Positions 1-64,000 of a stretch of 64,000 nt of DNA are shown in pieces; positions within the stretch are counted from its first letter, which is position 1, and the number at the start of each line of letters is the position of its first letter. The translations under genes and the position numbers were made by a program. The stretch is from Asterochloris sp. CNOR1 (taxonomy: Eukaryota > Chlorophyta > Trebouxiophyceae > Trebouxiales > Trebouxiaceae), in the NCBI GenBank assembly GCA_963969365.1, contig OZ017762.1, positions 744,001-808,000 of the forward strand. Reading direction: 5' to 3'. The notes beneath the pieces were generated by a model. The model worked only from the letters and a program-made list of their open reading frames with translations, had not been told where the DNA came from and did not search any database.

Positions 1-549
1 TTCCTAGTAAGCAGCGACATCGAGCCTACATCAGCTGCAGTCAGTCTGCTTTCTGACAACTGTATCCTGCGGCAGTAGCTGGCCGTTGGGCACCTGACAA
101 CCCACAGGTGGCCATCATGGCTGTGCTGGCAAAAGCCACTGGCAGCTCGATACCCATCAGCAGCTATGCCTCTACTCCAGGGCATGGAGGTGACTGTGCT
201 TGCTCAGCATGACCCTGCGCTGGGAGATGCATGCCGTCAGTCCACCTGGCAGTCAGAGAGTGCAACTCTATCAGGGGACCGGAGAACGAATGCGCCTGGC
301 TCACAGATACGACATTGTGCAGGAGCACATGTGCACCCTGATGCTTGTGCCGCAGCCAGCAACAGCAGGAGGCCAGCCAAACAACCCATGAACACCTCAG
401 TCAGTGACCACTTCTGTGCAGGTCAACCGATATGCAGACTGTGGACTGCAGGCACAAGCAGCATTCAGCACGAAGTGCTGCCACCCTGACCTGGACAACT
501 CTACAACAACCCATCTACAACCATAACTCAGCCAGCAGTCTCTGTGCAG
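1..549. other. Unresolved left edge, probably intron or 5' part of THOC7
   Basis: No exon could be assigned here. The next exon (550-720) starts inside the THOC7 coiled coil, so the N-terminal exons of that gene should lie here or to the left of the window. The stretch contains several TGCAG acceptor-like sites and short open frames but nothing that reads as the conserved THOC7 N-terminus. Confidence 0.4.
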
Positions 550-2328
550 GTGCACATGCATACACAGATGATAGATCGTAGTCACAAGCAGCAGGAGGCT
601 GACATCCGGCGCGAGGCTCAGCTCAAGGGGGAGATCGGCGCAGCCGAACAAGAGATTGATGCGGCCAAGGCGCACCTGAAGGTGGCCACAAGTCGCAAAA
701 GGGACCGCGACGCCGAAGAGGTACGAGCTCACTGCTATCCTCTGCAATCGCTTGCCTTGGGGAGTACCTGAGCAATGAGTGCGCCAGGCAGGGTGTGCCG
801 TCTGCTGGTCCAGTAGGGCTGAGTAGAACTTGGCCTTGCGGGGCCCTGAAGTCTGCCCCAGGTGGGCCTGGAGGTGGCCGGGGATCACGGGGGGATCCGC
901 TGAGCATGACAGCTGAGACTTGAGTACCATTTCTTGCCCAATTTCAGGGTACCACCCTGCCAGGGGGCTGTGGGCTTCAAGCTCTGTGCAGGGATGTAGG
1001 TCTCCGTCTCGGGCGAGCGTGCTCATGCCTGTCATGCTGGGAGCTTTGCGGGGCAGAGGTGCCTCTCTGTGGACGGGGGATGCTGGCAAAGGCTGCCTGG
1101 CCTCAGGCTGCTTTGCTCATGTCTCGCTTGTGCTGAGCCGTCAGCGGCCCCACTGTGCAGGGGTGCACCCGTCAAGCCCCCACCAGCGAGTAGCTGCACC
1201 AGTGGCCTGCTGCTGCAGGGGCTGCACCCATCGAATCCCAGCAACAGCAGGCAACCGCACCAGCAGGCTGCTGCTGCCATGAGTTCATGCATCACTCGTG
1301 CAGCCACATGTGCGCTGCTGTGCCCCGCCATCCGAGGACTCATGTCACTGTAGTCCTGCAATGCTGCACCTGCAGTGCAAGCACCTCGGTTGAGGCTGGA
1401 CCTTCAGGGACACCTGCAGGCCCCTGCTTTCCTCCCCCATATACACATGCACCCCACAGCTGCTGCAGCTGGTGAGCCACCCGCCAACGAGAAGGTGTCT
1501 GGAGTGCACCAAGAAGCTGCCAGCTGCACCAGCTATTGGCATCATGTTTTTTTATGCCCCTGCAGGTGCTGTGTCTGAAATGCATGCACCATGTGCCCCG
1601 CAGAAGCTGCGCTTACATTGCTTGAGCCAACCCCAGGCGCATGAATTGAGCTCAGTTGCCCTGTGCCCTGCAGGTGCTGCGCCTGGAGTGCATGCGCCAC
1701 CCCAAGCGCTCCAAGGCCAATGAGATGGCGCTTGAGGTTGAGAAGTCCACTGCAGCAGTGCAGATCGCAGCCAGGCATGAGGACGAAGTGCACGAGGTGA
1801 GACTTTGCGCAGTGCATGCCCCAAAGAGTGTCCTCTTTGTGTAACAAGGATGTAGGGGAATGGCAGGATTTGTAGAAGGCGGGACATCATCAAGTGTGGG
1901 CTCACCTGCATGTTGCTTAGTCACAGCAGCAGAACATTCTAGGCTTGCAGGCATGCGCCCAGCAGCTGGCTCCCTCCTCCCTGTCATGCAGAAACAGTTC
2001 TGTCTGATCGTTTTGTTTACGATACTGCAGGCATGCACCCTGCAGCTGGTCCTCCTCCCGCCTGTTGTGGAGTGATCAAAAATTCTTACAGGGGGGTGCT
2101 GTGCTGCAGGCACGCGCACAGCAACTCTGTCTGCTCCTGGCCATAATGGATGACACCCAGAAGTTGTTTGAGATGGACGCCGACATCCTGGAGCTGGCCA
2201 AGGCCCCTGCGCCGGTGCCGCCAGAATTGGAAGGCCCCAGCTGCGGCGCCTCCCCACAGCGAGATGACACCTCGCAGCCCTCAGCGTCGAGGGGAGCATC
2301 ACCCATGCAGCAGGATGACATTGACTGA
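550..2328 (+). CDS. THOC7: THO complex subunit 7 homologue, C-terminal exons
   Basis: THOC7 is a coiled-coil subunit of the THO/TREX complex, which packages nascent mRNA for nuclear export. Three exons are visible: 550-720, 1674-1796 and 2110-2328 (stop TGA). All join in phase 0 and introns start with GT. The joined protein matches the family pattern: a Lys/Arg/Glu-rich helix (KRDRDAEE), then a leucine-containing turn with HPKR, corresponding to the HPDR/PPRSET segment of human and plant THOC7, then a helix ending in an ARAQQLCLLLAIMDDTQ stretch, corresponding to the RRKQFHVLLSTIHELQ region. The spacing from HPKR to QQL equals the human protein only if the acceptor at 2109 is used rather than one at 2091. 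The tail is acidic and Pro/Ser-rich (ends QQDDID), as in other THOC7 proteins. The N-terminus is missing from view. Family assignment rests on motif order and spacing, not on a search. Confidence 0.72.
1561..1604 (+). repeat. Exon-edge echo of THOC7 exon 1674-1796
   Basis: A decayed copy of the acceptor and first coding bases of the exon at 1674 lies 108 bp upstream. In the first 30 bp, 25 match the copy at 1669-1698, and all five differences are C to T or G to A. Confidence 0.75.
1945..2070 (+). repeat. Two exon-edge echoes of THOC7 exon 2110-2328
   Basis: TTGCAGGCATGCGCCCAGCA (1945) and CTGCAGGCATGCACCCTGCA (2025) are decayed copies of CTGCAGGCACGCGCACAGCA (2104), which is the acceptor and exon start. 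The similarity continues about 20 bp further in each copy. Spacing is 80 bp. Confidence 0.8.
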
Positions 2329-5300
2329 CAGGCTACTGCTAGAAGGGCCCAAAACTACCGCCTCCCTACAGCCCCCTCACAATTGCAACACCGTGGCCAG
2401 GATAGACTGACCTGCTGGTCCCCGCAGAGACCTGATGAAACTTTCTGAAGAGCTTGGTGTCCCTGAGCGCCATCAGCCGGCGCTGCCAGCAGCAGCAGGG
2501 CCTGAACGTCCCCGCAGCCTGCACACTGAAATTGAAAGACCACCCCTGACACCCCTTGTTGCCCTCTAACACATCTGCTTCTCTGTCAATCCCTTCCTTC
2601 TGCTTCAGAAGTGATTCACAAAAGTGCACGGTAACTGGTGACAAGCAGGAACAGGGACACAAAGCGCAACCAGCTGTCAAGGCTACTCAGGTATCTGGGG
2701 GTAAATGCGCTCGTTGCCTATTCAGGGCGCCTCCTGCAGCTGCATTCTCATCCTGGTCTCCCATCTGCAGTACAGCAAAGCATTTTGCAGTCGGTGGTGG
2801 CGATCAACCTCAGGGGCACTGGTATGGTCAGCCTCAATGCTTGGACTGCAAGGGAAGATGTTAATTCACACAACTGTGCAGCTTCTCTGGTGCTGTTGCT
2901 CCCAAAGCTGCTCTGTAGGTGTGCCTTCCCCACAGTCACTTTCCCTATGGCATTTGTATCGAGCATGCTGACATGACTGAGACCCTTTAGTCCCCCCCGT
3001 GGTCTCATACAGCTCCCTCAGCGGGCTGCGCTGCTGTGCAGGTGCACCTCTTCCTGTGCGGCACAGTCAGGCTGCCATGGAGCGCATTGACTGGGCACTG
3101 CTCATGGTACTGACCGCATGTGATTTTGAAGCCAAGCAAAGCTGCACGTGCATACTTTGCCAAGGTTGGCCAGCAGGGCTGGAGCAGGTGTGCACAGGTT
3201 AAACAGCGAAGGGTTCACTACATCGTCTGTTGCTGCAGTGCTCATCAGGCCACTGTGCTGCCAGCTTGCTGCCCCACCTCAGAGCATCCCTGCGTTTCTC
3301 TGTGGGCGCCACATTCTCCTGTCCCTTGCCTTTTTGAGCCTGCCGCACAGCCTGCACTGGGACATTGCAGAGGATGCTGACCTGTGCAGGGCAGTGCAGG
3401 CCTCTGCAGTCAACTCAACTGCAAGTGGTTGGTGCTTCTGTGGAGCCTCTGCAGTGTGGCAGGCAGCATAGAGTGACAATTTCCTTGTGCAAAACTGTGC
3501 ATGCATGCAGCCAGGAAATGGACACCTTCTGGGAGTGCTCAACTTTGTTTGCTTCAGGAAAGCAGAAATGAACAGGTTGTTGGTGTAGCCCTGCGGGTGT
3601 TGACCACCTTGACTGGGACCGCTGGTGGTTCAGCTGAGCTTGAGCTGGTGGCTTTGAAGGATGCCACCTGTCAGTGCAGCTCTGTATCTACAGCTAAGGC
3701 TTCCAGTTTGTGTCTTATGGCTTCTCCATGCCAGAACAACCCACCTGGGAGTGCTTGATGTTGAGGTGCTTCAGCTGGGCCTCAGCCGCATGGCAGGCAG
3801 CAAACAGGGAGTTGAAGCTCTCCTTGGGGCGCCTGCTGACGGCTGAGTTTCCTCCCTTGGTGAGAAAGCTGTCCCTCTTCCAGGCTGCCTGCATCTGCCT
3901 GCAGGCAGGCAAGTCACAGGCTGGCCGGAGCACCAGTGGTGCCCATTTTCTGCTTGCTCCATGGCTGTGCCTGCCAGGCTGCCTCCATCAATGCAGACCG
4001 GTGGCGCGTGCAGATGCATGCAGCCCTGCCGCGCAGCTGGAACCCAGGCCACACATGCAGCCCTCACCTGTTGCGCTCGACACGATCCACTTTCTTGGGC
4101 TGAGGTGGGGCACCCGGCACCAGGAAGCTCCGGGTCAGCACAGGCAGGGTCCTGAGGGAGGCACTACTCCCCTGTGAGCGCAGGCCTGCAGCCTCTGCAC
4201 TGCCCCGGCCCCAGGTAGTGCTCCCTGTGGACCCCTTCCTGCACTCAGCAGCAGTCAGTGCTGACAGGGAAGGGTGGTCATGAGGCCTCCCTGCTGCCGC
4301 AGCACTTGCCTGGTGCTTGGCAGTGGTCCCTGTGGACCACCTCCTGTACAGCAGGTTTGCTGACACTGAAGCCGCGGCTTCAGCAAATCACCCTGACTTT
4401 ACTTCTGTGGACCCAGGCAGATCTTGCAGGAGGCAACCTGGGAGATTGCGCTGCTGGATTGAGGTGTAAGGTGCTGACCTTCAGGCTGCTAAGTGTCAGC
4501 AACAAGAGGCATCTGGCGCCACTGGTGACAACCCGCCGCTCACAAGCACACAGCGTTGTGCAGTTGGCTAGGACTGCACAGACAGACCTCTGCAGGATGC
4601 CGCCTTTTCCTGACAGTGTGTCTCCGCCCGCAAAACTGTGCAAGCATCTCAGCTACGCGCCCTGCTTGCCTCATCACTCCTGCGGCCCTGCAAAGTGCCA
4701 CCCTCAAGCCTGATGAAGTTCTGCATGTGTATCTCACCTGCGCCCCTCTTGCCCCAGCACTCATTCCACCCTGCAGGCCGCCGCCCCTTCCCTCGCAGGG
4801 ACCTCTACCCGCTCAAGGTGTGCATGCATTTCCCCCGGCAGACGCAGGCATCTCACGTCTGCCTCCTGCTCGCCCCCGCCCTGCTTGTCTCCCCCTGCAG
4901 GCGACTGCTCTGCTCTCGCAGAGTGTCGTGCCTGGTGAGGCCTTGCGCCCCTGCCGCGGTGCCTGCCCTCCCTGCTGCATTGTGCCAGCAGTCCGCCCCC
5001 GCGTCCAGACCCTGAGCCTCTGCTGTCTCCTGATCTTGCTCCCAGACATCCGGTTGCCAGAATCCCGGCCCTGCCAACCTGGCCTCCGGCTCTGCTCCAT
5101 TCTCAGCCTGCCAGGGGCTCTGCAGGTGCAGCTGCTCCTGAGCCGTGCCGCGCCCTGCAGGACCCTCCTGGGAGGACCGGCAGGACGGCTCCCCAAGGCC
5201 AGCTCCCTCTGTGTGGGCCTCGCCCCTGGAGGGCTGGCGCAGGCCTGGCTTGTCTGGATGCCAATGCTGCTCCCCAAAGCCATGGCGCTCAGCGCATGCC

Positions 5301-6580
5301 CCAGCCTGAGTGCGCTGCAGCAGGTCTGGCTGCTGAACCAGCTGCTCCCCCAGCACAGGGCGCTCTGTTTGGGCACCGCGAACACAGGGCTGGCTCAGGA
5401 GGAGCATGCCTGGCTGCAAGGGGCCTGCCTCTGCCTGGGCATTCCTCATCATGGCTGGAACCTCGCCGCGAATGTTGCTCCGTGGGACTGCTGCCTCTGA
5501 ACACCGCTGGGACCTGCAGGCAATAGCTGCAGCTGAGGGAGCTGCCTTTAAGACTGACTGGGGCATGCAGCAAGAGAAGGCCAAGCCCAAGAGCAGGCAT
5601 GCTCCACCAATGATCAGGGGCAGAGGCCCTCTGCTTGCACCACGCGAGCCAGAGCCCTTTGATCTAGCACCTAACCGCTGCCGCAGGGCATGACAGCAAG
5701 GCAGCGCTGCCCCACACCCCTCACCTGGCTGCTGCTGGTGGGCAGTCCAGCCTCCCCCGGCGGCTGCCCCAGTTGGCAGTGCCACCATGGCACAATCCAA
5801 CTCCATGACGCTCCTCCGCACAAGCAACAGGGGGCTGTGCTGGCTGGTGCTGGTGCTGCCCCTGCCCATCGTGCAGCTGGCTGTGAACAGTGGAGCCGGC
5901 GCTGGCCTTGTCTTGCAGCGCAGGGGCGGCTGCATACCGTTTGTTGCCACCCTGCAGAGCACCGAGCCCTTACTCCCTAGTGGTATTGCACTAGGAGTGG
6001 TGCCAGCGACGTGCCTATTTGGCAGGCCAGGGGCAAGTACACACTGCCCCTGCAGGGCACAGAGAGTTGCCCAGGGTTGTGTGCTGCTGGGTTCTGAATT
6101 GAGGTGCCAACCCTCGCCCTGTTTGTCAGCCCAGAGCACCAGACAAAGCTGAAGGGAGTGTGCAGGGTGCATGGTCTTGCGGCAGGGCATTTGGGGGTTG
6201 CCCTGGGCTGCTGAGACCCACCCTGCTGCTGATGTCCAGCTGCCTAAAGGGCTGAGGATTGTCCTCTGGCTCTGCACAGGGCCCCTGTGACCTCCTTGGA
6301 GCTTGAGACTGGGCGGCATCATCAGTGATGAGCTCATTTTCCTTGAGGAAGCTGCATAACAATGAGGTTGTATCAGACAACATGGTGAAAAGAGTCCACC
6401 AGGCACCCAACTGCACCTGAGAATGACGCTGTCAGGGATTGAGTCATGGCCCAGGATGGCCAACTGCTCCCTCACGGCAGCGATACTGACATGAGGCACC
6501 ATTGATCCGTTGTTGAGGTTCTGCTTTGACCGTCAACGACCTAGCGACTCCAGCTTGGTGTAGCCACAAGCACAACTGCC
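2329..6580. other. Unresolved region with scattered plus-strand exon candidates
   Basis: No gene could be identified with confidence. On the plus strand there are exon-like segments bounded by TGCAG and GT: around 2640-2819 (a helical, leucine-rich segment ending AINLRGTG), 3296-3370 (SIPAFLCGRHILLSLAF) and 3589-3690 (VLTTLTGTAGG). These look like pieces of a helical-repeat protein; the N-terminal region of a HECT ubiquitin ligase is one weak possibility. Between 4556 and 6502 both strands carry long stop-free frames (plus 4556-5500; minus 4853-6502). They come from GC-rich, stop-poor sequence and neither shows a recognisable domain. The plus-strand gene may be interrupted or ended by the retrotransposon that follows. 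Confidence 0.3.
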
Positions 6581-6607
6581 TGGGCCACCCTCTGAGAGGG
6601 TGGCCTA
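6581..6607. repeat. Near-perfect inverted repeat upstream of the LINE ORF
   Basis: GGCCACCCTCT at 6583-6593 is mirrored by AGAGGGTGGCC at 6595-6605 around a single G. A G-T wobble and a T-A pair extend the stem to 6581-6607. It lies 47 bp before the first ATG of the retrotransposon ORF, so it may be part of the element's 5' UTR or mark its 5' boundary. Confidence 0.6.
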
Positions 6608-6653
6608 GGAAGAGGGGGGTCACTGCGTTGAGCTCTCATGTGTTCTCTGGAAC

Positions 6654-9600
6654 ATGCATGGCGGGCTCAACCATGCTTATAAAAAGGCTGATGCTTTGAA
6701 TGACCTGCATACTTTAGACTGCACATTTATTTGTTTGACTGAGACCTGGACTGCGCCTGGGGATGCTGTGTATGACTTGCCAGGCTATGTCTGTCATGAA
6801 GTGCACCGCCCCCAGCACCTGCAGAACCGCAATGGCCCCAGGGGTGGCATTGCTGTGTACATGAAGCAATGCGTTGCTGACCATGTTAAATTTTGGAAAG
6901 CTGCAGATGACGGGACATACATTTGGCTGCACATTGAGCCGCATGGCAGTTGTACAGAGCATATTGCCTTTGCCACTTGCTACATGCCTCCTTACTACGC
7001 TAACAAAACACTGGACACTTTCCGCAGATTGACTACAGACATGGACAACTTTGCCAGCAGGGTGCCTGCCGGCAAGCAGCCGCACTACTGGGTGTGTGGG
7101 GACACCAATGCACACACTGGCACAGCACCAGACTTTATCAGACTCATTGGACATGGTATCTCTTCTGAAGTGCAGGCCCTTGACCAGCTTCCAGCTGACC
7201 TGAAGACGCGCGCAAACCTCTGCACCCACAAGGTTGATGTCCGTGGCAAGCAACAGCTGGACTTCTGCAAAGACAACGAGCTGCTCATTCTCAATGGCAG
7301 GGCACCTGGCGACCCATCTGGTAAGGTCACATTTGTGGGGAGGGGCGCAGGCACCCTCATTGACTACCACATGGCCTCCGCGTAGCTGGCCAGCTGCTGC
7401 ATGCAGCTGGCGGTGCTGGACATGGCCAGCGGGGCGTGCCGGGTGTGCTCAGATCACCTGCCAGTTCAGGTCTGCTTCCAGCTGCCCACCACAGATGGGG
7501 AACCACCAGCAGCATCAGCACAGCAGCAGCCAGCTGCAGTCCCGCGCGTACCAGACATCAGACTTGACCCAAGTCAAACAGAGGTTTGGCACCAGAACTT
7601 TGCAGCGGTTGCAGAGCGGTTGCGGTTACAGGATGCGGTGACAGATCCAGAAGCAGGGGTCAGAGCCTTCACAGAGTGCATTTCAGAAGCGGTTGCAGAC
7701 ACCTTCCAGCTCAGACAACGGCAGCCTTTAAAGATTATGCAACGCCCACCCTGGTTTGATGAGGAGTGCCGGTATGCTTGGAGGGAATGGAAGGATGCTG
7801 AGCGCTCCCCCATTATTGTTCCTTTTGCTGCTTTGAAGCTTCGCAACATGTACAGGGCAGTGCGCCGCAGGAAGCAGCGACAGTTCATGCACCAAAGGAT
7901 GGCTGACATCGATAAGCTTGCATCGAAAAACATGGCACATTTATACCGCGTGTTTGGCTGGCGCAGGCACTCAGCTTGCCCCAGGGCGCTGCACAGTCAG
8001 CATGCACACTGGCAAAGCAAGCTGGGTGGCCGCCCAGAGCCACGAGGGATCCCTGAGCTGTTGACAGAGGATTGTCCCGGTGGGCCTGTTCCATCTGCTG
8101 CTGCCTTGAATGCACCTATCACCACCCGTGAGGTTTATGACAGCTTGCAGAAACTGAAGGGGGGCAAAGCAGCAGGGCTTGATGGCGTGCCTGCAGAACT
8201 GCTCAAGAGTGGCCCCTTCAGCATGATGGAGTGCCTCGCGAGTCTCTTCACTGCAATCCTGCATGGAAGATATCTAGAGCAGCTGAGCACTGGCCTGATT
8301 ACTGCAGTTCACAAAAAGGGAGACAAGGCAGACCTCAATAACTACCGCCCCATCACAGTCATCCCGGTTCTGGCCAAGCTATTCGCCTCTGTGCTCACGC
8401 GCAGACTGGCAGACTGGACTGAGAGGAACAATCTCAGGGCGCCCACGCAAGCGGGCTTCCGGGCCAATCGCGGCACATCAGATCAACTAAGTATCTTGAA
8501 TTACATAGTCAAGAAATGCCTGTCACAGGGGAAGAAATTGTACTGCTGCTTTGTGGATTTTGAGAAAGCGTTTGACACAGTGGACAGGGGAGTGCTCTGG
8601 GCTGTCCTGGCCAACATTGGAGTGCGGGGGCAGTTCCTGAAGTGTCTGCAGAGCCTCTATGGTGTTGACTCTGCTGCATTGAGAACTGCACAGGGCACCT
8701 CTGGGGCTTTCAGGTGCTTTCAGGGGGTACAGCAGGGGAGTCCCCTCAGCCCCCTGCTGTTCGGGCTGCTGCTTGACTGCTTGCACAAGGTCCTGAAAGC
8801 TGTGCCAGGCAATGGCGCCCCAAGCCTTGCCGATTACTGGTTCACAGCTGCGGGCCGCGAGTGGAAGATGCAAAAGCCTGTGCCGCTGCTGCTCTACGCA
8901 GACGACCTTACCATACTAAGCACCAGAGCAGAGGGGCTACAGAACATGCTTGATGCATTGCAGGTCTTTAGCAAGAAGAGGCGCCTCACAGTGAACCTGG
9001 AAAAGACTGAGGTGCTGGTCTTTGAGCTGCGGCACACCCCCTGCCGGGATTTCACATACGGCGGGAGAGTGCTCACCCGCAAGGACAGCTTCAAATATCT
9101 GGGCCTGTGGTTCCATGCCACGCAACGGGACTTCCGCCTTGCTCTGGGGAGTCTTGCAGCTTCTGCATGCAAAGCCATGCATGCCATGCGCCGCAGATGC
9201 TTCCAGCTTGGCTATGTGCACCCCCAGCGCATGTACAACTTGTTCCAATGCATTGGTGCTGCCCATCCTCAGCTATGGCTGTGAGGTGTGGTTCTGGCAC
9301 CATGATGCCAGCAGCACAGTCACCAAAGTGCTGGAAGGCGTCCACCTCCAGTTCTTACGTGGCCTGCTGGGAGTGAAACGCACCACGCACCACTTGATTG
9401 CCCTGGCTGAGTTTGGCAGATACCCGCTTGCTGTGCATTGGCAAAAACAAGTTGACAAGTTCAGGCTGCGCATCTGCAATGTCACTTGCACTGCATCTGA
9501 CAACCCACTGTTCTGGGCGATGTTTGACGGCACACCCAATGTGGAAAACCTTAGGCTCCTGCGTACCCCTGCTGGATTTGCTGCCTTGCAGGCCCGCGGG

Positions 9601-10056
9601 AGGCCTGCCAGCGCCCCCAGCACAGAGCGCCATGAGCGGCTCTTTGCGGAGAACTCAGACAGCACCGTGGCAACGTACAAGCAGATGCGCGGCTTCAGCG
9701 CAGCGTACACCACGCAACCTTACATGCAGCAGATCAGAGGCTACAGACTGCGCAAATCAATGGCCCATATCCGCTGCAGCAGCCACAGGCTGAGAGTTGA
9801 GACAGGCCGCTACACATCAGAAGCCAGACACGAGAGGACCTGCCGCCTCTGCACATCAGCAACCGCCATAGAAGACGAGCAACACATCTTGCTGCACTGT
9901 CCCCAGCTCGATGACCTGCGCAACGCCCACAGCCACCTATTCCAGACGCCAGGACAGACTTTGACAGACCTCTTTGATGACCATCCCCCAATTTTGCTTG
10001 CTAAGTATGTGCGTGCAGCGCTGCTTATGCATCAATCAGTGCTGCTTTTGCCATGA
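6654..10056 (+). pseudogene. LINE ORF2: APE-type endonuclease, reverse transcriptase, CCHC knuckle; one stop and one frameshift
   Basis: Residues 1 to about 260 form the endonuclease: WNMHGGLN start, CLTETW (metal-binding Glu), CGDTNAH, LIDYHM and, past the first lesion, CSDHLPV. The reverse transcriptase follows with KGGKAAGLDGVPAELLK, NNYRPITV, QAGFRANRGTSDQ, VDFEKAFDTVDR, QQGSPLSPLLFG and the catalytic YADD box near 8896-8908. The C-terminus has CRLC...EDEQHILLHC, a Cys2-His-Cys knuckle typical of L1-like ORF2. Lesion 1 is an in-frame TAG at 7383-7385, between LIDYHM and CSDHLPV. Lesion 2 is one extra C near 9246; skipping it restores LFNALVLPILSYGCEVW. Reading frame 6654-9284 is otherwise continuous, and the rest runs in the next frame to TGA near 10056. 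Confidence 0.9.
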
Positions 10057-10117
10057 TTACATGAATTGTCAATCCCATGCCTGTTCATTGTGGCCCCCGG
10101 ACTTTAAATCCGTGCTC

Positions 10118-10512
10118 TCTTTCTCAATAGCTTAGTGGTAAAGCACCAGACTGCAAATCTGGGTACCCAGATTCGATTCCTTGGTTGCTGCACCCCCACC
10201 CAGGGTATAAGTTGGGAAGCAGGAGGAGTTGGCAAGCCAGATGCGAACATGTGCTCAACAAGGCCGCTAGTACCATCTGATAAACTTCCTCTAACTGGAC
10301 CTGACTCAGATTTCAACCAGACACCTAAGGACTTGCTCACATGAGCCAACACTATCAGCACCGAGCTGACTGCAAGAACCTGATGCTCAAACTGAACTGA
10401 AGCTAACTGATGATGTGCTGGAGGCCAGGCACACTGATATGAAGCAAAGCCTAGTCATAGTCCTAAGCCCGTTCATTGAGGCTACGGACTCTAAATGTAA
10501 TCATCATCATCT
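10118..10512 (+). mobile_element. Candidate tRNA-Cys-derived SINE sharing its tail with the adjacent LINE
   Basis: A tRNA-like head (10121-10192) is followed by about 280 bp of unrelated body and a tail at 10470-10512. The tail resembles the 3' end of the LINE just upstream: GTTCATTG, then GGACTCTAAAT here against GGACTTTAAAT at 10100-10108. It then continues TGTAATCATCATCATC, that is TGTAA (the usual chlorophyte polyadenylation signal) plus a short ATC repeat like the 3' tails of some LINE/SINE pairs. Alternatively everything up to 10512 is the LINE's own 3' UTR carrying a tRNA-like structure. No flanking duplication was recognised. Confidence 0.45.
10121..10192 (+). other. tRNA-Cys(GCA)-like sequence with decayed acceptor and T stems
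   Basis: The D arm is perfect (GCTT 10130-10133 with AAGC 10141-10144, loop AGTGGTA). The anticodon stem is perfect (CCAGA 10146-10150 with TCTGG 10158-10162) with loop CTGCAAA, giving anticodon GCA. The B box reads GATTCGATTCC (10170-10180). The acceptor arms do not pair and the T stem has mismatches, so this is not a functional tRNA gene. It keeps both internal Pol III promoter boxes, as SINE heads do. Confidence 0.7.
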
Positions 10513-11017
10513 TGGTGCTGCATCTGCTCATAGGGTGTGAGAGGAGGCATGATGTCCACGACTAGCCCACCTGATGCATTGTGCTGCTGCCTAGCCCCTT
10601 CTGCCGTGCACTCGGGCCAAATGGGTGGTGTGAGCAAACCAGAAGGTACACCTAGTATCTGCTGCAAGCATGTGTCTAAGCAGCGTGTGCCCAATTAAAT
10701 TGGTGACTAGCTGTAGCTGGGTAGCCAAGGGCTGGTGACAGAGCCAAGCACATTCTCCTTCAGCTGTTCGCACTGAGCAGGCTGCAAAACATCAAACAGG
10801 AGCCAGGCAACTGCAGCTGCTGCAGCAGCATGGGCATTCTCACAGCAGAGACAAGGGTGGCAGGTGCTCTGGGCCTATAGATACTGACAGAAGGGAAAGG
10901 TCCTGGACATCTAGACACTTCGGGTGTGCAGATGTTGCACAAGGCGACTCAGCAGGGGGTTCCAAGTCCTTGGTGCTACAAATGCTGGCAAGAGGTTCAT
11001 GGGGACAAAACAAGCTC
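10513..11017. other. Gene-free stretch between SINE candidate and EREX-like stop
   Basis: I see no coding exon or repeat here. It is downstream of the minus-strand EREX-like gene and probably holds that gene's 3' UTR. Confidence 0.4.
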
Positions 11018-14000
11018 TCATGTCTGCGGAGCCTTGCCAGACTCCCCCCTTTGAGCCCCCTTGAAGGACTTGGTGATGTCAGCAAAACGGCTGCCAAACC
11101 CTCGCATGGAACCCGAATCTGGTGAAGCCTGCGGCTGCTGCTGCTGCTGCCCTGCACCTGGCTGTGGTGTACCAGCACTGGGCGCACCCCCTGCCACCCC
11201 ATTGCCTGTCTGGTGCTGGTCAGGCGCAGCCAGGCCCTGGAAGGTGGGCATAAGCCGATTGAACAGGCGGCGGCTCCCTGCGTCTTCTCCTGGAGGTGGC
11301 AGGTGCTTTGCAGGCGCCTGCTGCTGCTGCTCTGCAAGCTGGTGCTGGTACTGGGCCAGCAGCAGGGCACGTACGTGCTGGCGCAGCTCCCCTGCAGGGC
11401 AAGGATGTGTGTGACTTGTGGCACCCCTTAGAAATCACAATGAACATCAGGGGCGGCTTTTGATGCTCTGCCAGCTGGTGGTCGAGCATTGTCAGCAGCA
11501 GGACTTGCATGTGCTGGTGCACTTCCTGCGCAGTTAGTAGTCAGGATCTGCAAGCCATGCCACTTCGTGGTGGTCAGCCGGCTATATCTGAGCTGCTATG
11601 GGCTTGCATATGGCACCTCCCCTGCATTATGTATTGAGGAGCTCAGGGCACCCTTACCTGACTCAACCAGCAGGCCAGACAGCTCCTGCCGAAGGTCAGA
11701 CTCTGCGGCTGTCAGAATGAGGCTGTGCTCTGCTGGCGCCTCCAGGGCAGCCTGCTGGCTGGGCGCCGCCAAGAACAGAGCTTCTGCCATGAGCGCCTGA
11801 ATGGAGTATGCAGGCATCTAGTCAAATTTGACAGTGAGCAGCAGAGCAAGTGAATGAGGCCAGCATCAGGCAGCAGCTGCAGCAGCATGTAGCAGCCAAG
11901 CTCTGGCTCTATGGCAAGCCTGACTTGTGCTCGGTGCAGGATGGCAAACATGAAGCAGTGCTGCTTCTTTTCTTGCTGTGCCTCGACGCTGTCTGTGAAC
12001 ACGATACGCATCTATACAGAAGCAATTGTTCACAGCAGCTCAACAGCAGTGGAGCCCTGCTGCACTGCAACAACAGCTGCACAGGACAGCCTTCAACCTA
12101 GTGAGGCGGCATGCGCTTGGCATGCAAGGCTCACCTGTAGGCGGCCGTCTAGGGTGTCCAAAACCCCCAAGGCCTGGCCTGGCTGCAGGTCAGCTGCCGT
12201 GCCAGAGGCAGCATGCTCCAGGCTGCAGGCGGCCAGGCGTTGCTGCAGCGCGGCTGCCTCCCTCAGCGCCTGCTGCTGGACTCGCAGCAGCAGGTGCAGG
12301 GCTGCACGCTCCTGCAGGCATGGTTCCAGTCTTGAGTCTCCTGATATGGGATGTCAGCAGCAGTGGGTACAGGGCAGCTCCTGCTGTCATGCTTCATGTC
12401 ATGAGCAAGTGACACAAAGTGCATGCACCAATACATGCAGTGCAACTGCCTCCCTCTGCGCAAGCTCCTGTAAGGGGCTCTGCCACTGCAGTCCAGCACC
12501 ATTCACAGAGAGCAGATCTGCCGCACGGCCCAGTACAGCGCCCCACCTGGCTGACAGCCACAGCGCTGTCTGCAGGCGGCTCGGGGACCAGCTGTGGAGC
12601 GCTGCTGCTCTGGTCCGACCCAGTTGCTGCTGAAGCGCGGCCCGAGGCATCCCCTGCGTTGGGGCCTGCCTCAGCTTCTGGAGCAGCAGCAGGCCCAGCG
12701 TTGGTGACCGGGACAGTACCTCGCAGCATGCTGTCAGGCATGCTGCCCCCAGAGTCCCTCTCTGCTGGGGGACTCGCAGCAGCTGCTGGGCTGGCCTGTG
12801 CCTGTGCCTCTGTCGGGGGCGCAATGTGCTGGGGCCTCCTGCCGGCTGCCAAGAGGTCGCCACCAGAAGCAGCATCCTGCGCATGCACGGCAGCGCCCGC
12901 AGTGGCAGCACCTGCTTGGGGCTCCAGCCGAGCGGCCAGCAGCTCTTGCAGCTGCTGATGTGTCTCACGTGCGTCCCGCAGCTCAGCAGCCTGCATGTCA
13001 GATCAGGACCAGGTTCACCAGCAGTGATGGAAGCCAGTGCCCAATGCACCTTTGCAAAGATATAGGTTTGCCAGAGTGCACCAGGGCGACTGCAGGTCAG
13101 GCAACTGAGCTCTATCCTCCAGCTGGGGCAGCTACTTCCTGAAGATACATGTACTTGTCAGAGTCCACCAGGGCAGCTGCAGACCAGGGGACTGGCCTGC
13201 ACTGAGCCTGGCTGACCTGCTGTGCCAACTGCTGCTGGAACTCCTCCTGCTGCCTGTGCAGCTGGTCTGCGAGCTGCTGCGCAGAGGCGGCCTGGTCGCA
13301 CTTGGCCTCCAGTGCCTTGCGTAGGGACTTGACTTCCTTGGCCAGCAGCTGCAACAGGGATGGGAGGCACAGTAAAGAGGCAACACATGTTGAGAAATAG
13401 AAGGACTGCGCAGAAAGTGGACATCCTGACCAGCAGCTGCAGGGAAGGCCTCTCTGGCTGGGACAGCATGGTCTTTTCGCTTCCCTGACAAGCAGGTCCA
13501 GCACAGATAGCTCAGCACACAGCATGGCCTCCACCTTTTCTGGTGAGCAATGCACATACCTAACTCAGCGGCCACAAGCGGCCTTTGGCCAGGGCCCAGC
13601 ATCGTGAAGGTGCAATACAGGCGTTGTGGACCACAATATGGTCAGGTGTGCCCTGTGGCAAGCCTGGCCCACAGCCTGTCTGGCAAGCAAGCAACAACGA
13701 TCTGGTGCGCAACCTGCACAGCAAGTGCACAAGGCGATGATCGCTGCCTGCAGCTCTTGGTTGGGCACCTCGTGCACAGGAGATGATGAAGGCGCCAGCT
13801 GTTACCCAGTGTTGATGCGATCAGAGAGGGCACACCCCTGCAGGGCTGACCTTCTTATCAGCTCTAGACTGTTGCTCAGCCTGCACCATCTGCTGCCGGA
13901 CGGCAGCAAGGGCCTCCTCATGGGCTGCCGCCGCGGCCGCACCCTCCCTGGCAGCAGAGTCCACCTTGGCCTGCAGGTCTGTCTGCTCCTGGCTGGCTGC

Positions 14001-17000
14001 AGCGGCCCCTGCAGAGTAGTAGAAACAGCATATCAGCAGGGCAGGTCAAAGCAAAGGGGGCGCATGCAGAGCGATGCAGCAGGTCTGGGCTGGCTGCAGC
14101 GGCCCCTGCAGACAGAGGTAAACAGCAGATCAGTGCGAGGCATGTTGCGGGAAGCAGAAGACCAACACAACTGTAGCCCTGCTGTGCAGTGTGCAGCAGG
14201 AGTCACACGCCACAGCTGCGCCTACAAAGTGGTTCAGCGTCACAGGCTGCAAGCCATCAGTACTCATGAACTGAGCATGCTGCCAGGAGTGCAGCAAGAG
14301 TGACCAAGTGCCCTGGCTGCAGCTGCCCCTGGCAGTGGGTTCAGCGTCAAAGGCTGCGTACCTGCATCGGCAATGCCCACTTGTGCTGCTATAGTATGTT
14401 TCTGCACCTGCAGGGGTTCCTCAACACCCTTGCAGGTTACGCCAGGTCAAGAGCAGCAGCACTGGTGCCTCACACCTGACGTTGCTGCCGTCAGGCTCGC
14501 CTGCGCCTGTGCAGCTTGAGCCCGAGCCTGGCTGGCCTCAGTCCTAGCCGCATCAAGATCACGCTGCAGACCTGCCACCTGCTCTTGCATCTGAGCCTGC
14601 TCAGTTCCAGCAGCCGCAGCCTGCTGCCTCCCGCTGGCAGCCTGCTGCTGGGCCTGGGCCAGCTCAGCTTGCAGGGACTGAAGCTGGGCAGCGCTGGCGG
14701 CCAGCTGTTGCTGCAAGCTGGCCACCTGACTGCTCTCCTGCAGGCGGATGGACGATGACTTTTGGACAAAATGGTTGTGTGTCCCACCAGTGGCGCACAA
14801 GTCAATGTGATGTGCTCTGCAGGCATCGGCTATCCAGGACATAAGCCAGCTCGCTTGCAGGGACTGCAGCAAAGCAGCACTGGCCGCCTAATTTGCTGCA
14901 AGTACAGGGCAGTCACAGGCAATGGAGTGCTTGCCGTTGGTAGCGAGTCAAGACACTTTGTTGTGCGCCCCCATGGAAGGCCTCATGCAATCCTGAGCTC
15001 ATCACGGAAGTTTAATTCCAGCAGAATGTTCAGATGCACTCACCTCCTGCAGATCATTTTCAAGCTGTGCCTCTCTGAGACCTCCATCCTCGCCCTGGGC
15101 GTCCTCCAGCTCCAGAATGCGCACTGTCAGTGCCTGTCGAGCGTGCTGCTCTGCATTGATGGTCTCCACCGCATCCTGCGGCACAACCTGAGTCAACTCT
15201 TTCTTCAAACTGAAGCTATCAGCGCCTGGCAGGACTGCTGCTTTGCAGCGATGGTCTCTACAGCATCCTGCAGCCACTCAAGAGCAGCAATGCATCCAAC
15301 ACCAGCCTGGAAGATACGGCAACTCATGCTCATGCAGTGGCCACCCCAGCCTGAGCGGCTGGAGCACATGCAGCTGCTTCTCTTCTCCGTCTGCTGCAGG
15401 CAGACACAAGAATAGGCGAAGCTGTTGCACAAGCATCACGCCCACCTGAAGGTCTGCGCTGGCTGTGGCCAGCTGCTGCTGCAGCAGGTGCAGCTGCCTC
15501 TTCACTCCCACACGCTGCTCTACATGCAGCCCCAGGCGCATGTTGCTGACTGGTTCTTGGGCAGCTCCGCTCTCTGACACACTTCGAACTGATGGCATTG
15601 GTGGTAGACCAGCTGCAGGCCAGTATCAGCATGTTGAAACCCCCGGGCATCATCATATTTCAGGGCACTGGCGATCAGGCTGGCTGGCTGCTTGGCCTGG
15701 TTTGATTAGCCGAGAGCACTAAGACAGAGGCATTACCGGACTCAGTCAGCCCCTTTACAGCAAGCAGCCTGTGGCCTGCAAAAACATGCATTCCTCAGCG
15801 TGAGTCAGGCAGTGTACCCCATTGCTGCCACCAAGCAGCCAAGCACTTTCAAGAAGTTTCAAGTGCTTGCCAGTCGTGGTACTCATCCCCTCAGCAGCAG
15901 CAGCCCTCAGCTGTACCTGTGCCCGTGCTGCGCCTGTTGCCCAAGCTGCTGGCTGCAGGAGGCCGCGGCAGTGAAGCAGCACCTGCGGGCGGCGGCTGTG
16001 ACATGGCTCGCGCCATGAAGTCAGCAGCTGAGCCCGCCTGCACCTCTGTGCCTGCAGCAGCAACTTGAGGTGGAACCAAAGTGCACTTTGATCAGCTTAT
16101 ATACACATGATTGGTTCTCATTGTGTTAGGCGCAGGCGCTTGTCGATGGCCCAGACACTCTTGAAAGCATCCCTGTGCAAGAGTTGCCAGGCAGGCAGCG
16201 GCTGCCAACATGACTCTAGTCAAGAGGTCTGCAGCTGAGCCTGCCTGTGCCTCTGGGTCTGCAGTGCAAGCGAGACTGGAGGCTTGACTTGCTTAGCTCC
16301 AGTACAGTCATTTGAGGCGCAGGCAACAGGTCAGGCATTGTATTGCTTTCACTTCTGAGCTGCTGTGCAGGGCACGCTGGGTGCCCAGACTCAGGCAGCC
16401 ACTGGACAGTGCCTGTGTATGAGATGCCGGCAGGACTACTGTTCACCGCACATGCAGTTGCATTCCCTGCACGGTGGGAGCAGCCCGCGCTACCCTGCCG
16501 TGGACAACATGTTCTGCCAACAGAAAGATGCTGCCACATGTACTCTTCCCTCAAGAAATTGCACTTGTTACTTGCAGCAGGCTATCAGGCATAGATCTGA
16601 GGTGATCAGAGATCCTCCCCACAAAGTTCTGCTGTGTGCGCCCAGCACCTCTTCCACAATGCCATGCTGTGTACGCTCACCTGCGCTGGGGCCCGACACC
16701 TCGCTGAGATTGTCTGCGTGGTCGCCCAGCCCTGAGCTGCCCCCCTCAGACATGGCGTAGCTATCGGTGCCCGTCCTGGAGGCACTGGCAGACGGCGCAG
16801 GAGAGGGCTGCACCCTGCGGCCAGCATGGGCCAGCAGGTAAGTGCGCAGGAAGCCATGGGCTTGCAAGAGCATGCGGCTCTTGTGTTTGAAGCGTGCTCC
16901 AGCCCACCTTCAAACGACGCAGCAGTGCTTGCAAGCGAAGCAGATCAGCACCTTCCTGCCGGCATGTGGGCATAGCTGACGTAAATGACAGTGATGGGCT

Positions 17001-18055
17001 CAGCCCTGCCCTTGCTCCTTCCCAGGGGATGTGCAGCAGTGATGCCTGTGTGCTCGCCTTGCAGACAAGCACACTGCGCAGAGAGGTAGCTTCATGCAGC
17101 TCGCACCTTCTCAACTATCACCTCACCCTTGCATCAGCTTGACTGCCCCTTCAATGAAGCCTCTGTTCAGGCCTCTGTTCAGAGTGGCCTGAGGCTTGAT
17201 GACTAGCATGGCTGCTCCCTCAATGCAGCTGCAGCCCTGAACTCAAGGCAAGTTTGGAGCCAGGGACCCTACCTCTGCACAAGCTTGGCTGCCTCGCTGA
17301 GCTCAAGGAAATTGTTCAGCATGCGGCTGCGTGCAACCTCCCCATCCGCTATCAGCTTCCACAGCCAGGCCTCCAGCTCCTGGCGCCGTCGCTCTATCTG
17401 TTCAGGCTTCCTGTTGACGCCAAACAGCGCGCGCCGCAGGGGCATCCCCTTGGCAGACATCTTCTTAGCTCCCAGCTCCTCCTTCAACTGAAGCAGCGCA
17501 GGAATAGCTTGAGGCCTGAGGCAACACCCAGTAGACGTCGAAGACACAGGTGTCCATGGTTGTGCATTCTGCATCCGCATAGGTGCAGCGCACCCTCGAA
17601 AAGAGCTTGGTGAAGTGGCTGAATCGCCGCAGCACGCTACGTGTTCTCGGGGGTGCAGCTGCTTTGGGGGGCAACACCTTGACCTCCACTCGATAGAACT
17701 GCAGCGCAAGAGGGTGAAATGAGTGCAAGCAGCAGACGAGAGCATCCAATGCCAGGCGCCCCCTTGAGCAGGTGCCCTGTTGAGGCTATGCTAGCATTGC
17801 AATGGGATCTGGAGCGGATGAGACCAGCATGTGATGTTGCGTAAGCAGCTGCGGGCATCTTTGGCTGACCATTTGCTGCAATGCATCAAGGAATAGTGGC
17901 AAATCAGGACCACCTTCTTAGGGCAGGCTGACTGCAGGAGCTCTGGCTGAGTGCAGGTGCATGAGGACCCTCACCACCACCAAGTCATCCCCTTCTAGAG
18001 TTGTCTGCGTCCACGATGGGATTGTGACGCTGAATTGCCATCCAGCCCCTGCCAT
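11018..18055 (-). CDS. EREX-like PX-domain coiled-coil protein (endosomal Rab5 effector type)
   Basis: Plant EREX proteins bind PI3P through a PX domain and act with canonical RAB5 in vacuolar trafficking. Here the first three exons give the PX signature: 18055-17975 (MAGAGWQFSVTIPSW, as in plant GWSYCVTIPSW), 17698-17594 (FYRVEV, then RSVLRRFSHFTKLF) and 17487-17273 (PPK-equivalent region, then ERRRQELEAWLWKLI and ARSRMLNNFLEL). They join in phase 0. Later exons (about 16815-16680, 15590-15448, 15215-15049, 14755-14475, 13990-13850, 13348-13217, 12990-12551, 12320-12136, 11805-11658, 11391-11018) encode Ala/Gln-rich coiled coil, an Ala/Pro/Ser-rich linker and a C-terminus with GFGSRFADITKSFKG before the stop at 11018. 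An upstream N-terminal exon may exist, since plant EREX has extra residues before GW. It shares a 70 bp upstream gap with the divergent UPP gene. PX assignment is strong; the EREX subfamily is inferred. Confidence 0.75.
11467..11533 (-). repeat. Exon-edge echo of the last EREX-like exon
   Basis: A 67 bp gap-free copy of 11331-11397 (acceptor plus the first 20 codons of the last exon). By eye 47 of 67 positions agree, including the AG of the acceptor. Confidence 0.85.
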
Positions 18056-18125
18056 GACCACACTCCAAGATACCTGCCTCAATTCCAAGCCGGCCTGATG
18101 CGCGATCGGTATTTGATATGGGCAG
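18056..18125. promoter_or_regulatory. 70 bp head-to-head intergenic region, EREX-like / UPP
   Basis: The proposed start codons of the two divergent genes are only 70 bp apart, so both promoters or 5' UTRs must share or overlap this segment. No TATA box or clear motif is visible. If either gene has a further 5' exon the gap changes. Confidence 0.4.
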
Positions 18126-20263
<2,138 letters not shown>

Positions 20264-20414
20264 GACTGCTCAATTCAATGAGCCGTCATCAAGTTTCAAA
20301 CATACTACACTGGCTACGAGAGTAATTGATATTATGACAATCGCAATCCTGTCACATGCTGGGCTGATTGTGTGCTGGGGCCAGCTTTGTGACAGACATA
20401 TACAAAATGCAGAT

Positions 20415-20440
20415 CGTCATTGATCAGAAGATCAATGACG
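20415..20440. repeat. 11 bp perfect hairpin in the UPP / methyltransferase convergent gap
   Basis: CGTCATTGATC (20415-20425) pairs perfectly with GATCAATGACG (20430-20440) across the loop AGAA. It lies between the UPP stop (20263) and the stop of the convergent methyltransferase gene (20492), so it may fall in either 3' UTR. Confidence 0.75.
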
Positions 20441-20491
20441 TCCTGCAACTACCACACACGCTTAGCAACTGAACAGCCTAGGCAAAGTTAC

Positions 20492-23188
20492 TCAAACAGT
20501 GCATACCCAACTCACCTTACTGCCTGGTGTAAAAGGGCCCTGGATGTGTGGTGGTAACACTGCAGTCTGCTGCTGTCCTAGGCTGCAGGCACCTGCTGCT
20601 GCCTCATGTGCAGGTGCCAAACCCCTTGGCCCTGTGGCTGGCTTGTAGATGCCCTCAGGCTGAGGTTGCTTTGCAGGTGGGGTACTGTCGACAGGTAGAT
20701 CTTCAGAAGCTGCAGTCAATATGCTCATCAGGAATATGTCAGGCAAAGGCGCAACGCTAGCACATGCCTGGGCAACCTTGCAATCAATGACACCTTGCTG
20801 CTACGGGCCCATCACCCAGAAGCAGGAAACACCTTTTTGCCGGAACTTGCATCAATGGCATCTCACAGGGTGCCCCACCTGCATAATGATCTGTATCGCG
20901 CCATGGCTGCTCAGAACCTGCAGCCTCCATACGCTGCATGACGTTCTGCTGTGCAGGTGCAGCACTGGTCTTTGGGGCAGTTGTGACAGTCTTCCCTTGC
21001 ACAGGCAGCTCTGAGGAAGGCTGTGCTTCTGAGGGCGCTGTTTGATGTTGTGTGGCATCCCGCTGGCCGTGCACATATTGCTTGCCTGCAAGCAAGCTGA
21101 GCACATGTGAGGATATGACAACCATTGATGAGTGTGCAGCCACTGATATAGGAAAACATGCTGGCAGGTTTTAAAACCAGGCACTGACAAATTCTAGCAA
21201 TCTTGCAAAATGGAAGTCCTGCTTGCTCAGTGGACCTCCACACACTGGCATGCAGGCAGGACTTGCAGCAATGGAGCCATCTTACAGCAGGCACAGATAC
21301 GTGGCGCCTGTTGCCCGCCACTGTGCTGTGCAAATTGCAAAACCTTCCTGCTGCAGCATCGAGGTCCACAGACTCCACCCGAGCCTCTGAGACTGCAGAC
21401 AACTCATCAGCAGACGGCTCTGTTGCTGCCACTGCCATGGCAGCTGACCCATCAGCAACTGAGGCTTCTGGCACCTCATCAGATGGCACTCCTGCTGCCG
21501 CTTCTACTGCAGCAACTGGCCCTCCCTTACAGTGGGCCAGCAACTTCCTAGCTTTGGCAGCCTTGCTCTTAGGGCTGTGGCTTGATAGAATGCGCAGCTT
21601 CTCTATAGTGTAGATGGCCACTGTCCAGCCGAAGTCTGGGTCATCTGCATGGCAGGCCCTGGCTGCAGTGTTATGAGCAGTTGAGACTAGGAGTGCCCTG
21701 AGGGCACTGCAGCACGTGCTCCGTGAGCACCTCAACAGCTGATGGAGTCAGCCAAATCTGGAGTCAGCCAAATCGGGCAAGCTTGAGGTAATTGCAAGTG
21801 CAGAAAGACAGACAGTCAGATGCACTGTTACCCAAAAATGGGTTGTGTTGGACAGGCGGCGACAGAAGTGTGCTTGCCTAGACGGGGCAGCCGGGAGCCA
21901 GGGCTGCCGTATGTGACCTCGATGAGGCACCCGCCTGGCCTGAGCACCCTGCAGTGGCAAGCACAGGTGATGCCTTCAGCACAGCCTCCAATATGCCCAG
22001 AACGTGGTCTGTTGTGTGGCTTGTGGCCAGCTAGAGAGCAACACAAAGTGTGTGCAGACTGGTCGGATAGGCAGCGGCTAGTGCCACACACCCACCTGCT
22101 GGCCTCCTGCAGCATGTCATCCACATTGGTGTCTGCCTGGTCCCCACACATGAGCGCGTCCAGTGTGCCCTTGTCCAGCACAGCATCAAAGAAGGCTGTA
22201 GGGTACTGCGGCATGTTCCTGCAGAGCACAAGATTTTAGTTGGTACAAATGCTGCACCACTGCTGCGGAAGCCTTGCTGTGTCTTCCTGCCTGCTCCAAG
22301 GTGGGCATTGGCTGAGAACTGTAGGTGCAAGCGGCTTTGGACCTCTGGAGCTCACCTGACGTCTGCCACCTCATATTGCAGCATGGGCAGGCCCTGCAGG
22401 GGGTGCAGCAGCGACGTGATAGCACCAGCAGGCAGCTGGCAATGCAGTGAGCCAGACTGACACATGCAGCAGCCAGGCTCCTCTAGGAGACAGCCACATA
22501 CAATAAATGTAAGCTCGCTCAACAGAGCACGCTCCTGACCTCATGTTTGAGACTCAGGTCTGCAATTGCGGTCGGGCTGAAGTCGACGCTGATAATGGGC
22601 CCAGTGTAGCCAGACATGGCCATGTCCAGCTGCAGCTCAGAGTTGCCTACTCCAAGCTGCAGAGGGCAGCCATGCATTCCGTCAAATCGTATGGACAGAG
22701 CAAATCAACAAAGACTCTGGGCCAGTGAGTGCAGCTCTGAGCTGCCCACGCAAATCTGGGGTGGCTGACCACAGTATGTTATTCCAAGGGAGGCTGCTGG
22801 AGGAAAACTGAGCCTCTGCCGGTCTCAGGCAGTGCATGATACTTGAGAAAGGAGCAAGAGTGCTGGACGCAGGTGCAGGAGGCTACTGCTGGCGCCACAT
22901 CAACCTCCAGGGTGCCCTGACGGGGCACCTGCAAAATCTTGGCATCGTGAGGGACATGTGCCTCAACGAGCGCGCTGAGCTCCCTCCAGGACTGCAGGAG
23001 TCTCAATGATCATGCCGAGTGTCTGCAGAGCTGGCTTCAATGCAGGGCGCGCACATGGGTACATGGGTCTGCGCTGCAGCATGGCACTTGCACGACAATG
23101 AAAGCCGCCATACCTGGTACCAATCAAAGCTGCCCTCTGACTTGGAATACCTGGCCTCCCAGAAGCTCCGTTTGGAGTCTGCATGCAT
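20492..23188 (-). CDS. EEF1AKMT4/METTL13-type SAM-dependent methyltransferase
   Basis: This is a class I methyltransferase of the family that methylates elongation factor 1A lysines; the exact substrate is not deducible. Exons on the minus strand: 23188-23114 (SFWEARYSKSEGSFDWYQ, the family's Y/FW-(D/E)-x-RY...DWY start), 22991-22929, 22656-22540 (motif I LGVGNSELQ, then SVDFSPTAI), 22435-22356, 22218-22096 (FFDAVLDKGTLDALM, the diagnostic post-I motif), 21948-21878 (VLRPGGCLIEVTYGSP) and 21644 to about 21344 (DDPDFGWTVAIYTIEK). All phases join. The intron after 21878 needs a GC donor (CTAG|GCAAGC). Two further exons (about 21085-20850 and 20745-20492) give a Pro/Gln/Ala-rich tail of low complexity, less certain. 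An in-frame upstream ATG at 23305 is an alternative start, but homology begins at 23188. Confidence 0.82.
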
Positions 23189-23367
23189 GAAGATGTTCAA
23201 GCACCATCTGAGGCAAGATACTGATGGTGTCAACAGATCGCTCACACTCTGGCATGTCGCTTCAGATGTGCAACAAGCTCGTGTCCTTTTGAGCAGCCCG
23301 GTCATGCCTGGTCAACGCTTGTTGCTTGCCTTCTTGGCTGACCTGTTCTGATCACCTGGACGGACTG
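23189..23367. promoter_or_regulatory. 179 bp head-to-head intergenic region, methyltransferase / COQ3
   Basis: The proposed start codons of two divergent genes flank this 179 bp segment, which should hold both promoters. No core element was recognised. If the upstream ATG at 23305 were used, the gap would shrink to 62 bp. Confidence 0.4.
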
Positions 23368-26300
23368 ATGTGGAGACTTGCAGCTCGATCTGGCCTGAGC
23401 AGGCAGCTGCTGGACGCCTGTGAGGCCCAGAGGCCCCTGACCTGCTGTCAATGCTTTCATGCATCTGCATGCCAGATGGACAGCAGTGCTCAACAAAGGC
23501 AGAGGTGGGTTGTCTCAGAGCAGCTGAGCGTCACCCTGATTTGATATGAAGTATGAACTTCATCTCCACTGCAGGCAGGAGTCAGCTCCCGATCGGCCTG
23601 CTGCCGGAGCGCCAGCAGCCTCCCTGAGTCAGGCAGAGCTCAAAAAGTTTGCCAAGCTCGCAGCAGAGTGGTGGAATCCTTATGGCGCCTTTCGGCCCCT
23701 GCACGCCATGAACCCTGTGCGCTGCAGCTTCATCCGCAGTGCCCTCTGCCAGTGTTTTGGGTGAGTTTGCAGACCTTGGCAGCGCCGCCAGTTTCCTTCA
23801 GCCTCCTACTCCAGTGCTCTGCCAAGACACAGCCCAGCACATGCATGGACCCGCGTCTGCTTGTGCTTTGGGTGAGCCTGTAGCGCTTTGAAGTGCAACA
23901 GCCTTTGAGCACTGTGCCAAGGCTGTGGTGGAGGCACAGCAACACCGTACCAGGAGCTGCAAGAAGCATTTATCGGGTGTCCTGTACTCACGCTGGGCAT
24001 GACAATGTGCTAATGTCCTTCAGTGCCAAGCGACATCGGCCTGCCACATGCATCACGCAGGGCCAGCAACTGACACTTCCAGGAGGTTAGGGATAACCTG
24101 CATTGGTGTACCCCTATCTCTGACAGTGCCTTCGTGCTTTGGGCCCAATCACCTCAGAACCTGAGGCCTGCCATGCTGCAGCCTTGATTGCCTGGACCCA
24201 GCCCCCCTCAAAGGCCTGAAACTCCTGGACGTCGGCTGCGGAGGCGGCCTGTTATCAGAGGTGGGCACCCCTGGCATTCTGCGTCATGGCCAACAGGTGT
24301 GAGATGCGGCATGTTTGAGGAGCGCGCCTGATCTCCTCACAGCCCCTGAGGAGGCCAGGTCGCCCCCACAATCTTAAGAATGGACCGCCTACTGCTGTGG
24401 CGTAGGATGTGATGCCTGACAGCCGATGCTTGCCTGCAGTCTGCCAGCTGCATGATTAAGGCTCCAGTGGCAGCCTGCGTGCAAGCCATAGAAGTGGCAC
24501 AGCATCCCCAGGCAACTGCTGTCACACATCAAACAGATGTCTGCTTGCCCCTGAGCAATGAGGCAGACGGGGACCACCCTGCCTGCTGCTGACCCAGGCA
24601 ACTCCCTGACTGCACCCACATCAGTGATGTAGTCACCTCCCTGCAGCCCTCCACCTGCATGCGTGAATGCGTGACATGCATGGAGCCTGACAAGGGCAGA
24701 CCTTGCGCACAGCCTGCCCGTAGTGCAAGACTGGCTGAATTGCAGTCTGTCGCATGTGGGCCATGTGGTAGCAGCCGTGCGCACCGGGCTGCCATCTGTG
24801 ACTCACACACTGGGCACCACCCCATCCCTGATGCCGATCAGGAGTGCAGCCTACCTGCAGCCCCACACCTGCATGGGCAACTCCAGAATGGCTGTGCTGC
24901 CATGCACACCCAAGCCTGAAGTGCCTCACAGCCCTTGCTGGCTTGGCACCGCAGCGTTGCCAGGCACACTGGACAGGCCCCCCTCTCAGAGGCAGTGCCT
25001 TGCTGCAGCCCCTAGCCCGCATGGGCGCCTCAGTGACAGGCATCGAGCCTGAACAGAACAACCTCCGAGCAGCCGTCCTGCACGCAGAGAGTGACGTGGA
25101 GCTGGCAGAGCGCCTGGACTACCAGGCAGTCACAGCCGAGCACCTGGCCAGCACTGGTGTGTTTGTCATTCTGCTGGCCTCTAGCTTTTGGGAATGCTCA
25201 GTAGGGTGCAGATGGGCCTGCTGCTTTGGCGGCCATGATGCCAGGCAGTCACAGCAAAGCAGCTGGCCAACACAGGTGGGAAGGCTGTGCACATTGCCTG
25301 TGATTCCCAATCATCTTGGCCCAGTGGCTGTGCAGCACAGGTCTGCTGCTGGTCGTGGCACTGCTTGGGTCTGTGTCAGGAATGGTAGAGCGCTGCATTG
25401 TCAAAACGCAGCAGCTGGCCCACACAGGCAGAGTTTTGCTGGGCCTGGGATGCGCTCGTCGGTAAGGGCTGCCTGCTGCCCGTTCAAGTCAACTGGTGGC
25501 GCAGGGATGCTCCCAGCGATTTGCAGCAGAGTCGGTGAACAGCACAAATGGGCTGTCTTGAGGGACAGTCGTGGCTGGCCTTTGCAGCAGGGCAGCTGGC
25601 CTGCGCAGATGAGCTGCCTGCTTTAGCTGCACCATGCCGAGTATATGGGCCTGTAGCGCCTGACTACCAGGCTGTTACACCAGAGCAGTCATCAACCACA
25701 AGCTGTCACCTGGCCGGCCTCTGTCTGTCATCATGCCGCTTTCAACAGCATGGGAAAGCTTTCTGCTGAGCCTGCTGTGTGCGCAGCACCTGAGCAATGC
25801 ACACAGTCTTGCCGCATATGGGGCCCAGTCAAGGCATCACAGGGTTGTGGTGGGGCAGACAAGTCTCAAGCTCTGCTCACAACTGGTAGGTCCTGTTGCC
25901 GGCCAGCAGTCTGATGCACCTGCTGGTAGGACGGACTGTGCTGAGTATGGCCAGTCTGGCAACAGTTGACGCTGCTTGTCATTCCTGGTGTCTACCGATG
26001 TGAATCTTCGTTGCAGGCCAGCAGTTTGATGCAGTCTGCGCTCTAGAGGTGGTCGAGCACGTCAGCCAGCCAGAGGCCTTTGCAGCCACCTTGGCATCGC
26101 TGGTCAAGCCCGGCGGGGCGCTACTGATGTCCACCATCAATCGCACCCCCAGGGCCTACGCCATGGCAGTGGTGGGGGCAGAGCGCATCATGCAGCTGCT
26201 ACCTGTTGGCACGCATGACTGGACCAAGTTTGTCACCCCAGGTGGGGCTTCCTCTGCTTCAGGTGGTGGTCATGGCATGGTGCTGCCTGCTCTGAGCAGG

Positions 26301-26660
26301 CAATACTGCGCCATCTAAGTCTCACCGTCCCAGCTCAGGGCATGTGATGAGGATTCATGCAAGGGCCTGCTGCCTCGCAGCTCTGCATGGTGCCTGTCAA
26401 GGACAGCTGGTGTCTGGGCTTGGTTACCTTCTGTGCTTCATGCAGGGCCATGGTCATCCTCGGTCAGTCCTTCATAATGCCCTGCAGGGGAGCTTGACAT
26501 GCTGTTGGAGCCCCATAGCATGCAACTGCAGCAGCTGGCGGGCATGGTGTATCAGCCAATGTCAGGCCGCTGGGAGCTGCAAGAAGACCCTTCTGTGAAC
26601 TATATTGCCTACTTTCGGAAACCTCCAGCTGAATCAAATCTATCCCCGATGCAAAGCTGA
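23368..26660 (+). CDS. COQ3: Ubiquinone biosynthesis O-methyltransferase COQ3, mitochondrial
   Basis: COQ3 carries out both O-methylations of ubiquinone synthesis on the matrix side of the inner mitochondrial membrane. Six exons, 315 residues, all phases exact: 23368-23504, 23575-23760, 24182-24260, 25009-25156, 26017-26241 and 26488-26660 (TGA). Residues 1-45 form an Arg/Ser/Leu-rich, acid-poor leader (MWRLAARSGLSRQLLDA), a good mitochondrial presequence. Then come LAAEWWNPYGAFRPLHAMNP, the SAM motif I LLDVGCGGGLLSE, the acidic motif II VTGIEPEQNN, FDAVCALEVVEHV, LVKPGGALLMSTINRT, and the family's GTHDWTKFVTPGEL stretch across the last junction, ending YIAYFRKP. Introns 3 and 4 (748 and 860 bp) contain decayed copies of the exon 4 edges and of the exon 5 start. 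Confidence 0.95.
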
Positions 26661-27259
26661 GCCTTGACCACACTTCAGCCAACTAGGAGTCTCCAGCGCT
26701 TGCTCTCCAGAAGTCCATGACAATCAACTTGCATCCACAGCCTGGCAGTGCTACTTACTGCTCCCATCAGTGAGCAGAGGCACAATGCGCCCAACAGTGT
26801 CAGAGTGCAGTGAAAGCTTCAGGGCAAGGTAAGCATGTCTCATGTCAGTCTGGGGGCAGTGTCACATGCGATGATGAGGACTACACCAGGCAACGCCCTG
26901 CAGCAAGTTGAAATAGAGTGCTGACAGTGTCTTTGTATATCGATTCATGGTTCACCCTCAAGGCCTCAATATGTCAAGGTGTCTGTCAAATGCTGCCCAG
27001 GAGAGTGCCTCTATCCCCTGCTGCAACTGGGAAATTTGGCACAGGCCTGTTGACCTCGTCCTACCTGACAGACACAGTCCCTGAGAGGCACTCCTTCCTC
27101 GGCAAGCCCATATATGGGTGAGACAAATCCATGGATCGTACACGAGGAGCCATGGAAGTCATACATGGATGATCTCTGGGACACTTCCGACAAGTGAGGA
27201 TTATGATGTCGCAGGGTGCCACAAGGCCTGCAAGTAGGTCTTGACAGTAGCTTCCCTGC
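26661..27259. other. Gene-free stretch between COQ3 and the ankyrin array
   Basis: I see no convincing exon. It should contain the COQ3 3' UTR and the 5' end of the ankyrin-repeat gene, whose first exon was not found. Confidence 0.4.
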
Positions 27260-28315
27260 AGGCACCTCCAAGTTGCTGCTCAGGGAGACCTGCAGGCACT
27301 GCAAGCGGCCTGGCAGCAAGCTGGTCACTCCTGGCATGCCCAGGCATGGGGCAAGGGTGCATGGCCCTTGAAGTCGAGAAAACATACATGGGCACAAAAG
27401 TTGAGTGCTGCAGCAGCTGCTGGAGGGCACCTCGCGTTGCTGCAATGGCTGCACCAAACTGGCTGCCGTTGGAACCTGGGCACGTGCTCAAGCGCAGCCA
27501 GAGGCGGCCACCTGGCAGTCCTGCAGTGGGCGCGACAGAATGGCTGCAGTTGGGATGAGGACACCTGCGCCAAGGCAGCTGTAGGAGGCCACCTGGCAGT
27601 CCTGAAGTGGGCTCGCCAGAGCGGCTGCAGATGGGATGAATGGATCTGCGCCGGGGCAGCTGAAGGAGGCCACCTGACAACCTTACAGTGGGCGCGACAG
27701 AATGGCTGCAGATGGAATGAAGGCACGTGCTCATGCGCAGCCATAGGGGGCCACCTGGCAGTCCTGCAGTGGGCGCGACAGAATGGCTGCAGATGGAAAG
27801 AAAGCACGTGCTCATGCGCAGCCCTAGGGGGCCACCTGGCAGTCCTGCAGTGGGCATGACACAATGGCTGCCGTTGGAATAAGGACATTTGCGCCCTTGC
27901 CGCTGTCGGAGGCCACCTGGCAGTCCTGCAGTGGGCGTGACACAGTGGCTGCAGCTGGGATGAGGACACCTGCACGAATGCCGCTGCTGGAGGCCACCTG
28001 GCAGTGCTGAAAGGGGCCCACGAGAGCAACTGCCCAGTCAACAACCGCCTTGACATCTTGAAGTGGGCACGGCAGCAGCAAGCCCCCTGTCCATGGTGGA
28101 GCCTTGATGAGCTTGACGATTATGATGAATATGCACTGATTCATGCACAGCCCAGCACCCTGCTGTGGCTTGCACAACAGGGTGCGCCCCTGCCAGAAGA
28201 AGCCTATGACCTTGCCTGCAGCTCTGCCCACTGGCTGGCGCATGCGTATATTGCCTTGAGAGCCTTGCTGCCTGCTGAAATCTTGCTCGACATACTGACG
28301 TTGTCTATGGAGTGA
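27260..28315 (+). pseudogene. Ankyrin-repeat protein (27-residue giant-virus-style units) with two in-frame TGA codons
   Basis: Starting from an acceptor-like CTGCAG near 27259 one frame runs to TGA at 28313-28315. It contains about eight tandem units of 27 residues (81 bp) of the type GGHLAVLQWARQNGCRW followed by xExTCxxAA. This degenerate ankyrin form is abundant in giant viruses and in some protist and algal genomes. The units start near 27424. In two consecutive units the Arg codon CGA of WARQ is TGA (27857-27859 and 27938-27940, exactly 81 bp apart), so the frame is interrupted twice. The sequence after them stays in frame, keeps the repeat pattern and ends in a distinct C-terminal cap (LPAEILLDILTLSME). 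No in-frame ATG was seen before the array; a 5' exon probably supplies it. Function unknown. Confidence 0.75.
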
Positions 28316-28550
28316 AAGCAATGTCTTGTCATATTTGACACACGGCAGGGGGCAAAGCAGTGTACCGTTGCCTGCTGGGGACAAGAGTGACACATAAGCT
28401 GAGAGGGTCTGTCAAGCTGAATGTAATTGTTGCTGCCTGCTGACGTTTTGGACCACATTCTGACACTGTCTATGAAGTAAAAACAATGTCTTTTCAAGTC
28501 AGACACATGTCAGATGGCCATGCAGTGCACTGGTGCCTGCTGGGGTTTGG
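28269..28550 (+). repeat. Tandem duplication at the 3' end of the ankyrin gene
   Basis: The segment from about 28269 (GCCTGCTGAAAT...) to 28375 recurs, diverged, at about 28436-28545. Shared blocks are GCCTGCTGA, the GACA.TCTGAC/GTTGTCTATG stretch ending in a stop, CAATGTCTT, and GTTGCCTGCTGGGG/GTGCCTGCTGGGG. The second copy would encode an alternative C-terminal end (ends with stop TAA near 28480). Confidence 0.6.
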
Positions 28551-29381
28551 ATGGACGCACCTGCCATGCAAGTCTGTTGCTGCCATGCAAGTCTGTACAC
28601 AACAGATTGCAACATGTCAAAATGTGTCCTCCCAAGGAGTCCTTAGAGTGAAACCGCTGCTGAGCTGCAGTAAAGCTGAGGGACCTGATGCAATCCATAA
28701 ATTTGGCTTCTGCGTCCAGAGAGAATTGCTGAAAGAACTGCCAGACCCTGTCAGGACATCTGCCCTGCTCGTCGTAGAGGATGCCAAAGCAAAATCAGAC
28801 CCTCAAACGGTGGCAACACTGATTGGCGAGAGCTGAACGCTATCCTGCAATTGTGCGGCGTTTGGTCTTGCTTCAAAGCGCAGTTGGGACTGACACCACA
28901 AACGTATCTCCTCCGCCTAGACGGGCTCAGAACTCTGGACAATGCCTCCCAGATACTGTCAGGCCGCTTGCACGCCTGACTTGCCCCGTTGTGCCTCATG
29001 CCAGATGTGCACTAGGCCAGCGTAGGACTTGCAGCAGGCAACAAGAGCAGGGAAGGAAGCCCAGCCCTTCTCAGCAGTTAGCCACAGGCTCTCTGATGTA
29101 GCAGCAGCTTGGTTACATGGGCTGTGCCCTTTGACTTCTGGGGGTGCTTGTCGGCGATGAGCAGCACCAAGCATTTAGACGCTCACGCTGCCAATTGGCA
29201 AGCAGCTTCTTGAAGCAATCCCTGCAGCACAGAATAGCACATGCCAGGCAAACCGCAGCAGCCAAGCACCAGGGATCACCTGAAAGCACTGCTTGCTTGA
29301 GATTCACCTCAGCTGTGCCCCTCCTTGATCTGCGGCCTATCTGACAGCTTGACTTCGTGTGCAAACGCAAACGCAAAGACC
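28551..29381. other. Gene-free stretch before the TDRD3-like gene
   Basis: Short frames on both strands here show no domain, no splice-consistent extension and no clear repeat. I see nothing further to support. Confidence 0.4.
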
Positions 29382-32300
29382 ATGCAGGATCTTGAGTCGG
29401 AAGGCTGGCATCTCACACCAGAGGCAGGTGCCACTGATTGCCGTGCTTTAGTTGCGATTGGTTAGATCTCTTCATCAATGTCGTGCTACAGTTGCCAATC
29501 AGGCATCTTGTCACGGTCTGCAGGCTGACAGTACAATCAAGGAAGACAATGGAGAGGGCCTCAGGCAGGCTGCTCTCAACACTGACCTGAAGGAGGCAAG
29601 GACATCTGACATGCTTGGAGTGTTCAGCACAAACCAAGCAGGCCCACTCCCACAACTGCTGATTGTCCCAGCACGAGGCCCAGCAAGCCGGATCACACTC
29701 ACGAGGTGCCATCTTGCAGATAGGCCAGCCCTTCCTGCCAGTCGATGTCAATCGGGCACAGAGCAGCTCCCTCAAGGGGCAGCATGTCCTGCAAGTTGTG
29801 TCCATCTCGGATGTCACCAAGCCCAGCAGCGGCCTCGGGTCTAGCAGCCACAGGTGCGCGGCAGCGGGCAGGCACACAGGCTCCGGCACCTGATCGCGTC
29901 TAAGCAGCCTCTGTTCTTGCTGGAGGTGACAGTCCAGTAGTGACCCCCAGAATGCAGATCAGCTGCACAGACTGAAAGGCGACTGGGCGGCATCCTCAGT
30001 GCTTGCTGTAAAGCTGCATGCATGACCTGCGTCTGCCGCAGCTGCCGTGCTCCCATGCCCAGCAGCCTGTCGAGGAATCTGAGGCATGGTGCCTGTGCTG
30101 CCGTAGGCTGCTGCGTGTGCAGCTGACTGACGGCAAGGCCACCTGCTGCGCGGCCGAGTACAAGCACACCCCCCAGCTGCACGACGAGTTGCCACCGGGC
30201 ACCAAGCTGGCCCTGACCAATGTGCAGATCAAGCTGGGCGTGCTGCTGCTGGACCAGAAGACCGTCAAGGTGGGCACCCCTGCCTGCCTTTGGGGTGCAG
30301 ACGCGACTGCCTGCACCAGAAACGCAGCTCTGCAGTGTGGTGCTGCTGCACATCTGGCTCTGCGTGCTCTCTGTGGCTGCTTGGCTGTCTGGCCCGCACC
30401 AGGGGAGCAGAGGGACAGTGCCCCACGGGTGGGGGGGGAGACAGGGGGTTGGCAGCTCACGTCAGCCCGTCCAGACTATGCTGTTGCACCTGCATGTGGC
30501 AGTGCACCCTTTGCTTGACCCTGAAGTGCTTGGCCCATTGCAGTATGCTGGAGGCATGCCCCATCATGCTGGGTCTTGCACCAGCCAGCAGTTTGTCATA
30601 CAGTGTGGAGTTGCCCCGTGCAGGTGCTGAGTGGCACAAGTGCCCCACCTGCTGGGGCGCTCTCCTTTCAGCTGCTTCTCTGCCTGGCATGCTTGCTGCC
30701 TTCCGTCCCACTCCCTACTGCCCGCAGCTGCCGGTGCTGGGCAGCAAGGTGCCTCGCCTGATGGAGGCCTGGCAACGCCTCTATGTTTCGGTCTCTGCCT
30801 GCTTCTGCAGGTGCTGGGCGGCACTGTGCCCCACCTGGTGGAGGCCTGGCAGTTTCAGCGCAAGTATGGGTCTCTGAGCCGCCTGGCAGCTGTCCCTGAC
30901 GGCCTTGAACGGCCTCCTCCCTTCCAGAGCTTCATCCCTGGCAGGTGTGTGACCCTGGGGCTGTCTCATGTGTGGTCAGTCCTCAGTGGCAGGTATGTGC
31001 TGCCTGCCCCATGTGAGCCCTATGCACTGCTGAAGGCAGGGATCTGCAGGGCTGCTTTGAGACAGGTGGAACCAGCTGTGACAGAGGTCCTGCAGGAGGT
31101 AGGTCGTCATTCAATGGCAACCACACTCACAGGCACATGCATGCCGCGTGTGAGGATGGCAGAGGCACCAGCCTGCTGCAATGGCTAGCTGCAGTCAAGC
31201 TCAGCACTGCTGTGCCAAAACTCTGATCCCCCCCTAACCCTGCAGGCGGCACAACGCAGCAGGGCGGGGCAGGGCACCAGCGCAGCAGGCAGTCTTCCCT
31301 GGCAGCGCCACTGCCCCCAGTCAGGCAGGCCCACCTCAGTCCAGGGCAGCTGCGCCTGCAGGTGGGGTGCTCAAAGGACAGCACACCCTGTGCATCTGCT
31401 CTGCTTGGCTGGCGCACTTGCCCTGCCGCCGTCTGCCCAGATCAAGCGTGCCCTCGTCGCCCGAGTCTGTGTCCTGCCAGAGCTGCAGCAACAACTGCCC
31501 TGCTGGGGTGCTCAATGCTTGTATGGGTAGTTTCAAGCACTGTCGTTAATGCGGCCGCAACACTGCATGTGCAGGTGGTCCCCCGCCCGGCTTTGCTCAG
31601 CCCAGTCCCAGCCAACCACACACAGCCAGCAGCAGCTTCACAGCAGGCATCCACAACCCTGCAGCAGCCACAGCTGCAGAGCTGCCCCCAGGCACCTCTG
31701 GGCCCCAGGCCCAACTGCAGACCAAGGACAAGCAGCCAGAGGCCCGTCCCAAGGAGCAGGCTGGGGCTGTGCAGCGCAACCAGAGCCAGGTCAAGTCCAA
31801 GCTGCTGGAGCGGCTGGCTGACGAGGTCAGCAGAACAACCCTGGGGCTGTGCTTGTCATCTCGATGCATGCAGCCTGCCTGGCAGCCCAGCCTGTTGTGG
31901 GCGTTTGGGCCCTGCAGGCAGGGCCATGGCCAGATTCCATGCTGCCACTCACCCAAGAATGCCCCACCCTCTGTATTGTCGAGCAGCCATTATTGTTATC
32001 CAGCATCTAGCTGAGGCGTTGCCGCCCCTCCCAGCCCCCCCCCCCCCCCCCCCCCCCCCTGCCCCCCCCCAGCGTGTCCAGGAGCACAGCTAAAGCAGGT
32101 GTGGCAGCCTGCAGCCCACAGCACGCACGGGCAGGGAAGCCCTTCTGTTCCCTGATGACCAGCAGAGGCGCCCACTTGCAGGGCACTGAGCGCAGAGGCA
32201 GGAGATCTGGGCACCCCTGCGCCAGACAGCTTTGCGCAGTCATCACTCAACTTCCTGGCACCTGCTCTTGACTCTGCAGCTCTGGGCCACATCAGGGCGT

Positions 32301-33263
32301 GCGACTGGGGTCCCCTTCATCTACCCCCTCTCATCAGGTGTACTTGTCACCTACTTGCAGCCCGTGCTGCTCTGCAGGACACTGGGCGCAGGGGCAGGGG
32401 CCCACGCCGGGGCCGGCGACGTTTCGACGATGATGACAACGACCCCTCCCACATGACGCTGGAGGAGTTCGAGGCCCAGCGGGAAGCACAGCAGCGCCCG
32501 CCAGGCATGCCAAGCGCTGCAACACGGCCAGGTGAACTGCTGTGCCGTCCTGGGGCCCTGAAGGCAGGGGCGAGGGTGTGCAGGGGTCCTGGCACCTCCT
32601 TCCACAGTGCCAGCCAAGAATGGGAGCGCGTTGTTGGATGCAGGCCCCTGCCTGGCACTGAAGGAGCTCGATGTAACAGGAAACCTGTCTATGAAGCAAA
32701 GGCTAGCACCTGTGTCTGCCCGTATGATGATTATAGAGGACAGCAGCTCTTGGCGTGCTTCCTGGCCACCTGTCAACTCGTGGACAGATTGTCATGCTGG
32801 TGCATGTAGCTCTCTGTGGTAATATGCAATGGGGGTTCTGGAACCCAGTGAGTAGCCTAGCGGCCAGTGCCGCTGCAGGAGCAGAGTTTTGCCTCCCAGC
32901 CCCTGCTTACAGATCTGCCTGCGTGGGCTCTGTAACGTACTGCCACGAGACACCTGAAGCATTTACACGTGAAAGGTGTGAAACTGCAAAGCTCACTTTG
33001 CGCTACATTCTGCAGTTAAAGACGAGCGTTCCCAGGATGAGCAGCTGGCCTGGGAGATGCAGCGCCAGTTTGATCTGGAATGTGCCAGTGGCCAGGCTGA
33101 CCATGCACCAGTTCAGCAGCTGCCGCAAGGGGCCCTGGGAGTAGCCCATGACCTGGCCAGCAGCCTGTTCTCATTTGATCGCCAGGAACAAGACACTGAT
33201 TTTGGCAGGGCTAGAGGCCGAGGAAGAAGGGGGGGCAGGCGAGGAGGCAGAGGGCGGCGGTGA
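29382..33263 (+). CDS. TDRD3/RMI1-like OB-fold protein with C-terminal Arg/Gly tail
   Basis: TDRD3 and RMI1 use an N-terminal DUF1767 helical region plus OB fold to bind topoisomerase III. Visible exons: 29382 to about 29450 (MQDLESEGWHLTPEA, as in LSSQGWYLSDEG), 29569-29595 (AALNTDLKE), 29720-29853 (IGQPFLPVDVNR), 30107-30269 (LLRVQLTDGKATC, LPPGTKLALTNVQ), 30811-30944 (VLGGTVPHLVEAWQFQRKYG, then PPPFQSFIPG), about 31575-31826, 32378-32531 (basic, then MTLEEFEAQREAQ) and 33016-33263 (a UIM-like SQDEQLAWEMQRQFDLE, then an RG-rich end GRGRRGGRRGGRGRR). Phases join for the main exons. No Tudor domain is present, so it resembles plant TDRD3-type proteins lacking Tudor. The 29595 intron uses GC (GAG|GCAAGG). 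The join of the first exon is uncertain, and exons between 30945 and 31575 may be missing. Confidence 0.82.
30617..30780 (+). repeat. Two exon-edge echoes of the TDRD3-like exon 30811-30944
   Basis: Copies of the VLGGTVPHLVEAW-coding start occur at 30617-30660 (GTGCAGGTGCTGAGTGGCAC) and 30723-30780 (CCGGTGCTGGGCAGCAAGGT, then ATGGAGGCCTGGCA). The real copy is at 30805-30862. Confidence 0.85.
32035..32070 (+). repeat. Poly-C tract (25 C, TG, 9 C) in a TDRD3-like intron
   Basis: Twenty-five C residues (32035-32059), TG, then nine C (32062-32070) lie inside the intron between the exons ending near 31826 and starting at 32378. Confidence 0.9.
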
Positions 33264-33449
33264 CATGACTTGCCAATTGCAGGACAGTGCATGTGATCCC
33301 AACCCCCTTGAAATGCCATGTTGAGCCACTGATTGTGCACCATATGATTGGCGTTCGACTGCTGGTTCACCTTACCGCATGCTCAAACATTGCAACACAA
33401 GAGGGGAGGAGCAACAGGAGCAGACAGACGTGCCTGTTCCTGTTGCTCC

Positions 33450-33454
33450 TGTAA
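33450..33454 (+). terminator. TGTAA polyadenylation signal candidate for the TDRD3-like gene
   Basis: TGTAA, the usual chlorophyte poly(A) signal, occurs 187 bp after the TDRD3-like stop and 27 bp before the convergent PCID2 stop. Single 5-mer, so only suggestive. Confidence 0.35.
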
Positions 33455-33480
33455 CATCTGGTCATATATCCCAGCACATG

Positions 33481-36400
33481 TCATGGCGTTGGGGCCGGCA
33501 TGCCACCTTGTGCAGGCCCGTGTTTCTTCTGGTGTAGCTTTGCAAAGACGTCAGACAGGTTGGGAAAGGGTTCCAACTTGGAAAGCACCAGGATCTGCTG
33601 CTTATGCGCTACGTAGCCCTTGACGTATCCCTGGTAGATGAGGTGCGTCAGTAGATCCTCGCAGCGGCTGTAGTGCATGTTCTGGAAGCCCAAAGCTCTG
33701 AAAGCCTCCAGCAAGACATCTGCAGCCAGGAATGCATGTCAGCGGGCCGGATCGTAACACACGCATGCTGGCCGGGCAGCTTCAAGCTCAGTGTTCAGCC
33801 GCCAGGAGAACTAGGGGTCGAGCAGGGCAGCCTTGCACAAGATGGTAGCACCGTGTTGCTGTGCACAATGCATGACAGGCAGCATCATCTGGGGTGGGCA
33901 CCCACTGATTGGGAAATGGTGGGCTGCCTTAGCCCCATCTGAGCAGGCCACATTGATGGCAACACACTGCTGCAGCAGCCGCCGGTGGACAACTGGCCGC
34001 AGCTTGTCCAGCACAAAGAACACGCCCTGCAGCCAGGCAGGAAGTGTCTGACTGGTGCAACAGATGCTGCTGTGGCGCCTGAACTGCACTTGACAGTCCA
34101 CAGGAGCCGATGCAGCAAGGTAGGATGTGCTTGGTTGGTATGTAAGCTACTGCTGTGTTGGCCAATATATGGTCCACCATTGCAAGCAGAACACAGACAA
34201 ATGCGTCTTGCATTCTTGGAGGGGTGCAGCAGCACAGCACATCAGATGAGGCCTTGACACAGGAGCACACTCTGCCAACAACAGCTGCAGTTGCATGCCC
34301 ACCGCCTGCACAAACTTCCACATGTGCTCCTCCAGTGCATCCTCAAATGCCTTCACATTTCCCTCCCGCAGAGCCTGCAGTCCCATCAGTTGGCTCCAGT
34401 CAGGGGGCCAATGAAAAGCCTTCATGATCTGGCCCGGGTTGCTCGAAGGCACGAACCAAGACAGCATCTTGCGTGAGACGAGCTGCACCCCCAAGACGCT
34501 TCACCTGGCTGATCTGCTTCAGCGCCTGCAGGTTATACCGCTCCAGCAGCTCTGTAGGGGGCAGCCGCCCCCGGAGCATGTGCACAGGGATCAAAAATTC
34601 CAGGATGTGGCGCATGTTGACATGGTTGTCCCTGTGGCAGAGAGCCTGGGCTTTCTCCAGCGCAGCAGCCGCATCCCCCTGCAGGGTGCAGCAGAGGGAG
34701 ACTGGAGATACGACATTGACAGCTGTTGTAGGCTGCGGTGTTCTGCAGGCGTGCAGGCCTGTGCTGACCCCAACCTGAAACAAGAAACGGTCAGCGCCTC
34801 TGCAGATGTGGCCATGACTTCCTGGAATTGTCCAGGCTGGGCTTGGCAGGTGCCTCAGCCCACAACACTGCCACGTGCTGCAGCATCTCACGGGCATGTG
34901 TGACAGAGTCGGCCACAAATGTGAACTGCGCTCCCACAGCACAGCGCCGCTCCTGGCTGCAGATGCACCTGAGTGAGCTGGTGCACGACATGGTCTCATG
35001 CTCATGCAGGGTGGGTCACATCAAGTAGGGGATCTGCGCTGAGGCCAGGTGTAACAGTGCCCGTGTGCCCAGATAAAACCGCAGGAGGTACTGACACATT
35101 GCTGCTTGCAGACGGCACATTGCCCCTCTTAGCTTTGCAGGTTGACCTCATCTGCCTTAGGTAACAGCCTGGCTGTCACGCAAACTGCTCATTGAACTCT
35201 GCAAGTGACCCTATCAGCAGTACCTCATGGGCTGCAACACACTCCCCTGGAAAACAATTGCCATCAGATGCAGGGAGCTCACACATTTGTCCTCAAAGAA
35301 GGCAACATGCTGCAGGGTGGCCTCATTTGCGCTGAAGAACAGCTTGCCACGTCACTGGCAGTTTGAGAGGTCTGCCAACAACCATTCCTCCCCCCAGGAT
35401 CTCGGACAGCAGTGCCCTTTCCTTGTAAAGCTAGCCTGACACTCACATATTTCTCCTCAAAGACGGCAAAGCGCCCCTCATAGTACCGCAGTGTGACCTC
35501 GTCTGCTTTGGGGAACTGCACGCCCTCCAGGGACTTGAGCATCGTGAAGATGGGGTTGGCCAGGGCCAGCGCGTTGAGCTTGAAGAACACGCGCAGCAGG
35601 CTGCTGCAGAGGCGCAGGGCCCCGCGGCTCTTGGCAGGGCTGGCTGCAGCAGGAAAGGCATGGCTCATTGAATGACGACATGAGACAGGCTGCTGCATAG
35701 GCGAAGGGCGATACAGCTCTCCACGAGGCGGGCTGCAGCAGAAGGGTAAGCCTCAGTCAAACAGATGAAAACCCGGGCCCCTGCCAGCATGTGGCAACCG
35801 TACAGAGCCACGTCACGGTCACGGAATGGCTGCAGGCTTGCCCTCACCTTTCAGCATCTTGGCTGGCCCCGTGCTTTGCACATGGCTGGCTGCCCCTGCC
35901 AGTTGCTCTGCCTCCAGCTGCTGCTCTGCTGCAGCTGCGTCAGCCTGAGCAGCTGTGCTGAAGTACAGGTCCACTGAAGCATGCAGCACAGTCAGCACCA
36001 GGGCTGCTGAGCGGTCGGGGGCCTCTTCAAAGCTCTGCAAGCAGCCAAGGCATGGAAGTCACATTGGTGGGCTCAGCTGCTGCAAAGACTGGGATGCAAG
36101 TGCGACGCAGGCCACATCAAGGACCCAATGCCCTTTGGGGCCAGGCACTCAAGCCCGTCATGTGCTACAAGTGCAGCTCAGTCAGCACTGGGGAGCCCAG
36201 GCTGATGCAGACCCTTGTGCAGGTGCTGCAGGGGTGCAGCACATTCAGGGACTGGGGGAGCTGAGTGGTCTGGTGCTCAGTGCTGTGCATGACAGCCAGT
36301 GCAGTGGATGTCCTCAAGGATCATGTGCCATGGAGCAATACTTGCTGGGGGTCAGGTCTTGTGCTCAGTCCCTCCTGTGCTGCTTGAAGTCAGTGCCAGA

Positions 36401-37593
36401 AGAGGTAAACATCTAGACCTTGTACAAATTGTGAGCTGGTTGTCAAGTGGAGCCGGTCCAGGCACACCTCATGATGACACCCCAGACTGCTCACCGTCAG
36501 GGCCTGATTGTAGAAGTGCAAAGCTTTGCAGCTACCACGGCTTGAGCTGCTCAACCATTGGCATGTCATGTAAGCAGTCCCCGTGGCCACTTTTGCAATT
36601 TGCCAGGGCGTGTTGCCCTCTCCACGACTGCCTGCTAGCAGCATCAAGCTCACATCTAGGGCCACTCACCGCCAGCGCCTGATTGTACGTCTGCTTGGCA
36701 GCATTTGTGGCCTGAGGCCAGTCTGGCGGGTTGGCCACCTGGTGGTGCACGCAGACAGCGAAGGCCTTGAGCATGTCGGTCCATCTGGCGTCTGGCAGGC
36801 TGCGGATGGCTGGGTCACGCAGCGGGGCCCAAGCAGGGTTGCTGGCGCGTGCCTGTACGCACCAGCAGGGCTGCCACATCAGGCAAATGTGGAGCGTCAT
36901 ACAGCCGATAAGTCCAGATGGTTGAGCAGCTCAGGCCGTGGTAGCTCAAGCCGTGGTAGCTCATCAGTGATGTCGGCCCTGCAGACGACACCCATCAGGC
37001 CAAAAGGCGGCACAGAGAGCAAGACTTGCCTGGATGAAGGCCTGCTCCACCTGAGGACTCAGCTTCAGCAATGGAGCTATAGCATCCCCTGCAACACACA
37101 ACAGATGCAATCACAGCAGGAACACGTGATTTGCAATGTGGCACCCGGTATGCGTGCCTGCTCTGACTGGATCGCCATCTCCATTGGCGAGCGTGAAAGC
37201 TGTTGTTTGCACCCATTCACTGAAGGACATGCTCAATGCCAGTGACAGATCTTTGACACGACTGGGTTGACTACATGAGCAGAAGCTGAAGTGCACCGTC
37301 GGCACTGGATTACCATGCCCACAGCTGTGGTTCCATGCTGCCCTCCTCAGGGTCATCAGCCTGAAAGCAACTGAAGCATGTTCAAGGTCACTGGCCCATG
37401 CTGGAGCTACCAGATCCCAGCTGTGCTGCCAAGGTCATAGCATGAGGCCCCTGGCACAAAGTGGTAATAAAGCTGTAGAACCAGCAAGACTGCTGCTATG
37501 TGTGCTGGGCTTACCGTGTACACTCTCAGCCAGCGCACAGAAACAGGTTTCAGTGCCACTGTTGGCAGGCAGCAGCAGCAGCTCATTGGACAT
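33481..37593 (-). CDS. PCID2: PCI-domain protein PCID2/THP1 (TREX-2 complex subunit)
   Basis: PCID2/THP1 is the PCI-fold subunit of TREX-2, which couples transcription to mRNA export at the nuclear pore. Exons (minus): 37593-37515 (start MSNELLLLPANSG), 37088-37030, 36852-36670, 36034-35848, 35643-35447 (LLRVFFKLNALALANPIF, then YYEGRFAVFEEKY), 34678-34505 (NMRHILEFLIPVHMLRGRLP, then ELLERYNL), 34374-34303 (ALREGNVKAFEDALEEH), 34026 to about 33965 (GVFFVLDKLRPVVHRRLL) and 33719-33481 (CEDLLTHLIYQGYVKGYVAH, then VLSKLEPFPNL). These correspond one by one to the human PCID2/Arabidopsis EER5 blocks. Phases are exact except that the second-last junction is unsettled; about ten residues of the winged-helix region may lie on a missed small exon. 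The second intron has a GC donor (CAG|GCAAGT). Confidence 0.92.
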
Positions 37594-37883
37594 GCAGGCA
37601 ATCCCTTAGGCACCCACGAGTGCCCTGAATCTTATCACATGCTCTGATCTCATGAGTGTGCTTTGATGCTGTAACAGACTTCAACATGCTAAATGCAAGG
37701 GTATGGGGGCCTTTTTGAAGTGCAGTCTTGCAAAAAGTTTCAACTGTAAGAAGTTAAGCAGGAAACGCAGAACATACGTCTACGATATGATGAAATGAGA
37801 GAACCAGTATTCTTGCGGAACAAGCGTCCCCATCTAATGCTGAGAACCCAGGGCTGAAAGCCAAATGTGAGCATGTTTCCCCA

Positions 37884-40800
37884 CTACTGTGCGCCGGGTG
37901 TGCCAAAGCTCTTCTCCATATGAAGCCGTTGAGCATCCAGCTCCTGCTCTCGCCCCATCTGCACAACATGAAGCGTCAGGTGAACACCCTATACCACCGG
38001 GGCAACATCACTGTAGCTGCTACCAACATTCAGTAGAATATGAAGCTGTCAGCGCAGCCATGCAATTCACCACAACTGATGGATGGCCCTCTAGCATGCC
38101 GCAACTCATGCAACTCAGGCAGGGAGCCAACAGGCACTCCCCCTAGCAGCAGCAGGCGCATCTGGCTGACCATGAGGGTGTGGTCCTTTGACAAGTCCTG
38201 CAGCAGCTGATTCACAGGCCGGTCCCAGTTCACAGGTAGGGCTGCTGCCCAGATGGGGTCTGGCAGTCCTGCAGGAAAGCATGGACGCCCCATCAGCATG
38301 GCTGCTGCTGCAGACTGGCATCAGTGCACTCCTTTTTCACATGCAGTGACTCTCGGTGCATTGGTGGCAATCTGCATGCATCGATGCGGGGCGTGGGCAG
38401 CAAAACCTCATCAAGAATGCAGCATTCAGGGTGCAGACCCTCTCACCTGCCTCCCTGTAAGCTGCAATAACCTCTGGCACCTGCAAGCCAGGGACGCTTG
38501 CTGTGCCGAAGTGCTGCTTGCCTAGAGCGCAGGCAGCTTTTTTATACAGCCTTGAGCCCTCAAAGCACTTGGTGCCAACTCATTTCCAATGTGGCTGTGG
38601 CATGGGCAAAGGGACAGGCAAGACAGGGCAATGCAGGGGTGAGCGCTGTTTCATTGCTGACACAGGCCATCTGGACGGGCATGCAGCAAAGCCAGAAGCC
38701 TTTCTACAGGTGCTCAGCCCTCAGGACGCTTATAGCACCACCACCATGCTAGTCAGATGGGCACGCCTCACCTCAGAGCCATACATGCCACTCATGATGA
38801 CAGCCCTTTGTGTGCCAAGTGCTGGCTGCAGGCAGACGCAAGAGGCGTTTCAAAGGGGTGGGCCAGCCAGCACCAATGAGGAGTGATGTGCAGCAGGCAC
38901 TTGGGCAGCTACTCAACGGCAGGCTCTCATGGACATGCAGACCAGCCAAATTTTGATTGTCTGGGTGAGCAGGTCTTCTGAAGGCCTTTGTCACCAGCTA
39001 TGTGCCAGTGTGGCGCATGTGAGCTCTTGTGCAGGAGCCGAACAACTCACAGGGTGCTGAGTGGACCAGCTTCGCATGGTCCTAAGGGTGTCATGGCTGG
39101 TTTAACAAAGTCACCTGCTCATAGACTGGGGGAGGAGTGACCTCAAAGGCATCTTTAAGGGTGCCTGTCAGCAGGCTCCGACTGCAGCAGATGATCTGCA
39201 GGGTAGGACTTGACACTTGGCAGATAGCGGTGCACGGTCAGCTGGGCAGGAAGGGCCCCAAGAGACAGGCCATGGCAGGCAGTTTGCTGCTCGGCAGACC
39301 AGAGCCACTTGCCTGGACATGTTGGCAGACAGTCGAAGGCAGTCATGGTGCTAGCTCAGACATGCCACGCAGACAGCCTGTGGCAGGTTTGCTTCCTGGC
39401 TCAGCTTGGGCAAGCAGAGCAGACAGGCTGTTGCGGCTGCACTCAGTGGCAGCAGAGCTGCAGAAGACCAGGCAACTCAGCTGTCTCCATCTTACGATTT
39501 CCATCAGCCTTCCAGGATGCAGTGCCTATGATCCAGCAGTGCACTTTCCTCTTGGGTGTGCCAGCTGCACCATATCTCCTGCTGCACAAACTCTGGTCAC
39601 CTTGATCATGTCCCCATCGATGTCCTGCAGGGCCTTGCGAAAGCGCTCTGTCTCCTCTTGCAGGAAGCCGGTCATGAGCACTGCCTGACAGCAATGCAGG
39701 TGGCATTTGCTCAGACAGCAAAACAAGAAGAAAGCCAAGGCTGCACGTCAAGGGTGTCAGAAGCAACACGTCAGACAGAATGTCAAAGTATGCGGCCAGC
39801 TGTGACCATACCAGGGGACCAAAGGCTTCATTGCTGCCTGCCAAGCCCTCTGAGTCTGCGCTGATTGGGACAAAGTCTGGGCTGTGCTGTGAATCTGAGC
39901 TGCCCTCAGCATGCTGATCAGCAGCATTTTGCTGGCCCAAAAACTTGCTAAAGAAATCCCTGAGTCCTCCTGCAGTGACGCGTCTGATCTGGCGAGGCTG
40001 TGAAGTTGACCAGCTTTTGGGAGGCAGTCTCAAGCCTTTGCGGCCATGGACACAGATTGCTGCACGCCTTGTGGCAAGCCCAGCGGAATGCATGGCTATT
40101 TTGTATGCTTGACCTACAGGTGGCTCATGCGACCCAGCCATTGCGACATCGTGGAGGTGGTTACACTTCATTGCCTGGATCAGCACACTGTGCCCTCAAG
40201 AAGGCCAATCAGGGCGCTGTCCAGGACAATCTCACAGAGTTCTGCAATCTCTGGCTGCAGGACTAGCATGTCTGTGGCTGAGGTGGCAATGCTGGTGGTA
40301 TTCAGAGTTGATCCTGCTGAGTCCTGATGCACTGAAACATATTTGCTGCCATGCCGCAGCTCAGCCAGAGTAGGGGTCGCCTCTGGCTGCACGGCAGCCA
40401 GCGCGGATGCGATCTGTGGGCTGTTCGCTATTGTGTCAAGGATGTCCTCCAAAATTGCAGCCGCAGCTGACAGGGCTTGCGGACCTGCAGGAAATCATGA
40501 AGGCCATTTGCTGCCTGGGCCTGGTCAGGACAGCACATTCGGTCAAGTGCCATGATTACTTCAGACTGCTGGATCCCTCCACATCGTTGGGCTGTATGCA
40601 CTAGCCACCAAGCTTACTTGAATTACTGCCACCAACATGTGCCGACCTGCTCTGGACCTGGCTGACAACAGCTCCTGCTCTCACCTGGAGGTTCAGAATC
40701 CTGCAGTACTGGTTGTGCCACACTATGCAGCCAGGCCGCTCCCTGCTGTGCCAGCGCCGCTGCCAGCTGAGCATCAGCCGGCAGGAGATACCATCCTGCT

Positions 40801-43800
40801 GACAGCTGAGCTGGTGTCAGGACCCTGCCTTGAAGCGCCACCGCCAAAACCTGCATGCCGTGACTACATGGAGCCGCTTGTGCAATGCCAAGTACATTCA
40901 CAATGCAAATAGAACTTACAGCTGCACCAAGCTATGCAGCTCATGCGGTGCAACTTCATTGGTGACAGTCTTGCCTGGAGCAAGTTGCCAACCCTAGCTG
41001 AAGCATGACTGACAAGCCCAATGATGGCATCCCTGAGTCAGCAGCACTTGTCTTCCACCTGTGGACATGACAGCACCACTTCAGACTGCTCCTGCACCAG
41101 CTCCCATGACACACGACCTGCTGCAGCACATACTGCCATCCAGATACCGTCAGAGACCTGCAGCAGCTGTGCAGCCCAGTCCAGCTGTGAAGACGCTGCG
41201 CCCCGGCCATTGCAGCTCTATGCCCCAGCCAGCTTGTTGCACCCATGCCCACCTGTGGCCATGGCACCACCACCTCATGCTGCACATGCTGCCTGCTGCA
41301 TGGCTGCCAAAACAGCAGCAAAGCAAAGTGGACGCTGCATCATGCCCCTTCATATGCACAACTGCCCAGACACCTGCAGGCTGGCTCAACTGCGCCTGAG
41401 CCCTGCTCCTCTGAAATGAACAGCAGGCCCAGCTGCACAGCGCATCTTGGGCTGCAGCTGTGCCCCAGGCTTTGCTACCACCCACCTGCGTTCGGGGCAG
41501 CACCACTGCTGGCTCCCCATGCTGCACCCCCCCTTCCACCACAACCTGCCACATGAACTATGCTGCAGGAGATCACTGCTGTATTGTAGCTTTCAATTGA
41601 GACAGAAGATGCCGCCAGCTTGCAGCCCCCTGCCAGGCCAGGCAGGCGGTACACAACTGCATTTGCTTGAAATCCGCATTGAGGACCCCCACAACAAGCG
41701 CAGCAAGAGCCCCTCAACATGCATCCTTGCCCTCTCCGAGACACCAGCAGCAGCTGCAGCCAGCGCCCAGCAAAGTTTGATCTCCGTCTGGGGCTGCAAA
41801 AGTGAGCCTGCCACCCCACCATGCCCAGAGCCAGCTGCTGGCCGCCAGTCAGACCTGCCCACCTGCGGCTGCGGCAGCGCAACCTCCAACAGCTCCTGCT
41901 GCACCCCCCTGTCCACCACTGCCTGCTGCATGGCCGCCCAGCCGCTCTGCAGAGGCTCCAGCTTCTGCAGGGTGGCCTTTGTCAGGCTCATGTGCACCGG
42001 CAGGCGTCCCGCCAGCCGCGTGCCCAGCCTGTAGCTGTCTGGGCGCTCCCCAGGGTCCAGCTCAACCACTTCCTCCAACGTCTCTCCCAGCCCTGACAGT
42101 GTCGGCTTCTCTGCACAGTATCTAGTAAAGTGCTGAAGGCACTCTGTGTGCAGGCTACTGTTTCCATGGTTTGCCCCTGCCAGGCCTGAGAGCATGGGCC
42201 TATCTGCATGGCAGATTGAGGGGGGCAGATGGAGGCAGAGATCCTGGGTCTGCAGAGCAGCCTTGCCAAACGCAGAGTGGGCTGCAAGACCTTCTGACAG
42301 GAAGCAGTGATGAGTCCCCTGCACTGCAATGCAGTGGAGACTGCTGCAAGTGCCCCACTTCTAGCTCCCTCATCAGCACCCAAGCATCTAGGTCACCTGC
42401 CACATTCTGCTGCTGAACGCGGCGCAGAGAAGACAGCTTTGTCCAGGCACTCGTGACAGGGTGGTCGCGCAATCACCCTCTCATGCGAGCCTGGACAACG
42501 CACTCGTGAGAGGATGATGGCGCAGTCACCCTTGGCAAGACCAGCCAATGCTCAGCCTGCAAAGAAGTGTCACCTGGCCTGGATCTTAGGGAAGTGATAG
42601 GAGTCCCTGAAGAGCTCAGGCGGGGCATGGCCTTCAGCATCTGGGCTGTGCTGCCCAGGAGGGAAGGTGAGCTGCTGCCGCTGTCCCCCAGAGTGTCCTG
42701 CCTGCTCCGTGGACTGGTCCCATACCCTGCAGAGGTACAGGCTGGGCCTGGTGGACTCATGAAGATCACAGTGAGAGAAGCCCAATCATTGTGTGCCAAG
42801 TCTAGCCAGCCACTGTCGTGCCAGGTGCTGCTGCACACAAAGTTGAATGCAGCCCACCGAGGACCTAATGGTGCGCATCGTCTTGTCTTAGCAGAGGGCA
42901 CTTCAGAGGATCTGGCTGTCACCAGAGCCACACTTCTCCGTACAGGCATGCCTGACAGGGCGCGGGCCTAGCAGCCTACCCACATCAAAGCTCACCCACA
43001 TTGGCAAGGCATGACTGGGCAGTACAGTCTATAGAGATTTCACTGTATGCTTTCACCCCTGCGGCCTGGACTGCCTCAGGTTGCACCATCCCACCTACTG
43101 CATTCTGATGCCCCACAGACTCAATGGAAACATGCACTCCAAGCGCGCTGAACTGCAGCCACAGCACCAACTGCCATCGCATGGCAGCAGCACCTGCAAG
43201 CTGCCAGTTGTACGCCTGGCCCCAGCAAATGGACTGCCTCAGGATGCGGCCACAGTGCAACCTGCCAGCCCATCACAGCAGCACCTGCTTGATGTTACAT
43301 GCGCACCTGCCCCCTGCGACATGGACTGCCGCAGGTTGCGCCGTCCTGCACGCGCCGACTGCGTGGGGCGCGAGTGCCCCGCAGCAGAAATCATTGCGTG
43401 CGGCTGGTGATGCTGCTGGCGCCTCCAGGTGCTACGGAAGCTGCCTGCACCTGCACGAGTTAAACTTGTACTGATCAAACACAACATGCCAGAGGCCGGG
43501 TACTGCTGCTGCTGGCGCAACCAGGTGCTGCCCAAGCTCATCCCAGACTGCCTGCCATGCACACATAGCACATTGGGCATGCTGGCAGATAAGGATAGTG
43601 ACCCTCTGATATGCTGGCGTGTCAGGTGCTGCTCAGGTGCCTTCCCTGGCTGCCTGCCCCTGCACATTTAACGGTGGCGCTTGATGGCACAGACATTGAC
43701 CTGCTGAGAAGTTGGCGCCTCGAGGTGCTGCCCATGACCCTCCTCAGCCAAGTGCCGAGCTCAATCACACACCGGCTGCACTTACTCAACCTGCAGTTGC

Positions 43801-44486
43801 TCTGGTTGGATACAAACTGGCAGCGACAGCAGCGTGTGGTGACTGCTGATCCTCCTGCCCAGTGCCTAACCCAGCACATGCAGCAAAGCTTCTGGTTGGA
43901 CACCTGATGGCATCAGCACGGTGTCTCCTCAGCACAACCACGTGCAGCCTGAGCTCTGCAATTTGCAGACATAACTGGCCCTACAGAGGCTGCAGTCGCC
44001 AGGTGGGCTGCATTAGTGCATTTGCAGCACAGCAGCATTGCCCAAAGGAGAGGAAGCCACCATTAAAGTGACAGACTGACTTGAAGCCAACCTTGATCAA
44101 TCTGGGCTGCAATGCAGACATGTGCAGCTGCACCTTTATCAATCTTAGCTGCAACGCAGACATGTGCAGCTGCCAGCACAGTATCTGGCATCTAAAATGA
44201 AAAAGCCTGAGGGAGCCTGAAGCAGTGCACAAAGCATTTGCCGGGCAGAACTCAGAGGCATCGCATGTGCCAGGCTGCGCTCACCAGATGCTGCATTGGG
44301 GGATAAGGACTGACCCAGCCCTGCAGACACTGATGTTCTTGGGGAGCCTGGAGCTTTGCGCCCCCCCATAGTAGACAGCAAGGATCCCCGAGGGGATGCG
44401 ATGACTGGCTCAGAAGGTCGTTGAGCTTTGTGGCTGCTGCCGACTGGGCTGCCCTTGTAGTTGGGCCCCTCTTGCGTGTCTGTCAT
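37884..44486 (-). CDS. Unidentified multi-exon gene
   Basis: I do not recognise this gene. It lies 111 bp downstream of the CFAP65 stop on the same strand. A Ser/Pro/Gly-rich N-terminal exon starts at 44486 (MTDTQEGPNYKGSPVGSSHK) and ends at a GTGAGC donor near 44285. Other exon candidates: 43365-43315 (ARAGRRNLRQSMSQ), about 42120-41873 (helical, ERPDSYRLGTRLAGRLP), 40860-40690 (LTPAQLSAGWYLLP), 40485-40200 (ILEDILDTIANSPQIASAL), 39990-39800 (GGLRDFFSKFLGQQ, then WSQLAAYFDILSD), 39655-39603 (EETERFRKALQDIDGDMIK), 39170-39122 (DAFEVTPPPVYE), 38490-38455 (VPEVIAAYREAG), 38275-38130 (PDPIWAAALPVNWDRPVNQ) and 37966-37884 (EQELDAQRLHMEKSFG, stop). The mostly alpha-helical content could fit a tethering or scaffold protein, but this is only an impression, and more than one gene is possible. 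Confidence 0.4.
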
Positions 44487-44597
44487 GCCCAGTCCTGCAG
44501 GCACCAATCAGGGCAGCGACTGATAAGACGGCGCGAACAAGGTAGCTGGTGGCAGGATTGCAGACTGCGGTTGCACAGCCTGCTGCGCTGAGCACTC

Positions 44598-47500
44598 AAT
44601 CGGAAACACCAGGGCTTGAACTGAGATGGGTGCTCACAGATGCCATGTGCTCATCCTTAGATGAGGCCCCTGCTGCCTCTAAAGCGCCCCCCAAGCCATC
44701 TAGGTCACTCACATCATCCCCACCGGGCTGGGCTGAGCACAATCTCACCTGCTGCCTCCCCGACAGCCCCCAGCCACCAGGGATGACTCACTGCAGCCAC
44801 TCAGGCTGTTCATCTGCAGCTGCGCTGGCCAGGCAGGTGCCGTGACGTGAATGGATGTGAGCAGCCAGCAGCCCCCTCGTCAGCCAGTCAGCCCACCTTC
44901 TGCCTCCACAGCTGCTCCCTCTGCCATGAAGGAGAGCTCAGTCAATGTCCCTCTCGGGGGCTGCTCCTCTGCAGCTGCCTGGGCCACGCAGGTCACCTCC
45001 CCTTGAAACAGCTCTGGCAGCAGGCCAGCCTGGTAGCTCAGCTTGCAGATGCAGCTCTCGCCCGGCTGCAGCTCGCCGCGGGCAGGGTCCACATCAAGCT
45101 GCCCATCCATGACACCTGCAGCCAGGATCTCACTTGACTGACCTTGATGTGCTGCTCAGCGTCTGTCTGTTGTGCGCCAAGGAGTCTGCTGAGGTGGCAG
45201 CCGAGAGCTGACACTGCCTGTGGGAGCTTCAGAAGTGCACAGCCAACTGTCACAAGCCAAGCTGTTGACCTGGACACGGCTTTGCTACACAAAGCATTCA
45301 TGGAGGTGCTATCTCCATGGGAGCACTGGCTGGCCCCTCACACCGGCACCAGAACACCTCACCTGCGGCTTTGCTGAAAATGCCAATCTGCCACTGGAAC
45401 ACTATCGGCACGTCAGCCGTGCAGGACAGCACCAACAGGCGGCTGGCAACTGAAGTGATGGGGAAAACCCCAAAGCTCACGCTCTGTTCGGACAGAGCCA
45501 GCAGGGAGCCAGGCAGGCGGAGGCTACTGTCTGAGGCAAAGCCTGGCCAGGAGGTCAAGTCCTGAGCTGCTTCAGCCTCCTGCACCTGCAGGTCACCAGC
45601 TCATGATGAGTGCTTCTGTCCATGGTGAGGCCAGGACTTGCTGTTCTGATGCGCTTGTGCCAGGACGCAGTGCCCCTGCAAAGCAACCCACCCCCATGCT
45701 GGCCACAGCTGCTTCTTTGCTGCACCTCCAGCCTCTGCAGAACATGCAGCAACGCCAAAGCTATGTCACACTGTGTGGGGCACTGACAGGCTGTGCAGCT
45801 CACCTGGGCGGGCACAGGCACAGCCTGCAGGCCATGCTCAGGGTGGTACCCCCTGCCCACCACTCTCAGGTGCTCTAGCTGGCCATCTGCCAGCTTGACT
45901 GGCAGCGTGACCTCGTGCAGCTTTGCCTCCAGGGGGCGAAACACAAAGCGCAGCACGGCCACGCCGCCGGCAGGCACCATGCCCTGGGGGCTACCCACAA
46001 GCTTGAGCACCTGCAGGGAGCCAGGCAGCTGCGAGATATTATGCTGTGTGCAAAGACTGATGCCACGCTGCGTGCAGCGAGTGAGCTCCACCACCAGACG
46101 CAGCCGATGGCTGTTGAAGCACTGCTGCAGGCAAGCTGACGTCTTGCACCCCCACAACACCTCATCAGCTGCCTCTGCACTCCAGGGGGTCAGACAGGGG
46201 TGTTGCTGCCTGTGAAGCATCCTCATCTCATGCTGTCTATCCACCCCGGACTGTATGTTGCCCGTCCAGCTATAAAGCAGAAGGTCACCTCAAACCCATA
46301 ATTCTCTGCGGTCATCCTGGCCAAGGGATTCACATCCAGCAAGAAGGGCACAGGTGCAGGGCCGCCATTGTGGAGCAGGTAGCTCTGTGCAGGGGATTGT
46401 GCATCCCCGATGGGCGTGGGCGCCAGGGTCATGGTGTGGGACTTCATGGCCAGGCGCATGGACTCCTGCATGTAGGCAATGGGGTCACTCCCAGCTGGGA
46501 CCACTGAGTTGAGCTGGGCCTGGGCACATCAGCGATCTGCCCTGTCAGCCAAGGCAGGAATTGTTTGGGTTGGACGCTCTGTGCAGAGACACACACTGGA
46601 GGTAACACCTCGACATCCCACCCAGGCAGTATCCCATCGCTGCATACAGCCATGCTCCCGTTTGGCAGTGCTGCCCCAGGGTCACAAGGAGTGGCAGATC
46701 ATGCCTGACATGAGCACCCATAGCAGGCAGCCATCCGCAAACAATCTGGCTGACTTACATGATGAGGCCCTCATCATGTAAGTCAGCAAGGGCAGCGACC
46801 CAGGTATGCTTACTCTGGGCAGTGTCGCCCCTGTCAGGTACAGATGGATCATCTTGCTGTCCCGCACAGACAACAAAAGGGACAGCTGGTGCTCCCCGAG
46901 GCTCTTGTTTCTGTAAAAATGGCAGGGGGAAGCGGTGATTGCATTTGCACTCAAGGCAACCAACATGAGCAGCAGCGGCGGCAGCCATTGTTGTCTTTGT
47001 AGCAGCATCATTGTAAAAGCCGTTGCAGCTGGCTGTCTTGCATTCCTGCATCACAGCTGCAGCCACCTGTGGGATAGAGTGACGCAGCAGGTGGCCCCTG
47101 GAGCCAGCCGCCCAGCCCGAGGCACAATGTCCAGCAGCCTGTGCTCCTGGATGTGCTCCTGCAACCCAACTTTCTGTGGTCAAGTGCAGTGCCAACTGCT
47201 GCTGCCAGGCACGGCAACACTTGGCCCATGTTGACTGCTGCAGCCAGGTGCAGTATACAACTGCTGCTGTCAAGCAAAGCCGGGCTGAGTGAGCTCCAGT
47301 ACACCTGTGCAATGAGCCCTGTCCCAGCACAAGGGGCATTGCATGCAACGATGAGTAGGTGTCACCTGCAGCCGCTCCTCTGCATTGGTGGGCTGGCTGT
47401 TTTCAATCCAGTTCTCCATCTCCAAGCCTGCCCCAATGTCGTGCATGGCCTGCACATCCCAGAAGAGCGGCAGCTCGCCTGCAGAAGCAGTTGATCAAAT

Positions 47501-50500
47501 ATGACCACCACACCAGTGAAAGTTTGCAGGACCTGCACTACCCAGAAGAGTGGTAGCCGGTGGCCAAGGAAATGCACAGCAGCATGGCCGCCTCAGAGGA
47601 GGGGTAGCTCGCTTGCATGTGCTCGGCCAGGTGTTTCAGGTGGCAACCATTTGCATGCAAGTGCAGGGCAGGGCCAAGTGATTCAGGTGGGAAGCCGCAC
47701 AGACGACCAGCCAGCCCATGGTGGACATCTTGCTTCAAGGGGACGCCATGTAAATGCCCACAGCTGTCCCAGAATAGATCATGTGCTTGCTCAAGATACA
47801 AGCAGTAGCCAGATACCAGAATCACAAGATACAGCACAGCGTCCTCAGCAGCTACACATCTGGGCAGCAGTACAGCAGTTGTAAAATTCACCCACCAGGG
47901 TTCCTGAGCTGCAGCTTGACCTCCCGTGTTTTATCCTGCCAGGCATCTGCTCCCAGCTCCAAGCGAAAGGGTTGCAGCATGGACAGTGCCCCAGCTGTGG
48001 TGAATGTCCCATCCAGTTTTCTGGATCGCAGCTCCACCTCTGCCTTCAGAGACACCACGCAAGTCAGTGCACTGCTGCCAGCAAAGAGGATGAGTGCCAC
48101 GCCATGTCAGCAGGGTCCTGTGTGTGCAGCTGTGCTATTGCCTGCAACTTACAGTTGACAGATAAATTTGTGTGAGTGTGCAGGCAGCTCTCTATTCCCA
48201 CCTGTTGCAAGACCTACCACTCCAGCAGTGTGTGACACACAGCATAGCCCACCTCATTGAGCTCTGCAGCCAGCTCCCTGTTCAGATTGCTGCAGCTCAT
48301 CTGCTCCCACACAAAGGGCTTGCTCAGGCCCTGGCTGGCTGCATCTGCCACCATGAGTGCAGGGTAGGTAGCAAAGGCTGCAATATCAGCACACACTAGG
48401 GCTGCTGCAGGCCCCATGTCAAAGCTGCCCTGCAGCTGCTGGCCCGTTGCACCTGCAGGACTAAGCTTCTTTCAGGATTTTGCTTCAGTCTGATGGACAC
48501 AAGAATACAGCGAAACAATGTCTACGCAGAACAGATCCGCGCCCATGGGGCAGCATGCTTGTCGCCTTTTTAAGCTGCCGGAAGCACTGCACTGCAGCTC
48601 ACCTGTGTGGCTGCCATCCACAGCCGTCGCTGTCCTGCACTGCAACTGCAGGCTGTAGCGGTGCCGGCGACGCGGCGTCAGGGTCAGCCGCAGGGTTTTG
48701 TAGGCCCGCGCTGGCAGCAGCCCCTGTGGCTCCTCGATGACCAGGTGCTCTGCAGCAGCAGCCACCTCGTCTGCTGCTGCTGCTGCAGGATCGCCTGCCT
48801 CTGCTGCTGATGCCATCTGGCCCCCCTCAGCAGGTGCTGCTGCTTCATCTGCTGCTGCAGCCAGGCCTGCATGAAAACCATGGGATGTCATGGCCAAGGG
48901 CATGCTGCTAGCCTGCGCCTGCTGAAAGCAGTCGACACAGCTCGTCTCTGGGCCAGGCAGGGCGCGCAATGTTGAACGCTGCACGCCTCGCATGCCTAGT
49001 CCTTGCAGTGATAACGGCAGCAGGCCAACATGCATGAACTGCAGGTCGGTGCAGGCCCCACAACATACGCATCACCATGCTCGTGTGCAGGCAGTGGTGG
49101 CTGCCCCAAGGTCCTGCTGGCATTGCCACTCAGCTCAGCACCTTCAATTTAGTTTCCTACCCTACTTGTGAGCGCCCTCACCTTCTGAGGGGACTGCCAC
49201 ACAGCTGAGGTGATACTTCAGCTTTCCATCGCTCTGGTTCAGCAGCGTGACTGTGCGGGCAGCAGGGAAGCCCACGGCCAGAGTCCCCATGTGGATGCTG
49301 CTGGGCTCCAGAGAGATGGCGCCTCTGGTACACTCGCCCACCAGCTTCAGGCTGACTACTGGCACAGTCGCCTCTGTGTGCCCTGACTCGAGCTGCATTG
49401 CAGCTGTGCTTGCCAGGAACAGAGGCTCTGCGGCGCTCTCCTGGCTTGCTGCACCAGCTGTCTGCTGGGTGGGAACAAGCAGGCACCTGACTTTGCCATC
49501 ATGGCGGCCCAGTCTGTCAGGGGTAAACTGCCAGACGGCAACCTGCCGCTCATTGCCTCGTAGCACTCCCGCTGGCGGCTGCACAGTGAAAGCTGGCTGC
49601 AGCTGCTGGGGCACCTCCCACTGCATACAAGAACAAGGCAATGGTCAAACCCTGCCAGGGGCCAGCAGCGCCTGCATCTCAGAAACGCTGTAGGCGACAG
49701 GGGTCGCTCAGGAGGGCTGCAGGAACCTGCCCAGAAGTGCAGGGTATCGACGAGACCTAGACAGGTCTCTACAGCTTGACAGAGCTGCACAAAGCAGCAT
49801 TCTCATGCAGGTGCAACTCCCATTGCATTGTAGAGTGCTGCAGCAACATGACTGCGTTGGGCCAGCCTGTTGGTCAGCCATCTTGCGCGGTTGCGAGTGC
49901 GCAAGCACAGTGTTCAGAATGCAGTGGGTCCAGGGGTTCTGACCAAAAGGCAGTGGCATAGCAGAGGAGTCTGACCTGATAATGGGCTGCAATGCAGGAG
50001 GGGTTGTGCAGCGTGAGGGCCCGCTGGGTGGACGCTCCAAGGCAAGTGGGCTTGAATATGACTGTACCGGAGACATCACATGCGAGGTCAGGGCTGCCCA
50101 CAGCAGCCGTCAGCAGCAGCGGAAGAGCGTTCCTCTGCAGCAGTAGGAATCTAGCTTCAGGGGCAAGTGCACGAGGCAGTTGTGAGAGTTGATGCCGCAT
50201 AGCGCTGTTTAGCAGAGGCTAGATTGCAGTTGCCTTGGCCTTGGTGGGCAGGTCTGCCGTTTGAAGCTGCAGCTGATGGCAATCAATGCTGACTCCTGAC
50301 TTGGAATGGTTCCAGCACTCAACTAGAGGTGCTCACCTGGCTGCTGTTGAGCACACAAGATAGCCTGGCACTGTGTCTGCCTGCTTCAGCTGCCCTGAAC
50401 TGAACCGCCACCAGCTGCCAGCTCTGCGGCTGCAGCACACCCCTGCAGCAATTCAGCACATTGCTGGTACCTTGTGACGCAGATTAAGATGCCCAGCTCT

Positions 50501-53500
50501 CTTGGCCAAGGGCCTTTAGAGATGCAGGGCCTTGCTCAATGCAATATCACAGGTCTATGCAGGGCTGTAAGCCAGATCTGAAGTGGCAAATGCCACTGCC
50601 ATGTGCCTGACAGCATGAGCATCAACAGGAGGGCCAGCGCACATGTCTCATGCTAATCACTTCGCTAAAAGTCCCCCTCACCTTTCAGCCAGTGTGCAAG
50701 CTACAGGGGACACTGCACCAATAGCTAGTCACACATGCCACCTCCAGCAAGCCATTCATTGTCTCACCTGCTTGGCGTGCAGGCAACCTGTGGGGGCCAC
50801 TTGCAGCCAGCGTAGGTCACACTGTGTCAGCAGCGTCATGCACACAAAACCTTCAGTGCGCTACATTTGCTCTCACCTGCTTGGTGTGCAGGCGAACTGG
50901 GGGGCCAGGGCCAGCCCCTGCATATCGAATTGCACCGCTGTGTCCCCATTGTTCATCAGCATCAGCGTCTGGTGGACCGACTGCCCCACTAGGCATGGTT
51001 GGAAGCTCAGGCGGCTGCTGGACAGCTCCACTTTGACCTCTGCCTCCTCATGCTGGTGCAGAAAGGTGTTGCCCACCACCTGCACCACCAACTGAGTGCT
51101 TTGCGTGAGGTCACATGGGGTCAAGCACTGTCCTGTAGTGCCACTGGTGCAGGAAGGTGTTGCCCTTTGCCTGCTGTGCTACACATTCCGTGTGTGATGT
51201 GTGCTTGTGGAACAATGGAATTTTCAGCCTCCCTTGTCCTGTATCAATATGTTGGCCACAATATGCTGCATTGCCGTAGGTCAGGAGAGCTTGCTTCTGC
51301 AGGCCTCCTCAAATAAGCTTGAACCTGCGCTGCCCTGAGTCACACCCAACTCTCTCATCTACAAGTGGATGCGATGCACTGCAATGAGGAGGCCTGACCT
51401 GAAGCATGGTGGTAGAGGGCATCGGCACGTACCCGCCCCCTGCCTACCTGATGGTTTACAGCTGTGTGTACAGCCACAGGGCTATGCAGACTGGATGCCA
51501 CCAGTCTCTTCTGAAACGCAACGCTGCACAACAACAGCTTCGGGCTGCCCTGGCCCCCACCAGCCTCAAGCTGAACCGCCTGATGCACATCCTACTAAAC
51601 CCTGCTCAAACGATGCACAATGCTAACGCAGTCTTTAGAGCAGGCCGACCTGCAGCCTGGAGGTCAAAGGCGCCCATACTGCCCCCTTGCCCACTACCTG
51701 CCCCTGTCAGCAGTGCAGCTCATACCATCTTGACATGGGGCCACCAGGTCTTGATCTGACCTGCAGAGTGGCGGTGAAAGGCGCCAGCACCGCACCCTCC
51801 CCGATCAGCCTGAAGCTGCGCTGTGCCTTGACATAGGCCACCACGTCCAGCAGGCGAGTGTAGTAATGGCCGTCTGCTGGGGGCCTGAAAGTCACCCTGA
51901 AAACGGCCGTGCTGTTCGGCCGCAGGTCCAGCTGGTCAGGGAACACCTGCAGGGGGGATGCAGCCTATGTGTGAAGTCACCATTGCAGGGTCGACTTGGC
52001 AGTGCCTGCAGAGGAGTACAAGGTGCTTTCCTTGAGGCGCTGGCTGCAGGTGCAGCACTGCCTGCAGGCGCACCACATCACTTGCAGAACTACTATACAG
52101 GAGTATCTTTGTAGAGCATGCATGATGGATGTGCAGCAGTGGGACTCTGGAGCCAGGCCCTGCTGTGGGGGCACAGGTCCCCTGTTCAAGGAACACCTGC
52201 AAGGGAGGGGAGGCAGTCCAAGAATGCAAAGTTCTGACCTGCAATGTGGCAGTCGTGAGAAAGCCTGTGGGGTCTGGTGTCTTCAACTCTTTGGCAGCAA
52301 GTGCCTGTTGGATAGCTTGTGTATGGGAAGCCTTGAGGTGATTACCGCTTAAGTGCTGTTGCTCGCAGTAAAAGCGTACACAAGGGTTGTGATGCCCTCT
52401 CACCTGAAGGATCCCAGGAGTGATGACTGCCTGCCCCTGCTGCTGTGCAGCACCCAGGGGGCCAGCAAGGTGTGCTACCACTGTAGGGCTCAGTGGCCTA
52501 CGCCAGGCCCTCCACCAGCTACCATAACAATGTTGAACTCGTCACACTACCAGTCATTGATGGCAAACAGCTGGCATGCACCTGACAGACCTCAGGTGCA
52601 GCAGCAACCTGCCCCTGCTGCTGTTTGGCTGCCAGAACCCCGGCCAAGATGGCTGACAGTATCCTGATGAGTTGGCAACACACTGTTGCCGCCACTCAAC
52701 AAATGTGTGCCTTCCTTATGTTTTCCCACCTGCACCACTACAGGCGCCACAGGAGCCTGATCCTGCAAGTGTGCTTTAGCTAAGGGCCCAGCAGTGATAG
52801 GCCCTAACACCAGGGTAAGGTGTGAGGCTGTCCCACCTGAAAAACCTCAGGTGCTGCAGTGGCCTGGCCCTGCCGCTGTGTGACAGCGAGAGGCCCAGCA
52901 ATGAAGGCCGTCAGCTTCACGCTGGTGTGGTTGGTGACTGTGAGGGTGCGGTGCTCCCCGCTCTTCAACCGTGACTGGGACCCAAAGTCCAGGAGGGTGC
53001 TATCCAGGGAAATGGCGTGCAGGAGGTCAGTGCCATGAAACAGTGCCTGCCACCCTTCTGCAGGTGGTGAGGATGTGGCAAGGTCAGCACCAGGACGTCT
53101 TGTGCTTGCAAAGCTGGCGTGCCGTCTGCTGAGCTGACGGTTTGTGGGCCAGTGAGAGCAGGAGCAGCAGACAAACAGGCCTCTTTCATCATTGGATGCC
53201 TGTCACCTGCTGAAGCAATTCAATGAGGCTGCTTGGCACCTCGTATGCAGCTTGTCCTGGCTGTGTGTGTCAGGTGCAAGCAGCCACGTGGCACCTCACC
53301 TGCTGTCTGCGTGCCTTCATGGCGACTTTCGACCTCCACATCTGGCACCTCCCCACCCTCCAGCAGCACCTGGCGCTGCTCGAGGGAACGGGCAGCAGCT
53401 GCTTGTGCCATGAAGTGCTGCAGTGCTGCATGCGACAGAGGTGGGGGGCGCTGGGTGTCTGTGAAGCAGCTGCCCAACAGGTCCACAAAAAGTGCTGGCC

Positions 53501-56500
53501 CGTCCTGCAATCACAAAATGAAGCCTTTGGCGAAGAGCAAGGACGCTGTGAGGAGCAGAGCCACTTGCTGCCGCAAGTGGAGCAGTAGGACCAGATCAGC
53601 CAGTCTCTGGTATGCTTCATGTTGCATGCCTGCCCTCTTACTTGGCAAGAGGACCTGAGGATGTGTCTGCAGGCTGCCCAGAGTGGGCAGAGTCACTCCA
53701 GCCTTGCCTGCCCACTGTGGCCACACATCACAACCTGAAGCTGCTGAGGCAGGCAGCAGGCAGCATGATCACACCTGAATGCCAGGCACATGCAGGTCAT
53801 GCCGCGAACATGGCTGCCACAGGCTGGCCTCACCTTGATGAGCACAGTCACCCTCTTCCAGTAGTTGGCCGCCACAGTGGGCTGGAAGCCCAGCGTGACA
53901 TGGGCTGTGCTGCCTGCTGCAATGCTGCCGCGCACCCTGTCAGCCCCAAACACTCCAGCAGCATCCATGGCCAGGTTGAAGAAGGCTGGCACCTCACAGG
54001 TGTTGTGCAGGTAAATCACCCTGCTGCTGCTTGCCCCGGCTTCCAAGCTACCAAAGCTGAGGCTGCTGCTGCTGAGGGAGACTGCGGGTGGCGTAGCAGT
54101 ACCCTTCACTGTGAATACTACCTGCAGGCCCACCGCAGGATTCGAACAGTCCTGCAAGAAAGCTGTCCAGAGCTGCAGCTGCTAATACCAAGTGGGACTT
54201 CAGGCAGCATGACTGTGCCGTCTAGTGTAAACACCGCCTGCAGGCACAGTGCAGGTCTTGGTTTGAGGGCTTAACTTGAATTCGCAAGACACCTGCTAAG
54301 GCCTTGACAGCCACTGTGTGTGGCGCTGGCTCGCCTTCACTGCAAACCACCCTTTTGAAGATCATCTGCAGGCGCTTCTCAGGGGGAGACATCATGTGAA
54401 GGACACTGGGCTAAGACCTGCAATGGCCACTAGCAATGGCCAGGCACTGTAGGCAGTGCTGGGGTGGCATAGATTGCAAGCATCACATGAAGGCACAGCT
54501 TGAGCAAGGCACAGAGGTTCCTGTGAATGCTGCATGCCAGGAGCACTCCTCCGCATCCTTGCAAAACATGGCGAGAGCTGGACATCACAACACAGCACAG
54601 CAGCTCTTCAGCTGGGCTGAACTACTCTCGGTACAATGTCTGCAACAATGGGCTGTCACAAGCTGCCCACTGGGTGATTGCGCATGGGCTGTGAGATCTG
54701 CTGACTGAGCGTCTCCAGGGACCTGGTGAGGAACTGTTGGCAGCAGGCAGCCTGATCAGTTCCCACCTTATTGCCGCCTGGAGACAGCACCTGGAAGCTC
54801 TGGCACGAGAATGTTCCAGCAGTGGCAGGAGTGTACACCACACTGAGCGAGGCTGCCTGGCCTGCCGCCAGGGTGCCCCTGCAGCCAGGAGATGTGTGGC
54901 CGCCGAAGCCGGAGATGTGACACTGTGCGTGAAGTGATACAGTGCATCAAGCTGTCTCAGAACTTCACAAGGGTGACTGATCTGCAGCATCAGCACTCTG
55001 ACTCCTGATGTCAGCATGCATGCAGCCGGCAATGCTGCAAGCTACCCCCGCGCCTTTGCCCACATATAGTCTGCAATTGTTATGGTTTTGCACACAAAGG
55101 CATGAATCAGGAATGTCCACCTCCCTAACCATCACCTTGAGGATTGCTGCCCATCCCAGTACAAGATATGCTGCAGATGTATGTCCTGGGCACTCTTGGG
55201 TGGAAGGTGCACATCAAGACCACCCTAGAGACATCGTGTCTGGCTTACCAGGTGCCAGCTTTGCAAATGCACATAGTCCTGCCATACATGGTGAGCAAAA
55301 AGGAACGAAAGGCGCATATGGCAGCTCACCTGGCAGCAATCACTTTGAAAACATCGTCTGACGGCTCTGCAAGCGTCGGCACCACATCAAAGTCTGTTGC
55401 AACTTCCCCTCTGTTCCACAGCACTGTGGCCTGCTCAGCCTCCTCCCCAACCAGGACTTGACTGAAGTCCAACTCAGCATGCTCAATTGCCAGGAAGGGG
55501 TACCGTCCGCTGCCTGTCAGCTGTGGGCAGAGGCAGGCGTCAGGACGAGCAGGCCCAATATGTGTTAGGGGCAGCTGCCTGTATGCTTCACTGTCATGCA
55601 AGGGCAGCACCTGCTGCCACTTGACTCATCTGCAGAGGCTGGCTCAACCCTGATGCCAAAGGTCGGCCGCTAGGTCTTGGGCTGCGGTCTTCCTCCTTAT
55701 GCAAGTTGCATTTTTGCAGCAATAGACTTGCAGCTCAGCATGCTCTGCTGCCAGGGCGGGTGGTGCCTGCTGCCCGTCAGCTACAGGCAGAGCGGCAGGC
55801 ACCTCCGGTGTCACATCCAAGACGCAGGAGGGCTGGTCAGGCAGCGGCAGCATGTTCGGCTGCCAGCAGCATCATGCCTGTGATTGAGGCGCAGATACAA
55901 ATCAAGGGAGGATGCCTGGTGACCTCTCAACAGCAGGGCTGGCCACAATGCACACACAGCTCCCCTGGCCAGGATGTATACAAACCTCCCCAGTCTGCAC
56001 AGATGCTGTCACGCCTTGCCACAATGCCGAAAGCCTTGACAGTGCACAGCTGGCCAGTTGTGCAGCGCATGCATGCACGCCTCATGGCCCAGCAAGCCCA
56101 CCTGCACCCTGGAGGTGGCGCCACCCTCTGCAAGGCATCCTGCGACTGCTTCATATGCAGCAGCATGCTGCGGCGTGAAGGACACCTCAAAGAGGCCTGC
56201 ACGAGAGCAGAGCGGGCGTAAATCCGCAGCTGCCTGTGCAGGACTCCATAGAACAAAATAAGCAGTAGGGCTGGCACCGCACAGCCCTGCAGCTGCAGTA
56301 CAGGTCTTCACCAAGGGATGAGGGGCACAAGGCTGAACCACACTGCACTGCAACAATGCCACAGGGAGGCACCATGCTGCCATGTCAGCAGTGCTGGGTG
56401 ACCCTGGTTGGCATAAAGCTGCCTTTGTATAAAACGCCAGGACGATGTACCTGAAGCGCCTGCTGCTAGCATAGCTGAGGCTGGTGAAATTGCAAAGGGA

Positions 56501-57460
56501 GTGGCGACCCGCCAGCTGCAGCTGACAGGTAGCTCCCCTGTGTTCCAGACCTTCACGCAACGCCGGGCTGTGCCAGCCACCGTCACATTGCCAAAGGACA
56601 CGCTGTCTGTGACCTGCAGGGGAATGGATTGCAATATCACATGCGTGACTATACAGTTGATGTAGTGAGGGTGTGTGAAGTTGAATGTATGGGCCAGAAC
56701 TATTTGAGATGCATCCATGTGCTAGCCTGCCTTCCCCATGACAAAGTCTGAGGTGGGTGGTGGTCCAGGCTGATACTGCTGCAAATGAGCTGCTGTCAGC
56801 GGTTGCGAGACAATGCAGTGCATAACAGGCCCTGCCAGAGCCAGCCGCCGCACCTGCAGCCCCACAGCTGGGAGGCAGGCGGTAACCCGCACCCAGAAGG
56901 TCCCATTGCTGCAGGTGAATTCGATCACGTCACTGCAGAATGCCTGCTGCAGGGGCTGGAAGGTCACCTGCACAGGGACCGGTCATAGTGGTGGCAATTG
57001 CAGATTCAGGTGGGAGCCGGCTTGGTGTGCAGCATGCCTGCAGCATGACTGGCCACCACTGTGCTGGCTGTACTGATGGGCACAGGCTGTGCTGGCTGCA
57101 TCCTGACAAGCTTGCTCAGTGCTTTGCGCTGTACACACTCGAACCTGTTGCAACAGGGGAAAGCAGTATGAGTGCTGTCACAACTGATGGCCCTCTGTAT
57201 CCTGCTCCGCACTGGCCACTCAGCGGACATTGGAACCAGCGTGTTGTTGCTGGCCTTACCCTGATGGGGTAGCTCATGCCAGGGCTCAGCTTCAGAGGCA
57301 CAGGGTACCCCATGCTGAACACCTTGCTGGCTGGCAGCCTGTAGCTGATCTTCTGGATCTGCTGCGACACATTTTTGACATTCAGGTTGCGCACATACTC
57401 CCCACCCGGCTGCCAAGTGCGCCATTCGAGCTCGTCCGCACATTCAATGCCAAATCTGCA
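44598..57460 (-). CDS. CFAP65: Cilia- and flagella-associated protein 65 (CFAP65/FAP65)
   Basis: CFAP65 is a large protein of tandem ASH/MSP immunoglobulin-like domains; in Chlamydomonas FAP65 is part of the C2a projection of the central pair. The first recognised exon (about 57455-57260) has GIECADELEWRTWQPGGEY and LSPGMSYPIRV, the CFAP65 opening. Then come ASH-type exons near 56967-56855 (VTFQPLQQAFCSDVIEF), 56613-56450 (SVSFGNVTVAGTARRCVKVW), 56230-56110, 55530-55330, 54840-54770 (VVYTPATAGTFSCQSF), 54130-53835, 53500-53300 (GPALFVDLLGSC), 53030-52842, 51947-51770, 51075-50880, 50200-49979, 49635-49185, 48875-48604, 48425-48240 (SKPFVWEQMSC), 48070-47900, 47475-47365 (LPLFWDVQAMHDIGAG), 46915-46810, 46500-46250, 46045-45805, 45590-45363, 45110-44890 and a last exon ending at TGA 44598-44600. 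The N-terminal exon or exons before 57460 were not resolved. Confidence 0.88.
46749..46787. repeat. Perfect 19 bp inverted repeat inside CFAP65
   Basis: GCTGACTTACATGATGAGG (46749-46767) and its exact reverse complement (46769-46787) surround a single C, forming a 39 bp palindrome. It is in the intron just after the exon ending near 46810; on the coding strand one arm carries GTAAGT, a strong donor hexamer. Confidence 0.9.
52390..52760 (-). repeat. Three exon-edge echoes of a CFAP65 exon end, reading frames intact
   Basis: The true exon ends in AGPLAVTQRQGQATAAPEVF-Gln before GTGGGA (about 52842). Downstream in the intron are AGPLAKAHLQDQ...VQ|GTGGGA (about 52730), AGVLAAKQQQGQ...CQ|GTGCAT (about 52615) and AGPLGAAQQQGQ...LQ|GTGAGA (about 52404). 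All three are open and each ends at CAG|GT. Confidence 0.85.
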
Positions 57461-57830
57461 CCAGACAAACAAAACATTGCAGCCTTAAGCCAAGCAGGCT
57501 ATGCCGTGTGCCTGTTCAAACAGCTCTCAAAGGTTCATGCCTGGCAATTCGATCTTCTTTGGAGAGGACTGGCTGTGTGGTGATCAGCCCCACTCCCCCT
57601 TTGCCCATGCTGGACAGTGATTCAGAAACCCAATGTCAATCGTCCCGCGAGAGGGTCCTGTACGCTCCAGGGGTTGCTCTTGCTCACCACAGTCATCCCT
57701 TCTCCCACAGCCTTCTGACATGTCCCGGTCAACATGTCGCTTGCCTTCTTGCTGGGCGCAGAATTAACAAAGGATCTGGCACGATTGTGGGCACATCAGG
57801 TGCCGGAGTGTCTCTCATCTGATCACATAA
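57461..57830. promoter_or_regulatory. Shared upstream region, CFAP65 / ATG3 (may contain a CFAP65 5' exon)
   Basis: The divergent CFAP65 and ATG3 genes are separated by at most about 370 bp. The segment includes TC-rich blocks (57586-57605, 57690-57715). A short first exon of CFAP65 is expected here but could not be placed. Confidence 0.35.
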
Positions 57831-60800
57831 ATGGATTCCATCAAGAACAGCATACACAAAGTCTACAAGGGTGCAGCAGAGCAGATCCTGCCAGTGAGGA
57901 GCCAGTCAGCCTTCAAGGAGCAAGGAGTGAGTGCCAGGGCAAACCCGCAAGCTGTGGTGGTGCAGCAAAAGCAAGATGCCTGAGACTCAATCTGACAATG
58001 CAGGTGCTTACTCCAGACGAGTTCGTGGCAGCAGGCAACCATCTTGTGCGGACCTGTCCAACATGGTCCTGGTGAGTGAGAGCCTGCCAGTCAGCATACC
58101 GCTCATGCGCATTTCTTGTCTCCTGAGCTGTGCACTGCCTGCAGGGAGGCCGGGGATGCTGGCAGCAAATGGTCATTTCTGCCAAAGGACAAGCAGTTCC
58201 TTATCACTCGCACAGGTCAGCCTGGGTAGCCGAAGCGGGCAGCACCAGTGCATGCAGGGAGCGCACTGCAGGTGCCCTCAGGCTTGATGCCAGGGCCCCT
58301 GCAGACAGCTTGGGGTCTTGTGAGAGAAATAACATGGCACATGCAGATTGTTCATCATGCAGAGCAGTCAACCATCTGCCGTCAATGCCGTGCAGCATTT
58401 CTCCGGCCCCAGTCACGTTGTTCCCTGGCACTGGCATGGCTCAGTCATCATCGAGCATTCACAGCTGTTGCAGCCTTCATGCATGTGAAAACAGAGCCTG
58501 CCGGACTTTGGAGAGCTTAAGCCAGGCACTGTGAAGTCATACATGCTCTTGAGCATTTCCATTCTGCCTTGCAGTCTCCTGTCACTGTGAAGGTGTTGAT
58601 GATGGGGCTTTGAACCGCACAGCCCTTTTCACTCTTGCTCTCAGGTCTGCCCATTCCACACATTGTGCAGTCCCCTGCCATCGGCGAGCAGCAGCAGTGG
58701 AGGGCTTCAGCCAGGCAGCAGAGCAGCTGCTGGAGACACAGGATGGAGAGGCAGAGAGCTGGGTTGCGCCTGAGGCTGATTCAGGGGCAGGGCCCAGTGA
58801 GCAGCCACCAGAGATTCCTGCAATTGATGATGAGGGCCCCAGCAGGTAAGGGCAGCCTGACACAGCGAGCTGAGATGCACCAGTAAAACTTGTAATTCAT
58901 CACAAGTCATGTCCCGAAAATCCCTGGACTTGATGATGAGCGCTCCAGCAGGTGTGTGGCCGGCCTCATGCAGCAAGCTGGGTGATCCTAGAATAGGAAT
59001 CATGGGCAGGGCCAGTAGGCAACACGATACCAGGCATTGATGACCAGCGCTTGGGCAGGTGGGAAGCTGGTTTCAAGCAGCCTGTAAGTCACTCTGCAAA
59101 GGTCCCCCAATCAGTAGGTCCCAGAGATCCCAGTCTGAACACCAACGACCTCACCATCAGATGAGCAGCTCAACCATGAACTGCATCACAGACTGACTTA
59201 TCGCGCTATGTGCAGCAAGCAAAGATTTCCTGATATTGGCAATGCACCAACAGCAGGGGTTTGGTACAGCAGCTGGTGGTGGCTGAGGATTGCCGAGTGT
59301 CATCATGCCACAGGCATCACTGCGCGCTGAACAGGGCATGCTGCCATGTCTCAGGCAAGCCCACAGCAGGTCAAACGCTACTGTCTTGACAGCACCAGCC
59401 TCTTTTCCCTCTGGCTGCTCTCATACAGCACGGGGCATGTGACCTGCCCTTGCCTTTTCCCTGCAGGACAGCACAGCAGCAAGAAGGCTCAACAGCAGCA
59501 CTTGCCGGCGGCAGCGATGAGGTTCCAGATATGGACGATGTGCCAGACATCGACGACCTCACCCTGGCTGAGGAGGATGACGAGGTCAGCACTGCTTTGC
59601 ATATGTTACTGTGAGGCATTGCGGCCAATCAGAGGTCTGCATTGGTGCCACCCAAGTGTATCTGTGGGCAAGCAGGCTGAGGCATGCCCACATCATTGCC
59701 GGTGACTGCCATATACCATTGCTCTGCAGTTCGCACATTGCAGCACCTTGTGCACTACAGCTCGGGCCGCAGTCAGGCAGGTTTGAACATATTGCCCATT
59801 TGCAAGGGATAGCACTGCCTGCAAGCTGCACTGCCGTCAAATGCAGGCTCCCGGAACAGCTCAGCTCTGTGAGCCATAACAACCACTTCCAGCCTGTCAG
59901 GCTGCCTGCAGGCAGTGTTGCTCGTCAAGTGCAGGCTGTGCAGTGACATGATGCAAGGGCAGCAGCCAGGATGAGCCCCCATGTCTGGCAGCAACCTGAC
60001 ATGTCCAGAGCTGCCTGCAGGCTGCCCTCCCGTCCATGTCGGGCCCGCGGCAGGGTCAGGATCCCACAGACTCCATATTGCGCACACGCACCTACGACCT
60101 GCTCATCTCATACGACAAGTATTATCAGGTGTGTTGATTTTGAGGTCTGCCTAAGCACAATGACTCACTCCAAGCCGTTGCCAATTACCTGCTCACAGCA
60201 GATCCATGCCGTCCCCGTGGCTGCCACAAGTTTTGGCCCCTGGAACAACCTGCCAAGAGATGCTGCTGCACAGTGAAGCAATCAAAGTATTCACCTGAAC
60301 AGTCTGAAAAATTTAGCTCTGCTGACCAGCTCTTTCTACTTTGGGATCACAGCAGCTCCCTGCTTGATTCAGCAGTGCAGACTCTGCTGTGCCTTATAAC
60401 CGCAGCCACCGGGGTGCCTTATTGCATCCCTGCAGGTGCCGCGTTTCTGGCTCGTAGGGTATGATGAAGACAGGCAGCCACTACCCGCCAGCAAGGTGCG
60501 CTGCATGGCAGGCATTGGTACACGATTATTCCTGTGTAGCCAGCCGGCGGCCACCTGTTGGCCACGAATTTGCGTGAGCAAACATGACGCCACATGCATT
60601 AGCTGGCCATCAGTCCCTGCAACAGAGTCAGGGCTTTGAGGCTGACCATAGGCCATGCTTCCTCGCTGGTGCCTTGAGATAAGTTCCTGATGCTGCCCAG
60701 CATGGGTCCTCAACGTGCTCAGCGTGCCAGCCTTGGACACTGGACAAGTCACTCGATCACAGCTTTGGCCAACTGTGGTGTGCTATGGCTTGGTGTGACA

Positions 60801-61707
60801 GGGCGTCATACAGGCCGAGGGGTTTGGGCTGAGATGCTGCAGGATGTTAGTGAGGGGCTTCTCTCTGAGGGAGTCGTAAGCCTCCACCAGTGCGCCCCCC
60901 ATGGAGTAGCAACCTCTTGAGCGCTTTTGTTTTGGACATGTCTTGCCTGCCGGGTTTTGGGAGGAGCATGCCTGCAAACCATCACTGTGCCCCACAACTG
61001 TTGCTGCTGACTCTGCAGATGAGGAGGGGTGCTAGCCATCAGCAGCCAGGTTTGGCAGCGCTGTGCCCGCACAGCAAGAGCAACCTCTTGGCAATTTTGC
61101 ATATCATTCAACCTTGCTGTGCAGGTTGTGGAGGGCGTCAGCAAGAGGGTTCAGCCTGTACATTGCCTTCTTTGAGGTCATTCAGCAAGCTTTCCTAAAG
61201 TGTATCTTGTGGTGCAGGTGCTCGAGGATGTGAGCGAGGAGCATGCTCGCAAGACCATCACTGTGGAGAAATTTCCCCACATGCCAATGATCACAGCGGC
61301 CTCCATCCACCCCTGCAAACATGCAGTCACCATGAAGAAGCTGTCCAGCATGATGGAGACTGACAGCCATCACATCACTGTTGACAGGTGGGGTCTGAGA
61401 ACCAGTGCACAACTTTGTGAGGCTACAGCAGGTCCTCTGCAAAGATCTCATCAAGCTGAGGCCATCTTTGAAGATGGGACCTTAGGGCGCAGGCCTTTGC
61501 AATGCATGCTGATTCCATGGCCAGATACAATGACCGGGTCCAGTCAGCTCAAGTTACTGCAGCATTTGTACATAAGGCTCCACCCTTGACGGGCAGCTGC
61601 TGACAATGCTGCTTGCTACCTGCAGGTATCTCATCCTCTTCCTGAAGTTCATTGCCTCAGTGGTGCCTACCATTGAGTACGACTACACAATGGCAGCAGG
61701 TCTCTGA
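57831..61707 (+). CDS. ATG3: Autophagy-related protein 3, E2-like enzyme for ATG8 lipidation
   Basis: ATG3 takes ATG8 from ATG7 and transfers it to phosphatidylethanolamine on the growing phagophore. Nine exons give 315 residues with exact phases: 57831-57926, 58004-58071, 58145-58215, 58671-58845, 59467-59584, 60021-60128, 60436-60495, 61218-61387 and 61626-61707 (TGA). Sequence order matches plant ATG3: an amphipathic N-terminal helix (MDSIKNSIHKVYKGAAEQI), SAFKEQGVLTPDEFVAAG, CPTWSWE, LPKDKQFLITRTVPC, an acidic flexible loop (VPDMDDVPDIDDLTLAEEDD), ILRTRTYDLLISYDKYYQ, PRFWLVGYDED, DVSEEHARKTITVE, the catalytic Cys in IHPCKHAVTMKK, and the C-terminal YLILFLKFIASVVPTIEYDY. Length is close to plant ATG3. 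The intron before exon 8 (722 bp) contains decayed pieces of that exon. Confidence 0.96.
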
Positions 61708-62061
61708 CCCCTTTGACAGGGTGTTCAGCCTTTACAAGAAAACAAATTTGATGTGACAGTAGAGAGCCAGATGTTGAGCTGTGCTGTGTGACCAATTTGA
61801 AGCTGTTGTGTCCTCAAGTATCTACCTGCACAGCTGTATGCCAACAACAAACAGCATTCTTTTGAGCTGGAAAAGCAGTGCTTTTGTGTGTGGGAGGTTG
61901 TTGCCATGTGTCAGGCAGGCTCAGCCTCGCTTGGGGAGGCCTGCAGGATCCCGCTCGTGAGGTGTCGAGCAGAACAACTGTCACTGAGGCTGCCAGACCA
62001 GCTTCTAGCGGGCTGCTTGCCCTTTGCACTGATGGTTCATCACCCACAACAAAGCTGATAA
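61708..62061. other. Region between ATG3 and the next gene
   Basis: This should hold the ATG3 3' UTR. A stop-free plus frame from 61878 runs into the next gene's first exon, so its true start could lie in here rather than at 62062. No TGTAA signal was seen. Confidence 0.4.
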
Positions 62062-63910
62062 TGGATGCTGCCTCACCCAGTCATAAGGGCCATCTGGCCC
62101 CCACGAGCAGCCACCTGTCGGACTCTAATATCCTGAAAAGCCTGTTTGCTGTGCACCTGAAACTTTTGTCAGTGCCATGGCATGCTGTGCTCTGGTGGAT
62201 GAACAAGACAGCAGTACTGCTGGTACGGTCGCTGGAGGCCTGTGGCGCAGCCCCAGACATAGTGGAGAATAGCAAGCGCAAGGTGGGTGCAGCCTGTCCT
62301 CACATCTGTGTCTGCACGCCTTCATATCGAACCTTCATTCTCTTAGTAGCAATCAGTAGCCCAGGACAGGAAGAGGCACGGCCGTCAGCACTGCAAAACG
62401 GGCAGCACCAGAGTGCTGTCTGGTGCAAAGCGGTGCCTGCTGTTCTCCCAACTGATTTCTACCAACAGAGAAGCCTGTTGGCCAGCTGCAGCCCAGACAT
62501 GCCAGGCGGAAGCAACATGCCCTCCAGAACAGCCCAGCTCTGAACCTGGGACAAGCGGCCTGCAGGTCTGGCCGAGGCCGCTGCAGCAGGCTTTGGTTGC
62601 TACTCTGCAGGGCGAGTAGCCTCAGCAGCGAAAGTGCCGCAGCGTCACAACAGCCTGCTGCCTGACCTGCAGGGCCAGCACTCTCAGGAGCAATTGCCTG
62701 GACCCTGGAACCACATGGGGCCACCCTGCCAAGAGTTGCCAACCACCAGATCGTCCCGTTAGCCTAGTGCTTCTTGCCTTGCAGGGCGAGCAGTCTCAGG
62801 AGCAGGTGCTGGGCTGGATGAAGCGGGAGATGGTTGCCAAAGCCAATGAGATCAAAGTGAGCTCCTACTACCGGGCACACTCAGCACTTGCTCACCTGTT
62901 GTCTTGAGCACCTGGTATGCACCTCTGTTGTTGAGAACCAAGCAGCATCCATCTCCACCACTGACTGCCCGGAATAAGACAATTGCCTGTGCAGCCAGGA
63001 GAGCGTTCTGCAGCAGACTCTCCAGCATGGTTGCTTGCTGGACCGTGGCTGTACCACAAATCCTACTCTGCAGGCCATGAGCAGCTCTGTCTGTCACATT
63101 GCTGCATGCTCTGCATGCACCAAAACCTGGGATGCTTGACCTGCCCATATCTGATGCAGCAGCCCTTGAAAGGTCTGTCTCTCATCCGCTTGTTTCCTGC
63201 AGAGGCTGACAGACAATTTAGAGACATGCCAGGCAGCGAAGCGCAGGGCGATTGTGAAATTGCAGCGGGTGAGCAAGTCTCTCTTTGCCAGCTATGTTTT
63301 TGTCAGGTCCCTGAGCAGGAAACTGCAGCACTTGTGAACAGATGTGTCAGGTGCATCTGTGCCAGTATTGCACTGCGTCATGAGCTGGCTCAAAGTTCCC
63401 ATATGGCAGAGCCCAGTGCGCACAAGCCAATTAGTCATGAGGTTGCCCACTCCCAGCATATCAGCTTCTGCATGTCCCCTGCTTGCAGCATGACCAGCAT
63501 CTAGCTGTGCGGACAAGCCGGGTTTCCCAGCTCGGCTGTTGATGCAGCTCTGTCCTCTGAGCCAGGCACAGGGCATGCGCGCTTTGCACGCCACACAGAC
63601 ACGGCAACAAAACACTTTGCAGGCGCCTCCTTGGTCAGACTGAACGTACCACTGCAGGAGCAGGACTGTGCCATCTGCAAAGCATATACCAAGGCAGCAA
63701 GCTGCCTTGCAGATGTCGCACACACCAACCCACCCCCCCCCCCCCCCCCCACCCAGGCGCTTCTGATGGAGCAGTGCCCTGCAGGCACGTGAGGACTGTG
63801 CTACTTTCAAGGCTGAGCTGCAGGAGGAGCAGAGCCTGCGCAAGGCAGGGCCTGCCCCCCACAGGCATGCTGGGGATGCTTCGACTCATCCTGCGCCCAG
63901 TCAGCCGCAG
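62062..63910 (+). CDS. Unidentified coiled-coil protein, 5' part, continues beyond the window
   Basis: Not recognised. Four exon candidates join in phase 0: 62062 to 62282 (MDAASPSHKGHLAPTSS..., ending DIVENSKRK before GTGGGT), 62785-62856 (GEQSQEQVLGWMKREM...NEIK), 63203-63268 (RLTDNLETCQAAKRRAIVKL) and 63785-63910 (AREDCATFKAELQEEQSLRK, then His/Pro-rich), with a GTAGGG donor at 63911. The charged heptad-like pattern across exons 2-4 suggests a coiled coil. The first exon and its start are the least certain. Two decayed copies of the start of exon 2 lie in the intron before it. Confidence 0.5.
63733..63750 (+). repeat. 18-nt poly-C run in an intron
   Basis: Eighteen C residues lie 35 bp upstream of the acceptor at 63784 and could act as a strong but unusual polypyrimidine tract. 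Confidence 0.85.
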
Positions 63911-64000
63911 GTAGGGCAGCTCAGGCCCGCACTTTTGATGTGGGTGTTGTGGCTTGGCAAGTAGAGAATGCCGCAGCCTTGCTTGGCGAGCAGGGTGAGC

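Follow-up and report, generated by a model that had tools for sequence, protein, structure and literature searches.

In this study, the introns of a 64,000-nucleotide stretch of Asterochloris sp. CNOR1 DNA (the window) were found to hold diverged copies of the exon edges that flank them. When 84 exon edges were compared with their own introns, 29 scored above all 200 length-matched foreign-intron controls, where about 0.4 would be expected, and the observation is confirmed as real. The best explanation, to which we give a probability of roughly 70%, is short tandem duplication that is blind to splice sites and whose exonic copy is preserved by selection. Each query consisted of 20 bp of intron and 50 bp of exon, the exon log-likelihood being at least 8 and the intron at least 140 bp long; a score above every control is called a strict echo below. 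Strict echoes were obtained at 18/40 acceptors and 11/44 donors in the first run and at 19/40 acceptors and 10/44 donors in a rerun with fresh controls. A 200-kb piece from another contig of the same genome, tested as a second sample, displayed the same effect more weakly (35/344 edges).

The controls were nearly empty. In the window, no edge matched the reverse complement of its own intron (0/84), the reversed own intron (0/84), other introns of the same gene (0/83) or one foreign intron (0/84). For both samples combined, 62/428 edges matched their own intron, against 2/428 for its reverse complement, 1/428 for a foreign intron, 1/411 for same-gene introns and 0/428 for the reversed own intron. 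The wrong-side intron as target yielded 0/32 in the window and 1/134 in the second sample, and the exon middle as query yielded 0/17 and 0/59. The earlier note had described introns carrying diverged copies of their flanking exon edges, and this was borne out, own-intron matches lying far above the foreign controls. It had also placed such copies in almost every solved gene. Under a relaxed count (exon log-likelihood at least 3, p ≤ 0.01), 9 of the 10 named genes carried one, the exception being the TDRD3-like gene (0/5 edges strict, 0/10 relaxed), and at least one strict echo was present in 8 of the 9 gene models having testable edges. Extended to nearly all edges the statement is an overstatement, because only about a third carry a strict echo (29/84); the relaxed count gave 33/129.

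The gene models were built de novo. An initial self-trained version (order 4, with a weak intron cost) splintered into 2327 exons across 42 genes and was set aside; the gene finder used converged on the donor AG/GTGAG and the acceptor CTGCAG/G. This gene finder merges genes, and the prediction 57696-33481 fuses no fewer than three of them (CFAP65, PCID2 and one in between) and contains two internal stops. Short weak exons that it predicted inside introns are probably false. The names THOC7, EREX, TDRD3 and COQ3 come from the first reading of the sequence. A Pfam scan covered six proteins, with the EREX-like and TDRD3-like models outside its scope; it found no family in the THOC7 or PCID2 model, and in the COQ3 model nothing beyond methyltransferase-type domains. 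The identity of PCID2 is based on alignment to solved structures, including PCID2 chain 8r7j_B, and a protein search with this model returned nothing at E ≤ 0.001. Judged by their alignment to known proteins, the key edges of CFAP65 and PCID2 are truly coding. The 29 strict echoes of the window, each above every one of its 200 foreign-intron controls, and one extra copy are as follows:

316..373, plus strand, echo of acceptor edge 550, 42/58 identical, THOC7 model (gene at 0.2-2.3 kb)
1589..1640, plus strand, echo of acceptor edge 1674, 40/52 identical, THOC7 model
1946..1987, plus strand, echo of acceptor edge 2110, 31/42 identical, THOC7 model
near 2026-2059, extra copy for acceptor 2110, pairing with 1946-1981, THOC7 model
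3411..3460, minus strand, echo of donor edge 3744, 37/58 identical
11478..11533, minus strand, echo of acceptor edge 11391, 37/56 identical, EREX-like gene
12338..12400, minus strand, echo of acceptor edge 12311, 46/67 identical, EREX-like gene
14077..14125, minus strand, echo of acceptor edge 14008, 44/59 identical, EREX-like gene
15219..15274, minus strand, echo of acceptor edge 15175, 44/56 identical, EREX-like gene
18801..18860, plus strand, echo of donor edge 18689, 38/60 identical, UPRTase gene (Pfam PF14681)
21204..21246, minus strand, echo of donor edge 21343, 33/46 identical, methyltransferase gene (Pfam PF08241)
23832..23890, plus strand, echo of donor edge 23761, 39/61 identical, COQ3 model (Pfam methyltransferase domain)
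24626..24694, plus strand, echo of acceptor edge 25009, 48/69 identical, COQ3 model, coding PLARMGASVTGIEPEQ
25895..25923, plus strand, echo of acceptor edge 26017, 26/30 identical, COQ3 model
35686..35750, minus strand, echo of acceptor edge 35643, 49/66 identical, PCID2 gene, coding PAKSRGALRLCSS, edge aligned to 8r7j_B
36238..36303, minus strand, echo of acceptor edge 36034, 49/70 identical, PCID2 gene
36475..36546, minus strand, echo of donor edge 36669, 45/72 identical, same intron as echo 36238..36303
42177..42232, minus strand, echo of acceptor edge 42132, 35/56 identical
44742..44792, minus strand, echo of donor edge 44896, 35/53 identical
46673..46733, minus strand, echo of acceptor edge 46465, 40/62 identical (weakest score of the 29), CFAP65 region
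47525..47557, minus strand, echo of exon start 47478, 27/33 identical, block starting 4 bp within the exon
49093..49138, minus strand, echo of donor edge 49181, 30/46 identical
50751..50808, minus strand, echo of donor edge 50876, 46/60 identical, CFAP65, edge coding GLALAPQFACTPS, aligned to FAP65
51144..51174, minus strand, echo of acceptor edge 51079, 26/31 identical, CFAP65, edge coding VVGNTFLHQ, aligned to FAP65
51645..51693, minus strand, echo of donor edge 51760, 36/49 identical, CFAP65, edge coding GEGAVLAPFTATLQ, aligned to FAP65
52156..52218, minus strand, echo of acceptor edge 51946, 49/64 identical, CFAP65, edge coding VFPDQLDLRPNSTA, aligned to FAP65
52579..52631, minus strand, echo of donor edge 52836, 42/53 identical, same intron as echo 52156..52218
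55732..55792, minus strand, echo of acceptor edge 55520, 46/62 identical, CFAP65, edge coding LTGSGRYPFLAIEHAEL, aligned to FAP65
58914..58973, plus strand, echo of donor edge 58846, 43/60 identical, ATG3 gene (Pfam PF03987)
60959..60989, plus strand, echo of exon sequence 16-48 bp inside acceptor 61218, 28/32 identical, ATG3, coding EEHARKTITV

The echoes have a consistent geometry, with a median block of about 53 bp and median spacings of about 110 bp for acceptors and about 150 bp for donors. The spacings in the window, 69-363 bp for acceptors and 71-334 bp for donors, are close to the 80-370 bp claimed earlier. The splice site was likewise said to lie inside the copied block; the junction fell within the aligned block in 58/64 echoes of the two samples, in part a consequence of how the query was placed, and the match rate also peaks there, having almost vanished 60-80 bp inside the exon. 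With overlapping queries, matches were obtained at junction offset -20 for 26/76 in the window and 36/311 in the second sample, in the intron interior for 26/298 and 57/1179, and deep in the exon (offsets +80 to +140) for 2/182 and 4/670. The description of one to three copies per edge is fair for about a third of the cases, a second copy being detected at p ≤ 0.01 in 10/29. A spacing in multiples of 85 bp, suspected from the window echoes, failed in the larger set. Edges at gene ends carried echoes at 1/10 stops and 1/7 starts, which are very small numbers.

Echo identity was 0.74 for acceptors and 0.72 for donors. The copies decay almost free of coding constraint, because the mismatch rates at codon positions 1/2/3 were 0.232/0.220/0.305 for acceptors and 0.230/0.236/0.302 for donors. 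As regards the reservoir of splice sites that the earlier note thought possible, the copied AG was retained in 20/29 echoes and the copied GT in 20/29; splice-site columns were 77-90% identical, with the C before AG kept in 28/29, and exon columns roughly 60-90% (no significance was computed). Introns with echoes were longer, with medians of 382 versus 248 bp in the window and 389 versus 265 bp in the second sample. Lengthening of introns by duplication would have this effect, but a long intron also offers more room for a match.

Local repeats were not confined to exon edges. In an annotation-free scan, 60-bp pieces matched the next 400 bp with a score of at least 100 at 103/1797 window positions, a count that includes an 81-bp array at 27.4-28.0 kb. 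The controls, each of 1797 positions, gave 2 for the reverse complement of the next 400 bp, 1 for sequence 1.5-1.9 kb away, 1 for random distant sites and 1 for the reverse complement of distant sites; these repeats are therefore same-strand and short-range. Of 200 merged pairs, 58 were wholly intronic. The best-scoring pairs were frequently arranged head-to-tail, their units measuring about 40-75 bp, such as those at 178213 (72 bp, 97%), 69042 (68 bp, 90%) and 82355 (56 bp, 94%) of the joined second sample, and the copies were adjacent in 5 of the 10 pairs scoring at least 200. Young pairs are few within the 264 kb of both samples. Older pairs were mostly non-adjacent, with median gaps of 66 bp for intron-intron and 91 bp for junction-intron pairs, a gap of at most 15% of the spacing in only 4/47 junction-intron pairs, and flank identities near the control level (0.415 versus 0.406; exon-bearing pairs, 0.431 versus 0.409), so that the copies would need to have been parted by subsequent insertions or to have been placed apart when copied. 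Tandem Repeats Finder, a test for minisatellite arrays, returned 12 rows of which none overlapped the 29 echoes, and relaxed repeat settings caught at least two echo regions (13991-14136 and 35597-35760).

Simulations were run in which duplications were placed blind to splice sites and exons were held conserved, with hand-chosen rather than fitted settings. Without duplication, edge rates were 0.01-0.02. Each of the eight site-blind profiles had its maximum at the junction (0.06-0.34) and lower values in its own interior (0-0.13); the maximum exceeded the interior level by a factor of about 2 to 6 in six of the eight settings and by more in the two that combined a high indel rate with an older burst. 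The simulated median block was 54-60 bp at an identity of 0.70-0.78, and the spacing was 73-128 bp for acceptors and 60-144 bp for donors. No setting with 60-bp units gave donor spacings (60-120 bp) as long as the observed median of 150 bp, and only the setting with 100-bp units approached it (144). The window acceptor peak (17/38) exceeded all eight simulated profiles (highest 0.34). Only the high-rate steady state reached that peak (0.46), but it gave 0.50 for intron middles, unlike the 1/61 of the window, the denser interior scan (26/298) being less extreme; burst settings gave 0.04-0.15 for intron middles. In these models, site-blind duplication yields a junction peak, block lengths, spacings and a divergence that resemble those observed, although the acceptor peak of the window stands higher. 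Because the simulation mimics the pattern and repeats also lie deep in introns, exons are probably preserved templates that keep old duplications visible.

What is observed are local same-strand repeats in the own intron, centered on junctions, the best-scoring pairs being often head-to-tail. We suggest that stretches of roughly 40-100 bp would be tandemly duplicated throughout non-coding DNA, regardless of splice sites. A duplication inside an exon would alter the protein and mostly be lost, and a duplication within an intron or across one junction would have no effect on the mRNA as long as the outer splice site stays in use, and could persist. After a purely intronic duplication both copies would decay, and the pair would soon be beyond recognition; after a junction-crossing one the exonic part would be held by selection, and the other copy might stay readable for roughly double the time. 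Subsequent duplications and indels would separate the copies and fragment the blocks. Exons would then serve as preserved templates of old duplications, and introns would grow partly by such duplication. Inferred elements of this scheme are the neutrality, the loss inside exons, the subsequent insertions and the repair step behind the duplications. Selection against duplications inside exons would explain why copies are confined to the intron; the exon-exon pair count gives no support for such loss, because no depletion was found against shifted annotation (4 versus 4.6 in the window; 9 versus 11.2 in the second sample).

The foremost alternative is that duplication is aimed at, or favored at, exon-intron junctions, for instance by R-loops, exon-edge chromatin or selection keeping decoy splice sites, which is the earlier note's idea in its strong form. 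Junctions would then be true duplication hot spots, and introns would expand inward from both ends, with splicing or exon-edge chromatin setting the pace and acceptors in some chromosomal regions being hit most. Against circularly shifted annotation, junction-intron pairs were enriched (30 versus 7.6 in the window and 35 versus 13.5 in the second sample, reached by 0/400 shifts) and intron-intron pairs of the window were fewer (17 versus 30.4); these pair counts, and those of the 200 merged pairs above, exclude clusters starting at 27300-28100, the 81-bp array, which lowered the annotation-shift count from 96 to 84. The acceptor peak of the window points the same way, as does the excess of window edges over intron middles as queries (29/84 versus 1/61, Fisher 2e-7). 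In the second sample, however, edges and intron middles did not differ (35/344 versus 14/188, p 0.35), intron-intron pairs equaled the shifted count (47 versus 45.8), and the junction peak also arises in the site-blind simulation. We consider such targeting unlikely. The earlier proposal that introns lengthen by tandem duplication across splice junctions is accordingly retained in part: own-intron specificity, tandem pairs and longer echo introns agree with it, and a process special to junctions is not supported, given the wholly intronic pairs and the site-blind peaks.

Somewhat less probable still is non-adjacent templated copying, in which 30-60 bp pieces from nearby are inserted 60-300 bp away during break repair. 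It would account for the unrelated spacers of older pairs, and extension past the block rose above the null 95% level at only 11/128 block ends, which is a weak test. This process predicts that exon interiors are copied equally and that copies fall on both sides, contrary to the exon-middle and wrong-side results, and half of the highest-scoring pairs are adjacent. An artefact of shared low-complexity words (CTGCAG, CAGCTG), false exons in repeat arrays or a dispersed repeat family is improbable: the window does contain 276 instances of CTGCAG, some 14-fold more than its base composition predicts, and the gene finder makes errors, but the foreign, same-gene, reversed and reverse-complement controls share such words and were nearly empty, and the edges of CFAP65 and PCID2 can be aligned with known proteins. 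Furthermore, own-genome searches with window positions 50700-52700, 24580-25200 and 1-2000, very common words being skipped, each gave a single match, to itself; a dispersed family is thus not the source at the first two stretches. The Rogers model, in which an intron is gained when an exon piece carrying AGGT is duplicated and which would likewise leave repeats involving exon edges, is rejected as very improbable, because the donor and acceptor blocks of one intron, which it makes copies of each other, matched in only 0/20 introns of the window and 1/116 of the second sample at p ≤ 0.005 (1/20 and 10/116 at p ≤ 0.05).

Site-blind tandem duplication has several known relatives. In the potato RdRp gene, a tandem duplication crosses an intron-exon boundary and copies the splice signals along, and an 83-bp duplication lies within an intron (PMC4974935). 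The junction-bearing block is shared with our echoes, given the query design noted above; the potato report concerns one recent case with a new intron and RNA support, whereas the alga has many old, decayed cases in many genes and no sign of new introns. The tandem intron-gain model (PMC2891723) shares tandem duplication as a source of exon-derived intronic sequence but makes donor and acceptor blocks mutual copies, whereas existing introns lengthen here. Fill-in and end joining at staggered breaks are described as producing small tandem duplications (PMC8355091), which resemble our best-scoring pairs in size and head-to-tail form, unlike the majority of pairs, which are old and no longer adjacent. 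Introners, outlined as copies of one element spread over a genome (PMC9860276), also supply intronic sequence across many genes; the echoes, in contrast, are specific to their own exon. Among the literature matches listed, with subscription papers mostly outside the scope, none described in general terms that introns carry copies of exon edges. One duplication across a junction is already known from potato, and the new part is pervasiveness.

In conclusion, these findings suggest that exons, as preserved templates, may reveal a history of intron duplication that is otherwise erased. Intron growth could be measured simply, by a tally of conserved-edge echoes with foreign introns as the background, for which one genome suffices. 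Should other long-intron genomes carry echoes at a similar frequency, small tandem duplication would account, alongside transposons, for a measurable part of intron length.

Exon-edge echoes, that is, diverged copies of an exon's edge inside that exon's own intron, are real and pervasive both in the window and in C1, a 200-kb comparison stretch of another contig (G000:C1:500001-700000). When queries of 20 bp of intron and 50 bp of exon were aligned with own and foreign introns in the two stretches, 62/428 edges matched their own intron and 1/428 matched one foreign intron; the other comparisons over both stretches gave 2/428 for the reverse complement of the own intron, 0/428 for the reversed own intron and 1/411 for other introns of the same gene. 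Scores above all 200 length-matched foreign-intron controls were reached by acceptor edges in 18/40 cases in the window and 14/170 in C1, and by donor edges in 11/44 and 21/174, respectively. The corresponding values were 0/32 and 1/134 for the intron at the exon's other end, 0/17 and 0/59 for exon middles, and 1/61 and 14/188 for intron middles. Moreover, in an annotation-free scan, a strong match lay within the 400 bp that follow for 103/1797 pieces of the window (four controls, 1-2 each) and for 77/3165 pieces of C1 (controls 1-17, the highest, 17, being the near reverse complement). The earlier note's claim that introns hold copies of their flanking exon edges was thus borne out, with own-intron matches over the two stretches far above the foreign, reversed, reverse-complement and same-gene controls.

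The genome comprises 56.38 Mb in 21 contigs, and the window has a GC content of 58% and genes with many introns each. For Asterochloris glomerata, a genome report gives 56 Mb, a GC content of 56-62% across 98% of the genome and approximately 9 introns per gene (PMC6652019). A gene model self-trained without annotation on the window and C1 yielded 42 genes containing 661 introns, and its splice motifs were sharp. Among these models, Pfam confirmed UPRTase, ATG3 and two methyltransferases, one of them the COQ3 named earlier, and PCID2 was backed by solved structures (E 1.2e-34). The best solved-structure match of the CFAP65 model was a chain named FAP65 (7n61, E 8.5e-140), presumably from Chlamydomonas. 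Together with the intron-rich genes, this match suggests a green alga, whose genus may be Asterochloris. Several echoed edges (VFPDQLDLRP, VVGNTFLHQ, LTGSGRYPFLAIE, GLALAPQFACTPS and PAKSRGALRLCSS) fell within protein-aligned parts of CFAP65 or PCID2 and are therefore genuinely coding. Other features of the window were as follows:

6984-10056, predicted gene with endonuclease/reverse-transcriptase-like sequence (judged by eye), probably a non-LTR retrotransposon
27400-28050, array of ~81-bp units in 6.6 copies, of a dispersed family with at least 54 matches in its own genome; the best 8 of these (self included) all lie on contigs C13, C16 or C17, and 9 of the 54 matches listed lie on C17
28567-27280, gene model, probably an artefact of this array

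The 64 echoes (29 in the window, 35 in C1) aligned over 28-70 bp, a maximum that the 70-bp query imposed, and lay 57-363 bp from their source, with a median identity of 0.74 for acceptors and 0.72 for donors. The splice junction fell within the aligned block in 58/64, partly because the query was placed across it. The match rate was maximal for queries whose start lay some 20 bp into the intron, and it was almost nil 60-80 bp into the exon. Compared with shifted annotation, junction-by-intron pairs were in excess (30 vs 7.6 in the window, 35 vs 13.5 in C1). No such excess was seen in the other classes, for which window and C1 gave 10 vs 10.2 and 12 vs 16.8 (exon-intron), 4 vs 4.6 and 9 vs 11.2 (exon-exon), and 17 vs 30.4 and 47 vs 45.8 (intron-intron). 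A second copy was present in 10/29 cases tested in the window and 6/33 in C1, and echo-bearing introns were longer than echo-free ones. Differences between exon and copy occurred at all three codon positions with a slight excess at the third, which is what unconstrained decay of the copy would produce. Identity was 77-90% in the AG and GT columns, 28/29 at the C before AG and approximately 60-90% in exon columns; these splice-site values may reflect slight retention or merely the exon's fixed splice site. The word CTGCAG, which overlaps the acceptor motif CTGCAG/G, occurs 276 times in the window, ~14x the base-composition expectation, and is also the top word in C1 (712 in 200 kb). Two introns, each with a donor-edge and an acceptor-edge echo, are suited as single loci for population or RNA work:

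36035-36669, intron
51947-52836, intron

Among the top-scoring local pairs (score >=200), 5/10 were head-to-tail with units of 40-75 bp; in older pairs the blocks were smaller (~44 bp), and the identity of the spacers was close to that of controls. Because such pairs also lay inside intron interiors, tandem duplication without regard to splice sites was simulated, with small duplications placed anywhere, those within exons lost, exons conserved, introns decaying and deletions balancing (6, 8 and 8 settings in three runs, with values chosen without fitting to the data). Simulated edge rates without duplication were 0.01-0.02. The steady state at a rate of 0.003 (p<=0.01) gave 0.10 for acceptors, 0.07 for donors and 0.08 for intron middles, near the C1 counts of 15/170, 23/174 and 14/188. 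Furthermore, seven older-burst profiles resembled the observed pattern, with a junction peak of 0.10-0.34, an interior of 0-0.13, a median block of 54-60 bp, a spacing of 73-144 bp and an identity of 0.70-0.75. The simulated peak arises because selection holds one copy of a junction-crossing duplication constant.

Simulation and data part at several points. The window acceptor peak, 17/38, was higher than all eight profiles of the third run, which favors a possible duplication process specific to splice junctions, and steady states approaching that peak give intron middles about equally rich, against 1/61 in the window. The observed donor spacing was also longer than 60-bp duplication units yield. 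These misfits slightly lowered our confidence in site-blind duplication and slightly raised both junction-aimed duplication and non-adjacent templated copying. The window was richer in echoes than C1 (Fisher 2e-7 for acceptors, 0.05 for donors), a contrast inflated by the choice of the window for the pattern noticed in it, C1 having been picked blind. Duplication may proceed at different rates in different regions, or it may favor junctions. Tandem pairs and the greater length of echo-bearing introns, although longer introns also have more room for copies, support the earlier proposal that introns lengthen by tandem duplication across junctions, but most data do without its junction-specific process, since the site-blind simulation also peaks at junctions.

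Intron gain by AGGT duplication, whose signature is donor and acceptor blocks copying each other (PMC2891723), differs from the present case, in which that signature was not seen. The potato RdRp gene provides a published case of duplication across an intron-exon boundary (PMC4974935). The component parts are therefore known. The literature searches made gave no description of the scale seen here, with readable echoes still present on about 1/3 of tested exon edges in the window and about 1/10 in C1.

In conclusion, small site-blind tandem duplications are considered the source of the echoes with a probability of about 70%. Most likely the echoes arise neutrally, as a side effect of small tandem duplications that occur often and that conserved exons render visible.
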